Shown here in pieces: positions 1 through 64,000 of a stretch of 64,000 bases of DNA. Below the pieces are notes generated by a model. It saw only the letters and a list, made by a program, of their open reading frames with translations, did not search any database and had not been told where the DNA came from. The stretch's first letter is position 1. Every line of letters starts with the position of its first letter. The position numbers and the translations under genes were made by a program. Origin of the DNA: Wolfiporia cocos (Eukaryota; Basidiomycota; Agaricomycetes; Polyporales; Phaeolaceae); the NCBI GenBank assembly GCA_029448655.1, contig JACCLO010000007.1, positions 1,922,001 to 1,986,000 of the forward strand. Direction: 5' to 3'.

Positions 1-467
1 GTTGTGGCAGCTGCGGTGGTCGCGGTGGAACGAGCTAATGCAAAAGTGTTTGTGAGTTTACAGAAAAATCTCTCGAGCGACAGGCTAGATCACTACATCG
101 TTTGAAGCACAGAAGCTGGGCAAACGGCTGCAGGACGAGAAGGCCTACTATACCTCAGCAAGGCATAACGTGCGTTCGTTCAAACCAAGTCCGAGTCATA
201 TGTCACAGCTAAGAATACTATATATACGTTATCGGACTGCCAGAGGTAATATTTCCTGTCAGAACAGTTGCAGTGGTTGTGGCAGCTGCGGTGGTCGTGG
301 TCGCGGTGGTTGCGGTCGTGGTGGTTGCGGTCGCGGTGGTTGCGGTCGTGGTGGTTGCGGTCGCGGTGGTCGTGGCGGTAGCGAAGGTCGCGGTGACTGA
401 TCGCAGATGTCAAGGTCATCCTTTCAAGTAATGTCTGCAGCCCAGATCCCCAGTTGGCCATTATTTT
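1..467. repeat. Duplicated segment, copy at 59853-60269
   Basis: From about base 20 this stretch matches 59853-60269 closely, differing mainly by a few substitutions and by the length of the internal GGTCGCGG-type array (265-395). It stops exactly where the 5' LTR of Gypsy copy 1 begins. The other copy lies inside the large KDZ-type block, so this is probably a piece of a second copy of that block. Open frames here are low-complexity products of the array; I do not call a gene. A weaker relative of the module that follows the array is at about 23990-24040. Confidence 0.8.
265..395. repeat. CpG-rich GGTCGCG-type array
   Basis: Degenerate tandem copies of GGTCGCGGT/GGTTGCGGT. Translates to Gly/Arg/Cys-rich low-complexity frames on plus and Asp/His/Arg frames on minus; neither looks like a gene on its own. 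Confidence 0.85.
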
Positions 468-1166
468 TGTCACAGATTTGGGACATGCCACTATTTTTCC
501 CGTATTTTTACTTATTTATCTGGTATTTCTACGACCTTGTAGACATTTACGCTGCTAAGCGCCCGTCTACACGTACATGCAACCAAACAACACGTACACA
601 ACGCGGTATACGTCCACTTGTCATAACAACACGTACATAACACGCTTGTACGCGTCAATGACTCAGCAGACTAACCTCCAGTGTCACGCGCCTTACTCAT
701 ATCCCGATACCAGGCTATGTCAGTACAATTGGATAAGCGGCCCGCTCGTTATCACATGCCAATGCCCTTACGATTACGCATATCCCGATACCGGTATATA
801 AGAATCACATGCATGGCTTACTAACGTAGCTACAGCCACTTCCACAACATGGACCTACGGTCCAAACAAACGCTCTTACTGGTGCGGCCATTACCGGCGC
901 ACATGGTCTACTGTAGTTTACGACTTAACCATATTAGTTACGTCTGCGCACAGACCACTTTCATGTTTGGCTCCCTTACCGGTAACCAAACAAAGCATGT
1001 ATATAAGTAGGGTTATCTCAGCGGATAAGCCTTAGATTTGTTCTCTGCATTCGCACAGTCACATAACATCTCTGTCTGCGCCCACTAGTCTCCTCACCAA
1101 CCTCCAGCAATCTCTTCAAATCGCTTATAAGGTTAAAGTGTGAGTCCCACAGTCTAGTCTGTGTCA
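468..1166 (+). repeat. 5' LTR, family A copy 1
   Basis: The LTR is 699 bp, TG...CA. Near its 3' end are TATATAA and, about 30 bases downstream, the self-primer AGATTTGTTCT at 1034-1044. The last bases form a CACAG...CTGTG hairpin. Confidence 0.93.
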
Positions 1167-1168
1167 TA

Positions 1169-1179
1169 AGAACAAATCT
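1169..1179 (+). promoter_or_regulatory. Primer-binding site, self-priming type (copy 1)
   Basis: AGAACAAATCT lies two bases after the 5' LTR. It is the exact reverse complement of 1034-1044 in the LTR, just downstream of the TATA box, so the transcript 5' end can fold back and prime reverse transcription as in Tf1/sushi elements. Confidence 0.8.
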
Positions 1180-2183
1180 CCCCCTACCCCCGCCCTTGCG
1201 CTTGCGCTTGGGCCTGGGTTTCTATCCTACAGGGGCTATTGCTCGTTGCTGCGCACATCCCTACTCTTGACAAAGAGTTTGGGGTGATAGTTGAGATCGG
1301 GGGATACATCGCCATCCTCGGCAGAGGATTGGCAACCAGGAAAGCCACACCGCCTTTTTAGGCAGGAGGCCTACCTAACCCGGACTCCAGGGTCAAGGAG
1401 ACACGGTCCTCGCTGACAAGCTTGGACTGTGAGCGGTTAAGACCCGCCTGTGGAGAAAAGGGGACGGTCTGCCTGTGTGCGCCCAACCCCCTGCCATGGC
1501 AAGCGTTGTTCAGCGCCCCATCGCTATCCACAGGGTCATCATTATGATGGCATGGGAATTTTCCAAAGCCGCCTCCCAGGCGTAAGGGACCTGCTTTGAA
1601 CCCGTTATGGGAAAAGCAGTGAGGGGGGTGACGTAAAAAATCACCCTGCCATAGGTCACTCGCGGTAGCCTATAGCATAAGTCCTCCGGGCAGCTCAGCG
1701 TGCGAGCATGGGTCAAACGGATTTGGGGCCCCATTGGAAGAGAAGCGCGTGGCCCACTCCTTCGGGATGTGGAGCGCTGCTGTCTCGCGATCTTAGATCG
1801 ACAGTGGTTTTTTAGCCCTGATGTGACACCCATGTGGCTACAGACGGCAACCTCATTGTTGAAGCATGGACAGGCTAAGGGATGTAAAATCCCAGCCACT
1901 TTCCGGCATCGTCCCTCCAGGGCGGTGTCGTGTATCCGAATCCCAATCATCTGACCCAGGAACCGGCCTGGCAGTCAGCAACTCTACCCCTGGAGTCGGC
2001 GCCTCTGACCGTTAGGGTCATGCAAATATCCGCGCCGTCTCGGCACAGGGTTTGCGCGCAACATAAGAGTAATTATGCCCCGTAGTACACCTTCTTTGCT
2101 CCTGAAAAGGAGTCCACTACCCTACCTTACATAAACCCTTCTATTCCTGTTCTTGGACATATCACTGGGAAACTTCGTTTCTC

Positions 2184-3744
2184 ATGAAGGCTGCACTTTC
2201 TAGAATCATGCCCCGCGTTACCCGTCGCACCCGTGGCTCCTCCACTGCCCCTTACGTTAAGCCGGCAAAGCGGTCCCTTCTCAGCTGCATCGACACCGCC
2301 GACATTCCTCGGGCAGAGGACATCACCTATACGCTTCCTGTAAAGGAAGATTACACTGGGAAACTCCATCTTTGGGAGATTCCCGTCCACATGCCAAAGC
2401 ATATCGCTGAGGCTGGGAAACCCGCTCCTCGACCTCCCAAACCAGTTCCACTTGCCAAGCGCATCTGGACAGAGGAAGAAAAGCTAGCCGCTTCCATTAC
2501 CGCCATGGAGAACCTCATCGAACTCCGCAAACTCAACAAGCTCAAGCTCGCCCGCGATAAGCTGAACAAGCAAATCGCCGCCAAACAAGCTGCCAAGGAA
2601 GCCAAGCAAACAGCCTCTTCACTGGCCCTCCGCCTCTCCAGCCCGGCGGCCGGACCTCCCGTTCCGGCCAACCACAAGATTCTCGACCCTTCCCTCGTCT
2701 TCGGGAAGAAGAAGCCCCTCCAAGCCTGCGAACAAGTTATTCCCATGCTAGAAGGCACTCTCACTCGTCTCACTCCTCTCGCCAACCACCCCCCTAATTA
2801 CCCAGGCTTCCATATGAAAAACGACATTTGTTTCCATACTATGGTAGTAGAATTGGAGGACTTGGTGGATAACGTAAAGGATAGAGCAAGACGGGGGAGG
2901 ATCACCAATAGAGAGTGGAGAATTATGAAAAAGTACTGTAAACAGCTCGGCAACATTTCCTTTTTGGATTGGCAAATGGACTTGGCTCGTATCATAGTGT
3001 CACAGATTTATCTGTTCTCTAATTTTCCCTGTATTTTTCACTATTTCTTCGCATTTATTCCGAATTGTTCTTCGACATCTGCACTTATCCTGTATCTAAG
3101 CTATACTTAAGCTACCGTGCCGCTGTACCGAACCATAACCTCGTAGATCACTCACGTGACCGTTCCCACACTAGACGTCTTATCTTATCTCTCAACCACG
3201 TTACCTATTCATCACATGATACTATCTCCAGCACCCTTAGCGCTGCCACGTCATAACTGACATCACCGTTCCAGACTCTGGGCAGAGTCCGGACCACATC
3301 ACGTTTCCAACGTAGACGCCTTACTCGCGCACCCACATATCCCGATCGGCCTATGACTCAGCCCGGGATCCCCATATCACAAGCTACGGACACTTCGTTA
3401 GCACCGCCATTACCGGCCTGTGCCCTACGCCCTACTGTATCGTTAGTCCTACTTAGAGTACCAGGGGTCCTATACACATTGTATATAAGCTTGCATTCTC
3501 TGGCGGCTATTGCCCCAGAACTATCAACTTCGTTATACATCGATAACACTCTTGCCTAACCAGCAACCACTACTTAGTCTTCTTAGCTTCGACTAACCTC
3601 AAGACCATACAAGTAAGTCATTCGTTACACATAGCAGAATGCGTAGCGCTACAAATTTCTTTTGCCTTCGGTGTAACACCACCTGACAAGGTGGCAGGGC
3701 CCTCAACTACTTCGGTAGAAGAGGATATACTCGCGATTGTATAG
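2184..3744 (+). pseudogene. Extra ORF upstream of gag, copy 1 (interrupted)
   Basis: Counterpart of the 307-residue ORF at 51002-51925. It has a basic N-terminus, a Lys/Ala-rich probable coiled coil and a conserved C-terminal part. The solo LTR at 2998-3629 cuts the reading frame near the C-terminus. The remaining codons resume after the target duplication and end at the TAG at 3742-3744. The function is not known to me; it is not Gag, since no zinc knuckle or capsid-like region is seen. A related ORF precedes gag in family B (27473-28375), which argues for a real accessory protein. Confidence 0.75.
2998..3629 (+). mobile_element. Solo LTR, 632 bp
   Basis: Starts TGTCACAGATTTATC and ends CGTTACA, flanked by the 5-bp direct repeat CATAG (2993-2997 and 3630-3634). 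The interrupted sequence is continuous in the intact copy near 51813. A TATA box near 3481 gives plus orientation. No internal region remains, as expected after LTR-LTR recombination. Confidence 0.9.
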
Positions 3745-6700
3745 TAGAAATACTATCATCTTTTAACTCTGAAATAGAGCGCGAGTGTGATCTATAACGA
3801 AAGTTGCAGCTTTCAAACTAAAATCCCTTCTTAAGAATCTAAGACAATGAGTAACCGGAAACTAACATTCATCATAAACAGATTCACAAAATGTCCTCCA
3901 CCTCTTCCAACAGCGCACCCCTCGCTACTCGTCGCACGATGCGCCTTCGCTCGGAAGGCCCGGTGACCCCGGTAGCAGGGCCCTCAGGAACTCAACCCCT
4001 GGTGACCTTGGAGCATCTGAGCGAGGAAGAGGAAGAAGATGAAGTCGAGGATGTTCCCCCACAAAGGGACTCCCCATCCAACCCCATGGGGACGCGTCCG
4101 GGCACACCTATCCCCGGATACCCACCGGCTCGCTACACCCGGCCGATCAGGCCCGTCACAACCCTAGAAATAGAGTTTTCGGGCCCAGAACGCCGAACCA
4201 ACAATGAGGTCGAAATAGGCCTCAAATTGTATCTCCCAGAAGAGGAACAGCACAAGGTGGATGCACCCCTGCATGGGGCAATCTTCGATGCCGCCGTACA
4301 ACGAAGTGCGGCAATAACCCATGATAAAGTCGACACCCTCGGCCGAATGGTGTACGCCCGCCTGGAGCGAATCCATGGAAGAATCGACTCCCTGGCTGGG
4401 CAGTCCAGGGCAATCGAACAGATGGCCCAAGACGAGCTACACGAAGCAGTCAATACAGTCCGCAACGAGCTTGTGTCCACTCTGGTGGACCTTGGCAAGG
4501 AACTCCGACAGGATTACACCGCCAAGTTCTCCGAAATGGAGAAACTGCTCCGGGACGACTACCGAACTCGGCTCGACGACCTCGAGGATGCGTTCGCCGA
4601 GCGCATGGAGAAGGTTGAGGAAGAACTTCAGAGGAGTCGCAAAAATCCCTCCGTTCCCAACCCTCCCGGTGTCCGCACGCCCCCGGAAGAACCCGCACCG
4701 GCCCCCAGCACTGCTCGAACCCGTGCAGCCGAGGCCGCTGCCGCCGCACAAGCTACAGCCGCTGCTGCAGCAGCCGTCGCCCCGCAGATCCCAGGTCTGC
4801 CTCAAAACCTGAAAATTCCCCCTCCCCCCGAATTCTCTGGGTCATCTGGAAAGGTGACGGCACAAGAATGGGTGGAGAAGATGGGCCTGTACTTCGGTAT
4901 GCTCAGGGTCTACGATGACCATGACCGTATCACCACGGCCCTCTTCCGCGTCACAGGGGACGCATACAAATTTTTCTCGCCTCTCATCAAGAAGGCAGGA
5001 AACGGTGAACCTCTCGGCACCTGGGAGGATTTCACCAAATCCGTAATGGTGCAATATGGGAAGATGACGGATAAGGAGATCGCGAAGAAGGAATTCGCGG
5101 CTATTACGGCACCAAGGGCAAGGAACTCGCAGAATCGAACTATTTCAATTACTGCGAACGGTTCCGCACCCTCGGCCGTCTCTCCGAAACCACCAACGAG
5201 ACTCTGGTGTGGGAGTTCACCGAAACACTCCTCGAAAAGGTTAAGGACACCTTGAACGTCCTCGGCAAGACCCCGTTCTTCAAGGCCCCCACCGACATCG
5301 AGCCCCTGATAGATTTCGCCCTCGAAATGTATCAGACATCTTACCCTGACAAGAACAAGGGCTCGATCTTCGAGAAGGCCGGCAAGAAGGACTCGGCCCC
5401 TGCCGAAAAGAAGGAGACGTCCTCCGCTTCTGCAAAGAAGTCGGAGAAAAAGAAGGATAAGGGAAAGGCGCCCGCCAAAGCCCCCGCCGACACCGCCAAC
5501 GCCGTCTGTACCTACTGCAAGCAGACGGGACACTATTTCAACAAGTGTCCTAAGCTCGCCCTGGACAAGGCTGCGGGAACGTTCGTGCCTGCCGCTCAGC
5601 GGGCCGAACAACAACGGGCGAAGGATGCAGCTGCCGCGTCTGGAAAGACCTGTCACAGACTTACGTCTGTGCTACCCCTGGGCTCAGGGGGAACCATACG
5701 CGCCGTGAGGCGAGCCTACAAGTCACCATGCCAGCGCTGAACGCAGAGGCAACGTGGGATCCCTGCACATCCCTTGTGTACGTCGAGGTAACAATGGTGG
5801 CTCACAGACTAGCACGACGTGATACGGGCCCCGGGCCAGCAGGCATCACAGCAGTAGTAAGAGAGGAGCTTGCGCTCTAAGACGAGAATCCTAAAGATGG
5901 GGCTGTAAGGCCACCATCTTGTCGTATATATACATGAGCGTAGTACCTACGAGTCTAGCCCTAAAGTAATGGTCTGTGCACATTATCTACAGGGCACATG
6001 ACAAGTAACGCTACATGTGCTAATGTGACCATGAGTGACAGTACCTGAGGCGCGCGCTACCCTACAGCGCTAACCGATCCGGTCAGGTGATCTATATACT
6101 CGAGAACTAACGTGAGAGTAGCGTTAGCGTAGCGGTGCGGCGTACGCCTAGCGCCGCACATACAACTAACGTGAGTGGAGTCAGGTACCCTTACCCAGGG
6201 TATAACCGTGACATTACCCCCCCTCTCGAAAAACGTCGTCTCTGACGTTCTATCTGGAAAACTACGACACTCACGTCCTTGGTTTCATGTTTAACCCACG
6301 GCCCCGTCCTTCTTCCGGAGGATGGGGAGCTCCCGAGGGCACGGTCCGTCCGCCGGTGGAGGAGTGAAGGGGTCGCTTTTGGTATCGGTTCGGTATTCGT
6401 TGCGTAAGCGACTGGGTTGTTTTTTAAATGGGGTCCCCGGTCCCCGTGTACCTCCACTCGCCTACTCGCGTACCCGTCGTGTTCGATAGTTGGTCGTAAC
6501 TGGATATAATCTTGTCCTTCGTGACCGTCGGTGTGGGGTTGGAGATCCTTGCGGGTTCCTTCGCATACCCACTGGTCAAGGCTTCTTGTCGCTTGCTCCT
6601 GCCGCCCAGGGATAATGGCCGTCGATGCGCTAGCCTCCGTGCTCATAGGTCAACCCCGCGGGGTCCCCAGACGGAAGGCATCGAACGCGGCTTACACCGG

Positions 6701-6803
6701 TCGATCCCTGCTACCTTAGTTCAAAGGGGGCGGTCTTGATTGTTCACTCCCTACGGCCGCTTTGCCTGGTGTAATGCTTAGTGGGGGCTCGTAAGACTAC
6801 GGA

Positions 6804-6825
6804 CCGTCGGTGCTTCTACCGACGG
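6804..6825 (-). ncRNA. Conserved hairpin of T1
   Basis: On minus, GCGGCGGGGCAGC is followed by an 8-bp stem (CCGTCGGT with ACCGACGG) and loop AGAAGC, about 85-105 bases from the PBS. The stem is retained with compensating changes in T4, and a different stem follows the same lead-in in T2 and T3. Probably an RNA signal such as packaging or dimerisation; the role is inferred. Confidence 0.55.
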
Positions 6826-6920
6826 CTGCCCCGCCGCATTGCCATGGCGACCTGTAGGTGGAAAACCCTCGGCCCCAGCGCAGGTGGCGCCGGAGGGGAG
6901 GTAAACTATCTTTAGGATTA

Positions 6921-7187
6921 TGTCACAGACTTACGTCTGTGCTACCCCTGGGCTCAGGGGGAACCATACGCGCCGTGAGGCGAGCCTACAAGTCACCATG
7001 CCAGCGCTGAACACAGAGGCAACGTGGGATCCCTGCACATCCATTGTTACCTCGACGTACACAAGGGATGTGCAGGGATCCCACGTTGCCTCTGCGTTCA
7101 GCGCTGGCATGGTGACTTGTAGGCTCGCCTCACGGCACGTATGGTTCCCCCTGAGCCCAGGGGTAGCACAGACGTAAGTCTGTGACA
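6921..7187. repeat. Palindromic LTR remnant of T1
   Basis: Two arms of about 122 bp (6921-7042 and 7066-7187) are inverted copies of the LTR end with about two mismatches, around a 23-bp centre. The centre is itself the reverse complement of the next LTR bases. Confidence 0.9.
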
Positions 7188-8825
7188 AGACCCCGGCTGC
7201 CCCTTCGGGTAGTGGAAAGGGACAGGCTTCTGGCAAGAAGCCGTACTCGGCGCCCCCCGTGGATGGCAAGACGTATCGTGCCCGAACGATCTGGGAAGAA
7301 GTAACGGCTGACTCAACATCAGCAGGAACATTGGCCCCCGCCACCACCGTCGCCAATGTCGGAACCATCTTGGTTCCCCTCGCCCCAACCACGCGTCTCG
7401 AAGACGTCTTGTGAAGAATGCACCAGCCCCGCAGCGGCTGGGAGCATACAGCTCCCTGAAGAAGAGCACCCCTACGAAGGGGCTTCACAAGGACCCCTTA
7501 TTTTGTGGGAAGATAAGGCGGTCGTGCGTCACCCGGTATCCCATCTCGGTATATTCGGCAACTCGGCAATGGACTTTGCCCGGAGGACTCGGACACTAGC
7601 TACACGTGCCCCTCCTGTACAATACTTTCACCCTGACCCCACCGCGCTGAAGTTTTTTACTTTGTATAATGTACACGGAAATGATTCCCGAGACGATAAT
7701 AAATCATTCTCCATTGAAGTAGAACTGTGGGTATACGGAAAGAAAGTAAACGCCATGGCATTAATCGACACCGGTGCATCAATAAGCGTCATCGATAAGA
7801 AACTCGTCCATGAGGAGAAGTTAGTCACTCAGAAACTACCTTCACCTCTCGAGATTCGCAACGCCGACGGTACCTCTAATACCGCCGGTAATATCAATAT
7901 GGCACTTAAGGCTTATATGGTGCACGAGGAACACAAGTCCACCGAATTCTTGTACGTAATGGACGTACAGAATGCGGATGTGATCCTCGGATATGACTGG
8001 TTCCTGAAACACAACCCGGACTTCAACTGGCCGGAAGGAACCTTCACATATCGGTGTACGGAAAAATGCAAACATGGCAAACGGGTTTCGATTTCTGAGG
8101 AAGAAGACGAAATCGAACCCCGCAACATCTATCAGATCATCAACGACTTTCCAATAGATTTTCTCGGCTTAGAGGAGCCTGAGAATCCCTTTGTCGCTTG
8201 GGTGAACACCCTTGACGAAGGAATGGAACTCCTTATCGACGCCATTCAGTCGATAACGGAGAAGTCGGACGATGAATTCCTGACAGATGCAGATCTCCAG
8301 AAATGGAAATCCTTGGTTCCGGAGGAATACCAGGAGTTTGGTCCCACGGTATTTTCTCAACACGCATCCGAAAGGATGCCCAAGCAGAAACCATACGACC
8401 ACGCCATCGACTTCCCCGATGATGCGGTACTACCGCCCCCGAGTAAGGCATACAAGATGTCTCCTCAGGAAGCGAACTCGCTAGATCAGTGGATTCAGGA
8501 AGAGTTACAGAAGGGCTACATCCGACACTCGAAGTCCCCAATCGCGAGTCCGGTCTTCTTCGTCCCTAAAAAGGATGGCGGAGCCCGAATGGTAGTCGAT
8601 TACCGAAAAGTAAACGACTTAACCATTAAAAACAGGTACCCTCTCCCACGCATAGACGAGCTTATCGATAAGCTTAGCCAGGCTTCGATATTTACGAAGC
8701 TCGACTTGCGTTGGGGTTACAACAATGTAAGAATCAAGGAGGGAGATGAATGGAAGACCGCATTCATTACGCCTAACGGCCTTTACGAAGCTGTAGTCAT
8801 GTACTTCGGTTTTTGTAATGCACCC

Positions 8826-9751
8826 TGTCACAGATTTATCTGGGGCTTACAGCATTTTTCCTATGATTATAGCAATTTATCCGGGATTTATACGTCTAAC
8901 TACAAGTTATCTACGGGTTAACTCCCATTGCCACCACGACAAGCTCTTAACTGGGCTTATCACCACATGACCAGCTTACATAACGCTACGGCACCTTCCA
9001 GTCCAATAGCATAGTTACAGCTACGTCATACAGGTCTCGCCCGTCAGAGCAAGACCAGCCACGTCATAGATCTTAGATCATAATGATAGGCCGAGCGCGG
9101 CACGCTCGCATAATAATGTCCACACGTACAAACAGTGCCTCGTGGCCTTGTACTATTGGGTCGGCCTCCTCGGCTTCCCACCGTCATAAGATCCTTGATC
9201 ATAATGACACTTCAGGCGCGGCACGCCTTTGCATAATTATGTCAACACGGCCAAATAGCACTATATTAGCATCAAGGCAATATCGCTATAGGCTCGGCCT
9301 TCTCGGCCCTCTATACCCGGGCTGTGCCCGCGTTTATCAAGATAATAATAAACCTCCTCTCTTACTATTGGTGCGGCCATTACCAGCCCACACGGCCATT
9401 ATAGATAGGATCTATAAACAGTAGATAAGATAAGCTTCGCCCATTGGCAAAGCCGCATAACCCGGAAAGGTAGTACTATACAGTATCACATGACCTCTCC
9501 GCATACATGTATTTAAGTAGGGGCCAAGCGCTCCATACTTCAGTTCTATTCTATCGTTGTTACCACAAATGCCCACACGCGGAGTACCATAGGTACTCCC
9601 AGTGGACTGCCATTGGCAGTCCCAAGCTTTGTTTGGTTTGCGGCTGCGCTACTTCCACTAGCAACTGCTGCATTGGGTCCATCTTCCTCGTCTAGTCGCC
9701 CTAGTACCTCAGGATAGCGACTAGGTGAGTCCCACAGGTAGATCTATGTCA
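8826..9751 (+). mobile_element. Solo LTR, 926 bp
   Basis: TGTCACAGATTTATC...GATCTATGTCA, flanked by CACCC (8821-8825, 9752-9756). The RT codons on either side join in the intact copy. A TATTTAAG box near 9508 suggests plus orientation. The start resembles the 2998 solo LTR, the remainder less so, so it is a separate family. Confidence 0.9.
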
Positions 9752-12619
9752 CACCCAGCACGTTCCAACACATGATGAACGATATTCTAGGTGACCTTAT
9801 CGGAGAAGGAAAGGTCATTGTCTACCTAGACGACATCCTTGTGTTCGGAAACGACCTGTTGGAACACCGTCGTATCGTCAAGCAAGTATTACAAATCTTG
9901 CAAGACAACGACTTGTTCACGAAGCCTGAAAAGTGCTTCTTCGAACAAAGCAGTATTGAATACCTGGGAATGATCATTTCCAAAGGAAAAGTCGAAATGG
10001 ACCCTAAGAAGGTAGCCGGTGTAATGGACTGGCCTACACCTGCCAAGGTGAAGGACGTCCAGGCCTTTGTTGGCTTCGCCAACTACTACTGTCGGTTCAT
10101 TAAGGACTTCTCCAAAGTGGTTAAGCCGTTAACCGAACTGTCCAAGAAAAACACGCAGTGGAACTGGGGACCCGAACAAGCGGAAGCCTTCCAAACTCTC
10201 AAGGAAGCCTTCACATCGGCTCCAATACTCCGGATCCCAGATCAGGGATCCCCGTTCCGCATGGAAGCGGATTCTTCCGATTACGCAACTGGTGCGGTGC
10301 TATCGCAATACTCTTCGGAGGATAAGCTCTGGCACCCGGTAGCCTTTTACTCGAAATCTCTATCAGCACTCGAACGGAACTATGAGATTTACGATAAGGA
10401 GTTGCTCGCAATCATCCGCGCTCTAGAGGAATGGAGACATTACCTCGAAGGACATCCACACAAATTCGAAGTATGGTCGGATCATCTCAATCTGACATAT
10501 TTCAAGTCGGCACAACGGCTTACCCGGAGACAGGCACGATGGAGTCTTTACCTGACAAGGTTTAACTTCACAATGTGTCACAAACCCGGTAAAACAATGC
10601 TCACGGCTGACCCTCTGTCACGGAGGCCAGACCATGAAGAGGGGGTGGAACTCGACAATCGCGATCAAATTTTGCTGAAACCGGAATACTTCACGGTTAG
10701 GGCGCTAGAAGCGTCACAGCAGGAGATACAATCAGGCGACGAGGACCTCCTCCGACAAATCCGACAAGCCCTCATGGACGATCAAATTACCAAAGATTAC
10801 CAGGAACTACTGAAAAGTGGTCCCAAGGAATTCGGTAAAGATCTCCAGGGATGGAACATGGAGGCCGGATTACTCCTCAGACGAGGAAAAGTGTACGTTC
10901 CAAAAGAGCCTAAGGAATTGCGCACGAAGATTCTGGAGTTACATCATGACCATGTAACAGCCGGTCACTCTGGACGATGGAAGACCTATGAACTTCTATC
11001 GCGTAATTACTGGTGGCCTGGAATGACCACGATGGTAAAGCAATACGTGGAAGGTTGTGACACATGCCAACGCATGAAGAACCACAACCAGACCCCGTAT
11101 GGACCCTGCAACCGCTCCCAGTACTGGAAGCGCCATGGGACACAGTCACAATTGACCTTATCGTCCACCTACCGCCCAGCGGCGAATTGAAACAATTCAA
11201 TGCTATTATGGTAATAGTGGACCGGCTTACCAAGCGAGCACATTTCATTCCCATGTCAGACGGAATAACGGCAAAAGAATTAGCGAACCTCCTGTACCTT
11301 TGGATTTACCCGAACCATGGACTTCCGAAACAAATCATTTCGGATAGAGGCCCGCAATCCGCTGCCGCCTTATTCAAGGGATGGTGTGAGCAATTGGGAA
11401 TCCAACGGTCAATGACAACTGCCTATCACCCGCAAGCGGATGGCCAGACGGAGAGAGTTAACCAGATCCTGGAACAATATCTTAGATGTTACATCGACGT
11501 TATTCAGAAGGATAATTGGTCATGGTTTCTCCCTACGGCTGAATTCGCGTATAACAACGCGGCTAGTGAGACAACAAAGAATAGCCCATTCTTTGTCGAA
11601 CTAGGAAGGCACCCTAATGCAGGACCTACGAATTTACGTCCAACACCATACACGGACCTAAATGTCATTGCTTACGAAAGATGGTCAGCACAAGAACAAG
11701 CTAAAGCAGCTATGAAATTGGCTGCTGAACGCTGGTCTTGGTACTACGATCAACATAAGCGCTCGGTACCGTTTAAAGTCGGCGATAAAGAACTCGTTGA
11801 CGCCCGTAGCTGGCAAGACTCCAAAAGAAGTCTTAGTCCACGCTATTTGGGACCATTCAAGATAATTGAACAATTATCTCCGGTCACCTTTAGGGTATAT
11901 ATGGACGAGCAATACAGGGCCTATCACCCAGTATTTCACGCTTCCAAGTTGGTTATGTACAAGGACCCTGTGCATCAGAAAAAACCAGAGCCTCAACCAG
12001 AAATGGTCGATGGCGAGGAACTATGGGAAGTTGAGAAGATCTTAGATCATTGTCTCCGCGCAGGAAGAGTTGAATACAGAATCCGATGGAAAGGATTTGG
12101 TATCAATGACGACTCCTGGGTACGCGAAGCCGATCTCGACACGGCATATGACATTCTGCAGGAATACAAGGCTTCACACGCCATTCCCATGCAGGATGTT
12201 CCCCTCAGGCGATCAGCTAGAAGGAAAGAAGCAGTTCACGTCTTCGACCCGGACAGCGACGACTGGGAAGCCGACGAATGCATGTGGCCAGACGACTGGC
12301 CGCAGTATCGCGAAGAATTTGCGAAGGATCCTAAGCAGCGCATGGTTAGACACCCCGACGGGGATGGATGTCAGCTCACATTAACCAAAACGCGGACTTG
12401 AAAATCGTAGTCGGTGAAGGCGGCCGAATGCCGGAAAAAGGAACCAAGGACTCGGTTGGGTTTGACCTGTACACTGCAACAGGTGACGTTCTGCCAGCTC
12501 ATGGGCAGACAGAATACAACACCAAACTGAAAATCCAGGTACCTTTCGGCACTTACGGACGTATCGCCCCCCGCTCTAGTCTTGCCCGAAAAGGCATAGA
12601 CGTAATGGGTGGCGTCATC

Positions 12620-13817
12620 TGTTACGGGTCGGATACCCGTTCGTATATTCGAGTCGCGAATATAGATCGTTCTTCTGCACGTAGGCTTGTTGCCGTATGC
12701 AAGGCAAATACTCGTTAGATGCCTTCAAGTCCTAGGTGAAGTTCCTAGGAGATGGTATAATATCCAATACGCGTTAGAGGATATAATCTGTTCAGGTGCG
12801 AGTCGAAATAGAATATAAGACTCGCCTAAGTCCGAGAAGTCAATGTGCACTTTGAGGACTTAGTCGTTCGGTTGCTCGAGCGAGAAATACTGAGCGTAGT
12901 TTCCTACGTTTGAGAACGAGTATAAGACTTCTTGTTTGTTGTCACAGATTTCTGTGGCATGTTTTTAATGTATTACCCCCTCCCTGGCTCGAACCCAGGA
13001 GCTCACGTTCTAGTAGTCACATGACCAGTGCAGCGTAGTGTAGCGGTATAACACAACCTGTCCGTCAGGACATACAGTCACGTGATCCCCTACTTACATA
13101 ATACATAGGCGTGACCTTTAGGGGCGCGCACAGACCATGCCATTAGGGCAGGCCCTTCATTAGGTAGCGGCCGGTCTCCATGTATATAAAGTAGACGTCT
13201 GAGGTCTTACAACCTCAGACTGATCAATCTCGACAATGGATGTGTAACCTCATCTCATACTGCGTGCTAGACTGGGACTGCCTCTGGTGACTACACCGTC
13301 ACTATGCCCTAGACTCTCTATCTTGGAGTCTACCTAGTCAGCCCATGCGACGTTACCTCGTTGTCAACACCTTCAACGTTAGTAGAAGGGGTTAGGGCAT
13401 AAACATGTACGTATGACACATTCTGTGTCATTTGTACAACAAGGTCGAGCTGAAGAGCCTCGACGGTAAGTACATGAGTTTTTATACTACGCTAGGTTTC
13501 AGGGGTCAAGTCTGTCCCAGATGCCACCGATACTATCTACGCTATAGTCCCAAACGTTTGATAAGTATGGAGTGATATATCTGAGACGATAGATAGGAAT
13601 GATGACGGTTGAACGCCATCTGTCAACTAATAAACGATGAACATGAAACGGTGGCAGAGTTGGATCTGCCAAAGATGAAACGCGCCCTAGTACAACTGGG
13701 GATGCGCCCAGTAGAGCCACGAGTAGCCAGGGGAGTTGGTTGCGCAACAAGTCCCTGTATCGTATTTGCCCAGTGGTGAGTTCTGCCAATATTCGAAAAA
13801 TCAAAACAACCGTAACA
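12620..13817. mobile_element. Solo LTR with TGTTAC/GTAACA ends, carrying a second LTR
   Basis: Inverted ends TGTTACGG/CCGTAACA flanked by TCATC and TTATC (12615-12619, 13818-13822), one mismatch. It splits the dUTPase region of pol. Without the nested 491-bp LTR it is about 700 bp. It is unusually rich in short hairpins. TG...CA ends and 5-bp duplications fit a solo LTR; the TGTTA start is also common in Copia elements. No TATA-primer signature could be assigned. Confidence 0.75.
12940..13430 (+). mobile_element. Nested solo LTR, 491 bp, T-like
   Basis: TGTCACAGATTTCTG...TTCTGTGTCA flanked by TTTGT (12935-12939, 13431-13435). TATATAAA near 13182 is followed by a GTCTGAGG...CCTCAGAC hairpin like those in T2 and T3. 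The terminal TGACACA...TGTGTCA hairpin is also T-like, so this is probably the LTR of a T-family element in plus orientation. Confidence 0.88.
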
Positions 13818-14062
13818 TTATCGACCACGATTATCAAGGCGAAGTAATCATCATTCTCCGGAATCACTCCGACATATCTATCGATATTCGGGCCGGTGAT
13901 AAGATTGCTCAGCTTATCTGCAAAGTTGCTAAGGACCCGCACATTACGCTACATGGAAAATCTTACTTTGAAAAGATTAAATCCGAGCGTGGTACTGGTG
14001 GGTTCGGCTCCACAGGAAAGTAATCGTTCCATTAGGGACAATGAAACCTGAAGAGGGGGTAA

Positions 14063-14761
14063 TGTCACAAATTTGGGACATGCCACTATTTTTCCCGTAT
14101 TTTTACCTATTTATCTGGTATTTCTACAACCTTGTAGACATTCACGCTGCTAAGCGCCCGTCTACACGTACACGCAACCAAACAACACGTACACAATGCG
14201 GTATACGTCCACTTGTCATAACAACACGTACATAACACGCTTGTACGCGTCAATGACTCAGCGGACTAACCTCCGGTGTCGCGCGCCTTACTCATATCCC
14301 AATACCGGGCTATGTCAGTACAATTGGATAAGCGGCCCGCTCGTTATCACATGCCAATGCCCTTACAATTACTCATATCCCGATACCGGTATATAAGAAT
14401 CACATGCATGGCTTACTAACGTAGCTACAGCCACTTCCACAACATGGACCTACGGTCCAAACAAACGTTCTTACTGGTGCGGCCATTACCGGTGCACATG
14501 GTCTATTGTAGTTTACGACTTAGCTGTATTAGTTATGTCTGCGCACAGACCACCTTCATGTTTGGCTCCCTTACCGGTAACCAAACAAAGCATGTATATA
14601 AGTAGGGCTATCACTGCGGATAAGCCTTAGATTTGTTCTCTGCATTCGCACAGTTACATAACATCTCTGCTTGCGCCCACTAGTCTCCTCACCAACCTCC
14701 AGCAACTCCTTCAAGTCGCCTATAAGGTTATAGTGTGAGTCCCACAGTCTAGTCTGTGTCA
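14063..14761 (+). repeat. 3' LTR, family A copy 1
   Basis: 699 bp, preceded by the polypurine tract AAGAGGGGGTAA at 14051-14062. Diverged from the 5' LTR mainly by transitions. Confidence 0.93.
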
Positions 14762-15230
14762 GGATTAAGGGCATCAAGTCCTGCCTTAAATATGTACAGG
14801 GAAAGGCACGTGCTATTGCTAGTTAGCCTACCCTAAAGGAATGTGGTCTGTGCGCCATAAGGGTGTATACAGCTAAGTCCACTATCTACAATGGCTGTGT
14901 CCACCGGTAATGGCCAGACCAGAAGGAATGAAGGTGTTGGTCACCTTGTGGTTGACCAAGAGATGGGCACAGCCTGGGTATAGGATGACTGGTGATCCGG
15001 TACATTGAGGGACTATGGCTATTTGCCAGGTCCAAGGGCTGACTAAGGTGGAGTGCCGAGTCAGTAATGCCATTGGCTAAGCCTTGAGGGCTGGAGCTAT
15101 GATGAGGTGGCCTAGAGGGCCAGGGACTGCCGGGCCATGAGGCTAGAGTCTGGGACTTGGCTTTTGCTGGAGTCCAGAGATGGTGACCCAAAACTCATGG
15201 GTCATCCCCAGTGAAAGTCCCACATATCCT
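14762..15230 (-). repeat. Probable remnant of a T-like LTR
   Basis: Read on minus it carries the box GCGCACAGACCA followed by TTTAGGG, seen just upstream of the TATA box in T1-T4, and near 15187 it has a TGACCC...GGGTCA hairpin like the LTR end of T3. The left end is missing at the junction with copy 1. Confidence 0.45.
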
Positions 15231-15904
15231 TAAGATACCTGTAAATACCAGAAAATATAAAATCATACTATTGAGATACTGATTTTCACCACAATGATAT
15301 CAAAAGCTAAATGCCAAGAGTACAAGCAGTCCAATGACCGATGCCAAGACTTTTGTCATACCCATACATACTTAGTTAATATCGATTAATAGTCGCATCT
15401 GAGCATTTTCCGAGCAGACGTCCAATCGCAAAACCGCAAGCCGACGTCAAGTCAAAAAGGGCAGCATTTTGGACTTCAACTTCATTGCAAGCAGCAAGTC
15501 CAAGCACTCACGTGAGCTGGTCATTCAATTGCGTCATAGTACAAGTACTGTCTCGAGTCATCCGTCTATTTTTCTTATCTCTACCTCGTACTTCCACCAT
15601 TTCCCCAGGTATGTGCAGCTCTGGTAAGGCGAAGCGGTTCAGCTGACCTGTGGTGGGTGGGCGCCTGTCACGCTTACTAGAGCCTCGATGACTTGGGCCT
15701 CTGCCCAATGTGTGGGACGGATCCAGTGCAGGCCCGCATCGTGCGATGGTGCGGAGAAGGCATCCTATGAAATGCAGCAAAGTGGGTGATGTGTCTCTGT
15801 GCTTCTCTTCCTCATACTGTGTTCTGTCCGTTCCTGTAGGGACCATTCTTCTGAACCCTGCTGTCTTCGCGGACCTTGTAGATCTGTACACTCTTTCCAC
15901 ACCT
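15231..15904. other. No confident gene
   Basis: A minus frame spans 15508-15900 but lacks an ATG at its head. It ends against a possible splice donor (GTGAGTGCTT on minus), so it could be an exon of an unrecognised gene; no known domain is seen. Confidence 0.3.
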
Positions 15905-16490
15905 TTCAGTGACAGTAGATGACGGTTCAGGTCAACCGGCTTGTACCAACCCCTAACGGTTCAGGTCAGCCGGTTGTCGGCCCATGCCCTAACCGTTAGG
16001 CCTACTGTCAGGTGGGCCCATGTCTTCTGTGACCAGATGGTAGTGACGGTCGCGGATGGGCCCACCACTGCCGTGACCAGACGATTATGATGGTTGCGAG
16101 TGGGCCCACAAATGCTGCAATCAGAAAGTTGTGACGGTCATAGGTCGGCCTACAACTTGACGGTTGTGACGGTTGTGGGTGGGCCCACCACTGCCATGAC
16201 CGGACGGTAGCGACGGTCACGGGTCGGCCCACAACTTCCGCGACCAGACGGTTATGACAGTCACAGGTGGGCCCATGACTGCCACAACCTGACAGTTGTG
16301 ACAGTTGTGGGTCGGCCCATGACTGCCATAACCAGACAATTATGATGGTCATGGGTGGGCCCATGACTGCCACAACTTGATGGTTGTGACAGCTGCGGGT
16401 GGGCCCACCAGCGCCGCAACCAGATGGGTGTTGCTGGTATGACGGTTGTGGGTGGGACCATGACCACTGCAATCTGACAGTTGTGGGCAC
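15905..16490. repeat. Left inverted minisatellite array (44-bp unit)
   Basis: The outer ~115 bases (15905-16020) are the reverse complement, with few changes, of 62825-62945. Inward follow about ten degenerate 44-bp units around GTGGGCCCA/GTCGGCCCA. The right array at 61605-62840 has the same unit inverted. Together they look like the long terminal or subterminal inverted repeats of one large DNA transposon. Confidence 0.75.
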
Positions 16491-17226
16491 TGGTAGAAGC
16501 CAACAATGGGATTGTGTGGCGGGCATTTGAGATTGTGCCATGGACTTGCCAGCTTTCTTCCTGGGGGGGGCCTGTATCTGTACAAGGGCTTATCTCTGTA
16601 TGGAAGCCAACCATATTTTCCCTTCCAGTTGGTTGTCATCATCTGTATTGGTAATCCAGTAGTCAATATTGCAGCTGTCAAAGCAGAACACCTCTTGCTC
16701 ATCTGGACAGTCATTCAAGACCTCAGATCATGTTGTACTTGGCCCTTCATTATTTGCAACACTGTCCTGCTTATTTATTTTCCTCTTTGGTTTTCCTGGG
16801 AAGCAGCACTCCAGCATGGGCCCCTTACCTTGCTCCAGATCATTTTCTGAGAACCTACTTGGGTGCATTGCATTCATGCCAGGAATTACATAGGCATTCA
16901 CATGAAATGCAGTCAAGTGATATGGTTCCTTGAGGTATCCATTTGTTAGCAAGTGCACACAGAGCCACTCTGTGTCCTGTGGTTGTCCCATCATAATATC
17001 CAGTAATGTAAGAATTTCAGCAGCATTAATACAGTGCACTCACCTCCTTTAACAGGTCCACCTTGCCACCAGCAATGGTGTTGAGGTCTGCACAATCACA
17101 GTATGCCATGAGTGCTTCTGTCAAAATGCAAAGGAAACATGCATATAAAGTATGAAATGGTGGATCACACATCACAGGACACCCTTGTTGATTCCAAAGC
17201 CACATGCTAGCAAGGATCATTAGCAC
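16490..17226 (-). other. Possible gene remnant, minus strand
   Basis: Minus frames at about 17026-17226 and 16728-17039 are separated by a plausible intron (GTGAGTGCAC to CCACAG) and read as ordinary mixed-composition protein, for example DTEWLCVHLL. I do not recognise the family and cannot define a start. The piece may be a truncated passenger gene of the large transposon. 17227-17532 holds nothing I can support. Confidence 0.3.
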
Positions 17227-17532
17227 AAGTGCATCTCATGCACCAGTGTGTCTATCTACTTGTGGTTTCACAGACAACTTTGAGGTCTCCCCTGCTCCAT
17301 TTCTTGTACAAGGCCTCCTTGTGACTTTCTCTGATGACAGAGTGGTACATGCCAGTCTTCATTCTGTGCTCACTCATGAGGTTCAGCTCTTGAGCAACTG
17401 TCTCTGCATCCTGCCATCAGACTTGGGGATCTCCCTCATGGCTACTGATCACAGAGACAGACAAAGCAATATTCCATTTAGTTTGTTATTCACACATCCA
17501 AGACTATATAGTACATCTACAAGCCCTCTACT

Positions 17533-18912
17533 CTACTTGCTCTTCCACAGCCTGCTGCGAACCGAGTTGTAATAGGAGGAGGAGGAGACATCAGTCATAT
17601 GATACAGATTGTCAACATTTCCCTGCACTCTGTCCAGAAGGCTGCATCCAGCAGCTTCTTCATCTGGATGATTGATGAGAATTATCCAGGGAAATTTGCA
17701 GAAATAACTCACCAGACTCAGCCGCAAAGCGGACACGTTTAATGCCCGATTTCGAGGTACCTTGTATATCGTCACCATCCAAGTCCATGGACGAATCAAC
17801 AGCCCATCTGTTCCGCTTTGGTGTTTTGCGAGGCTGGCGCAATGCAGATTTTCTGGCTACTGGAACTGCCACAACAGCCGAAGGGGTCATGGGGGTTGCG
17901 AATGGCAGGGCAGGGGTGGTTGTGGTTGAGCTCGTGGGTGGCAGGGACTCTGGGTCGAAGTTCCAGGATGGATAGCGTTTTCTCGGAGCGGGAGTCGCGT
18001 TGGTGGCGGATGGCGTGGTCGCGGTCGCGGCGGTTGTGGGTCGCGGGGTCGCGATGGTCGCGGTGGTCGCGTTTGAGGTCGCGGATGGCACGGTCGCGGG
18101 CGTGGCGGTTGTGGTAGAGGCCGTAGGTAGCAAGATGTCCGGTGTGAAACTCCAGGACGGATAGCGCTTTTTCGGAGCGGGAGTCGCATTGGTGGTGGAT
18201 GGCGTGGTCGCGGTCGCGGTGGTCGCGGTCGCGGTGGTCGCGGTCGCGGTGGTCGCGGTCGCGGTGGTCGCGGTCGCGGTGGTCGCGGTCGCGGTGGTCG
18301 CGGTCGCGGTGGTCGCGGTCGCGGTGGTCGCGGTCGCGGTGGTCACATTTGAAGTCGCGGATGGCGCGGTCGCAGGCGTCGTGGTTGTGGCGGAGGCTGT
18401 AGGTAACAATATATCTGGCATAAATCCCCAGGACGGATATCGCTTCCTCGGAGTGGGACTTGCGGGGGTCACAGATGGCGCGGTCGCGGTGGTCGCAGGT
18501 CGCGAGGTCGCGAGGGTCGCGGATCGCGATGTCGCGACGGTTGCGGGTCGCGAGGTCACGTCGGTCGCATTTGAGGTCGCAGGTAGCAGGGGGTCTGGAT
18601 TGAATTTCCATGCCGGATATCGTAGCTTTTGAGCTGACACCTGAATAGCAGGCTCACTCTTGCTCTCCTCTGGTTCTGGTTGCCCTTCTATACATACAGG
18701 AGTTAAATGTAAAATATATCAAGCAAAATAAAAGCTGTACCATCCTGCATTTGAATATCTTCATCTCCTTGAAGTTCTTGAGTCTGTTGTGTGAGTGAAG
18801 ACCCTTCTTCCAGTGGGGAGTCCCGCACTGCACTGGTACGGAAGTGCGTAAATGCGATAGGCATTGGATAAGCGGGAACAGGGGAGGGACTGAGGGGTTT
18901 TGATTGGTTCAT
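17533..18912 (-). CDS. Hypothetical protein with four KRYPSW-type repeats
   Basis: A three-exon model fits in phase: 18912-18741, 18687-17713 and 17663-17533, with GT-AG introns, giving about 425 residues. An in-frame ATG at 18990 is an alternative start that would add a hydrophobic stretch. The protein repeats a block (K)RYPxWxFxPDxLLPT four times, separated by Ala/Thr low-complexity linkers. The longest linker is a perfect 15-bp DNA repeat encoding ATATT. A basic, nuclear-looking tail (KTPKRNRW) follows. No family recognised. It is transcribed divergently from the Zn2Cys6 gene at 19264. Confidence 0.65.
17995..18350. repeat. GGTCGCGGTCGCGGT (15-bp) array in exon
   Basis: Near-perfect 15-bp units at about 18196-18345, with degenerate copies to the left, inside exon 2 of the minus-strand KRYPSW protein gene. 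Confidence 0.9.
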
Positions 18913-19263
18913 GTGGGGGCGCGGGCAGGCGAGAAAAATCAAACTCGCAGTAACGAGTTGAAAAAGATATAATAGATGCGGGTAGCTCATAGAACAACAG
19001 AAGTCCAGAAGCAGACCGTGGGAATAGACTTAATCACGTGCACGCTGGATGCGGCGGCAATCAGCGCAATGTGCCGAAATAGAAATCAGGCGCTTCCGGT
19101 CCGCGGACCGGCGCCGGGCTGTAGCATGAGGCTGCGAAGACTTATATGAACAGGTCGCGAGCTGCGGTCGCGACCCCTCAAGCTCAGACTCTCCCCGCGC
19201 TGCTGCTCTCCTGCTCGCACTCCCAATTGCGCTTGCACTCCACCTGTAACTTTTGCTCTCATC

Positions 19264-22196
19264 ATGTCTGAACTCTTTGAACAGGCCGACGTCCTCATCG
19301 CCCGCGCGATCGCCGCAATCAGGGCAGCCCCCGAGAGTCTGGAGGGCGGTGACTATACTGAGTGGCAGATGAAGATGATGGCTGAGATGGTGAGTAATTT
19401 TTTTTTTCCACTCAACTCAAGGAGTTTTAACTAGGATATCTCAGTCAAACACCGTCAAGGTGTTCCCGTACGAGGCCATTAAGCAGGGGTACAGGCTACC
19501 CATTCTCTATGCCAGTATACTGGCAGAATACGAATTCGTCAATGAGAAAGAAGATGAAGAGTTCAACTCCATTCGCGTCGAGGAAACGGATCAGAGGATT
19601 AGGACTCACCCCAAAATCGCTCCAATAGTGGATGACGCCAAACCCCTCCCAGTGGTGGAAGACCTAGGACCCGACCAGTGGTGGGTCACAGGTATGTACT
19701 CATTCAAATCCTTTGCAAGTCTACATTTATTGAGTATACTTACAGGAGAATCTAATGAGGGCAGGCCGACTGCCCCGCGCACCCAAAAGAAAAGGCCCCG
19801 TGAGGATTTCGAGAAGGACAGCACGGATTCGGAAGACAACGAGGAGGAGGAGAACAGTCAGGAAGATGGGGAGGTAATCGAGGAGGAGGACGAACGTCGA
19901 GGAAGGAGCGAGGGTCGTAAGGGACGCAAGAGTCGCGAGACGGGTCGTGAGACGGGTCGCGAGACGGGTCGCGAGACGGGTCACGAGACGGGTCGCGAGA
20001 CGGGTCGCGAGACGGGTCGCGAGGGTAGCGAGAGTAGTGACGAAGGTCGCGAGGGTCGCGCCGAACGTCGCAAGGGTCGCGCCAAATCTCGCAGCGCCAC
20101 CACATCGACCGGTGTCACGACTCGCACACGGTCAAAGTCTGCCGAAAAAAGGCCGTCAAAAGTCAGGCGGACTGGCAGCAAGTCATCGGCGACTGCGCGA
20201 CCGTCGCCAAGCTCGAACTCGGCCAGCCCTCCCCCCTCTCGCAAAGGCCGTTCAAAACTGACCAAGGGGCGGAAGGCATCAAAGGGTGCTCAAGTCAAAG
20301 CAACTAAACCAAGGCCCAAGCCATCGGATCATCCGCTTCGCTCCGTAAGCTTTTAATTTGTTTGCAGACATAGCGCTGACCTCCTTTTTTGTCAGGCACT
20401 AACATGTTCCAACTGCAGACGTATTGGAACCGTCTGCACTATCGATGTCGAAATTCGGACGAGGTGCTCGAGGTGCTCGGGCAACAGCCTCGCCTGCAAC
20501 TTGGTGCCCAAGGAGCTGAACAGCAAGGGAGAATACGAGTCCACGAAAGGGGCGAGGTCATTAAAGCTGGCACGTATGTTTCAGAAGAAGTTCGACAGTC
20601 CCGCCAGACAAGCACCCAAATTGGAGAAGCTCAAACTTGTCGTCTACAACCCCAACACCAAGAAATTCATTATCGATGACACCACTCGGTACACTGAGGA
20701 GGAGCTTGCAGACTTCCCAGTCAAAGGTGAGTCAAAGTCTTATCATTTTTGATTATGTACTGATTATATTTTTGGGGGGTTCTCAAACAGGCTCAAAGAG
20801 CAAGGGAAAGAAGCATGCAAGTGAGGTAGACAGTGACTTAGAGGAAGATGAGCAGGATCAGTTGGACGAGGATGAGGAGGTGAGATCTGGTGGGGCAGAG
20901 ACTGACGCGTCGGTTGTCAAGGCTTTCCGGAACCTCAGGCATGACGACAACATAGAGACGGGTGATGAGGAGGAAGCGGGCCCTTCTGCTGGCCCCTCGA
21001 CCACAAGACACGATGGCAAGGGAAAAGAGGTGTCCCGACGGTCGACGAGGTTGGCTGAGCGTGAGCATCGTGAGACCTCACAAGCAAGTGTCCATGTTCA
21101 GGCAGAGCAGCCATCAGGTGAGCAAAAAAAAATCTTGATCACTCTATTCTAATAAATAGCCTTCACATATCTATATATAGCGGACAAGGAGGGCGGGTAC
21201 AATCGCTACCGCAGCCAGGTGGGGGATGACCGGGACGAGCTGTTGAAGGCGGTCACTCAAATGAGTGGCATGCTTAATCAGCTCGTCCATAAGGTGGACA
21301 TCCTCCAAGAGACCGTCCATGAGATGCAGGTGGGGCAGGTGGGGCTGCAGGCGCAGCTTGAGGCCCTGCGACAGGTAGCGCTGGGGGTGCCTCTCGTGAC
21401 CTCCGCGACCGTGGCCCCCGTGACTCTCGCGACCCCGCCTGAGGCCTCTCTCTCGGCCTCTGGAACCCTGCCTCTTGCAGCCTCCGCGACCATGGCCGCT
21501 GCACCTCTCGCAACCTCCGCAACCGTGGACCCCGTGACTCTCACGACCCCGCCTGAGGCCCCTCTCTCGACCTCCGGGACCCTGCCTCTCGTGGCCTCTG
21601 CTGAGGGGCCTCTCGCGACCTCCGTGACCGCGGCCCCCGCGACTCTCGTGACCTCCGCAACTGTGGCCCCCGCGACCTCCGCGACCCCACCTGAGACACC
21701 TCTCTCGACCTCCGCGACCGCGACCCCTGCGCCTGTCGCGACCTCCGCGACCTCGCCTGTCGCGACCTCCGCGACCTCGCCTGTCGCGACCTCCGCGATC
21801 TCGCCTGTCACGACCTCTGCGACCGTGGCCCCCGCGACTCTCACGACCCTGCCTGAGGCCGCTCTCTCGACCTCCGGGACCCTGCCTCTCGTGGCCTCTG
21901 CTGAGGGGCCTCTCGCGACCTCCGTGACCGCGGCCCCCGCGACTCTCGTGACCTCCGCAACTGTGGCCCCCACGACCTCCGCGACCGCAGCCCCCGCGAC
22001 CTCCGTGATCCCGCCTGAGGTGCCTCTCACGACCTCTGTGACCGCAGCCCCCACGACCTCTGCAATCCTGCCTGAAGCGCCTCTTGCGACCTCCGCAACC
22101 ATGGCCCCTGCAACTCTCGCGACCGATGCAACCACAATCAATGAGCCCGCGGATATTGATGAGCCCATGGATATGGATACAGATGGGTCTGACTGA
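19264..22196 (+). CDS. Zn2Cys6 (fungal binuclear cluster) protein
   Basis: A six-exon model is in phase throughout: 19264-19389, 19445-19691, 19746-20344, 20396-20726, 20791-21117, 21181-22196, giving about 881 residues. Residues 328-358 read C-X2-C-X6-C-X9-C-X2-C-X6-C, the fungal Zn2Cys6 DNA-binding pattern. It is unusually central rather than N-terminal, after a Lys/Arg/Ser-rich region with tandem RETG repeats. An acidic stretch and a probable coiled coil (start of exon 6) follow, then a long Ala/Ser/Thr/Pro tail made by CGCGACCTC repeats. It is likely a nuclear DNA-binding protein; the target is unknown. Divergent from the gene at 17533-18912, and lies inside the proposed large transposon. 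Confidence 0.82.
19927..20085. repeat. GACGGGTCGCGA (12-bp) array in exon
   Basis: Seven to eight tandem units in exon 3 of the Zn2Cys6 gene, encoding RETG. Confidence 0.9.
21390..22130. repeat. CGCGACCTC-rich degenerate repeats in exon
   Basis: Encodes the Ala/Ser/Thr/Pro tail of the Zn2Cys6 protein. A longer internal duplication relates about 21535-21680 and 21835-21980. Confidence 0.85.
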
Positions 22197-23520
22197 GTGG
22201 TTCTGGTTGGCTTTCATTTGTATCACTACTTGTTGTTCATGCAAATGTATGAGAAATATATGAGTCTTTCATTGCTTTATTATGAGATGAAAAGCCACTT
22301 GGAACCATTCAAGAGAATAAACTGGAATGTAAAGCAACAGGTTTTGCTTCATCTTGGAATTATGTAAAGCCAATGACATTTCAGGGCCAGCAGCTGCTGC
22401 AGGCACAGCAGTCATGCAGGCCATAGCCACGTTGGGCATGTACAGTTAGGGACAAGCAAACACAGTAGATTTGATACCAGGCGAATGCAAGTTTTTAGTG
22501 TCACACCAATACCATAAATAGACTCAGAAGGTATGAAAACCTCTAAATAAACCACTTTTGAGATTTTACCCACAAATATGAGCTGTGCCTAAATTTTGGG
22601 CAGATTTCACTGGGTGTTTCACAGGCAATTTTAGGGCATCTCACGAGCACTTGTGGGCATCTGTATTCGGAGATGCCAACATATGGCACCAGAGCTATCA
22701 CAATCACAATTCCAACTCAATTAAGCAGATTTTTGAATTTGCAGGGGCAATCCCATCAGCTCGCAAAGGCATTGTGTACAGCAACACTGTATCATGAAAA
22801 GAGTAAGCAATGGATGAGATGGAACCCAAGATCAAAGCTCAAAGCTGACCCTGGACTCCTGTAGCAGTTTCCAATGGTGCAGCCAAGTACATTTTGACAT
22901 GCTACCAATGTTGCAACCTTTGGTAAACACTTTTGGATGTTTTGGATGGTTATACAAGTGTCAGCTTGTATCACTGCTCTATGTGAGCATGATTTTCTAT
23001 GCCCAGTTATTTTAACATCACAGGCATTCCAAAAGAGAGCTATCAGACAGTCATGACCACATGTCACAATGTAAGCTCAGAGTGCTCGTACCCACTCATG
23101 CCAACTGAGTTGGTGTTTTGCCCTTGGGGCATAGCAGTTACTGCATCATGGCTGTATTATGATGAGTTTTGTGACAGTGTGTGGTACTTGTGTAGCATGT
23201 TTTCTCAATCTCTATTGCACTTCAGGAATCCAATCCTCATCCTCTTCTGCCATAAATATCATGGACAAAATCTCATTTCCAAAGTCCTCTCAGTCTGACT
23301 TGTCTCATGATTCAGACCCTCAGAGTGCAAGCTCTGAGAAACAACCTGGGTTTAGGCTGTCAAGATGGAGGTGAGAATCTCCCTCACATCCAGAATCAGA
23401 GTCCTGCACAGGTTGCAAGGGGCTCTATACTTGATCCTCAAGCCAGGTCAGTTACTTTCATGCTTCTGAGGTTACATTACAGAATGGCAAAGATGTTAAG
23501 GATGAAACATGACAAACTTC
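22197..23520. other. No gene seen
   Basis: AT-richer sequence with only short open frames; no domain or consistent splice model found. Confidence 0.4.
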
Positions 23521-23639
23521 TATAACATGATTTGCTCAATGTATTTTGCTGATAGCGATACTGTTATGCTTAATGGCTGGAATAACTCATCAAAATATTT
23601 ACTGTGTTTGACTGTCCCCAACTGTAGGTTGCAGAGATT

Positions 23640-24000
23640 ACTGTGGTCACAGCAGCTGTGGTGGTTGTGAATGTGGCGGTCACAGAGGTTGCAATTGCAA
23701 AGGTTGTGAGAGGTGCAGGGGGCACGGTCGCGGAGGTCACGAGAAGTGCGGGGACTGCGGTCGCGGAGGTCGCAAAGGTCGTGGTCGCAGAGGTCGCAAA
23801 GGTCACGGAAGTTGCGGTTGTGACAGTCACGAAAGTCGTGAACGTCGCGGTCGCGGAGGTCGCGAACGTCGCGGTCGCGGAGGTCGCGAACGTCGCGGTC
23901 GCGGAGGTCGCGAACATCGTGGTCGCGGAGGTCGCGAACATCGCGGTCGCAAACGTCGCGAACGTTGTGAGAGTCGTGGTCGCGGAGGTCGGGGTGGCTG
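23640..24000. repeat. GGTCGCGAACGTCGC (24-bp) array
   Basis: The 24-bp unit is clearest at about 23845-23960. The downstream sequence CTGATTGCATATGTCAAGGTCA resembles the module after the arrays at 395 and 60190. Long frames on both strands are repeat products. Confidence 0.85.
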
Positions 24001-24186
24001 ATTGCATATGTCAAGGTCAATCCTGCAAGTAGAGCTGGAGACCCACATCTCAAGTTTATTATCTATGATCAGTACAGCAAGTAGGCACACCAAATATTTA
24101 AGTAGTGAGGCAATCTAATTACCAACTACCAAGCAAACAATATGCCACATCTAGGAATGGTGGCCATCCTTCCCTTTAGATCTAAG

Positions 24187-26255
24187 TCAGCGAGGTGATG
24201 GGGACTTTGCAGTGTCCGATCTGGTAGCATGCTTGACACGCCTGTGGGTTGCCTGCCGTTTCGGTGCTGGCTCGACTTCACCTTTCATCCGCATCACATC
24301 CCTCTGACGTTTGGCCCCAAGTTGTGCTGTAGATATGCTGCCTCCTTCCCCTCCACCCGAGCCTTCTTCCTGAGCATCACCATCTCCAGATCCATCTCCA
24401 ACCCTACCTGCCCCCTCAACAACCTCTGCCCTAGCATCTGTGACATCTCCTTCAACTTCTACAATGCCCTCAACATCTGTGTGAGCCCTGGTGTCAGTGG
24501 TCACCAAGGCCCCTACCATTCCAGTTGCATCTGAATTTTGTTCAATGACCTGACCTCTGCCCTCATCATCAGATGAGAAATCCCACAGGGATTGGAACTC
24601 TGGATTCTGCCACAATGGGGCCAGAACAGACTTCCCATCAAGCAATCTGATCATGACAGACACCAGCATGTCCAAAGCTCCAATGGAAATGCCTTCGGGG
24701 TTAGAATCCATCGTAATCTGGCTGTCGATGAGGTATTGAGGCGCCCCTTCCCTAGGGACATCTGGCTCGACCCAAACAAATTGAGCATCCTCCATCTCCC
24801 GGTAGAGGATGCCGATCGTCAATACGATGCGCTGGATCAATGCCTTGTCAGAAGTCAACTTGCATTCATCGTCCTTCATGGGCTGATCATGTCGAAGCCA
24901 GTAGGCAACTTCGTCAAGTCCAGAGGGACCATGAATGTCAGCCCTTCTGTGATGCTCCCAGGTCCAGGATGCCCAATGAGGACCATCTTCATCTTTGCTG
25001 AAAAGTACCTGGCTTCCCTGAACACCAAGGGTCAGTGGTGGGAGACAATCAAGGAGGACATTCATACGATGAGCTCAGAGCACTTCACCACCATGGTCTT
25101 GTATGATTCCCCAGTGCCAAGAGCAAGGAGATAGTTTTGTCGGCGGGTTGGACTCATGAGAGCCCACACTGGAGGGAGATGACGGATATTTTCGGGATTG
25201 TCGCTTTGGTCGGTGGCACCCCAATTGTCGACCCAGTCAGTGATGGTGATGCGTGCACGACCTTTTCCCTTTCCTGACAATGTGAGAGGCTCAGATTGTG
25301 TCCATTGGTGAGGACGATTCATGGCCATGTTGGGGTCACTGTCACTTGAGGCATTGACATCTTCGTTGGACTTGTCTTGGCCACCGCAATCTTCCCCGCG
25401 ACCTCCGCGACCTCCGCGACCTCCGCGACCTCCGCGACCTCCGCGACCTCCGCGACCTCCGCGACCTCCGCGACCTCCGCGACCTCCGCGACCTCCGCGA
25501 CCTCCGCGACCTCCGCGACCTCCGCGACCTCCGCGACCTCCGCGACCTCCGCGACCTCCGCGACCTCCGCGACCTCCGCGACCTCCGCGACCTCCGCGAC
25601 CTCCGCGACCTCCGCGACCTCCGCGACCTCCGCGACTGCTGCGGCCACGAGTTTCGCGACCTACTTCATTTTTGGCAAGGCCACCGTCCATCTGCTCATC
25701 ATCATTTTCACTCCTTCTCAGTGCCTGTGTCCCACTGACAGAAGGTCCTCCAGCTGCCATGCTGCTTCCAGGTCCAGCCTCATCAATCTCGACATATTCT
25801 TTGGTCTGGGGCTTCTTTGCTGGGGGCACACTACTCGGTAGGTTCCTGTAGATGGCATTGCGGAGCTCATGCTTCGGATTGTTCCTGTAGGCGGTTGTGT
25901 ATTTCTTGAATCGGAAGAGGACCGCACCGCTCCTGCCACTCTTGGCATCCTCCCAGTGCTGTAGGATGGCAATGCAGTCCTCCTTTCTCATGTGATGTGG
26001 CTCGGCAAGGGAAATACCGTGCGGCATCATGGCATCGTCAAAGAAGCTCTCAGGCTCACTTGCCATCAAGCCCCAGGGACAGGCACGGTCAGATGCTCCA
26101 CAGGCCAGCTCTATTTGCAGCTCAGCAATCTAATTATAACTTTATGAGGAGGACCCACTCACAGTAATGTCTGTTAAGGAACAATCTGATAATTTGCCGC
26201 ATTCTAGCTAGACGGAGCCGCTTTCTTGGATTATACGGAGGCAAGATTGGCAATC
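24187..26255 (-). CDS. RGG-repeat hypothetical protein, 3' part (gene split by Gypsy B)
   Basis: Continuation of the gene starting at 40054. After the insertion site the frame reads from 26255 through a short exon (PILPPYNPRK), then a long exon to about 25065 and a last exon to 24187. The middle exon holds about 27 copies of a 9-bp unit encoding GGR (25395-25640), an RGG-box-like tract typical of RNA binding. It then continues to a conserved-looking ITDWVDNW segment. The last exon (from GSQVLF) is acidic and ends in a basic tail. I could not fix the splice between the short and long exons without a stop, so that junction is uncertain. Family unknown. Confidence 0.55.
25395..25640. repeat. CGACCTCCG (9-bp) array, about 27 copies
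   Basis: Nearly perfect tandem nonamers in an exon of the RGG-repeat gene. Confidence 0.95.
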
Positions 26256-26859
26256 TGTCACGGTTTCTCTTATTTTTCTCCTATTTTTCCCTATTTTCTC
26301 TGATTTTCTACAGCTCGTTCTACTCGCTTTCCGTATCACGTTATGTCTCACCCTTATCTCACTCTCGTAGATAACTCTTATCTTATCTCTTGTGCACGTT
26401 AGCTCAGCGCCTATCACGGCGCCTCGTCTTATCTGTAGACACATCTTATCTTTCCTGCACGTGACCCTACAAAGAGTTCACAACATACGTTGCCACACGT
26501 CACATGGTTTTCTAGTGACTCGCGTCACCTGCCGCTGGCTCACGCTCAGTCAGCGGCCTAACTCACGTCACATGCTGTAGCCTTATGCTCAGTCAGCGAC
26601 CTTTGGAACTATCACAAGCTTCGGGTCGTACCATTACCGGTACATAACCCTACGCCCTGCGGTATCACTAGTCTTACCTACGGTGTTACGGGTCTTACCC
26701 TCCATGTATATAAGCTGGTCTCTGAGTACGTTGTAGACTCAGAATAGTTCTCCTCGACAATCGACTAGTTGTTCTTACCAACTGCTTGACTCTGATACCT
26801 CACCTTTATCGACACCGCCCCTCAAAACCTTTATTCAGTTTTAGTGAGTGTCTGCGTCA
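26256..26859 (+). repeat. 5' LTR, family B
   Basis: TGTCACGGTTTCTC...CTGCGTCA, 604 bp. TATATAAG near 26706 is followed by a CTGAGT...ACTCAG hairpin and the self-primer AGAATAGTTCT at 26741-26751. Confidence 0.94.
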
Positions 26860-26861
26860 TT

Positions 26862-26872
26862 AGAACTATTCT
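26862..26872 (+). promoter_or_regulatory. Primer-binding site, self-priming type (family B)
   Basis: AGAACTATTCT is the exact reverse complement of 26741-26751. Confidence 0.8.
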
Positions 26873-27472
26873 TTTCATCGCCCCCCGGCCTTTTGGCCCT
26901 GGGGATTTGTGTTTCTAGGCCGGCGGTTTGGTGTCTATCCCTTTACAGGTACTTTTGTATTGGGATCTGGGGGATACATGGCAACGACCAGCCATTCAAT
27001 AGGTTATTAGCGGCACCTGCAAAGGGCCGTTAATGTGAACGGCGGCGGTGGATTAGACATGGGCGATGCCCCAGACCTATCCCCGTTACTTAGTAACACG
27101 TTTATTGTCCAGACGTAAGGACACAGCCTCGTTCCTTCGGGAACCAGACTAAAACCCGGCTTGCCGGCCTAATGACCACATGGGATTGAACCTTAACGGG
27201 ATCTCCCGGTCACCGCTTCTCAGCGGCGGCTAGCTTGCCTGCGGTGGACGTTTGGGAGCGCTGCGGCTAGCCACCATGGGTGTAATACCCTAATCTGGCC
27301 TGTTACCGGGACCGCAAGGGAAGCGGGACCCGTTGTATCTTCCACTCCGGACGTGTATGAGAGAAATGCACGCCGTCGTCGACACACCGACATGACACCT
27401 TACCGCATCAAGAACGGCCGTTCCCGGATTTTTTATAGTTGTAGTACAGCTTTCTCACGTAGTTACACAGCC

Positions 27473-28375
27473 ATGCCTGCCGAGCGACAAGAGAAGTCCA
27501 TCAAGATGGTCGAGGCTCGCCTGAGGGCCGGCCCGATCGTTAAGAAGCAGAAGCAGAAGGGTGACACCGGCAAGATGCCGGATAAGATGGTCGTTACCAA
27601 CGCGGCCAACGGCAAACCGGAGCTCTGGAACATTCCGTCCAAGAGCCGAAAGGAGGTCGAAGACCTCATCCGGAAGCCCAAGTACCATGGGCCTCGCCTC
27701 GGCCCCGCAACCATCAAAACAAGGAACCAGCAGATAGCGGAGGAAGAAGCTAAGGCCATGCGAGAGTACGCGGCCCTTTCTGCTAAGCGCGCCCGCGAGC
27801 GACGCTTAGAGGAAGAAGCCGAAGTAGCTCGCCACGTTGAGGCCGACGCAGCTTCCCGCGCTCTACGCGCCCCTCCGCCCCCCGAGCAGTCACTTATGAA
27901 CCGTATCCTCACGCCCGACGAACTACAGAAGATCGTCGACCTCGTCCGCTTACCACGGGCCGAGTGGGCGGAAAGACGCCTCTACGACATCCCGAAAGAC
28001 TTCAACGTCTTCGACATCTCCTGCACGGAGAAGAAGTTCGACTGGGGTGCCAAGGTGATACCCACACTACTGGAAACCGCGAAGGTACTTTCCCCGGTGT
28101 ACGCATGCATCGTGGCGAATGCCGACCTCTGTAACGGTCATCCCACATACGAGGTAACCAACCTCATACGGGACCTCCAGACAGTGTGCAAGGGTTTCAT
28201 CGAGGCGGTCCTTATGGATCGGATCGACAACAAGCAAATGCGATTGTTAGTCAAGAACTGTAAGATCATAGGGAACTTCATGACTGGGTATCCTAGCGTA
28301 GATAGGGAGCACATACAACGTATTATACGGGGCCTCAACGCCCTCAATGTATGGTTCCCCGTTCACCAAATGTAA
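27473..28375 (+). CDS. Extra ORF upstream of gag, family B
   Basis: About 300 residues from the ATG at 27473 (MPAERQEK). In-frame ATGs further upstream (about 27392) are possible. Basic N-terminus, then a Glu/Ala/Arg-rich predicted helix, then a C-terminal domain resembling that of the family A ORF at 51002. Shared features are the VIP-x-L start, an (L)I-RDL/ELEDL segment and a closing K-x-CK-(I/L)-GN motif. No zinc knuckle, protease or env-like features. It follows a leader of about 600 bases. The role is unknown; RNA binding or nuclear targeting are only guesses. Confidence 0.7.
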   Translation: MPAERQEKSIKMVEARLRAGPIVKKQKQKGDTGKMPDKMVVTNAANGKPELWNIPSKSRKEVEDLIRKPKYHGPRLGPATIKTRNQQIAEEEAKAMREYAALSAKRARERRLEEEAEVARHVEADAASRALRAPPPPEQSLMNRILTPDELQKIVDLVRLPRAEWAERRLYDIPKDFNVFDISCTEKKFDWGAKVIPTLLETAKVLSPVYACIVANADLCNGHPTYEVTNLIRDLQTVCKGFIEAVLMDRIDNKQMRLLVKNCKIIGNFMTGYPSVDREHIQRIIRGLNALNVWFPVHQM

Positions 28376-28568
28376 AACCCTTGCAGACCACCTGAGAAGG
28401 GGTCTTGCTTTATCGCTTCTTATCGTGTGACTTCAAGCTCGCGCTCAAGAAAGGCACAATACATGGCAGTAGATAATTTTAGTAATTACGTATTTTTTGC
28501 CTCGGTTCTCCTCCTTTTACAGGCATTCCCGCGCTTTTTGCAAGCAAGTGCTTACCAGGTTTTTAGCA

Positions 28569-31500
28569 ATGTCGCAACCCGAAGCATCTGGCTCCCGCAC
28601 CGCGGTCAACACACCCGTACACACCCCGGAGCGAACCACCTCCCCCACACCCGTCTCACGTGCACCACGCACGCCCGCTCCCCGATCAGCCCCTCGACCC
28701 AGACTCCCCCCGTCAGAACTCTGGCCAACGCACTTCTCGGGCCCCATAGTAGGGAACGAGCAGTTGCCGCCCATTTTCGGTGACTACACGGCCTTAGAGT
28801 TCGAGAGTCAGGAAGTCCTACCCGTCAGGGAGGAATTCGAGGTGGCCGAAGACGCATTCGAGTCTATACCCGAAGGAGAGCATGCCGCTCTCCGACAGAC
28901 ATTTCAATTATGTCTTAACTTCATGAACGAGAACGCCAACGTCGCAGCGAGATACACGGACGAAGAAATTCGTCGATTCCGATACGCGCTCAACTCCAGG
29001 CTGCGTCTCGTCCTTCACAGGGCAGACGAGCACCGCCAGTACACCAAGTTCCTGGAGGCGCGCCTGGCAGCATCGGAAAACCGGGTCAAGTCGACCCGTG
29101 ACGACCTCGACTCCGCCCTCGCCAGACTCCGAAAATTGGAGTCCACGACCACGCACGATCTCGCCGATCGCCTCGCCAAACTCGAGGCCGCTGCCACCAC
29201 GACAGCCGCCTCCGCTTCCACCACGGCTGCTCCCTCTGGAGTAGCACCTCTCCGCCCCAAGGCGACGCCCCCACCAACCTTCACCGGCGACGGATCCAAG
29301 ATCCCGGTGAAGGAATGGCTCCAGAAGTGCATTATGTACTTCTCGGTAGCGAAAATCTACCAGGAGCGGGAGCAGATCGTCGAAGCCCTGCAGCGTCTAT
29401 CAGGGTCGGCGTTCCAATACCAGGAAAAGAGAATTAGGGATTCGGTAGACGTAACGAAGTCCCTAGGAACGTGGAAGGAGTTTGAGGACGACATGGAGCG
29501 CGTCTACGGGAAGAAGACGGACCAGGAGGTGGCCCGTAAGGAGATCAAAGGGTATTTCGGCGACGAGGGGAAGAAGAAGGCGAAAGCCAACTTCTTCACG
29601 TACGCGGAAAGACTTCGCCAACTTGTCAAAGCGGCGAAGTCCGAGAACTCGACGGTGCTGGAGGAGCTCAAGGACGCGTTACCCGAAAAGGTACGCGATG
29701 GCTTCTCGATGTTGAAGATCATCAAGCACCCCGCCCCCACCGAGTGGGAAAAATATCTCGATATGGCTATCGAGTTCTACAAGGACGCGTACCCCGACGC
29801 AATTACCGGGAGTATCTTCGAAGACGGGAAGAAGGAGACGAAGAAGGCAGAGGGAAGCTCGGGCGGCAAGAAGGCCGCCACTATCACTACGTCCCAAACC
29901 AGCGGATCTGAAAAGACCGCCAGCGGTGGGGGCAACAAGGCGAAGACGGCAGGGCAGAAGTTACCCGACAACGCTAGACCCGACACCTCGTGGGTCCTTA
30001 ACAAAAAGGACGGGAGGAGGATTCTAGTCTCTCCTCCCCACAAGTGCGCCCAGTGCGGTCGTGACAACTGCACAACTGGTTGGAACGACTGCAAGTGGAA
30101 GGGTCAGCCGAAGGGAACCGCCCCCTCAGCGCCCAAGACGACAGCCGGGTCGTCATCAAACACATCGACAACGTCGAGCAGGCCGGCACCTGCTAACGAC
30201 GGCAAAAAGCGCCGCTTCGTCCGCATCATTGAGAGATATGAGACGGACGAGGAGGACAACGACGAGGGGCAGAGTGCAACCACATCCACCGTGGGAACGC
30301 TGTCACAAATCTCACTTTGTGACCGCTCTGCCTCAACGCTAACGCCCATATCCTAGCTCCAACGTCTAACTAGTCGTCTCAGAGGGGGACCCAATCCCTC
30401 ATGTTGAGTTCACATAGTAAGACCAGAGTCTAAGTAGAGGAGACGTCGCACAAGAGGTAGTAGAGTGGTGTAAGACTGGGATTAACCCATGAGATACAAT
30501 GAGAAGTCTGAGGAGAACGCCTCAGACTCTCTGGCTTATATACATGCAAGCGAGCATTGACTATCAAGGCTGCCCTAAAGCAACGTGGCCTGTGCGCACG
30601 CGCCTACCAAAGCGCTAAGTACTAACTCTAAATGCTTACATATACACATCACGTGACTATGCGGGGATCTTATCTATGTTTCTAGGATACGCGCCGGATC
30701 TTATCTAAATGGTCACATGAGCTTGGAGTGCGTACCACGCTGTAACGTCCCTCAACGCTCCATGACGCCCCTGTAGGGCCTATAGAACCGTTTTCGTGAC
30801 ATTACCCCCTTCTCTAGTTTCGTCGTCCCGACGAAGATCTTGCCCACCCCTCCATGGAGTAGTAGTCGCTGTTGTGGCGCACCGGGTTTGACTGTACTGG
30901 GGGCCCAGGATGGCTGACGACCCTGTTCTTGAATATCCAGCGTATGGTGCTAGAGCTCGACGTTCTTTCTTCATCTTGTTTCCGCTATCTTGTGTGTGAC
31001 CTGCCGACGCGGGGTTAGACCAACCTTGGTCCTTCACATACCCGCTAAGGTCTCTCTTGTGTGTCTTCCCGCCACCCAGACGCGCAGTACCTATAGTACG
31101 TACCGCTAGTGCGCCCGCTATCTGTGTTAAGAGGGTGGACTTATTGCCTGTTTCATTCCGTCGTCGGTACCGGCGCCTAAGGATAACGCCATGGCAACGC
31201 TTGTGTGGGGGCTGGCATACGACTGCCGACCTCTCTTCAAGAGGTTGCCCCGCCGCGTCACCGTACCTAAACGTAGAAAACCCTCGGCCCAAGCGCGAAG
31301 TTCATCAGCGCAGGGGGGAGGTAAAATAGACTTCTCATTATGTCACAAATCTCACTTTGTGACCGCTCTGCCTCAACGCTAACGCCCATATCCTAGCTCC
31401 AACGTCTAACTAGTCGTCTCAGAGGGGGACCCAATCCCTCATGTTGAGTTCACATAGTAAGACCAGAGTCTAAGTAGAGGAGACGTCGCACAAGAGGTAG

Positions 31501-32013
31501 TAGAGTGGTGTAAGACTGGGATTAACCCATGAGATACAATGAGAAGTCTGAGGAGAACGCCTCAGACTCTCTGGCTTATATACATGCAAGCGAGCATTGA
31601 CTATCAAGGCTGCCCTAAAGCAACGTGGCCTGTGCGCACGCGCCTACCAAAGCGCTAAGTACTAACTCTAAATGCTTACATATACACATCACGTGACTAT
31701 GCGGGGATCTTATCTATGTTTCTAGGATACGCGCCGGATCTTATCTAAATGGTCACATGAGCTTGGAGTGCGTACCACGCTGTAACGTCCCTCAACGCTC
31801 CATGACGCCCCTGTAGGGCCTATAGAACCGTTTTCGTGACAAACGCTCACCCGCGTGCATATCGAGGAGGTCGCGGGCACGGACTCGGACGCCGACAAGG
31901 ATACCGTCCCCGACACAACTGGTGTTATCGTTCACCAGTCCACCCTCTCGGAGCCGCCGAAGCGGCTCTTAAAGAAAAAATATACTTCGGATTTTTACTA
32001 CGATCGTATGTGA
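28569..32013 (+). CDS. gag, family B (interrupted by T2)
   Basis: Starts MSQPEASG at 28569; an upstream open extension has no ATG advantage. A predicted helical N-terminal half is followed by a retrotransposon Gag core (from about 29275, PTFTGDG...VKEWLQKC) and a Lys/Ser-rich region. Next is a CAQCG-containing Cys-rich segment near 30046 (C-X2-C...C), an atypical zinc-binding candidate. T2 interrupts at 30301. When the target duplication is taken once, the frame continues from 31847 to a TGA at 32011-32013. pol lies in the -1 frame over the overlap; GAAAAAA at 31974-31980 is a possible slip site. Confidence 0.85.
30301..31841 (-). mobile_element. T2: small non-coding LTR retrotransposon
   Basis: Duplication AACGC (30296-30300, 31842-31846). 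LTRs 30301-30801 and 31341-31841 are 501 bp and identical by eye. The internal region is 539 bp. TTACCCCCTTCTC after the left LTR is the complement of a polypurine tract, so orientation is minus. PBS at 31328-31339 pairs with LTR bases 30498-30509. No credible gene. It must have arrived after family B. Confidence 0.94.
31230..31244 (-). ncRNA. Conserved hairpin of T2
   Basis: On minus, GCGGCGGGGCAAC then stem CCTCT/AGAGG. T3 has CCTCC/GGAGG at the same place, a compensated pair change. Confidence 0.5.
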
Positions 32014-35000
32014 CGGCCTGTCCATGTACGATGACCGAGCGTAGTTGTATTATACCCACTGCAGAGATCAATACTATTTATCACAATCAATCGCGCGACC
32101 CTGCTACATCCTTCAAGATTAGCGTGGATCTCTGGGTATATGGAAAGAAAGTACAGGCCACAGCGCTTGTAGATAGTGGCGCCCAAATAAGCGTCATTAA
32201 TTCCGACTTCGTCACCACTCATAACCTGTTAACCCAACCGCTTCGCCCAGTCATTAACGTACATAATGCAGACGGCACCTACAACAAAGCGGGAAAGATC
32301 GACACTTTAGTTAAGGCCTTCATGGTCCACGGCATTCATAAGGAGACTATCGGTCTCACCGTAACTAAACTTAGTGGTCAAGATCTTATACTAGGGTACG
32401 AATGGTTTACACGTCATAACCCGCACTTCGACTGGAGTGCAGGAACGATATCTTATGACCGGTGCACGAAAGAAGGAAAATGCATACATGCTGCTAAAAG
32501 GCAAAGGCCCGCCAAACCGTCGGAGGAGGAGGCAGATGAACTCCCTGACGAAATGGTCAGTATATGGGATCTCCCTTTGGACACATTAGGAGAAGGAGAT
32601 TCCGACAACCCCTTCGTTAACTGGCTATCGCAGCTAGATGACGAAGACAACAAAACTCTAGCTCAACTTGTAGCAGAGATACTCGAAAAGGATGAAGAAT
32701 CCTTAGACTCATCTTCAACTGAAAAGTGGAGATCGTTAGTCCCTAAAGAGTATCACGAGTTTGGTCCGACAGTGTTCAGTCACAAGGCTTCAGAGCGGAT
32801 GCCTGTCCGCAAGGACTACGACCACGCCATCGACTTTGTCGAAGGCGCAACACTGCCGAAACCCGTAAAACGTTACCCAATGTCTAAGCTTCAGCAAAAC
32901 TCCTTAGACGAGTGGATTGATGAAGAACTTCGCAAAGGTTACATCCGAGAATCCAAATCGCCGATAGCATCACCCGTTTTCTTTGTAGCAAAGAAAGACG
33001 GGTCACTGCGCATGGTAGTCGACTATCGAAAGCTAAACGAAATCACAGTACAGAACAAGTATCCCATTCCTCGTATATCCGAGTTGATAGACCAACTTGC
33101 ATCCGCATCAATCTTTACGAAGATCGACCTCCGTTGGGGGTACAACAACGTGCGGATAAAGGAAGGGGACGAGTGGAAGACAGCCTTCATTACCCATAGG
33201 GGGCTGTATGAAGCTACTGTTATGTACTTTGGCTTTTGTAACGCACCAGGCACATTCCAAGCGATGATGAATAGCGTCCTTTCCGACTTCATTCAGTCGG
33301 GAAAGGTTATCGTTTACCTAGACGATATTCTGATTTTCGGAAACGACCTTAAAGAGCATCGGAAACTAGTCAAAGCCGTATTGCAGCGACTTCAGGATTC
33401 CGACCTCTATGCGAAACCCGAGAAATGCTTTTTCGAACAAAAGTCCATCGAGTATTTGGGGATGATTATCTCCCATAACTCCGTCGCGATGGACCCGAAG
33501 AAGTACGAAGGGGTTCTTGAATGGCCTCAACCAACCAAGGTTAAGGAAGTCCAAGCCTTCTTAGGCTTCGCCAATTTCTATAGGCGATTCATTAGGGACT
33601 TTTCCTATAAGGCCAAACCACTCACACAGCTCACCCGCAAGAACCAGAAATGGGCTTGGGGCGAGAAGGAGCAACAGGCGTTCGAGGACCTGAAAAAGGC
33701 CTTTACGTCTGCGCCAATTCTCAGAATACCAGACCAAGACTCGCCTTTCAGGATCGAGTCCGATGCCTCCGACTTTGCAACCGGCTCAGTCCTTTCACAA
33801 CTAGACCCTAAGGACGGTTTATACCATCCTGTTGCTTACTATAGCAAGGCTATGACTGAGGCCGAACGCAACTACGAGATATATGTGACCCAAAACATCT
33901 TCTGGGTCATCCCTCAACGCCTAAGTCCCTGCTCACAAGTCATGGCATCCCTAGACTAAGTCGACGAAGGGTCACCACGCCTAAGTCGAGGTCGAGGTAC
34001 GTCGCACAGACTAGCAAGCTTCACAAGGGAGAGCGCGCAGGATGGATGTTAAGTGCCCTAAGGCATGGTAGAGAATAAAGGTTCTGAGGTAAGACGCCTC
34101 AGAGCCCTAGGTATATATACATCAGAGAAGCGCTGTAATCCCTAGTAGTAACCCTTGCCCTAAAGCTACGTGGCCTGTGCGCACGCGCCTACCAGTCAGG
34201 GGTCTGGAACGCTTATGTAACCATCTGATGTAAGTAATCTTATCTACTCTACAGAGACGCGCATTATCTACTGTAAGTAACGTGCCGCTGTAAGACGGTC
34301 ACGTGCCTTTGTCGTCAAGAGTCGAGAGTTCGACCCCAGCGAAAGGCGTTCTGTAAAAAATAGGGAACGTCACCGAATAATCTGTGACATCACCTCCTCT
34401 CCATGGTTCGTCGCCTCGACGAAGACCCTATGAAGATACTTCTTCTCCAGGTGAGCGTATTCCTGTCGACTTACTGGGTAGTACCGCCGCTTGAGGGTTA
34501 CCAAGCCTCTTCTAGCTTCTGGTGGTACCGTAGTAAAGAGGGGGGGCGGTGTAGAGACACGGGGCGAGTCCTGATGGATCCTAGTTCCTAACGCACCGCT
34601 AGTAAGGCACTTCTGGCCCACCCAGCAGTCCATGCCGTCCTGTTACAGACGTTGCCAACTACGGCACATGTTGAGGTACCCAAGTACGCGAGTAGTTCGG
34701 ACCGACCCTAAATTGGTGTGTCGCACCTAAATCTATCCTCTTGTTACCGCGACCTGTTGTCCTGATGGGCCCCTAGCTATGGGGCAGGACTGTCGCAGCC
34801 TGTCTGATGCGCTTGTGTTGTCGTCGACCTCCTCTGTCGGATGTGGGGTTACGCCGAAGCGCTTCACATACCCACCGAGGTCGCGTCTTGATGCTTTCTG
34901 CTACCCAGGCGCGCAGTACCTTATGAACGTACCGCTAGTGCGCCCGCTACCTAACTTAAGGGGGTAGGCTTTGTCTTTCATTCCACCGTCGGTCCGGCGC

Positions 35001-38000
35001 TTATAGCATCGCCCTAGCAACGCTTGAGTGGGGGCTGGCATACGACTGCCGACCTCCTCTTCAAGGAGGCTGCCCCGCCGCGTCGCAGAACCTATGATGT
35101 AGAAACCCCTCGGTCCCCAACGCATATGTTCAGCGATGAGAAGGGAGGGTAAATAGAACCTTTATTATGACCCAAAACATCTTCTGGGTCATCCCTCAAC
35201 GCCTAAGTCCCTGCTCACAAGTCATGGCATCCCTAGACTAAGTCGACGAAGGGTCACCACGCCTAAGTCGAGGTCGAGGTACGTCGCACAGACTAGCAAG
35301 CTTCACAAGGGAGAGCGCGCAGGATGGATGTTAAGTGCCCTAAGGCATGGTAGAGAATAAAGGTTCTGAGGTAAGACGCCTCAGACCCCTAGGTATATAT
35401 ACATCAGAGAAGCGCTGTAATCCCTAGTAGTAACCCTTGCCCTAAAGCTACGTGGCCTGTGCGCACGCGCCTACCAGTCAGGGGTCTGGAACGCTTATGT
35501 AACCATCTGATGTAAGTAATCTTATCTACTCTACAGAGACGCGCATTATCTACTGTAAGTAACGTGCCGCTGTAAGACGGTCACGTGCCTTTGTCGTCAA
35601 GAGTCGAGAGTTCGACCCCAGCGAAAGGCGTTCTGTAAAAAATAGGGAACGTCACCGAATAATCTGTGACAATATGACAAGGAACTCCTCGCTATTATTC
35701 GTTCACTCGAAGAATGGCGTCATTATCTCGAGGGGCACCCTAAGGTATTCGAAGTATGGACAGATCATGCAAATCTTACATACTTCAAGACGGCGCAAAA
35801 GCTTACCAGACGACAGGCACGTTGGGCATTATACCTAACTCGATTCAACTTCAAGTTGTATCACAAGCCCGGAAAGACAATGCTTACCGCGGATCCTCTG
35901 TCCAGGAGGCCAGATCATGAAGAGGGGGTGGAACTTGACAACAGGGATAAAATCCTCCTTAAACCGGAATTTTTCGCGACCGAATTCGCCATTCGGGCCC
36001 TGGAAACCTCTTCTGACGAAACCACGTCTATGGCCGAAGACTCTAATCAGTCCTTACTCGAGGCTATCCGCTTAGCATTACAAGACGACAAGCTAACTTC
36101 GTCCTACCAATCCCTTCTCTCATCAGGACCAAGGGAATTCAAGAAAGAGCTCCAAGACTGGAACTACGAGAACGGCTTACTACTACACAAGGGCAAGGTC
36201 TATGTCCCTAACGTCGAGCAGACACGCCGACGCGTAGTAGCCGCACACCACGACCACATTACCGCTGGTCACTTCGGACGCTGGAAGACCTACGAACTAG
36301 TAACTCGTAACTTCTGGTGGCCAGGCATATCAACGTTCGTTAAGAAGTACGTTCAGGAATGCGACATCTGTCAAAAGATGAAGAGTCGACCTGAGAAGCC
36401 GTACGGGTTACTTAAACCTAACCCCGTACCAACCCAGCCATGGGAAGTCATTACAATCGACTTCATCATGTATCTACCAAAGTCTATCGACAACAAGAAG
36501 ACTTACGATTCCATTATGGTTGTAGTGGATCGACTAACGAAGAGGGCGCATTTCTATCCGATCAGTTCCAAGTTTGGAACAAAGGATTTGGCCGACATCT
36601 TGTATACACGGGTTTACCCGTTACACGGCCTGCCTCGTCAGATCATTAGCGATAGAGGCGTCCAATTCGCGTCAAAGCTGTTCAAGGAATTCTGTCAATT
36701 CCTCAATATCGAACATTCGATGTCAACAGCTTATCATCCGCAAACCGATGGACAGACAGAGAGGGTTAATCAAACCCTGGAACAGTACCTGCGCTGCTAC
36801 GTCAATTCGTATAGAAAAGACAACTGGAGTAGACTCTTGCCTACAGCAGAGTTTGCTTACAACAACGTAGCGTTGGAAACTACCAGGCACTCGCCCTTTT
36901 TTGTCGAACTAGGTAGACACCCCCTGGCTGGACCTAGCGATCAGGAACTCCCCCGCACAGTCAATCCTGACTTAAACGACATCGCACACAAACGATGGAA
37001 AGCACAACAAGAAGCGAAAGCCGCTATGCAAGTAGCTTCTGAACGATGGAAATGGTACAGCGATCGAGGACACAAACAACTCGATCTACGCGTTGGTGAT
37101 AAAGTACTGCTCAGTACTAAGGACTACCAGACATCTGAAAAGAGTCTGGCCCCACGATATATCGGCCCTTTCAAGATTGCAGAAGTCTTGTCGCCGGTGA
37201 CCTTCAGACTAACAATGGGGTCACAATATCGCCAATATCACCCGGTATTCCACGCATCCAAGCTAGTACCATACGTCCAAAGCGAAGATCGATCGCCGTC
37301 TCCTGAACCATCGGAAGACGACGATAGAGAATGGGAAGTATCGGAAATCCTTAACCATCGGAAACGAAGAGGGAAACTTGAGTACCTCGTTCGATGGGCA
37401 GACACCACGTCTAAGGACGATACATGGGAACCCGAAGAAAACCTTGAGCATTCTAAGGAAGTACTGGACGAATACAAAGCCCGGTTCTTCGACGCTCAGA
37501 CAAACCACCTCTCGGCACACCGAACTATTGCTGTTGCTGAACCCGACGATGATCCTAACTGGAAAGTGGGAGATCGTTACCTCTGGCCTGATGACTGGCC
37601 CATGCACTCGGACAACGTAGACGACGAATCCGAGGGTTACGACTCCGATGAGGAGAGGCCAGTCAAACCCACCAGCCGATGGCTGAAAAGAGATCCGTAC
37701 GGAAACTTCATAGAAGACAACATCGTCTTCAATGACTATCTGGAATTCGCCGTACCATTCGGTGACAAAGATGCGGCTCCACTCTATCCCGTAAAAGGGA
37801 CCCCACACTCCGCTGGATACGATATATATGCTATGGAAGGATCAACCATCCAACCCGGCCAAACCGCCACCATATCAACAGGACTTCAAGTTCTGTTCCC
37901 TTACGGGCATTACGGACAACTGGCAACCCGGTCTAGCATGGCGAAGCAAAGCCTAATCGTACTCGGAGGAGTTATCGACTGGGATTATAGAGGGGAAGTC

Positions 38001-38186
38001 AAAGTCATGATTCATAACCTTGGATCAACCGCATACGAAGTTAAGGCAAAAGACAAAGTAGCACAACTACTAGTTCATCGGATAAACTATCCCGAAGAAC
38101 ATGTCTCGTCGCCCTCCGCTTACAATCTCTTGCACGGTCAACAAGGTCAACGAGGTACAAAGGGTTTTGGCAGCACAGGCAAGTAG
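31848..38186 (+). CDS. pol, family B: PR-RT-RH-IN-chromodomain-dUTPase (interrupted by T3)
   Basis: The frame is open from before the gag stop; translation probably enters by -1 frameshift near 31975. Protease motif DSGA at 32172. RT with YLDD at 33315-33326. The RNase H domain is cut by T3 at NYEIY. Integrase shows an HHCC finger, then the catalytic aspartates (the second at 36651) and glutamate at 36759, giving 35 intervening residues (DD35E). Chromodomain at about 37327-37490 (WEVSEIL...YLVRW). dUTPase at about 37785-38186 with SAGYD, TRSSMA, GVIDWDYRGEV, KDKVAQL and a Gly-rich end. No other stop is seen, so this pol would be intact without T3. Confidence 0.92.
33886..35671 (-). mobile_element. 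T3: small non-coding LTR retrotransposon
   Basis: Duplication ATATG (33881-33885, 35672-35676). LTRs 33886-34389 and 35168-35671 are 504 bp with about one difference. The internal region is 778 bp. The LTR begins TGACCC rather than TGTCAC on plus. TCACCTCCTCTCC after the left LTR is the complement of a polypurine tract. PBS at 35155-35166 pairs with 34074-34085. The internal half next to the right LTR resembles that of T2. Confidence 0.93.
35053..35069 (-). ncRNA. Conserved hairpin of T3
   Basis: On minus, GCGGCGGGGCAGC then stem CCTCC/GGAGG, followed by GTCGGCAGTCGTATGCC as in T2. Confidence 0.5.
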
Positions 38187-38267
38187 CGCAAACAAAGTCT
38201 AACCCTTTAGTGGGCTCTAGCATTTTTAGCTGCTTCATCGGGACGCTGAATTTAGAGGAGGGGGTAA

Positions 38268-38871
38268 TGTCACGGTTTCTCTTATTTTTCTCCTATTTTT
38301 CCCTATTTTCTCTGATTTTCTACAGCTCGTTCTACTCGCTTTCCGTATCACGTTATGTCTCACCCTTATCTCACTCTCGTAGATAACTCTTATCTTATCT
38401 CTTGTGCACGTTAGCTCAGCGCCTATCACGGCGCCTCGTCTTATCTGTAGACACATCTTATCTTTCCTGCACGTGACCCTACAAAGAGTTCACAACATAC
38501 GTTGCCACACGTCACATGGCTTTCTAGTGACTCGCGTCACCTGCCGCTGGCTCACGCTCAGTCAGCGGCCTAACTCACGTCACATGCTGTAGCCTTATGC
38601 TCAGTCAGCGACCTTTGGAACTATCACAAGCTTCGGGTCGTACCATTACCGGTACATAACCCTACGCCCTGCGGTATCACTAGTCTTACCTACGGTGTTA
38701 CGGGTCTTACCCTCCATGTATATAAGCTGGTCTCTGAGTACGTTGTAGACTCAGAATAGTTCTCCTCGACAATCGACTAGTTGTTCTTACCAACTGCTTG
38801 ACTCTGATACCTCACCTTTATCGACACCGCCCCTCAAAACCTTTATTCAGTCTTAGTGAGTGTCTGCGTCA
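38268..38871 (+). repeat. 3' LTR, family B
   Basis: 604 bp, preceded by the polypurine tract AGAGGAGGGGGTAA. Confidence 0.94.
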
Positions 38872-38876
38872 CAATC

Positions 38877-40054
38877 CCTCATCGTCCATGGGCAAGGAAA
38901 ACTTCCTGTCATCATCCGAGTCTCCTGAGTCATCTTCCTCATCAGATCCTTGGGACGTCTTCTTGTCGAGAATCACCTCATGACTGTATGCCTTCCATTG
39001 CCCCCACAGGTCATTCTCCCACTCGGCCCTGTCTTTAAATGAAGGGGCCGAGTCAAAGGCATCATTAAAGTCATGACTGCCAAGGAATGAGCTCTGGGGT
39101 GACCCTAGTGATTTTAAACTCACAGCTCAACATAGGCTTGGTTGTCCTTGGGGTATGCCGTCAACACGAGCGTTCGGACACCAAGCTCAGTTGCCATTTG
39201 GTCTGCGAACGCCTTGCACCAACTATGCATCTTCCTATTTACTTTGCTATGGAAGATTGTCAGTCATGATGAATGGAAATGGGGCAGCCACGTGAGTTGC
39301 GGTTGCAGCACTCGCGAGAGTCGCAGCCGAGAAGGTCGCGATCGCGAGAGTCGCGAGAGTTGCAAAGGTCGTGGGAGTCGCGGTCGCGGAGGCCGCGGAG
39401 GCCGCGAGTGTCGCGAGTGTCGCGGAGGTCGCGGTCGCGAGTGTCGCGGAGGTCGCGGTCGCGAGTGTCGCGGAGGTCGCGGTCACAGAAACATGCAGCT
39501 ACTCACTTTGGCTGTACAGCTGCCATTGTCCCTTCACGACTCTTAACCTGTCCCTCAAACTCCTCTTGCTGCTCCTTCGTCAGCTCACCCCAAAGCTCCG
39601 TTCCCGCCCTGCCCCAGAAAACAACCTGATCCTTGGTTTCCTCGTTCAACTCTGCCATGAGCTTCGCCTGTCGAACCTTCACCTCGTCTGGATGCTCCTT
39701 GGCCCACAGTCTCCACATTGAAAGCTTCTTGCCAATTTGGACTTCCTCTTTTGATGACTGGCCTCCGATTGCTTTTGAATGGTTCCTCAGCCATTCCCTC
39801 ACTTTCTGTGGCCGAGCATAAGGCTGTAATGCTTCACATGCAGGAGACCCACTCACCGCTGCTAATACTGAGTCCTCCACCTCTGCCAGGTCCTCAAACT
39901 TGCTTTTTAGCTCCTGAGTGAGGGAGTTTGAGATTTCCGTTCTTTCCACCGAATATGTTGCCGCTTGCTGATAGTCGTGCAGCTTGGTCGCGACCACCGC
40001 TTTTTGTGCCTCTGTTAGAGGCGGCGCAGAGCTCGCTTTGTCGTGCTTTGCCAT
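38877..40054 (-). CDS. RGG-repeat hypothetical protein, 5' part (gene split by Gypsy B)
   Basis: Starts MAKHDKAS at 40054. The first exon encodes about 180 residues, largely helical and charged. Its donor near 39510 opens an intron (to about 39255) that contains a CGCGACC array. The next exon reads KVNRKMHSWCKAF...GVRTLVLTAY, then another ends at 38877 with ...PMDDEGL, where family B is inserted. Function unknown. Divergent from the TET/JBP-like gene at 40584 with about 530 bp between starts. Confidence 0.6.
39300..39490. repeat. CGCGACC-type array in intron
   Basis: Units GTGTCGCGGAGGTCGCG repeat at about 39410-39480; degenerate copies to the left. Confidence 0.85.
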
Positions 40055-40583
40055 TGTATTACAGGAATGTAGCAGGGCAAGGAGAATGCAGGAGGATCAC
40101 AAGCAGATCACAGGCAGCTGTAAATTGAGAGCAGGGCAGAGGCGACAACAGCTAACAGACTCCCCAACTCGGCCAGAGGCACCGGAGCACATGGGCATTA
40201 TCTGTAAACCAATGAGATTGCCCTGATAGTCCCGGGCCGACTTGTGGCGCTAACCGTATGGAGTGCGATCGGAGATTCGACTCGGCGGCTAATCCGAAAT
40301 GGGCAATACAATGCTGTTTCAGGCTGGCGCTACCGGTGCTCTGGTGCGCGCTAACCGCATTCGGCCCAGATCGAGATTAGTGCACATTGTAGACACTGTG
40401 CACCACATTTGTGGACGGAACGCGCGAGAGTGCGAGAGAGCATTGGTGTGCATGGCAGCAGCGTGTTTGCAATGCGCACCGCTGCCTCTCTCCGCGACCT
40501 CCGCGACCCCTTCCACCCGCGACCTCCGCGACCTCCGCGACCTCTGCAACCCTGCTGCTTTTCCACTGAATTAATATCCAATC

Positions 40584-41915
40584 ATGAGCTCATCACCTGT
40601 CACTGGACTTGAGTTGGAGGCTCTGTGTGCATCATATTTCCGATCACTTTTTGTCTATTTCACTCGGTGCATCCGGGGCGAACATCCGGCCATCCCACAT
40701 GTTCCAGCGTCACTCTACATGTCCTGTGCGCTGGTGGTAGAGTGCACCAGCATTGCAGAGAAGTTGGCATTGGCATTTGCCAACAAAGGTGTGTGACCAT
40801 CCTTCACTCCTAGCATTTTAGCTGCTGTAACCCTGCTGGTGTGGACCTCATAGTGTCTGTACCCTGGGACATTGACAGGTACACAGACATGCTTGGGAGC
40901 AGGCCAAGTGGTACCAATGATATGTTGGAGCTTCGGCTTGAAAGGAAGTGGGGTCCTGTGCAGCAGGGACCCCCGCTTGAGATTTCTCGTCCGTCCATCA
41001 TTATGGATGAGCACAAGAAGATCCTCGCATGGTGCTTGCCATTTGTGCTCTCAGAGAGGCGTCAGGTATGTGTGCATGTAGAAATGTGTTGACAAACACT
41101 AAATCTCCCTCACAGATATTGATGAAGGCTGCAACAATACATCTCAACCAGCAGCTCAAAATTAAGAAGACCCCAGATGATAGTGCAGAAGAGCCGTCAA
41201 GGAGCACAAGTTGGAGAACAGACAGACGGTATTTCAGAGAATGGAGCCAGCTCGAGCTTAATTCCGGTGTCGTCAACCTCTCCCCTGGGTGGCACCACCA
41301 AGGACATGAAGTAAGTCCTCTTGATGCTTACACCTGCTCTCCTCAATCAACTGTCCACATCAGGGACTGGATGATCCAATCTACATCTCTGCCAGCCTCA
41401 GAGACAAGAACAAGCAGGCAGGCGATGAGTGGCTCCGCGACATACAAGAGTCGTCCGCCATTCTCTCCGGAATGATGGCGGTCATGCACCCTGACCTGCA
41501 TGCGGCGGGGCAGGAGTGCATGAGACGACTTGCACAGAATGGGGAGCTGAAGGATACCTTAAAACGGTGGGCTTCCATATTCAATGGGGCACAGATCATA
41601 AGCAATCGTGTCACCCCGGCTCACCGCGACTCGAAAAGTCGCATGCAATGGTACGATCTGCTTGCCAGCATCGGTTCCTACCACAATGCGTCCCTCGACC
41701 TACATGGAGCCAACATTTCAATCAAAGATGGACCTGGAACTGTGATTGCCCTCTGTGGCACAGCAGTGCGACATTCATTGATGAAGTATGAAGGTGACAG
41801 GTTATGTTATGCTTACTTCATGAGGGACAGTGTGCATGCTAGCATGCATGTGGAGGCGGCCGGCTGGTGCAAGACGGACCATGTGGAGGCACTTTTGATG
41901 TTGCAGGGGCTGTGA
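40584..41915 (+). CDS. TET/JBP-like 2OG-Fe(II) dioxygenase
   Basis: A four-exon model is in phase: 40584-40788, 40854-41065, 41116-41310, 41364-41915, giving 387 residues. The last exon carries the signature of the fungal TET/JBP family. The HxD iron ligands are H291 and D293 (in TPAHRDSKSR). A PGTV-x-ALCG strand follows, then the distal iron-binding H341 and the 2-oxoglutarate-contacting R350 in GDR, then CYAYFMRD. Members oxidise 5-methylcytosine in DNA. Length fits fungal members, and all ligands are present, so it may be active. It is convergent with the KDZ transposase; TET/JBP genes are known to travel with KDZ elements in basidiomycetes. A small CGCGACC cluster sits just upstream (40490-40550). 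Confidence 0.86.
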
Positions 41916-42230
41916 AGGTCGCAGAGGGAGGTCACGGAGATCGCGGAGGTCGCGAAATGAGGCCGCGAGGATCGCGAAGGTTGCGGTCGCGAAGGTTGCG
42001 GTGGCCGCGGTGGTCGCGGTGGTCGCGGAAGGAGGTCGCGGTGGTCGCGAGGGTCACGAAACAAGGTCGTGAGGGTCGCGGGTGGCAGTCGCGGGGCTGC
42101 AGCAGTCGCGGTGGCCGCGGTGGTCGCGGTGGTCGCGGTGGTCGCGGAAGGAGGTCGCGGTGGTCGCGAGGGTCGTGAAACAGGGTCGTGAGGGTCGCGG
42201 GCGGCAGTCGCGGGGGTCGTGGAGATCCAT
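41890..42230. repeat. GGTCGCG-rich array between TET/JBP and KDZ genes
   Basis: Degenerate GGTCGCGGT/GGTCGCGAGG units with an internal duplication of about 115 bp (41995-42075 resembles 42110-42195). Confidence 0.85.
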
Positions 42231-42486
42231 GGTGATATCTCTGTGGCTGCGATGCAGGTCATTCTAGTAGCAGTAGAGGTTGATATGGTGCCTATGTATA
42301 CAGAACTGTTCTCCTTATGTACATGTCCTGACCAAGGCTTCTTTATGTTATGCGAATTGAGATTGAAAGCCACATCTGCTTTGGTTGAAGCTGAGACCTT
42401 GTTTCATGATCCCTGGTTCTCAGACTCATTTTGGATGTATTTTCCGGTGCTCATATACAAGTGAAACTCCTCATGGCTTTTCCTAT

Positions 42487-44429
42487 TTATGTGTGGCCCT
42501 TGAATGTGCTAGCTGCAGACTGAGCCATCTCTACCCACATTGCCTGCTGTTGAAAAGCATATGCCTCTGCTCCTCGTTGGGCTGTTCCATCTGCTATCTC
42601 ATGCCAATCCCTCGCCCTCTTCTCAAAATATCTCACCGTCCAATTCATCTCTGCCAGCACGATGGCATGCTCCTCTTTCCATCTATCATTTCTTGCCTTG
42701 GTCCTTAGCCAGTTCACCCGTTGCACTTTCAGCTCACATCAATAGGTGGACGTGCTGACCAGGACAGCTTGGAGACTCACATTCAGCCAACCAGTCAGAC
42801 TGGCTGGTGTCCCCTGCCACATCCACCGCCCAGATCCAGGACATGGGCTGGTTGTGCATGCCCTGGACTGTGTTGTCCATTATGTGAGTGATTGCCTTGA
42901 GGTCTTGTGGCTTGAGAACCTTGTACTTTGCCAGTATATCCCTGTTGGCCCCGAGCCGTTCCATTGCCCGTCTTGCCTGTGTATAGACCCGTGCGTGTCG
43001 AGCCACCATCTTGGCCACCACCTGCACTTCGCCCCATGCCCGTGTCTTTGTTTGCTGGCTGTTGGATGGCCTCACTCTGTTCCGGAACAGGAATGACTTG
43101 TGTCCGATCGCCACTCGGATCTCATGCAGGGCATCATTGGCCTGTCCTTGCCGTAGCTGTAGCTCCACCTCAGCGATGTGCCCCCATCCTCTTCTCTCGA
43201 TTGCTGATGCCCCGAGCTGTGAAGGTAATGAAAGGCACGACTCCTCTGGCTTGGCTTCTACCTCTTCATCACCGTCCTCACCTTCCTCACCATCTACCAA
43301 TTCTGCATCCAGCTCATCATCTTCTTCTTCATCCATCCAATCATCGCCCCTGTACATATCGCGGCCCCCATCTTCCTCATCTATTCCAGGAAGGACTCCA
43401 AGGGCCTTGGCCTCGAATGCCTCTATTTGACGTTGTAGAACCTGTCGCTTTTCTTCAAGTTTCAACTGGTCCGACAGCATGCGCTTCCCTTGCAACCGCC
43501 TTGACACCTCACAAAGCTCCAGCCTGTCAAGTGTCATCCAAGGCAAGAGCCATCCAACATGAAAACCCACTGCTTCTCCTGTGCCTTCATTCCCATTGAA
43601 AGCCATGCAGTGACACCTCGCCCTTTTTTCCCTTGGGACTCCTCCTTCATCATCTTCAGCTGGATGGCCTGCCTGGTTGGAGCTGGAAGCAACCAAGTGT
43701 TCACACCACGGACAGCATAGAGGTGATCGACCGCTCACCCTTGTCAAACTGAACATTGTAAATGTCCATGGCAGAAATTTCTTGGTGCCGTCGTGTCTGT
43801 GCATTTTCTGCAGCAGATCTCCACTCCGCGAGCTTTGTGTCGCTTGCTGTAGTCTCCAGGTCGTTGAGCTCATTTGTGCTGCTGATGACCCCGTCAACGG
43901 CTTTCTTCCACTTCCGGGCCAATGAGGGCACTGCACAGCCATATGATGAGACGGTCACGGTGGATGTCAACAGGCTCTACCCACCCAGCCCGGTCATCTT
44001 CTTCCAGTTCGAGTCGTTCATGTGGTCGTCAATGACCTCCCTACGGTGAGCTGTGCTCATGCCTCTTGTACTTCCTGAAATGTTATTGAGAGGAGCCCAC
44101 AAGGTCTCGATGACCTCCCCATCCAACTGTCCGGCACCTTCCATGAATGCAGGGGAATATCTGGGATAACACTCGGACTGATGTCCATGAACATGAAACT
44201 GCCCAATCCCTCCCTGTATCTGGAGGCCATCTGGAATGCTCAAGTACGGATTGTCACGGAAACGGTCTTGAAGATGGACCCGATACTGGCACATAATGTC
44301 ATACATCAGCAGCACCTTCCGCATACCTTTCATGGATGTCGCAGCCTGGCTGAGCACATAATCCATGTTCATCTGTCTGGAACTGGGGTTTGTGACAGCT
44401 CTGATGGTTGGGAAATAGCTCACCGTTCC
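42487..44429 (-). CDS. KDZ transposase, C-terminal part (gene split by T4)
   Basis: Continues the gene starting at 48455. After T4 one base precedes a donor GTGAGC. The next exon, from 44376, reads RQMNMDYVL...VLLMYDIMCQY, then HVHGHQSECYPRYSP and GEVIETLWAPLN, the core blocks of KDZ transposases (D in YDIxCQ and E in GEVIE as likely catalytic residues). Further exons give a long helical, partly acidic region. The tail VNWLRTKARNDRW is typical of the family C-terminus. It ends at 42487. Confidence 0.9.
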
Positions 44430-46275
44430 TGTCACAAACTTACTGTTTGTGAGGACCTGCGCTGCAGGGGAATCCTAACGTGCCTAGCGAGGCTTGTGTG
44501 CGACCGCGACAGCGGTGACCGAGTCGGCTGTACCAAGGGCAGCACCAACCCGAGGACTCCTAACGGCGACGTAAGGTGGCGGCACACAGTCAAGCGCGAC
44601 AAGAGAGGCCCCCGGGGCAGAGACGCATCACGCGCAAATAAGAAAGGGGCCTAAGCCCAAACGACTAGAATCTCAAAGATGGGGGAGTAAGCCCCCATCG
44701 CTGCAGTATAAGTACATGTGTTGGTACGCTAAGTATCTAGCCTGCCCTACAGTAATGGCCTGTGCGCATGTAATGTAAGCGTGACCGTACAAGTAACGTA
44801 ACATGTAACTATATGGTGACCTAGCATGTGAGTACCTGGCACGCGCGCTGCCTGACTAGCGCGCGCCTACTGGGTCAGGTGATCTTGGAGGTAACTAGGG
44901 CGCGACCGAGAGGAAACATAAAGTGAGCGGGGCGCGCGCGCGTGCAGCGGCGCCCATACAACAATAGGAAAGGGATGTACAGTAGCCCCCCGGGCATATC
45001 CGTGACATTACCCCCCCTCTCAAAAAAAGTCGTCCCGACTTTCTACCTAGCTTCTACGGCGCTACATCCCTTGGTCTTTATTTATGCACGGCCCATTCTT
45101 ACTTGACGGAAGATGGGGAGCGTCCGCGCAGGTGGACCGTCCACCGGTGGGAGAGCGGAGGAGGCGGTTTCGGTATCGGTTCGGCATTCGTCGCTGAGGT
45201 TACTGGGTTATTTTTTAGATGGGGTCCCCGTCGTCCCCGTGTGCCTCCGCTTGCCTAATCCCGACATCGTCGTCGCGGTAGTCCGTACTGAACCTTCATC
45301 ACTCTGAGACCGTCGGCGTGGGGTTGGGTAACCCTTGCGGGCCCCTTCGCATACCCACAGGTCAGAGGTTCTTGGCTTGGCTCCTGCCGCCCAGGGGTAT
45401 GGCCGCGCTGCGCTAGACCTCCACGCGCGCGCACATTTGGTTAATGGCGGCGGCGGGCCCTCAAACACGGCTTACGCTGGTTGACCCCGCTACCCTGTTG
45501 TTCATGGGGGGCGGACTTACTTTTTACTCCTCCTGGTCGCTTTGCCTGGTGTATCACTTCGTGGGGGCTCGTAAAGCTACGGACCACCGGTGCTTCTACC
45601 GATGGCTGCCCCGCCGTGATGCCATGGCGACCTAGGAGTGAAAAACCCTCGGCCCCAGCGCGAGCGCCGGAGGGGAGGTAAAACATCTTTGAGATTATGT
45701 CACAAACTTACTGTTTGTGAGGACCTGCGCTGCAGGGGAATCCTAACGTGCCTAGCGAGGCTTGTGTGCGACCGCGACAGCGGTGACCGAGTCGGCTGTA
45801 CCAAGGGCAGCACCAACCCGAGGACTCCTAACGGCGACGTAAGGTGGCGGCACACAGTCAAGCGCGACAAGAGAGGCCCCCGGGGCAGAGACGCATCACG
45901 CGCAAATAAGAAAGGGGCCTAAGCCCAAACGACTAGAATCTCAAAGATGGGGGAGTAAGCCCCCATCGCTGCAGTATAAGTACATGTGTTGGTACGCTAA
46001 GTATCTAGCCTGCCCTACAGTAATGGCCTGTGCGCATGTAATGTAAGCGTGACCGTACAAGTAACGTAACATGTAACTATATGGTGACCTAGCATGTGAG
46101 TACCTGGCACGCGCGCTGCCTGACTAGCGCGCGCCTACTGGGTCAGGTGATCTTGGAGGTAACTAGGGCGCGACCGAGAGGAAACATAAAGTGAGCGGGG
46201 CGCGCGCGCGTGCAGCGGCGCCCATACAACAATAGGAAAGGGATGTACAGTAGCCCCCCGGGCATATCCGTGACA
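44430..46275 (-). mobile_element. T4: small non-coding LTR retrotransposon
   Basis: Duplication GTTCC (44425-44429, 46276-46280). LTRs 44430-45007 and 45698-46275 are 578 bp and identical by eye. The internal region is 690 bp. TTACCCCCCCTCTC follows the left LTR, so orientation is minus. PBS at 45685-45696 pairs with 44669-44680. The internal region resembles T1 most. No credible gene. Confidence 0.95.
45584..45605 (-). ncRNA. Conserved hairpin of T4
   Basis: On minus, CGGCGGGGCAGC then stem CCATCGGT/ACCGGTGG and loop AGAAGC. Compared with T1, one pair is changed on both sides and one becomes a wobble. Confidence 0.55.
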
Positions 46276-48455
46276 GTTCCCCCTTCTGAAAGTCAACAAC
46301 CGAGTGAGGAAAGAAGCATCCGTGACGGCCACAAGCAGCAGCCCCAATTCCAGTTGCTTCCAGATTGTGCCTGTCTGCATTGGCCTGATTTACAGCACGA
46401 TGATCGTGGCACGTTGACCTCTGAGAACAATTGTCAGCATGCCCAATACCACGAGAGGCAACAACAGCTGCAACGACAACCACCGCGACCGCGACCACCG
46501 TGACCATCGCGACCACCGCGACCATCGCGACCACCGCGACCATCGCGACCACCGCGACCATCGCGGCCACCGCGACCATCGCGACCACCGCGACCACAAC
46601 CTCCGCGGCATTCGCGACCTCCGCGACCGCGACCACCACGACCACCACGACCATCGCGACTGCCACAACCTCTGCAGCCTCAGCAGCCAGCAGCTGCAAC
46701 CACCTCATCCTCACTCTGTGCAATCTCCACAGCTGCCACAACAGTACTCCCTGCTCCCAAAGCACAACTCGAATCTCCCTGCCTAGGTGCTCCCAATGCC
46801 CTTTGTCGACCATGAAATGCCCCTTTCCCCATGATCTCTATCTGGCATGTGAGATCGCTTCACCTGTTTGCTCTCCTTGGCCGCTGCCAAATGAATCTTG
46901 TATCTCGCCTCTGCTACCATGAACCCATGCCCATCTCCCAGCCACACATCATCGTCTGGCCGCCTTGTTCTTAGGTGCTCTGCAGTAAAGTTACCGTCCA
47001 TCACCATGCTTCTGCTGTACTTCCATCTGGAGCACCTCAGAGGTTTGGCCTTCAAAAATAGGGGTTACGCACTGGTCTGTATCCTGCTCCCATTCATCTT
47101 GTAGATTGACCCCAGGCTGTGGACAGGCTGCACAGAAGATTGCCAGATCTCCCGAGCCAACCTTCCGTCCAAGGTCATGTCCAAATCCATGCCACTTCCG
47201 GTACTTTAGATTCCTCCACTGTCGTGATACCCTCAGCAGCTCCCGGTACCTATCCTGTAATCCAATTGTCATCTCCACCTAGAATGCTGGTATTATTTGA
47301 TTTACGTACCGGTACCCGCTGTGGGAAAGCATTGTCCGTCACCCGACGGAGCCGGCTGTAGTAGCTCATGGCAGACGTCTTGCATTCTTTGTTCGTCAAT
47401 AGATAGTCATCAAGCACCCGGAATGTGAAGGCGGTCTGTGGCTGCAGTGTACTCGCCGGATACAGTCCCATTGCAAGCAGCTGCTGGTCACGTGGTGGGC
47501 AGTTTTCACATCCACACCAGTTGACATCCAGATGGTGAATGCCCGTCATATCCACGACCGTCAACATGCTGCCGTTCCGACCGGTGCCTCGGAATGGGCT
47601 TGATTCTGTGCGCAAGGTGTACTCCTCCCTCTCCGCCTCAGCCCCCTGGTCGTCGTCGTCGTCGTCGTCGTCCTCCCCCTCCTTCTCCATTTCCATCAGA
47701 GTTTCACCAGAAATGTGATATGGACACCGCCTTCCAGCATGCCCCAGCTCAAGCTTGATCCCAACCTCGTGTAGTGAGGAGCGAACAAAAAAGTGACCGC
47801 CCCACTTTTGGACTCGATGGAACGGATGCTGCAGATGCACTAGCTGACAGCAGTCGATGCATGTCACCGGTCGACCAAAGCATTCTAGACATTGCCAATC
47901 GCCCTGCCGTGTGCCACACTTTGAGCATATCCTTGGGTCTGGTGGAGCATCAGAGTCGAGTAGTATAGCCAGGTATGCATCCCGATGGGGCAGCCAATCC
48001 CATAGGAAATCATTCTGAGTCTAAAATGATTCCAAACATTAATTACAGCCTGAATAATGGATGCTGTCATGACCGCAACCTCTGCGACCTCTACAACTGT
48101 GACCATCGCGACCGCCGCGACCACCACGACCACCGCGACCGCGACCACCGCGACCGCGACCTCCATGGCTGCAACTTCCTCCACCTCAACATAGTGGATA
48201 CCGCACCTTACACTGTTGTCTCCGCACACTCTCCGAGACAGGCAGAAAGTCCATTCCTCCTCCACAATCCTCAACAACATTGCTGCCGACCTTGCCAGGT
48301 GACTTTGATGGAGAGGAGTTCCTTGGGCCTTCAGGTGGCCTGTTCCGTTCTTTTGGAATAGGAATATAAGTTATTCCATGAAAGTTGCGTCGCTCCTTCC
48401 GCACAACATGTACCACCTTCTCCTTGGGGATAATAACGCGCCCCTTTGGTCCCAT
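46276..48455 (-). CDS. KDZ transposase, N-terminal part with CxC2 cysteine cluster
   Basis: Start MGPKGRVI at 48455. Phase-consistent exons: 48455-48207, 48020-47310, 47254-47073, 47026-46864 and 46420-46276. Exon 2 holds the Cys-rich CxC2-type module (CSKCGTRQGDW, CFGRPVTCIDC, and later CGCENCPP). Exon 4 reads MDGNFTAEHLRTRRP, with the likely first catalytic Asp. Exon 5 reads CHDHRAVNQAN and VVDFQKGE, classic KDZ blocks. Introns 1 (about 190 bp) and 4 (about 440 bp) each contain a CGCGACC array. KDZ enzymes are DDE-type cut-and-paste transposases. T4 enters at the end of exon 5, so the gene is broken. Confidence 0.92.
46475..46660. repeat. CGCGACCAC/CGCGACCAT array in KDZ intron
   Basis: Alternating 9-bp units of CGACCACCG and CGACCATCG types inside intron 4 of the transposase gene. 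Confidence 0.9.
48065..48170. repeat. CGCGACC array in KDZ intron 1
   Basis: Short degenerate array in the first intron of the transposase gene. Confidence 0.8.
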
Positions 48456-48849
48456 CTTTGCTCCACAGCAAAGAAGAGTGCAGCACCCAGTGATGCTCAG
48501 AAGCAATGGGAAGCAACAATGGGAAGCAGAGGTGGGAAGCAGGGGTGGGAGGCCACAATAGAAAGGCAGTGACGGGAGGCAGTGATGGGAGAGAGCAATC
48601 TTAGGATCAGGGACCACCGTGAGGGAGATACGGAGGATGAATATTTACCCATGGTCTTGGATGCCACAACCTCGGACCGGCGGCCGGCACACATGTGCCG
48701 TGGCATCCCGCCACCCAGCGCAAGCCACTATCTTGGTAGTTGTACTGTGAACTTCCACCACGGTAGACAAGTGTGACCGATTGAATACTAGATGCCTCTT
48801 CATCCGCCTCCTCCCACACTCATCGTCCTCATTCCTCCTCTCACCCACA

Positions 48850-49282
48850 ATGTCCCCCAGTCCGGAACAGCTCAGGCAGGCGCACATCAGTGTCAACCGT
48901 GACCTGCTGTCCATCATCAGCTGGAGGTGTGAGTCTGCTCTCCATGCACTTCAACCTAGCACCCAAGACCATCTCATCCGTTGGGAGAATGGTCTCAAGA
49001 CGGAGCTGGTTTGTCTGCCATGTCCTTTGGTCTAGTCAGAAAGCTCATTTGATTTAGACTGCCGCCAGGAACGTTCTCGGAGAGCTGATGCTCGCGGGAG
49101 AATCCGTTCAAATCCCTCCTACCATCAAAGCCATTGCCAATGCCACCATCTGGTCCGAGGAACCTCACATTGATATTGCTGCCATCGTCATTCCCAAGAC
49201 CACCACCCTTTCTGAAAACCTGTTAGGTCTTGCACAAGAGCATGCATGGTGGACCTGGAAGCAGGATCAAGGAGCAGATGCT
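48850..49282 (+). CDS. Hypothetical 173-residue protein, 5' part (gene split by Gypsy A)
   Basis: Exon 1 is 48850-49008 (MSPSPEQLRQ). Exon 2 starts at 49058 and runs into the insertion at 49282. With the element and one duplication removed, exon 2 is 258 bases and in phase, and the gene ends at 59480. Small, mixed-composition, probably helical; no known domain. Divergent from the KDZ transposase, starts about 395 bases apart, so a shared promoter region is likely. Confidence 0.65.
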
Positions 49283-49981
49283 TGTCACAGATTTGGGACA
49301 TGCCACTATTTTTCCCGTATTTTTACCTATTTATCTGGTATTTCTACGACCTTGTAGACATTTACGCTGCTAAGCGCCCGTCTACACGTACACGTAACCA
49401 AACAACACGTACACAACGCGGTATACGTCCACTTGTCATAACAACACGTACATAACACGTTTGTACGCATCAATGACTCAGCGGACTAACCTCCGGTGTC
49501 ACGCGCCTTACTCATATCCCGATACTGGGCTATGTCAGTACAATTGGATAAGCGGCCCGCTTGTTATCACATGCCAATGCCTTTACGATTACTCATATCC
49601 CGATGCCGGTATATAAGAATCACATGCATGGCTTACTAACGTAGCTACAGCCACTTCCACAACATGGACCTACGGTCCAAACAAACGATCTTACTGGTGC
49701 GGCCATTACCGACGCACATGGTCTATTGTAGTTTACGACTTAGCTGTATTAGTTATGTCTGCGCACAGACCGTCTTCATGTTTGGCTCCCTTACTGGTAA
49801 CCAAACAATGCATGTATATAAGTAGGGCTATCACTGCGGATAAGCCTTAGATTTGTTCTCTGCATTCGCACAGTTACATACCATCTCTGCTTGCGCCCAC
49901 TAGCCTCCTCACCAACCTTCTACAACATCTTCAAGTCGCCTATAAGGTTATAGAGTGAGTCCCACAGTCTAGTCTGTGTCA
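49283..49981 (+). repeat. 5' LTR, family A copy 2
   Basis: 699 bp. TATATAA at 49815-49821, self-primer AGATTTGTTCT at 49849-49859, terminal CACAG...CTGTG hairpin. Confidence 0.96.
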
Positions 49982-49983
49982 TA

Positions 49984-49994
49984 AGAACAAATCT
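49984..49994 (+). promoter_or_regulatory. Primer-binding site, self-priming type (copy 2)
   Basis: AGAACAAATCT, reverse complement of 49849-49859 near the expected transcript start. Confidence 0.82.
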
Positions 49995-51001
49995 CCCCCC
50001 TACCCCCGCCCTTGCGCTTGCGCTTGGGCCTGGGTTTCTATCCTACAGGGGCTATTGCTCGTTGCTGCGCACATCCCTACTCTTGACAAAGAGTTAGGGG
50101 TGATAGTTGAGATCTGGGGGATACATCGCCATCCTCGGCAGAGGATTGGCAACCAGGGAAGCCACACCGCCTTTTTAGGCAGGAGGCCTACCTAACCCGG
50201 ACTCCAGGGTCAAGGAGACATGGTCCTCGCTGACAAGCTTGGACTATGCGCGGTTAAGACCCGCCTGTGGAGAAAAAGGGACGGTCTGCCTGTGTGCGCC
50301 CAACCCCCTGTCATGGCAAGCGTTGTTCAGCGCCCCATCACTATCCACAGGGTCATCATTATGATGGCATGGGAATTTTCCAAAGCCGCCTCCCAGGCGT
50401 AAGGGACCTGCTTTGAACCCGTTATGGGAAAAGCAGTGAGGGGGGTGACGTAAAAAATCACCCTGCCATAGGTCACTCGCGGTAGCCAATAGCATAAGTC
50501 CTCCGGGCAGCTCGGCGTGCGAGCATGGGTCAAACGGATTTGGGGCCCCATTGGAAGAGAAGCGCGTGGCCCACTCCTTCGGGATGTGGAGCGCTGCTGT
50601 CTCGCGGTCTTCGGGCCGACAGTGGTTTTTTAGCCCTGATGTGACACCCATGTGGCTACAGACGGCAACCTCATTGTTGAAGCATGGACAGGCTAAGGGA
50701 TGTAAAATCCCAGCCACTTTCCGGCATCGTCCCTCCGGGGCGGTGTCGTGTATCCGAATCCCAATCATCTGACCCAGGAACCGGCCTGGCAGTCAGCAAC
50801 TCTACCCCTGGAGTCGGCGCCTCTGACCGTTAGGGTCATGCGAATATCCGCGCCGTCTCGGCACAGGGTTTGCGCGCAACATAAGAGTAATTATGCCCCG
50901 TAGTACACCTTCTTTGCTCCTGAAAAGGAGTCCACTACCCTACCTTACATAATCCCTTTCATTCCTGTTCTTGGACGTATCACTGGGAAACTTCGTTTCT
51001 C
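49995..51001 (+). other. Long 5' leader of family A
   Basis: About 1 kb with no convincing ORF before the extra ORF. Shares GGGGGATACAT with the family B leader (26969). Conserved in copy 1 (1180-2183). Could hold packaging or translation signals; inferred only. Confidence 0.5.
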
Positions 51002-51925
51002 ATGAAGGCTGCACTTTCTAGAATCATGCCCCGCGTTACCCGTCGCACCCGTGGCTCCTCCACTGCCCCTTACGTCAAACCGGCGAAGCGGTCCCTTCTC
51101 AGCCGCATCGACACCGCCGACATTCCTCGGGCAGAGGACGTCACCTACACCCTTCCTGTAAAGGAAGACTACACCGGGAAACTCCATCTTTGGGAGATTC
51201 CTGTCCACATGCCAAAGCACATCGCTGAGGCTGGGAAACCCGCTCCTCGACCTCCCAAACCAGTTCCGCTCGCTAAGCGTATCTGGACAGAGGAAGAGAA
51301 GCTAGCGCAATCCATTACCGCCATGGAGAATCTCATCGAACTCCGCGAACTCAACAAACTCAAGCTCGCCCGCGATAAGCTGAATAAGCGAATCGCCGCC
51401 AAACAAGCCGCCAAGGAAGCCAAGCAAGCAGCTTCTTCACTGGCCCTCCGTCTCTCCAGCCCGGAGGCCGGACCATCCGTTCCGGCCAACCACAAGATTC
51501 TCGACCCTTCCCTCGTCTTCGGGAAGAAGAAGCCTCTCCAAGCATGCGACCAAGTTATTCCCATGCTAGAAGGCACTCTCACTCGTCTCACTCCTCTCGC
51601 CAACCATCCCCCTAATTACCCAGGCTTCCATATGGAAAACGACATGCATTTCCATACTATGGTAGTAGAATTGGAGGACTTGGTGGATAACGTGAAGGAT
51701 AGAGCGAGACGGGGGAGGATCACCAATAGAGACTGGAGAATTATGAAAAAGTATTGCAAACAACTCGGCAATATTTCCTTTTTGGATTGGCGTACGGACT
51801 TGGCTCGTATCGTAGCAGAATGCGTAGCGCTACAAATTACTTTTGCCTTCGGTGTAACATCACCTGACAAGGTGGCAGGGCCCTCGACTACTTCGGTAGA
51901 AGAGGATATACTCGCGATTGTATAG
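51002..51925 (+). CDS. Extra ORF upstream of gag, family A
   Basis: 307 residues from ATG 51002; a second in-frame ATG (MPRVTRR) follows at residue 9. A basic N-terminus (PRVTRRTRG) is followed by a central Lys/Ala-rich predicted coiled coil (about 100-155). The C-terminal domain (about 190-265) has VIPMLEGTLTRL, VVELEDLVDNVKD and KKYCKQLGNISFLDW. It is open in the youngest copy and has a homologous counterpart in family B. Typical chromoviruses have no gene here. Function unknown. Confidence 0.78.
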   Translation: MKAALSRIMPRVTRRTRGSSTAPYVKPAKRSLLSRIDTADIPRAEDVTYTLPVKEDYTGKLHLWEIPVHMPKHIAEAGKPAPRPPKPVPLAKRIWTEEEKLAQSITAMENLIELRELNKLKLARDKLNKRIAAKQAAKEAKQAASSLALRLSSPEAGPSVPANHKILDPSLVFGKKKPLQACDQVIPMLEGTLTRLTPLANHPPNYPGFHMENDMHFHTMVVELEDLVDNVKDRARRGRITNRDWRIMKKYCKQLGNISFLDWRTDLARIVAECVALQITFAFGVTSPDKVAGPSTTSVEEDILAIV

Positions 51926-52071
51926 TAGAAATACTATCATCTTTTAACTCTGAAATAGAGTGCGAGTGTGATCTATAACGGAAGTTGCAGCTTTCAAAAC
52001 CCAATCCCTTCTTAAAAGAATCTAAGACAATGAGTAACCGGAAACTAACATTCGTCACAAACAGATTCACA

Positions 52072-54069
52072 ATGTCCTCCACCTCCTCCGTCAGCACTCC
52101 CCTCGCTCCCCGCAAGATGCGCCTCCGCTCAGAAGGCCCGGTGACACCGGTAGCTGGTCCCTCGGGAACCCAGCAACTGGTGACGCTGGAGCACCTAAGC
52201 GAGGGAGAAGAAGAGGAAGAGGAAGAGGAAGAGGAAGTGCTGGAGTTCGCTCCCCCGCAAAGGGAATCTCCGACCAATCCCATGGGTACACGCCCGGGCT
52301 CCCCCATTGCCGGATACCCACCGGCTCGTCGAACTCGCCCTATCGGGCCCGCCACCACACTGGAAATGGAATTTTCGGGTCCGACACGACAGACCAATGT
52401 CGCTGTCGAGAACCACCTCAAGGCGTACCTTCCTGAGGAGGAACACCACAAGGTGGATGGGTCCATACATGGGCCAATCATCGATGCCGCCGTACAACGA
52501 AGTGCGGCCATAAGCCATGACACCACCGACACCCTAGGTCGAATGGTGCACGCCCGCCTGGAGCGTATCCATGAACGAATCGATTCCCTGGCTGGGCAAT
52601 CCAGGGCAATCGAACAGAAGGCCCAAGACGAACTACACGAAGCAGTCAATTCGGTCCGCAACGAGGTGCTGTCCACTCTGGTGGACCTCGGCAAGGAACT
52701 CCGACAGGAGTACACCGCCAAGTTCACCACCCTGGAAAAGGAGCTCCGCAAGGACTACCGGTCCAGGCTCGACGACCTCGAGGACGCATTCGCCGAACGA
52801 ATGGAGAAGGTTGACGAGGAACTCCGGAGGATTCGCAAGAATCCCTCCGTCCCCAACCCTCCTGGCATCCGCACGCCTCCGAGCAACCCGGCACCTGCCC
52901 CCGGCAATGCCCAAACCCGTGCAGCCGATGCCGCTGCCGCCGCGCAAGCTGCAGCCGCTGCTGCAGCAGCCGTCGCCCCGCAGATTCCAGGTCTGCCTCA
53001 AAACCTGAAAATCCCCCCTCCCCCCGAATTCTCTGGGTCATCTGGAAAGGTGACTGCTCAGGAATGGGTGGAGAAGATGGGCCTGTACTTCGGTACGCTC
53101 AGGGTCTACGACGACCATGACCGTATCACCACGGCCCTCTTCCGCGTCACAGGGGACGCATACAAATTTTTCTCGCCTCTCATCAAGAAGGCAGGAAACG
53201 GTGAACCTCTCGGCACCTGGGAGGACTTCACCAAATCCGTAATGGTGCAATACGGGAAGATGACGGATAAGGAGATCGCGAAAAAGGAAATTCGCGGCTA
53301 CTACGGTACCAAGGGCAAGGAACTCGCAGAATCGAACTATTTCAATTACTGCGAACGATTCCGCACCCTCGGCCGTCTCTCCGAAACCGCCAACGAGACC
53401 CTGGTGTGGGAGTTCACCGAAACACTTCCCGAAAAGGTTAAGGACACCTTGAACGTCCTCGGCAAGACCCCCTTCTTCAAGGCCCCAACCGACATCGAGC
53501 CCCTCATCGACTTCGCCCTGGAAATGTACCAAACGTCATATCCAGACAAGATCAAGGGTTCGATTTTCGAGAAGGCCGGCAAGAAGGACTCGGCACCTAC
53601 CGAAAAGAAGGAGACGTCCTCCGCTTCTGCGAAGAAGTCGGAGAAAAAGAAGGACAAGGGAAAGGCGCCCGCCAAAGCCCCCGCCGACACCGCCAACGCC
53701 GTCTGCACCTACTGCAAGCAGACAGGACACTATTTCAACAAGTGTCCTAAGCTTGCCGCGGACAAGGCTGCGGGAACGTTCGTGCCTGCCGCTCAGCGGG
53801 CCGAACAACAAAGGGCGAAGGATGCAGCTGCCGCGTCTGGAAAGACCACGGCTGCTCCTTCGGGTAGTGGAAAGGGACAGGCTTCTGGCAAGAAGCCGTA
53901 CTCGGCGCCCCCCGCGGATGGCAAGACGTATCGTGCCCGAACGATCTGGGAAGAAGTGACAGCTGACTCAAGCTCAGCAGGACCCTCGGCCCCCGCCACC
54001 ACCGTCGCCAATGTCGGGACCATCTCGGTGCCCCTCGCCCCAACTACACGTCTCGAAGACGTTCTGTGA
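52072..54069 (+). CDS. gag, family A copy 2
   Basis: About 665 residues from MSSTSS at 52072. The in-frame ATG at 52030 (MSNRKLTF) is possible but out of frame in copy 1. An acidic N-terminal region is followed by a helical segment with many Glu/Arg, then an Ala/Pro linker. The Gag core starts at about 53000 (PPPEFSGSSGKVTAQEW). A Lys-rich stretch and a zinc knuckle C-X2-C-X4-H-X4-C follow, the knuckle beginning at residue 545 (CTYCKQTGH). Ends at TGA 54067-54069, overlapping pol by about 59 bases. Confidence 0.9.
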   Translation: MSSTSSVSTPLAPRKMRLRSEGPVTPVAGPSGTQQLVTLEHLSEGEEEEEEEEEEVLEFAPPQRESPTNPMGTRPGSPIAGYPPARRTRPIGPATTLEMEFSGPTRQTNVAVENHLKAYLPEEEHHKVDGSIHGPIIDAAVQRSAAISHDTTDTLGRMVHARLERIHERIDSLAGQSRAIEQKAQDELHEAVNSVRNEVLSTLVDLGKELRQEYTAKFTTLEKELRKDYRSRLDDLEDAFAERMEKVDEELRRIRKNPSVPNPPGIRTPPSNPAPAPGNAQTRAADAAAAAQAAAAAAAAVAPQIPGLPQNLKIPPPPEFSGSSGKVTAQEWVEKMGLYFGTLRVYDDHDRITTALFRVTGDAYKFFSPLIKKAGNGEPLGTWEDFTKSVMVQYGKMTDKEIAKKEIRGYYGTKGKELAESNYFNYCERFRTLGRLSETANETLVWEFTETLPEKVKDTLNVLGKTPFFKAPTDIEPLIDFALEMYQTSYPDKIKGSIFEKAGKKDSAPTEKKETSSASAKKSEKKKDKGKAPAKAPADTANAVCTYCKQTGHYFNKCPKLAADKAAGTFVPAAQRAEQQRAKDAAAASGKTTAAPSGSGKGQASGKKPYSAPPADGKTYRARTIWEEVTADSSSAGPSAPATTVANVGTISVPLAPTTRLEDVL

Positions 54070-57000
54070 AGAACACACCAGCCCCGCAGCGGCTGGGAGT
54101 GTACAGCGCCCCGAAGAAGCGCACCTCTACGAAGAGGCTTCACAGAGACCCCTTATCTTGTGGGAAGATAAGGCGGTCGTACGTCACCCGGTATCCCATC
54201 TCGGTATATTCGGCAACTCGGCAATGGACTTTGCCCGGAGGACAAGGACACTAGCTACACGTGCCCCTCCTGTAAAATACTTTTATCCTGACCCGCTCGC
54301 GTCGAAGTTTTTCACTTTGTATAATGTACATGGAAACGATTCTCGAGACGACAATAAATCGTTCTCTATCGAAGTGGAACTGTGGGTATATGGAAAGAAA
54401 GTCAACGCCATGGCATTAATCGACACCGGTGCATCCATAAGCGTCATCGATAAGAAACTCGTACACGAGGAGAAGTTAGTCACTCAGAAACTACCTTCGC
54501 CTCTCGAGATTCGCAACGCCGACGGTACCTCTAATACCGCCGGTAATATCAATATGGCAGTAAAAGCTTATATGGTGCACGAGGAACACAAGTCCACCGA
54601 ATTCTTGTACGTAATGGACGTACAGAATGCGGATGTGATCCTCGGATATGACTGGTTCCTGAAACACAACCCGGACTTCAATTGGCCGGAAGGAACCTTC
54701 ACATATCGGTGTACGGAAAAATGCAAACATGGCAAACGGGTCTCGATTTCTGAGGAAGAAGACGAAATCGAACCCCGCAACATCTATCAGATCATCAACG
54801 ACTTTCCAATAGATTTTCTCGGCTTAGAGGAGCCTGAGAATCCCTTTGTCGCTTGGGTGAACACCCTTGACGAGGGAACGGAACTCCTTATCGATGCCAT
54901 TCAGTCGATAACGGAGAAGTCGGACGATGAATTCCTGACAGATGCGGATCTCCAGAAATGGAAATCCTTGGTTCCGGAGGAATACCAGGAGTTTGGTCCC
55001 ACGGTATTTTCTCAACGCGCATCCGAAAGGATGCCCGAACGGAAACCATACGACCACGCCATCGACTTCCCCGATGACGCGGTACTACCGCCCCCGAGTA
55101 AGGCATACAAGATGTCTCCTCAGGAAGCGAACTCGCTAGATCAGTGGATTCAGGAAGAGTTACGGAAGGGCTACATCCGACACTCAAAATCCCCGATCGC
55201 GAGCCCGGTCTTCTTCGTCCCTAAAAAAGACGGTGGAGCCCGAATGGTAGTCGATTACCGAAAAGTAAACGACTTGACCATTAAAAACAGGTACCCTCTC
55301 CCACGCATAGACGAGCTTATCGATAAGCTTAGCCAGGCTTCGATATTTACGAAGCTCGACTTGCGTTGGGGTTACAACAACGTAAGAATCAAGGAGGGAG
55401 ATGAATGGAAAACCGCATTCATTACGCCTAACGGCCTTTACGAAGCTGTAGTCATGTACTTCGGTTTTTGTAATGCACCCAGCACGTTCCAACACATGAT
55501 GAACGATATCCTAGGTGACCTTATCAGAGAAGGAAAGGTCATTGTCTACCTAGACGACATCCTTGTGTTCGGAAACGACCTGTTGGAACACCGTCGTATT
55601 GTCAAGCAAGTATTACAAATCTTGCAAGACAACGACTTGTTCGCAAAGCCTGAAAAGTGCTTCTTCGAACAAAGCAGTATTGAATACCTGGGAATGATCA
55701 TTTCCAAAGGAAAAGTCGAAATGGACCCTAAGAAGGTAGCCGGCGTAATGGACTGGCCTACACCTGCCAAGGTGAAGGACGTCCAGGCCTTTGTTGGCTT
55801 CGCCAACTACTACCGTCGGTTCATTAAAGATTTCTCCAAAGTGGTTAAGCCGTTAACCGAGCTGTCCAAGAAAAACACGCAATGGAACTGGGGACCCGAA
55901 CAAGCGGAAGCCTTCCAAACTCTTAAGGAAGCTTTCACATCGGCTCCAATACTCCGGATCCCAGATCAGGAGTCCCCGTTCCGCGTGGAAGCGGATTCTT
56001 CCGATTACGCAACTGGTGCAGTGCTATCGCAATACTCTTCGGAGGATAAGCTCTGGCACCCGGTAGCCTTTTACTCGAAATCTCTATCAGCACCCGAAAG
56101 GAACTATGAGATTTACGATAAGGAGTTGCTCGCAATCATCCGTGCACTAGAGGAATGGAGACATTACCTCGAAGGACACCCACACAAATTTGAAGTATGG
56201 TCGGATCATCTCAATCTGACATATTTCAAATCGGCACAACGGCTAACCCGGAGACAGGCACGTTGGAGTCTTTACCTGACAAGGTTCAACTTCACCATGT
56301 GTCACAAACCCGGTAAAACAATGCTCACGGCTGATCCTCTGTCACGGAGGCCAGACCATGAAGAGGGGGTGGAACTCGACAATCGCGATCAAATTTTGCT
56401 GAAACCGGAATACTTTACGGTTAGGGCGCTAGAAGCGTCACAGCAGGAGATACAATCAGGCGACGAGGACCTTCTACGACAAATCCGACAAGCCCTCATG
56501 GACGATCAAATTACCAAAGATTACCAGGAACTACTGAAAAGTGGTCCCAAGGAATTCGGTAAAGATCTCCAGGAATGGAACATGGAGGCCGGATTACTCC
56601 TCAGACGAGGAAAAGTGTACGTTCCAAAAGAGCCTAAGGAATTGCGCACGAAGATCCTGGAGTTACATCATGACCATGTGACTGCCGGACACTTCGGACG
56701 ATGGAAGACCTATGAACTTCTATCACGCAATTACTGGTGGCCTGGAATGACCACGATGGTAAAGCAATACGTGGAAGGTTGTGACACATGTCAACGCATG
56801 AAGAACCACAACCAGACCCCGTACGGACCCCTGCAACCGCTCCCAGTTCCGGAAGCACCTTGGGACACCGTCACAATTGACCTTATCGTCCACCTACCGC
56901 CCAGCGGCGAATTGAAACAATTCAATGCTATTATGGTAATAGTGGACCGGCTTACCAAACGAGCACACTTCATTCCCACGTCAGACAAGATAACGGCAAA

Positions 57001-58546
57001 AGAATTAGCGAACCTCCTGTACCTTCGGATTTATCCGAACCACGGACTTCCGAAACAAATCATTTCGGATAGAGGGCCGCAATTCGCAGCCGCCTTATTC
57101 AAGGGATGGTGTGAGCAATTGGGAATCCAACGGTCAATGACAACCGCCTATCACCCGCAAGCGGATGGCCAGACGGAGAGAGTTAACCAGATCCTGGAAC
57201 AATATCTTAGATGTTACATCGATGTTATTCAAAAGGATAACTGGTCATGGTTTCTCCCAACGGCTGAATTCGCGTACAACAACGCGGCTAGTGAGACAAC
57301 AAAGAATAGCCCATTCTTTGTCGAACTAGGAAGGCACCCTAATGCAGGACCTACGAATTTACGTCCAACACCATACACGGACCTAAATGTCATTGCTTAC
57401 GAACGATGGTCAGCACAAGAACAAGCTAAGGCAGCAATAAAACTGGCTGCTGAACGCTGGTCTTGGTACTACGATCAACATAAACGCTCGGTACCGTTTA
57501 AAGTCGGCGACAAAGTTCTCGTTGACGCCCGAAGCTGGCAAGACTCCGAAAGAAGTCTTAGTCCACGCTATTTGGGACCATTTAGGATAATTGAACAATT
57601 ATCTCCGGTCACCTTTAGGGTACACATGGACGAGCAATACAGGGCTTACCACCCAGTATTCCACGCTTCCAAGTTGGTCATGTACAAGGACCCGGTGCAT
57701 CAGAAAAAACCAGAGCCTCAACCAGAAATGGTCGACGGCGAGGAGTTATGGGAAGTCGAAAAGATCTTAGATCATCGTCTCCGCGCAGGAAGAGTTGAAT
57801 ACAGAATCCGTTGGAAGGGATTCGGTATCAATGACGACTCCTGGGTACGCGAAGCGGATCTCGACTCGGCATACGACATTTTGCAGGAATACAAGGCTTC
57901 ACACCCTATTCCAATGCAGGATGTCCCCCTCAGGCGATCAGCTAGAAGGAAAGAAGCAGTTCATGTCTTCGACCCTGACAGCGACGACTGGGAAGCCGAC
58001 GAATGCACGTGGCCAGACGACTGGCCGCAGTATCGCGAAGAATTTGCGAAGGATCCTAAGCAACGCATGGTTAGACACCCCGACGGGGGATGGATGTCAG
58101 CGGACATTAACCAAAACGCGGATTTGAAAATCGTAGTCGGTGAAGGCGGCCGAATGCCGGAAAAAGGAACCAAGGACTCGGTTGGGTTTGACCTGTACAC
58201 TGCAACAGGCGATGTTCTGCCAGCTCACGGGCAGACAGAATACAACACCAAACTGAAAATCCAGGTACCTTTCGGCACTTACGGACGTATCGCCCCCCGC
58301 TCTAGTCTCGCACGCAAAGGCATAGACGTAATGGGTGGCGTTATCGACCACGATTATCAAGGCGAAGTAATCATCATTCTCCGGAATCACTCCGACATAT
58401 CTATCGATATTCGGGCCGGCGATAAGATTGCCCAGCTAATCTGCGAAGTTGCAAAGGACCCACATATTACGCTACACGGAAAATCTTACTTTGAAAAGAT
58501 TAAATCCGAGCGCGGTACTGGTGGATTCGGCTCCACAGGAAAGTAA
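54011..58546 (+). CDS. pol, family A copy 2: PR-RT-RH-IN-chromodomain-dUTPase
   Basis: 1511 codons from an ATG at 54011, though expression by frameshift from gag is more likely. The frame is +1 relative to gag, and CTG TGA AGA at the gag stop is a candidate site. Protease DTGA at residues 138-141. RT YLDD at 513-516. RNase H ends before the integrase finger (HHDH...CDTCQ). Integrase catalytic D957, D1020 and E1056 (35 residues between the last two). Chromodomain about 1246-1295 (WEVEKIL...RIRWKGF). A trimeric-type dUTPase follows at about 1385-1511 with SVGFDLY, PRSSLA, GVIDHDYQGEV, GDKIAQL and RGTGGFGSTG. Every catalytic residue I can check is present. Confidence 0.95.
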   Translation: MSGPSRCPSPQLHVSKTFCEEHTSPAAAGSVQRPEEAHLYEEASQRPLILWEDKAVVRHPVSHLGIFGNSAMDFARRTRTLATRAPPVKYFYPDPLASKFFTLYNVHGNDSRDDNKSFSIEVELWVYGKKVNAMALIDTGASISVIDKKLVHEEKLVTQKLPSPLEIRNADGTSNTAGNINMAVKAYMVHEEHKSTEFLYVMDVQNADVILGYDWFLKHNPDFNWPEGTFTYRCTEKCKHGKRVSISEEEDEIEPRNIYQIINDFPIDFLGLEEPENPFVAWVNTLDEGTELLIDAIQSITEKSDDEFLTDADLQKWKSLVPEEYQEFGPTVFSQRASERMPERKPYDHAIDFPDDAVLPPPSKAYKMSPQEANSLDQWIQEELRKGYIRHSKSPIASPVFFVPKKDGGARMVVDYRKVNDLTIKNRYPLPRIDELIDKLSQASIFTKLDLRWGYNNVRIKEGDEWKTAFITPNGLYEAVVMYFGFCNAPSTFQHMMNDILGDLIREGKVIVYLDDILVFGNDLLEHRRIVKQVLQILQDNDLFAKPEKCFFEQSSIEYLGMIISKGKVEMDPKKVAGVMDWPTPAKVKDVQAFVGFANYYRRFIKDFSKVVKPLTELSKKNTQWNWGPEQAEAFQTLKEAFTSAPILRIPDQESPFRVEADSSDYATGAVLSQYSSEDKLWHPVAFYSKSLSAPERNYEIYDKELLAIIRALEEWRHYLEGHPHKFEVWSDHLNLTYFKSAQRLTRRQARWSLYLTRFNFTMCHKPGKTMLTADPLSRRPDHEEGVELDNRDQILLKPEYFTVRALEASQQEIQSGDEDLLRQIRQALMDDQITKDYQELLKSGPKEFGKDLQEWNMEAGLLLRRGKVYVPKEPKELRTKILELHHDHVTAGHFGRWKTYELLSRNYWWPGMTTMVKQYVEGCDTCQRMKNHNQTPYGPLQPLPVPEAPWDTVTIDLIVHLPPSGELKQFNAIMVIVDRLTKRAHFIPTSDKITAKELANLLYLRIYPNHGLPKQIISDRGPQFAAALFKGWCEQLGIQRSMTTAYHPQADGQTERVNQILEQYLRCYIDVIQKDNWSWFLPTAEFAYNNAASETTKNSPFFVELGRHPNAGPTNLRPTPYTDLNVIAYERWSAQEQAKAAIKLAAERWSWYYDQHKRSVPFKVGDKVLVDARSWQDSERSLSPRYLGPFRIIEQLSPVTFRVHMDEQYRAYHPVFHASKLVMYKDPVHQKKPEPQPEMVDGEELWEVEKILDHRLRAGRVEYRIRWKGFGINDDSWVREADLDSAYDILQEYKASHPIPMQDVPLRRSARRKEAVHVFDPDSDDWEADECTWPDDWPQYREEFAKDPKQRMVRHPDGGWMSADINQNADLKIVVGEGGRMPEKGTKDSVGFDLYTATGDVLPAHGQTEYNTKLKIQVPFGTYGRIAPRSSLARKGIDVMGGVIDHDYQGEVIIILRNHSDISIDIRAGDKIAQLICEVAKDPHITLHGKSYFEKIKSERGTGGFGSTGK

Positions 58547-58585
58547 TCGTTCCATTAGGGACAATGAAACCTGAAGAGGGGGTAA

Positions 58586-59284
58586 TGTCACAGATTTGGG
58601 ACATGCCACTATTTTTCCCGTATTTTTACCTATTTATCTGGTATTTCTACGACCTTGTAGACATTTACGCTGCTAAGCGCCCGTCTACACGTACACGTAA
58701 CCAAACAACACGTACACAACGCGGTATACGTCCACTTGTCATAACAACACGTACATAACACGTTTGTACGCATCAATGACTCAGCGGACTAACCTCCGGT
58801 GTCACGCGCCTTACTCATATCCCGATACTGGGCTATGTCAGTACAATTGGATAAGCGGCCCGCTTGTTATCACATGCCAATGCCTTTACGATTACTCATA
58901 TCCCGATGCCGGTATATAAGAATCACATGCATGGCTTACTAACGTAGCTACAGCCACTTCCACAACATGGACCTACGGTCCAAACAAACGATCTTACTGG
59001 TGCGGCCATTACCGACGCACATGGTCTATTGTAGTTTACGACTTAGCTGTATTAGTTATGTCTGCGCACAGACCGTCTTCATGTTTGGCTCCCTTACTGG
59101 TAACCAAACAATGCATGTATATAAGTAGGGCTATCACTGCGGATAAGCCTTAGATTTGTTCTCTGCATTCGCACAGTTACATACCATCTCTGCTTGCGCC
59201 CACTAGCCTCCTCACCAACCTTCTACAACATCTTCAAGTCGCCTATAAGGTTATAGAGTGAGTCCCACAGTCTAGTCTGTGTCA
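58586..59284 (+). repeat. 3' LTR, family A copy 2
   Basis: 699 bp, preceded by GAAGAGGGGGTAA (polypurine tract). Appears identical to the 5' LTR. Confidence 0.96.
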
Positions 59285-59289
59285 ATGCT

Positions 59290-59480
59290 CCTAGATGGTG
59301 GACGGACCCCCAGCATGCATCCGTGAGTGCCCCTCTCCATCGACCCTTCTCAATATTTGACTGAATTCTCCCAAGGGCTGGGGAAATGAAGGGAGCATCT
59401 CTCCTGTCCAGTCAACCAACTATCGCCAAACTATTAACCTCATCTCGGAGGATCTTGCTGCATTGCGTAAACAGCTTTAA
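59290..59480 (+). CDS. Hypothetical 173-residue protein, 3' part
   Basis: Exon 2 resumes after the duplication and ends at 59322 before GTGAGTGC. The last exon is 59376-59480 (GWGNEGS...LRKQL, TAA), 35 codons in phase. See the 5' part at 48850. Confidence 0.65.
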
Positions 59481-59514
59481 ATATTACGATTGTAACATGT
59501 AACCGGGTAGCCAA

Positions 59515-59640
59515 AGCAGCTACAGAGGTCGCGGAGGTTGCGGGGGTCACGGAGGTCACGGAAGTCGCGGAGGTCGCGGAGGTCGCGGAGGTCGCGGAGG
59601 TCGCGGAGGTAGTGAAGGTTGTGGAGGTGGTGGTCTCAAT
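59515..59640. repeat. GGTCGCGGA (9-bp) array
   Basis: About ten nonamers downstream of the split 173-residue gene. A minus frame through it (Thr/Ser/Ala) ends near a GTAAGT donor at about 59712, so it could border an exon of an unknown minus-strand gene. Confidence 0.85.
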
Positions 59641-59852
59641 AAAGGTAGTTTCAGGAGCGGTACCAATATCCAAAGCATATAATTCAGTGTTGTCAAGTAC
59701 CAGTTTACTTACCAGCCCTGAGCCCGAAATCTTCAAGGATTGCCCTAAGACAATAATTCACGACCATCAGAGCTGAGATCGCGCAGAGCTTGATTTCCCA
59801 ACTTCAAGAGCAGATGTTAAGGTAGTGCCGTCCAGATGTCGTGCAGCATCAC

Positions 59853-60269
59853 CGCGGTGGAACGAGCTAATGCGAAAGTGTTTGTGAGTTTGCAGAAAAA
59901 TCTCTCGAGCGACAGGCTAGATCCCTACATCGTTTGAAGCGCAGAAGCTAGGCAAACGGCTGCAGGACGAGAAGACCTACTATACCTCAGCAAGGCATAA
60001 CGTGCGTTCGTTCAAACCAAGTCCGAGTCATATGTCACAGCTAAGAATACTATATATACGTTATCGGACTGCCAGAGGTAATATTTCCTGTCAGAACAGT
60101 TGCAGTGGTTGTGGCAGCTGCGGTGGTCGCGGTCGCGGTGGTCGCGGTCGCGGTGGTCGCGGTCGCGGTGGTCGCGGCGGTAGCGAAGGTCGCAGTGACT
60201 GATCGCAGATGTCAAGGTCATCCTTTCAAGTAATGTCTGCAGCCCAGATCCCCAGTTGGCCATTATTTT
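59853..60269. repeat. Duplicated segment, copy at 1-467
   Basis: The uninterrupted copy. It continues into TGAACAATGC where copy 1 of family A is inserted in the other copy. Contains a short GGTCGCGGT array at 60110-60190. Confidence 0.8.
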
Positions 60270-60270
60270 T

Positions 60271-61604
60271 GAACAATGCATTCACCCTTCCTTTGACAGT
60301 AGCCGTCACTGGCAACGGTAATGACGGTGAAGGTGACATAGACATTGGATGGCTTGTCAAAGAAATATGTGATCTTACGGAGGGAGGTAGGCCACGCGTT
60401 ACACTTCAAAAGAGCAGTGTAGTGCTAAAGCACACAAAGCATGGGAAATTGAACTGCATAAATGGCTGGACCCAACATGATACCCAAGCTGTCATTGTAG
60501 CCCTTTTGGAGGAGTGGCTAAAGCACCATTCATTGGCACATCACATTGGGTCTGTGGCATGCCCCGTGATATGGCCAGGCATGCTGTGCATGGATGTAGA
60601 TATTTTTGTGGCCAAGTTTGTTCTGGTTGTACCTGTACATGAGAAAGAGCCTTTTGCAGTTGGATGTTTTATTTGTGCAGCATTTCTAGTATGCCACTTA
60701 CATAGGCTTGCTGTTTCTGTCTCGATCCTGTCTACAATGAGCATAACCACTGAATTTCATACTGCATTGCTCCATTCCAGATCTTCCTGTGTAAGCTCGC
60801 TTTGGAGCATTCTCAGAGCAATTGCTGTAGCCTCTGTGCACTGGTCCGTTGCAGGTAATGAAGCAATAAAACATTGGTAGTGTGCTGTGTGTGGATGCAG
60901 ATATTTCTGCTGCCAAATTGGTTCTGAACAAGATCCAGCCTTTGAAAGAACACCAACGGATCAATTTGAAGTTTCCCAGTGGCATCGGTGATGAAATGCA
61001 CGCTGAAGTTGAGTATCCTCCACAGCTTCACTCAAAGTAACTGATTAATCTCGGTGTCCTCACCTTCCTCATTATCATCCATGTATGGCCACACAAGGCC
61101 CAAAGTCCTGTACATGCATGGATTCTGGAATTCTGTGTTGACAGTCATGAGACAAGCAATGTCTATGAGTTGCTGGCTGTACCATTCATGGATGGAGAAA
61201 TTGGACAGTGTCCTAACAGGCATATCTTCTGCACCATCTCCTTTGGTGTCCCTGGCCACTAATGGTCTTGCCCAATACCATGAGGGAGTTGTCTTCTATG
61301 GCTTCCTTGATGATATCCCTGGCATCTGGTAGATGTGTTGGGATACCTGATACACATAAATTAAGAACTCACCATGGATGCATGTATCTGTACACTCCAC
61401 ATGAAGCATGATTGTGGCAATCCCAAGTCTTGAGGCTGTTTGGAATGGAACTTCTGAAGCTGTGGAATCTGTGACTGATGCATCAAACAATACAAGAATA
61501 ATACAGGTCATCACTCTTTTGCCAGCTCTCATCAACAAACCATCACCATGTCCCTTCCCGTAGTTGACATTGTCATCGACTATGAAGGGGAAATCGCAGC
61601 ATTG
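60271..61604 (-). pseudogene. Coding-like remnants, unrecognised
   Basis: Several minus frames (61538-61357, 61259-61032, 61031-60813, 60750-60541) read like ordinary protein, for example HEWYSQQLIDIACLMT, but are joined only through frame changes. A plus frame 60209-60880 is also open. A degraded minus-strand gene with introns is my best reading; family unknown. Confidence 0.35.
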
Positions 61605-62945
61605 GTGGGCCCACCCACAACCATTGGGTCATGGTGACTGTGGGCTGACCAGTGACCATCACAACTGTCTGGTCGCGGAAGTGGTGGGCCGACCCGCAAC
61701 CGTCACGATCGTTTGGTCACGGCATTGGTGGGCCGACCCATGACCGTCATGACCATGGAGTCGCAATGGTTGTGGGCCGACCCGCAACCGTCGCAACTGT
61801 CTGGTCGCGGAAGTGGTGGGCCGACCCGCGACCGTCATGACCGTCAAGTCGCAATGGTTGTGGGCCGACCCGCAACCGTCGCAACTGTCTGGTCGCGGAA
61901 GTGGTGGGCCGACCCGCGACCGTCATGACCGTCAAGTCGCAATGGTTGTGGGCCGACCCGCAACCGTCGCAACTGTCTGGTCGCGGAAGTGGTGGCCGAC
62001 CAGCGACCGTCATGACCGTCAAGTCGCAATGGTTGTGGGCCGACCGGCAACCGTCACAACCATCCGGTCGCAGCAGTCGTGGGCCGACCCGCGACCGTTA
62101 CAACCATCCAGTCGTGATGGTCATGGGCCGACCCATGACTGCCACAACTGTCTGGTCGCGGAAGTCGTGGGCCGACCCGCAACCGTCACGATCGTTTGGT
62201 CACGGCATTGGTGGGCCGACCCGCGACCGTCATGACCGTGGAGTCGCAATGGTTGTGGGCCGACCCGCAACCGTCGCAACTGTCTGGTCGTGGTTGTCGT
62301 GGGCCGACCCGCAACCGTCACAACCATCCGGTCACAGCAGTCGTGGGCCGACCCGCGACCGTCACAACCATCCAGTCATGATGGTCATGGGCCGACCCAC
62401 TACTGTCACAACTGTCTGGTCGCGGAAGTCGTGGGCCGACCCGCGACCGTCATAACCGCCCGGTCGCGGCAGTCATGGGTCGACCCGCGACCGTCATAAC
62501 TGTCTGGTCGCGGAAGTGGTGGGCCGACCCGCGACCGTCATGACCGTCAAGTCGCAATGGTTGTGGGCCGACCGGCAACCGTCACAACCATCCGGTTGCA
62601 GCAGTCGTGGGCCGACCCGCGACCGTTACAACCATCCAGTCGTGATGGTCATGGGCCGACCCATGACTGCCACAACTGTCTGGTCGCGGTTGTCGTGGGC
62701 CGACCCGCGACCGTCACAACCGTCCAGTCATGGAAGTCATGGGCTGACCCGCAACCGTCACAACCATCCGGTCGCAGCAGTCGTGGGCCGACCCGTGACC
62801 GTCATGACCGTCTGGTCATGGAAGACATGGGCCCACCCGATGGTAGGCCTGACAGTTAAGGCATGGGCCGACGACCGGCTGACCTGAACCGTTAGGGGTT
62901 GGTACAAGCCGGTTGACCTGAACCGTCACCTACCGTCGCTGAATG
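61605..62945. repeat. Right inverted minisatellite array (44-bp unit)
   Basis: About 27 units of 44 bp centred on GTGGGCCGACCCGCGACC, with an 88-bp higher-order repeat at about 61800-62000. The outer 120 bases (62825-62945) mirror 15905-16020. Frames on both strands are repeat artefacts. Confidence 0.85.
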
Positions 62946-64000
62946 GGCTCCACCTGCTTCCGAACAAGCGCTGCGCCCATATCCACAGCCCGGTACACTC
63001 GTCATCGTGCAAGATGTTGTCAACATGACGGACTCGCAAGCGAATGGAACATCCGCCCCACAGCAGCGACCGTCGCGTTCATCTACCCCACGTCCCATAT
63101 CGGGCGTCCACTCACAGAGATTGTTGTCCGCACCGTGGGAGCGTGAAGGCGAATGCCTCGGAACCCGCAATCAGTTATCGTCATTTATATTGCGCTCACG
63201 GCCATTGTCGGAAGTCATGTCAGGCTCGAACCACAACTCTGCTATCTCTTCCGACAGCAGCCCAGGAATTTCAATCCTGACCTGACTCCCACAGAAGATG
63301 CCACTTCATCCTCAGAACAACACGATAATGTTGCTGGCGAGGCTGACGGATGGCCATGGCCGTTGTCACCAGCAAGCATTGACGTGCTGGGAACGCTTCT
63401 GAGGTGCGTGCATCTTGCCTCGTTTTCTCCGCATGATTGACTCTTCAGTAGTGTTGCTGCGGCTGCCACAGCAGCATCTCTCTTCTCCCCCGGGATTGCG
63501 TTCCCAGGCCACGATAATGGTACTGCGACGGCTACACCAGGCTCTAATCACCCAATGTCCCCTACTCCCACCGCGGACATTGGCAGGTCTTGCTGGTCTG
63601 GGTATGGATCCTCTAGGAGTTAATCCAGGACAGGCACCCAGCATTGCTCAGGTTCAGCACGATGGATGCAACCGTATCTGCAACGTATGGGAGAACATGC
63701 GCGACCGCCTTGGATTGCATTCGCGGAATTTTGTATTCCACATGGTGACGGGCTCGGACAGCTTAGATTCGTATGAAACTCTTTGGTATGTTCACAGATT
63801 GTCTGACAGTGCAACATGTCTGATTTCAAATATTCAGGGAGCTCGCCGAGTTGCTGCACTGCAGGAGGATTTGAGTAGTATGACGCACAAAAGGCCGAGG
63901 ATTTGTTCTAGTAGCTTTCTATAGTTTGCGGCAGCTTATAAAATGGACAATGATATGAATTTGTACGTTCTGATTGATTTGGGAGTAAAAGCCACTGGTA
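62946..64000 (+). other. Right flank, possible gene
   Basis: Plus frames at 63153-63440 and 63415-63924 could be exons. GTGCGTGCAT (about 63403) to CTTCAG (about 63446) is a plausible intron. Composition is ordinary and the CGCGACC arrays are absent. No domain recognised, and the start is not defined. Confidence 0.3.

Follow-up and report, generated by a model that had tools for sequence, protein, structure and literature searches.

A large KDZ-type DNA transposon family in Wolfiporia cocos with a TET/JBP gene and arrays of a short motif

A 64,000-nucleotide stretch of Wolfiporia cocos DNA (the window: contig JACCLO010000007.1, positions 1,922,001 to 1,986,000 of the forward strand) holds genes resembling those for a KDZ transposase and a TET/JBP dioxygenase between inverted arrays of a 44-bp repeat, and raises the question of whether all of this is a single mobile element and, if so, what such an enzyme and such repeats do for it. 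Positions 15898-62950 make up a single copy of a large family of KDZ-type DNA transposons, and the proposal of a giant KDZ-type transposon, made in an earlier note on this DNA, is borne out by exact ends, 7-bp target duplications, uninterrupted relatives and a recurring gene block. Taken as a whole, the window copy is probably an LTR-broken member of a mobile 24-kb KDZ family that makes 7-bp duplications and would have a TET-based anti-silencing activity addressed through GGTCGCGG.

Ends, copies and insertion sites

Comparison of the window with itself pairs 15905-16424 with 62943-62415 in inverted orientation. The inverted repeat at the termini spans 124 bp, with 110 identities between its left version (15898..16021, + strand; outermost bases CACACCTTTCAG) and its right version (62827..62950, - strand; outermost bases, read inward, GAGCCCATTCAG). 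The inverted ends and 44-bp arrays described earlier stand, and the edges, which had been set at 15905 and 62945, do not: since left and right mostly disagree over their outermost 7 bases, the true ends lie 7 bases further out, at 15898 and 62950. Among 52 ends examined, 51 have exactly these termini, and the outermost 7 bases, which lay outside every query, are CACACCT in 27 and GAGCCCA in 24.

Tandem-repeat detection and lag self-matching place the 44-bp arrays at 16032..16431 (+; the lineage A form) and 61640..62839 (-; about 27 units). Shifting five arrays, drawn from three copies, against themselves gives a self-match of 0.62-0.73 at lag 44, where the median across lags 20-99 is 0.25-0.27; conservation of the core GGGCC[GC]ACC of the units is partly built in by the alignment anchor and is not counted as evidence. 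Each inverted repeat has CGG-N10-CCG boxes at its positions 26 and 60, a spacing chosen after the fact, and these presumably fit the site of a Zn2Cys6 dimer, as a lead only.

Three later insertions had been recognized in the window copy, and all three are indeed LTR elements, each with a 5-bp duplication: Gypsy B (26256..38871, +; LTRs 99.7% identical; CAATC), which is not part of the transposon, Gypsy A copy 2 (49283..59284, +; LTRs 100% identical; ATGCT) and the small T4 (44430..46275, +; TGTCAC..GTGACA; GTTCC, identified by eye). With these removed, and the end of T4 taken at 46283, 22,581 bp are left, in line with the previous estimate of about 22.6 kb.

A genome-wide search for the ends yielded further copies, uninterrupted sites, exact termini and 7-bp duplications. 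Rather than solitary arrays with no fixed spacing or gene content, there are 15 facing same-contig pairs of left and right ends, seven of them spaced 23.4-25.5 kb, and, counting the window, 11 places have the gene block near full length with 98-100% identity. Single ends without a partner are also present. A pair of ends 13.3 kb apart on contig C45 is outside the 15. Exact 7-bp target duplications were found for four of the same-contig pairs, the copies concerned being 23.8-25.4 kb long, and for one cross-contig site, the 7-mers of the flanks matching in 6 of 525 left-by-right combinations where 0.03 would be expected. Three of the four insertion sites searched have uninterrupted relatives with a single copy of the 7 bases; the fourth is that of the C12 copy, whose joined flanks gave none in this empty-site search.

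That the repeats are instead segmental or subtelomeric duplications, with no transposition, is highly improbable. Some flank is indeed shared, at least 1.39 kb being common to the right ends of C11, C23 and C4, with further cases in C1/C20, C8/C27 (left) and C7/C41, but there are 46 different 60-base flanks (25 left and 21 right; a few are nearly the same), besides the exact ends, 7-bp duplications and uninterrupted relatives. As the origin of the five insertions with duplications, segmental duplication is already refuted. The left flanks of C11 and C23 are unlike each other despite the common right flank, which, with the right end of C4, suggests exchange or duplication there.

Duplications are absent from 11 of the 15 same-contig pairs, and the absence is explained for only one of the 11, the window copy, in which the homology of three uninterrupted relatives stops exactly between 15897 and 15898 on the left and between 62950 and 62951 on the right, with 321 bp of the target missing. 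The earlier note was correct in seeing no clear target duplication at the edges; that this weakens the case for a transposon does not follow, since loss of the 321 bp accounts for it. Most likely the window copy arose by, or later underwent, some abnormal event at its termini in which the target segment was lost, an explanation established for this copy only, since the same comparison gave no information for two others. It replaces ectopic exchange as the cause of the missing duplication. The view of the window copy as a recombinant, which came from the difference in the left 8 kb of C12, was also given up, because the C75 copy has the same structure together with a target duplication, and so the left modules mark two lineages.

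Genes of the element and its two lineages

The KDZ transposase gene (42782..48014, -) has its CxC2 exon at 47313-48014 and its KDZ exon at 43986-44378, with others between, and is interrupted by T4. Its identification is upheld by Pfam profiles scoring above their cut-offs (PF18803 CxC2, E 2.6e-29; PF18758 KDZ, E 3e-32) and there are 831 database relatives, the best match carrying both domains; compared with Wolfiporia cocos proteins, the KDZ protein of the C12 copy is 75% identical over 71% and 92% over 34%. The TET/JBP dioxygenase gene (40584..41912, +; exons 40584-40787, 40871-41065 and 41364-41912) had likewise been named correctly, scoring above the cut-off for PF12851 Tet_JBP (E 1.1e-13). 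The predicted TET of the C12 copy is related to Coprinopsis CcTet (7vpn/8jkk; E ~4e-17), and the protein has the HxD together with Ser and Asp at the positions of CcTet 331 and 337 (HRDSKSRMQWYD aligned to HRDTSGPIEGMD), the combination of HxD, Gly/Ser and Asp at 331 and 337 being described as that of an AG-type TET (PMC12730594).

Gene 2 (24190..40054, -; exon spans 39509-40054, 39126-39221, 38872-39090, 25665-26108, 25068-25376 and 24190-25017, with introns inferred by eye from GT-AG) encodes a large protein and is interrupted by Gypsy B. Its placed exons are open in three copies, and a database search gave no relatives at E 0.001, nor any for residues 1-270 at E 0.01. What had been taken for a separate RGG-repeat protein has no gene to itself; the RGG-like tract (25396-25636, -) is a stretch of GGTCGCGG repeats, open in frame, inside this larger gene. 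No stops interrupt the 15 exons placed for KDZ, TET and gene 2 in the C12 and window copies, nor in C75 except for TET exon 2, struck by an insertion. Values of pN/pS for the three genes are 0.14-0.42 in seven of nine comparisons; between C75 and the window, KDZ gives 1.41 (12 changes), and TET has two non-synonymous and zero synonymous changes.

The C75 copy, 24,709 bp long, is 98-99.7% identical to the window copy as far as about 60,160, a 394-bp piece at 95% excepted, and its repeat-rich right end matches at 92-96%. The C12 copy (24,008 bp) matches it at 93-99.7% in the right two thirds. The left module contains two genes. One (17660..18640, -), an open frame of unknown function, has repeated YPxWxFxPxxLLP-type units and no Pfam match above cut-off, its C75 counterpart sharing 41% identity with lineage B across 303 columns. 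The other (19150..22193, +), with several exons, encodes a C6 protein with a C-x2-C-x6-C-x9-C-x2-C-x6-C cluster (Zn2Cys6-like) in 20357-20749, all six cysteines of which are kept in lineage B at 40% amino acid identity; of the Zn2Cys6 assignment made earlier, the six-cysteine pattern holds by eye and the Pfam Zn2Cys6 score falls below cut-off. Between the lineages the right gene blocks are 97-99% identical, and the left modules are inverted relative to each other with proteins mostly 40-65% identical, as would suit a working part made up of the ends and the right two thirds (gene 2, TET, KDZ) with the left module as exchangeable cargo. This is conceivable but doubtful, in that neither lineage has lost either of the two left genes or any of the six cysteines, suggesting that their function is kept too.

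The GGTCGCGG arrays and what they may do

The commonest 8-mer is GGTCGCGG, with 101-138 copies per element examined versus 2 in 36.9 kb of LTR elements. It is CpG-rich and, from its genome matches, looks private to the element: a longer form has 714 matches (control 0), and the 100 of them listed, all exact and on contigs C1-C11, are all within element copies. The pattern in the window copy is of 13 clusters with different unit lengths, at 18017-18099, 18206-18339, 21670-21776, 23849-23985, 25396-25628, 39382-39482, 40492-40542, 42012..42200 (+), 46483-46634, 48115-48161, 59527-59606, 60125-60177 and 62418-62536, with 12 of the 13 each holding the motif in a single orientation, and three left clusters and the RGG tract sitting in open frames. 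None of the 136 copies in the window element is inside the 15 placed exons, and 62 are in possibly coding open frames (26 in 17660-18640, 10 in 21156-22193 and 26 in 25065-26129). In the right part of C12 the placed exons (5,439 bp) contain the core GTCGCG 4 times and the 8,684 bp outside them contain it 120 times, 12 of the 120 falling in the RGG tract. Among 44-bp units, exact GGTCGCGG is present in part of the right ones (9/28, 7/26 and 3/16) and rare in the left ones (1/12 and 1/8).

The proposed explanation is that the predicted KDZ transposase likely moves the element by cut and paste, acting at the inverted ends and at the terminal 44-bp arrays, which it would recognize, and that the predicted TET enzyme would clear the element of methyl marks, transposons being methylated in such a host. 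By analogy with VANC of Arabidopsis VANDAL, the GGTCGCGG arrays may be the address at which an element-encoded protein concentrates TET activity, the best candidate for the address-reading protein being the C6 protein encoded in the left module, which diverges fast. Carried to its fullest, the analogy would make this a self-addressing escape from epigenetic silencing, with GGTCGCGG throughout (introns, right array), a reader diverging between lineages and the element's own TET, so that only the element is unsilenced. So complete a scheme is unlikely, and is rated lower because of the 62 motif copies in possibly coding frames; if true, it would amount to a fungal equivalent of VANC that also carries the enzyme.

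A more substantial contender, though it falls somewhat short of an even chance, is that the KDZ transposon is real and the arrays are neutral minisatellites, expanding through slippage within introns, spacers and coding sequence of low complexity and replicated together with the element, with TET acting free of any address. Array lengths do vary among copies, the same 62 of 136 copies in open frames are as would be expected of it, and CpG observed/expected is lower in the element (0.74-0.79) than in the adjoining Gypsy elements (0.95-1.04), a difference that suggests past methylation and decay and would count against lasting protection. However, one 8-mer, and not assorted repeats, dominates 13 clusters of differing unit length, the placed exons of the window element lack it, and it recurs exactly in part of the right 44-bp units.

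Relation to known elements

Mushroom transposons that carry TET genes are already known, and what is new here is the GGTCGCGG arrays as described. No published description of a 24-kb KDZ element with such arrays was found among the titles and abstract openings listed, and Kojima's supplementary sequences may contain one. It also makes both the exact termini and the target duplications of a KDZ element of 24 kb available. The element is complete, its ends are exact, there are intact copies, its motif looks private and its lineages differ mainly in the module of the DNA-binding candidate, which together make directly testable the question of how a freely acting demethylase could aid a transposon without unsilencing the whole genome; for Wolfiporia hoelen a 5mC methylome has already been measured (PMC9503964).

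In having a KDZ domain with a CxC cysteine cluster, and precise ends with 7-bp duplications (7-8 bp being typical of the superfamily) at five insertions, the element shows the features of the KDZ superfamily, and from its sequence it is a KDZ element, Kyakuja-like by the 7-bp duplication but failing two published Kyakuja terminal features. Only Kyakuja is reported among TET-carrying elements of Polyporales in the account given by PMC12730594. The TET-carrying Kyakuja-1_LB and Kyakuja-2_LB of Laccaria bicolor are described there as having 5'-CA..TG-3' termini, no terminal inverted repeats and a 7-bp duplication. Common to these and the present element are the KDZ transposase, the AG-type TET/JBP gene, the 7-bp duplication and a left end CA; in contrast, the right end here is ..GGGCTC-3', and a 124-bp terminal inverted repeat is present. 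Set against the main-text description of the Laccaria pair, the 44-bp arrays, the GGTCGCGG arrays and the further genes are additional. KDZ1, KDZ2 and KDZ3 of Cryptococcus neoformans likewise combine a CxC-bearing KDZ transposase with terminal inverted repeats (241, 139 and 169 bp), but are smaller (~11, 9.2 and 10 kb) and of CxC1 type, with duplications of 8 bp for KDZ1 and 4-8 bp for KDZ2 and KDZ3, and no TET gene or arrays are named for them in passages of PMC12810828.

Starships are also large fungal DNA elements with several genes, but have a tyrosine recombinase and belong to Pezizomycotina, whereas this is a basidiomycete element with a KDZ transposase, and none of 19 window reading frames scanned against Pfam has a tyrosine-recombinase domain. 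VANDAL elements are plant MuDR-type transposons with motifs mainly in non-coding parts and with VANC as anti-silencing proteins (PMC5735166, PMC10398659). No kinship between VANC and the C6 protein is claimed, and the analogy is a working one only, resting on a short dense motif largely private to its family and a fast-diverging element gene; unlike in VANDAL, open frames contain almost half of the window's motif copies, and the element carries a TET-type enzyme of its own.

Ends, insertion sites and copies

The KDZ-type transposon proposed in an earlier note is borne out by exact ends, 7-bp duplications, uninterrupted relatives and a recurring gene block. In the genome searched (G000; 64.43 Mb, 76 contigs, here numbered C1 to C76, the window being C67:1922001-1986000), an internal 19-base end motif had 133 matches with up to three mismatches, versus five for a reversed-pattern control, many of the 133 being a second, similar box within the same repeat. 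At 52 ends the outermost seven bases, which no search query contained, read inward as CACACCT (27), GAGCCCA (24) or CATACCT (1), with TTCAG directly after each of the first two. Flanks outside the ends differ among copies, duplicated loci excepted, and, given this together with the constancy of the outermost bases, the window element runs from 15898 to 62950; the bounds proposed earlier, 15905 and 62945, had the inverted ends right and their exact positions wrong. Self-comparison of the window pairs 15905-16424 with 62943-62415 in inverted orientation, a 44-bp tandem array is present at both ends, and the terminal inverted repeats are identical at 110 of 124 bases, the outermost seven being mostly unlike. 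Both inverted repeats also carry two CGG-N10-CCG boxes, 34 bases apart (window 15923-15938 and 15957-15972, with the same places on the right), whose spacing fits a known Zn2Cys6 site type.

Fifteen left ends face a right end on the same contig, and in four of these pairs the 7-bp flanks are identical, namely in the copies on C75 (CGGCCAT; 24,709 bp) and C12 (GGTAAGT; 24,008 bp), with lengths confirmed by reading, and those on C76 (GTCCAAC; 25,422 bp) and C8 (ATGGTTG; 23,834 bp), with lengths from end coordinates. The flank CTCGAGG at a left end on C17 matches right ends on C11 and C23, and in total 6 of the 525 left-by-right combinations have matching flanks, whereas 0.03 would be expected. 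A search with the joined flanks of four insertions yielded the empty sites that the earlier note had proposed seeking for three (C76, C75 and C8). Their uninterrupted relatives cross the junction with the 7 bases present once, and identity is 96-98% in the four usable alignments; for the C12 insertion none was found in the genome. These insertions are precise and not products of segmental duplication. Some loci have flanks in common over about 1.4 kb, and these were probably duplicated after insertion. The right ends at C11:453667, C23:5097772 and C4:2858409 have at least 1.39 kb of flanking sequence in common (99.3-99.6% identity), while the left flanks of C11 and C23 differ, which makes exchange or duplication through the element likely. 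Two right blocks of equal length and score lie in opposite orientation at C4:2825097-2851769, suggesting that the transposon was duplicated there in inverted form.

At the window copy the exact ends hold without the anticipated short target duplication. Both flanks match one repeat family, homology to uninterrupted relatives ends exactly between 15897 and 15898 and between 62950 and 62951, and in three such relatives (on C75, C1 and C34) the two flanks are 321 bp apart; the copy therefore occupies a single target that lacks 321 bp. Such intact ends beside a deletion would be expected from an aberrant second event at the ends of the element itself; alternatively, host repair may have gone wrong during insertion. 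The same relative-alignment test gave no usable information for two other copies, and 10 of the 15 pairs lack a duplication without explanation.

Among the later insertions splitting the window copy, T4 (44430-46275), with termini TGTCAC..GTGACA and the 5-bp duplication GTTCC, is a small LTR element of non-autonomous appearance, and one portion resembles window 5795-6941 at 74%. Direct-repeat pairs inside Gypsy B, at 30301-31841 (501 bp at 100%) and 33886-35671 (504 bp at 99.8%), look like nested small LTR elements. By eye, both Gypsy polyproteins (35856-38186 and 54011-58546) resemble, at their C-terminal ends, a chromodomain followed by a dUTPase.

Genes and the two lineages

Domain matches identify a CxC2-bearing KDZ transposase (48014 to 42782, minus strand) and a TET/JBP dioxygenase (40584-41912, plus strand). 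Gene 2 (40054 to 24190, minus strand), for which database searches detected no relatives, is interrupted by Gypsy B, and the left module comprises a C6-cluster gene and a gene with YPxW-type repeats. The best database relatives of the transposase are from Wolfiporia cocos (75% identical across 71% of the query, and 92% identical across 34%), and a TET domain is in the same predicted protein as the transposase in 3 of 120 relatives listed (P0003, P0059 and P0119). The best solved relative of the TET protein, taken from the C12 copy, is the Coprinopsis protein CcTet, at E about 4e-17; in the alignment, the TET has HRD where PMC12730594 places the metal ligands of CcTet, and Ser and Asp opposite its residues 331 and 337, which is the AG type.

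The 15 placed exons of KDZ, TET and gene 2 are stop-free in the C12, C75 and window copies, excepting the insertion-hit TET exon 2 of C75; exon borders were placed by eye, and some KDZ exons lie outside this count. The pN/pS values are 0.14-0.42 in seven of nine comparisons, 1.41 for KDZ between C75 and window, and undefined for TET in that pair (two non-synonymous changes, no synonymous). The interruption of both its KDZ gene and gene 2 makes it very likely that the window copy is inactive; there are also copies in which every placed exon is open. The otherwise complete C75 copy has a 2.58-kb insertion in TET (element position 12219-14799) with ends TGACAC..GTGACA.

Window and C75 copies are 98-99.7% identical up to about 60,160, save a 394-bp piece at 95%, and 92-96% identical at the repeat-rich right end. 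The C12 copy is 93-99.7% identical to the window over the right two thirds and 97-99% to C75 in the right gene block, whereas its left 8.7 kb is another form, in which both left-module genes recur in reversed orientation with mostly 40-65% protein identity, all six cysteines of the C6 cluster being kept across both forms. Whole or nearly so, left form A occurs in at least four places including the window and form B in at least 14 (40 of 160 candidates scored). The shared right block is near full length in at least 11 places including the window (30 of 169 candidates scored), so the other copies whose existence the transposon reading called for are present.

Distribution of the motif arrays

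The CpG-rich 8-mer GGTCGCGG/CCGCGACC (both strands) is the commonest of the C12 and C75 copies, with 138 and 101 occurrences, and is found twice in 36.9 kb of window LTR elements. Within the right part of C12, placed exons (5,439 bp) contain the shorter core GTCGCG/CGCGAC four times, and the 8,684 bp outside them contain it 120 times; 12 of the 120 belong to gene 2's RGG tract, a possibly coding stretch. The window copy has 136 copies of the motif (two in Gypsy B), in 13 clusters, 12 with a single orientation, and scattered between. None of the 136 is in a placed exon; 62 are in possibly coded open frames (26 in the YPxW frame, 10 in 21156-22193, 26 in the RGG frame), so the label 'non-coding' holds for about half. 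Right 44-bp units contain the exact motif in 9 of 28, 7 of 26 and 3 of 16 cases; in left units it is rare (1 of 12, 1 of 8).

A longer form has 714 genome matches with up to one mismatch, and its reversed control none. The 100 places listed of the 714 (all exact, contigs C1 to C11) all belong to element copies: 65 are enclosed by a pair of ends, and 35 lie on the inner side of a single end. For single-ended copies the far border is assumed, and C1:502692 and 502701, both among the 35, depend on an unread motif match at C1:499726. The motif looks private to the element. Window 1-470 is a fragment of another copy, matching 22204-22645 of the C75 copy, with five GGTCGCGG motifs, and is cut off at about 468 by Gypsy A copy 1.

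A proposed anti-silencing model, and known KDZ elements

The predicted transposase would cut and paste at the inverted repeats and 44-bp arrays, the predicted TET enzyme would strip methyl groups from the element in a methylating host, and the motif arrays would act as an address. In W. hoelen (Polyporales), almost certainly the host, methylation affects 5.78% of cytosines, with CG accounting for 93% of methylated sites, and is higher in transposons than in genes (15.09% versus 1.28%), according to excerpts of PMC9503964. The address idea is modelled, by analogy, on VANC of Arabidopsis, whose targets, according to PMC5735166 and PMC10398659, are short, tandemly repeated motifs of non-coding parts that are largely private to the family and change together with a variable protein. 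CpG observed/expected is lower in the element (0.74-0.79) than in neighbouring Gypsy elements (0.95-1.04), which looks like past methylation decay and counts against an anti-silencing address; the model is weakened by this and by the location of nearly half the window motifs in open frames. What is new is that motif pattern, TET gene and diverging C6 module together give a specific, testable anti-silencing model.

By domain the element is KDZ, and its 7-bp duplication and AG-type TET are a likeness to Kyakuja. However, the two Laccaria Kyakuja families described in PMC12730594 have CA..TG ends and are without inverted repeats; the element differs in both terminal features and is therefore not filed as Kyakuja. 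No size record is claimed, since a Marasmius oreades library reaches about 42 kb, the element type being unstated in that part of the source (PMC9674265). With KDZ1-3 of Cryptococcus, as excerpted from PMC12810828, the element has inverted repeats in common, though those elements are shorter, at 9-11 kb.
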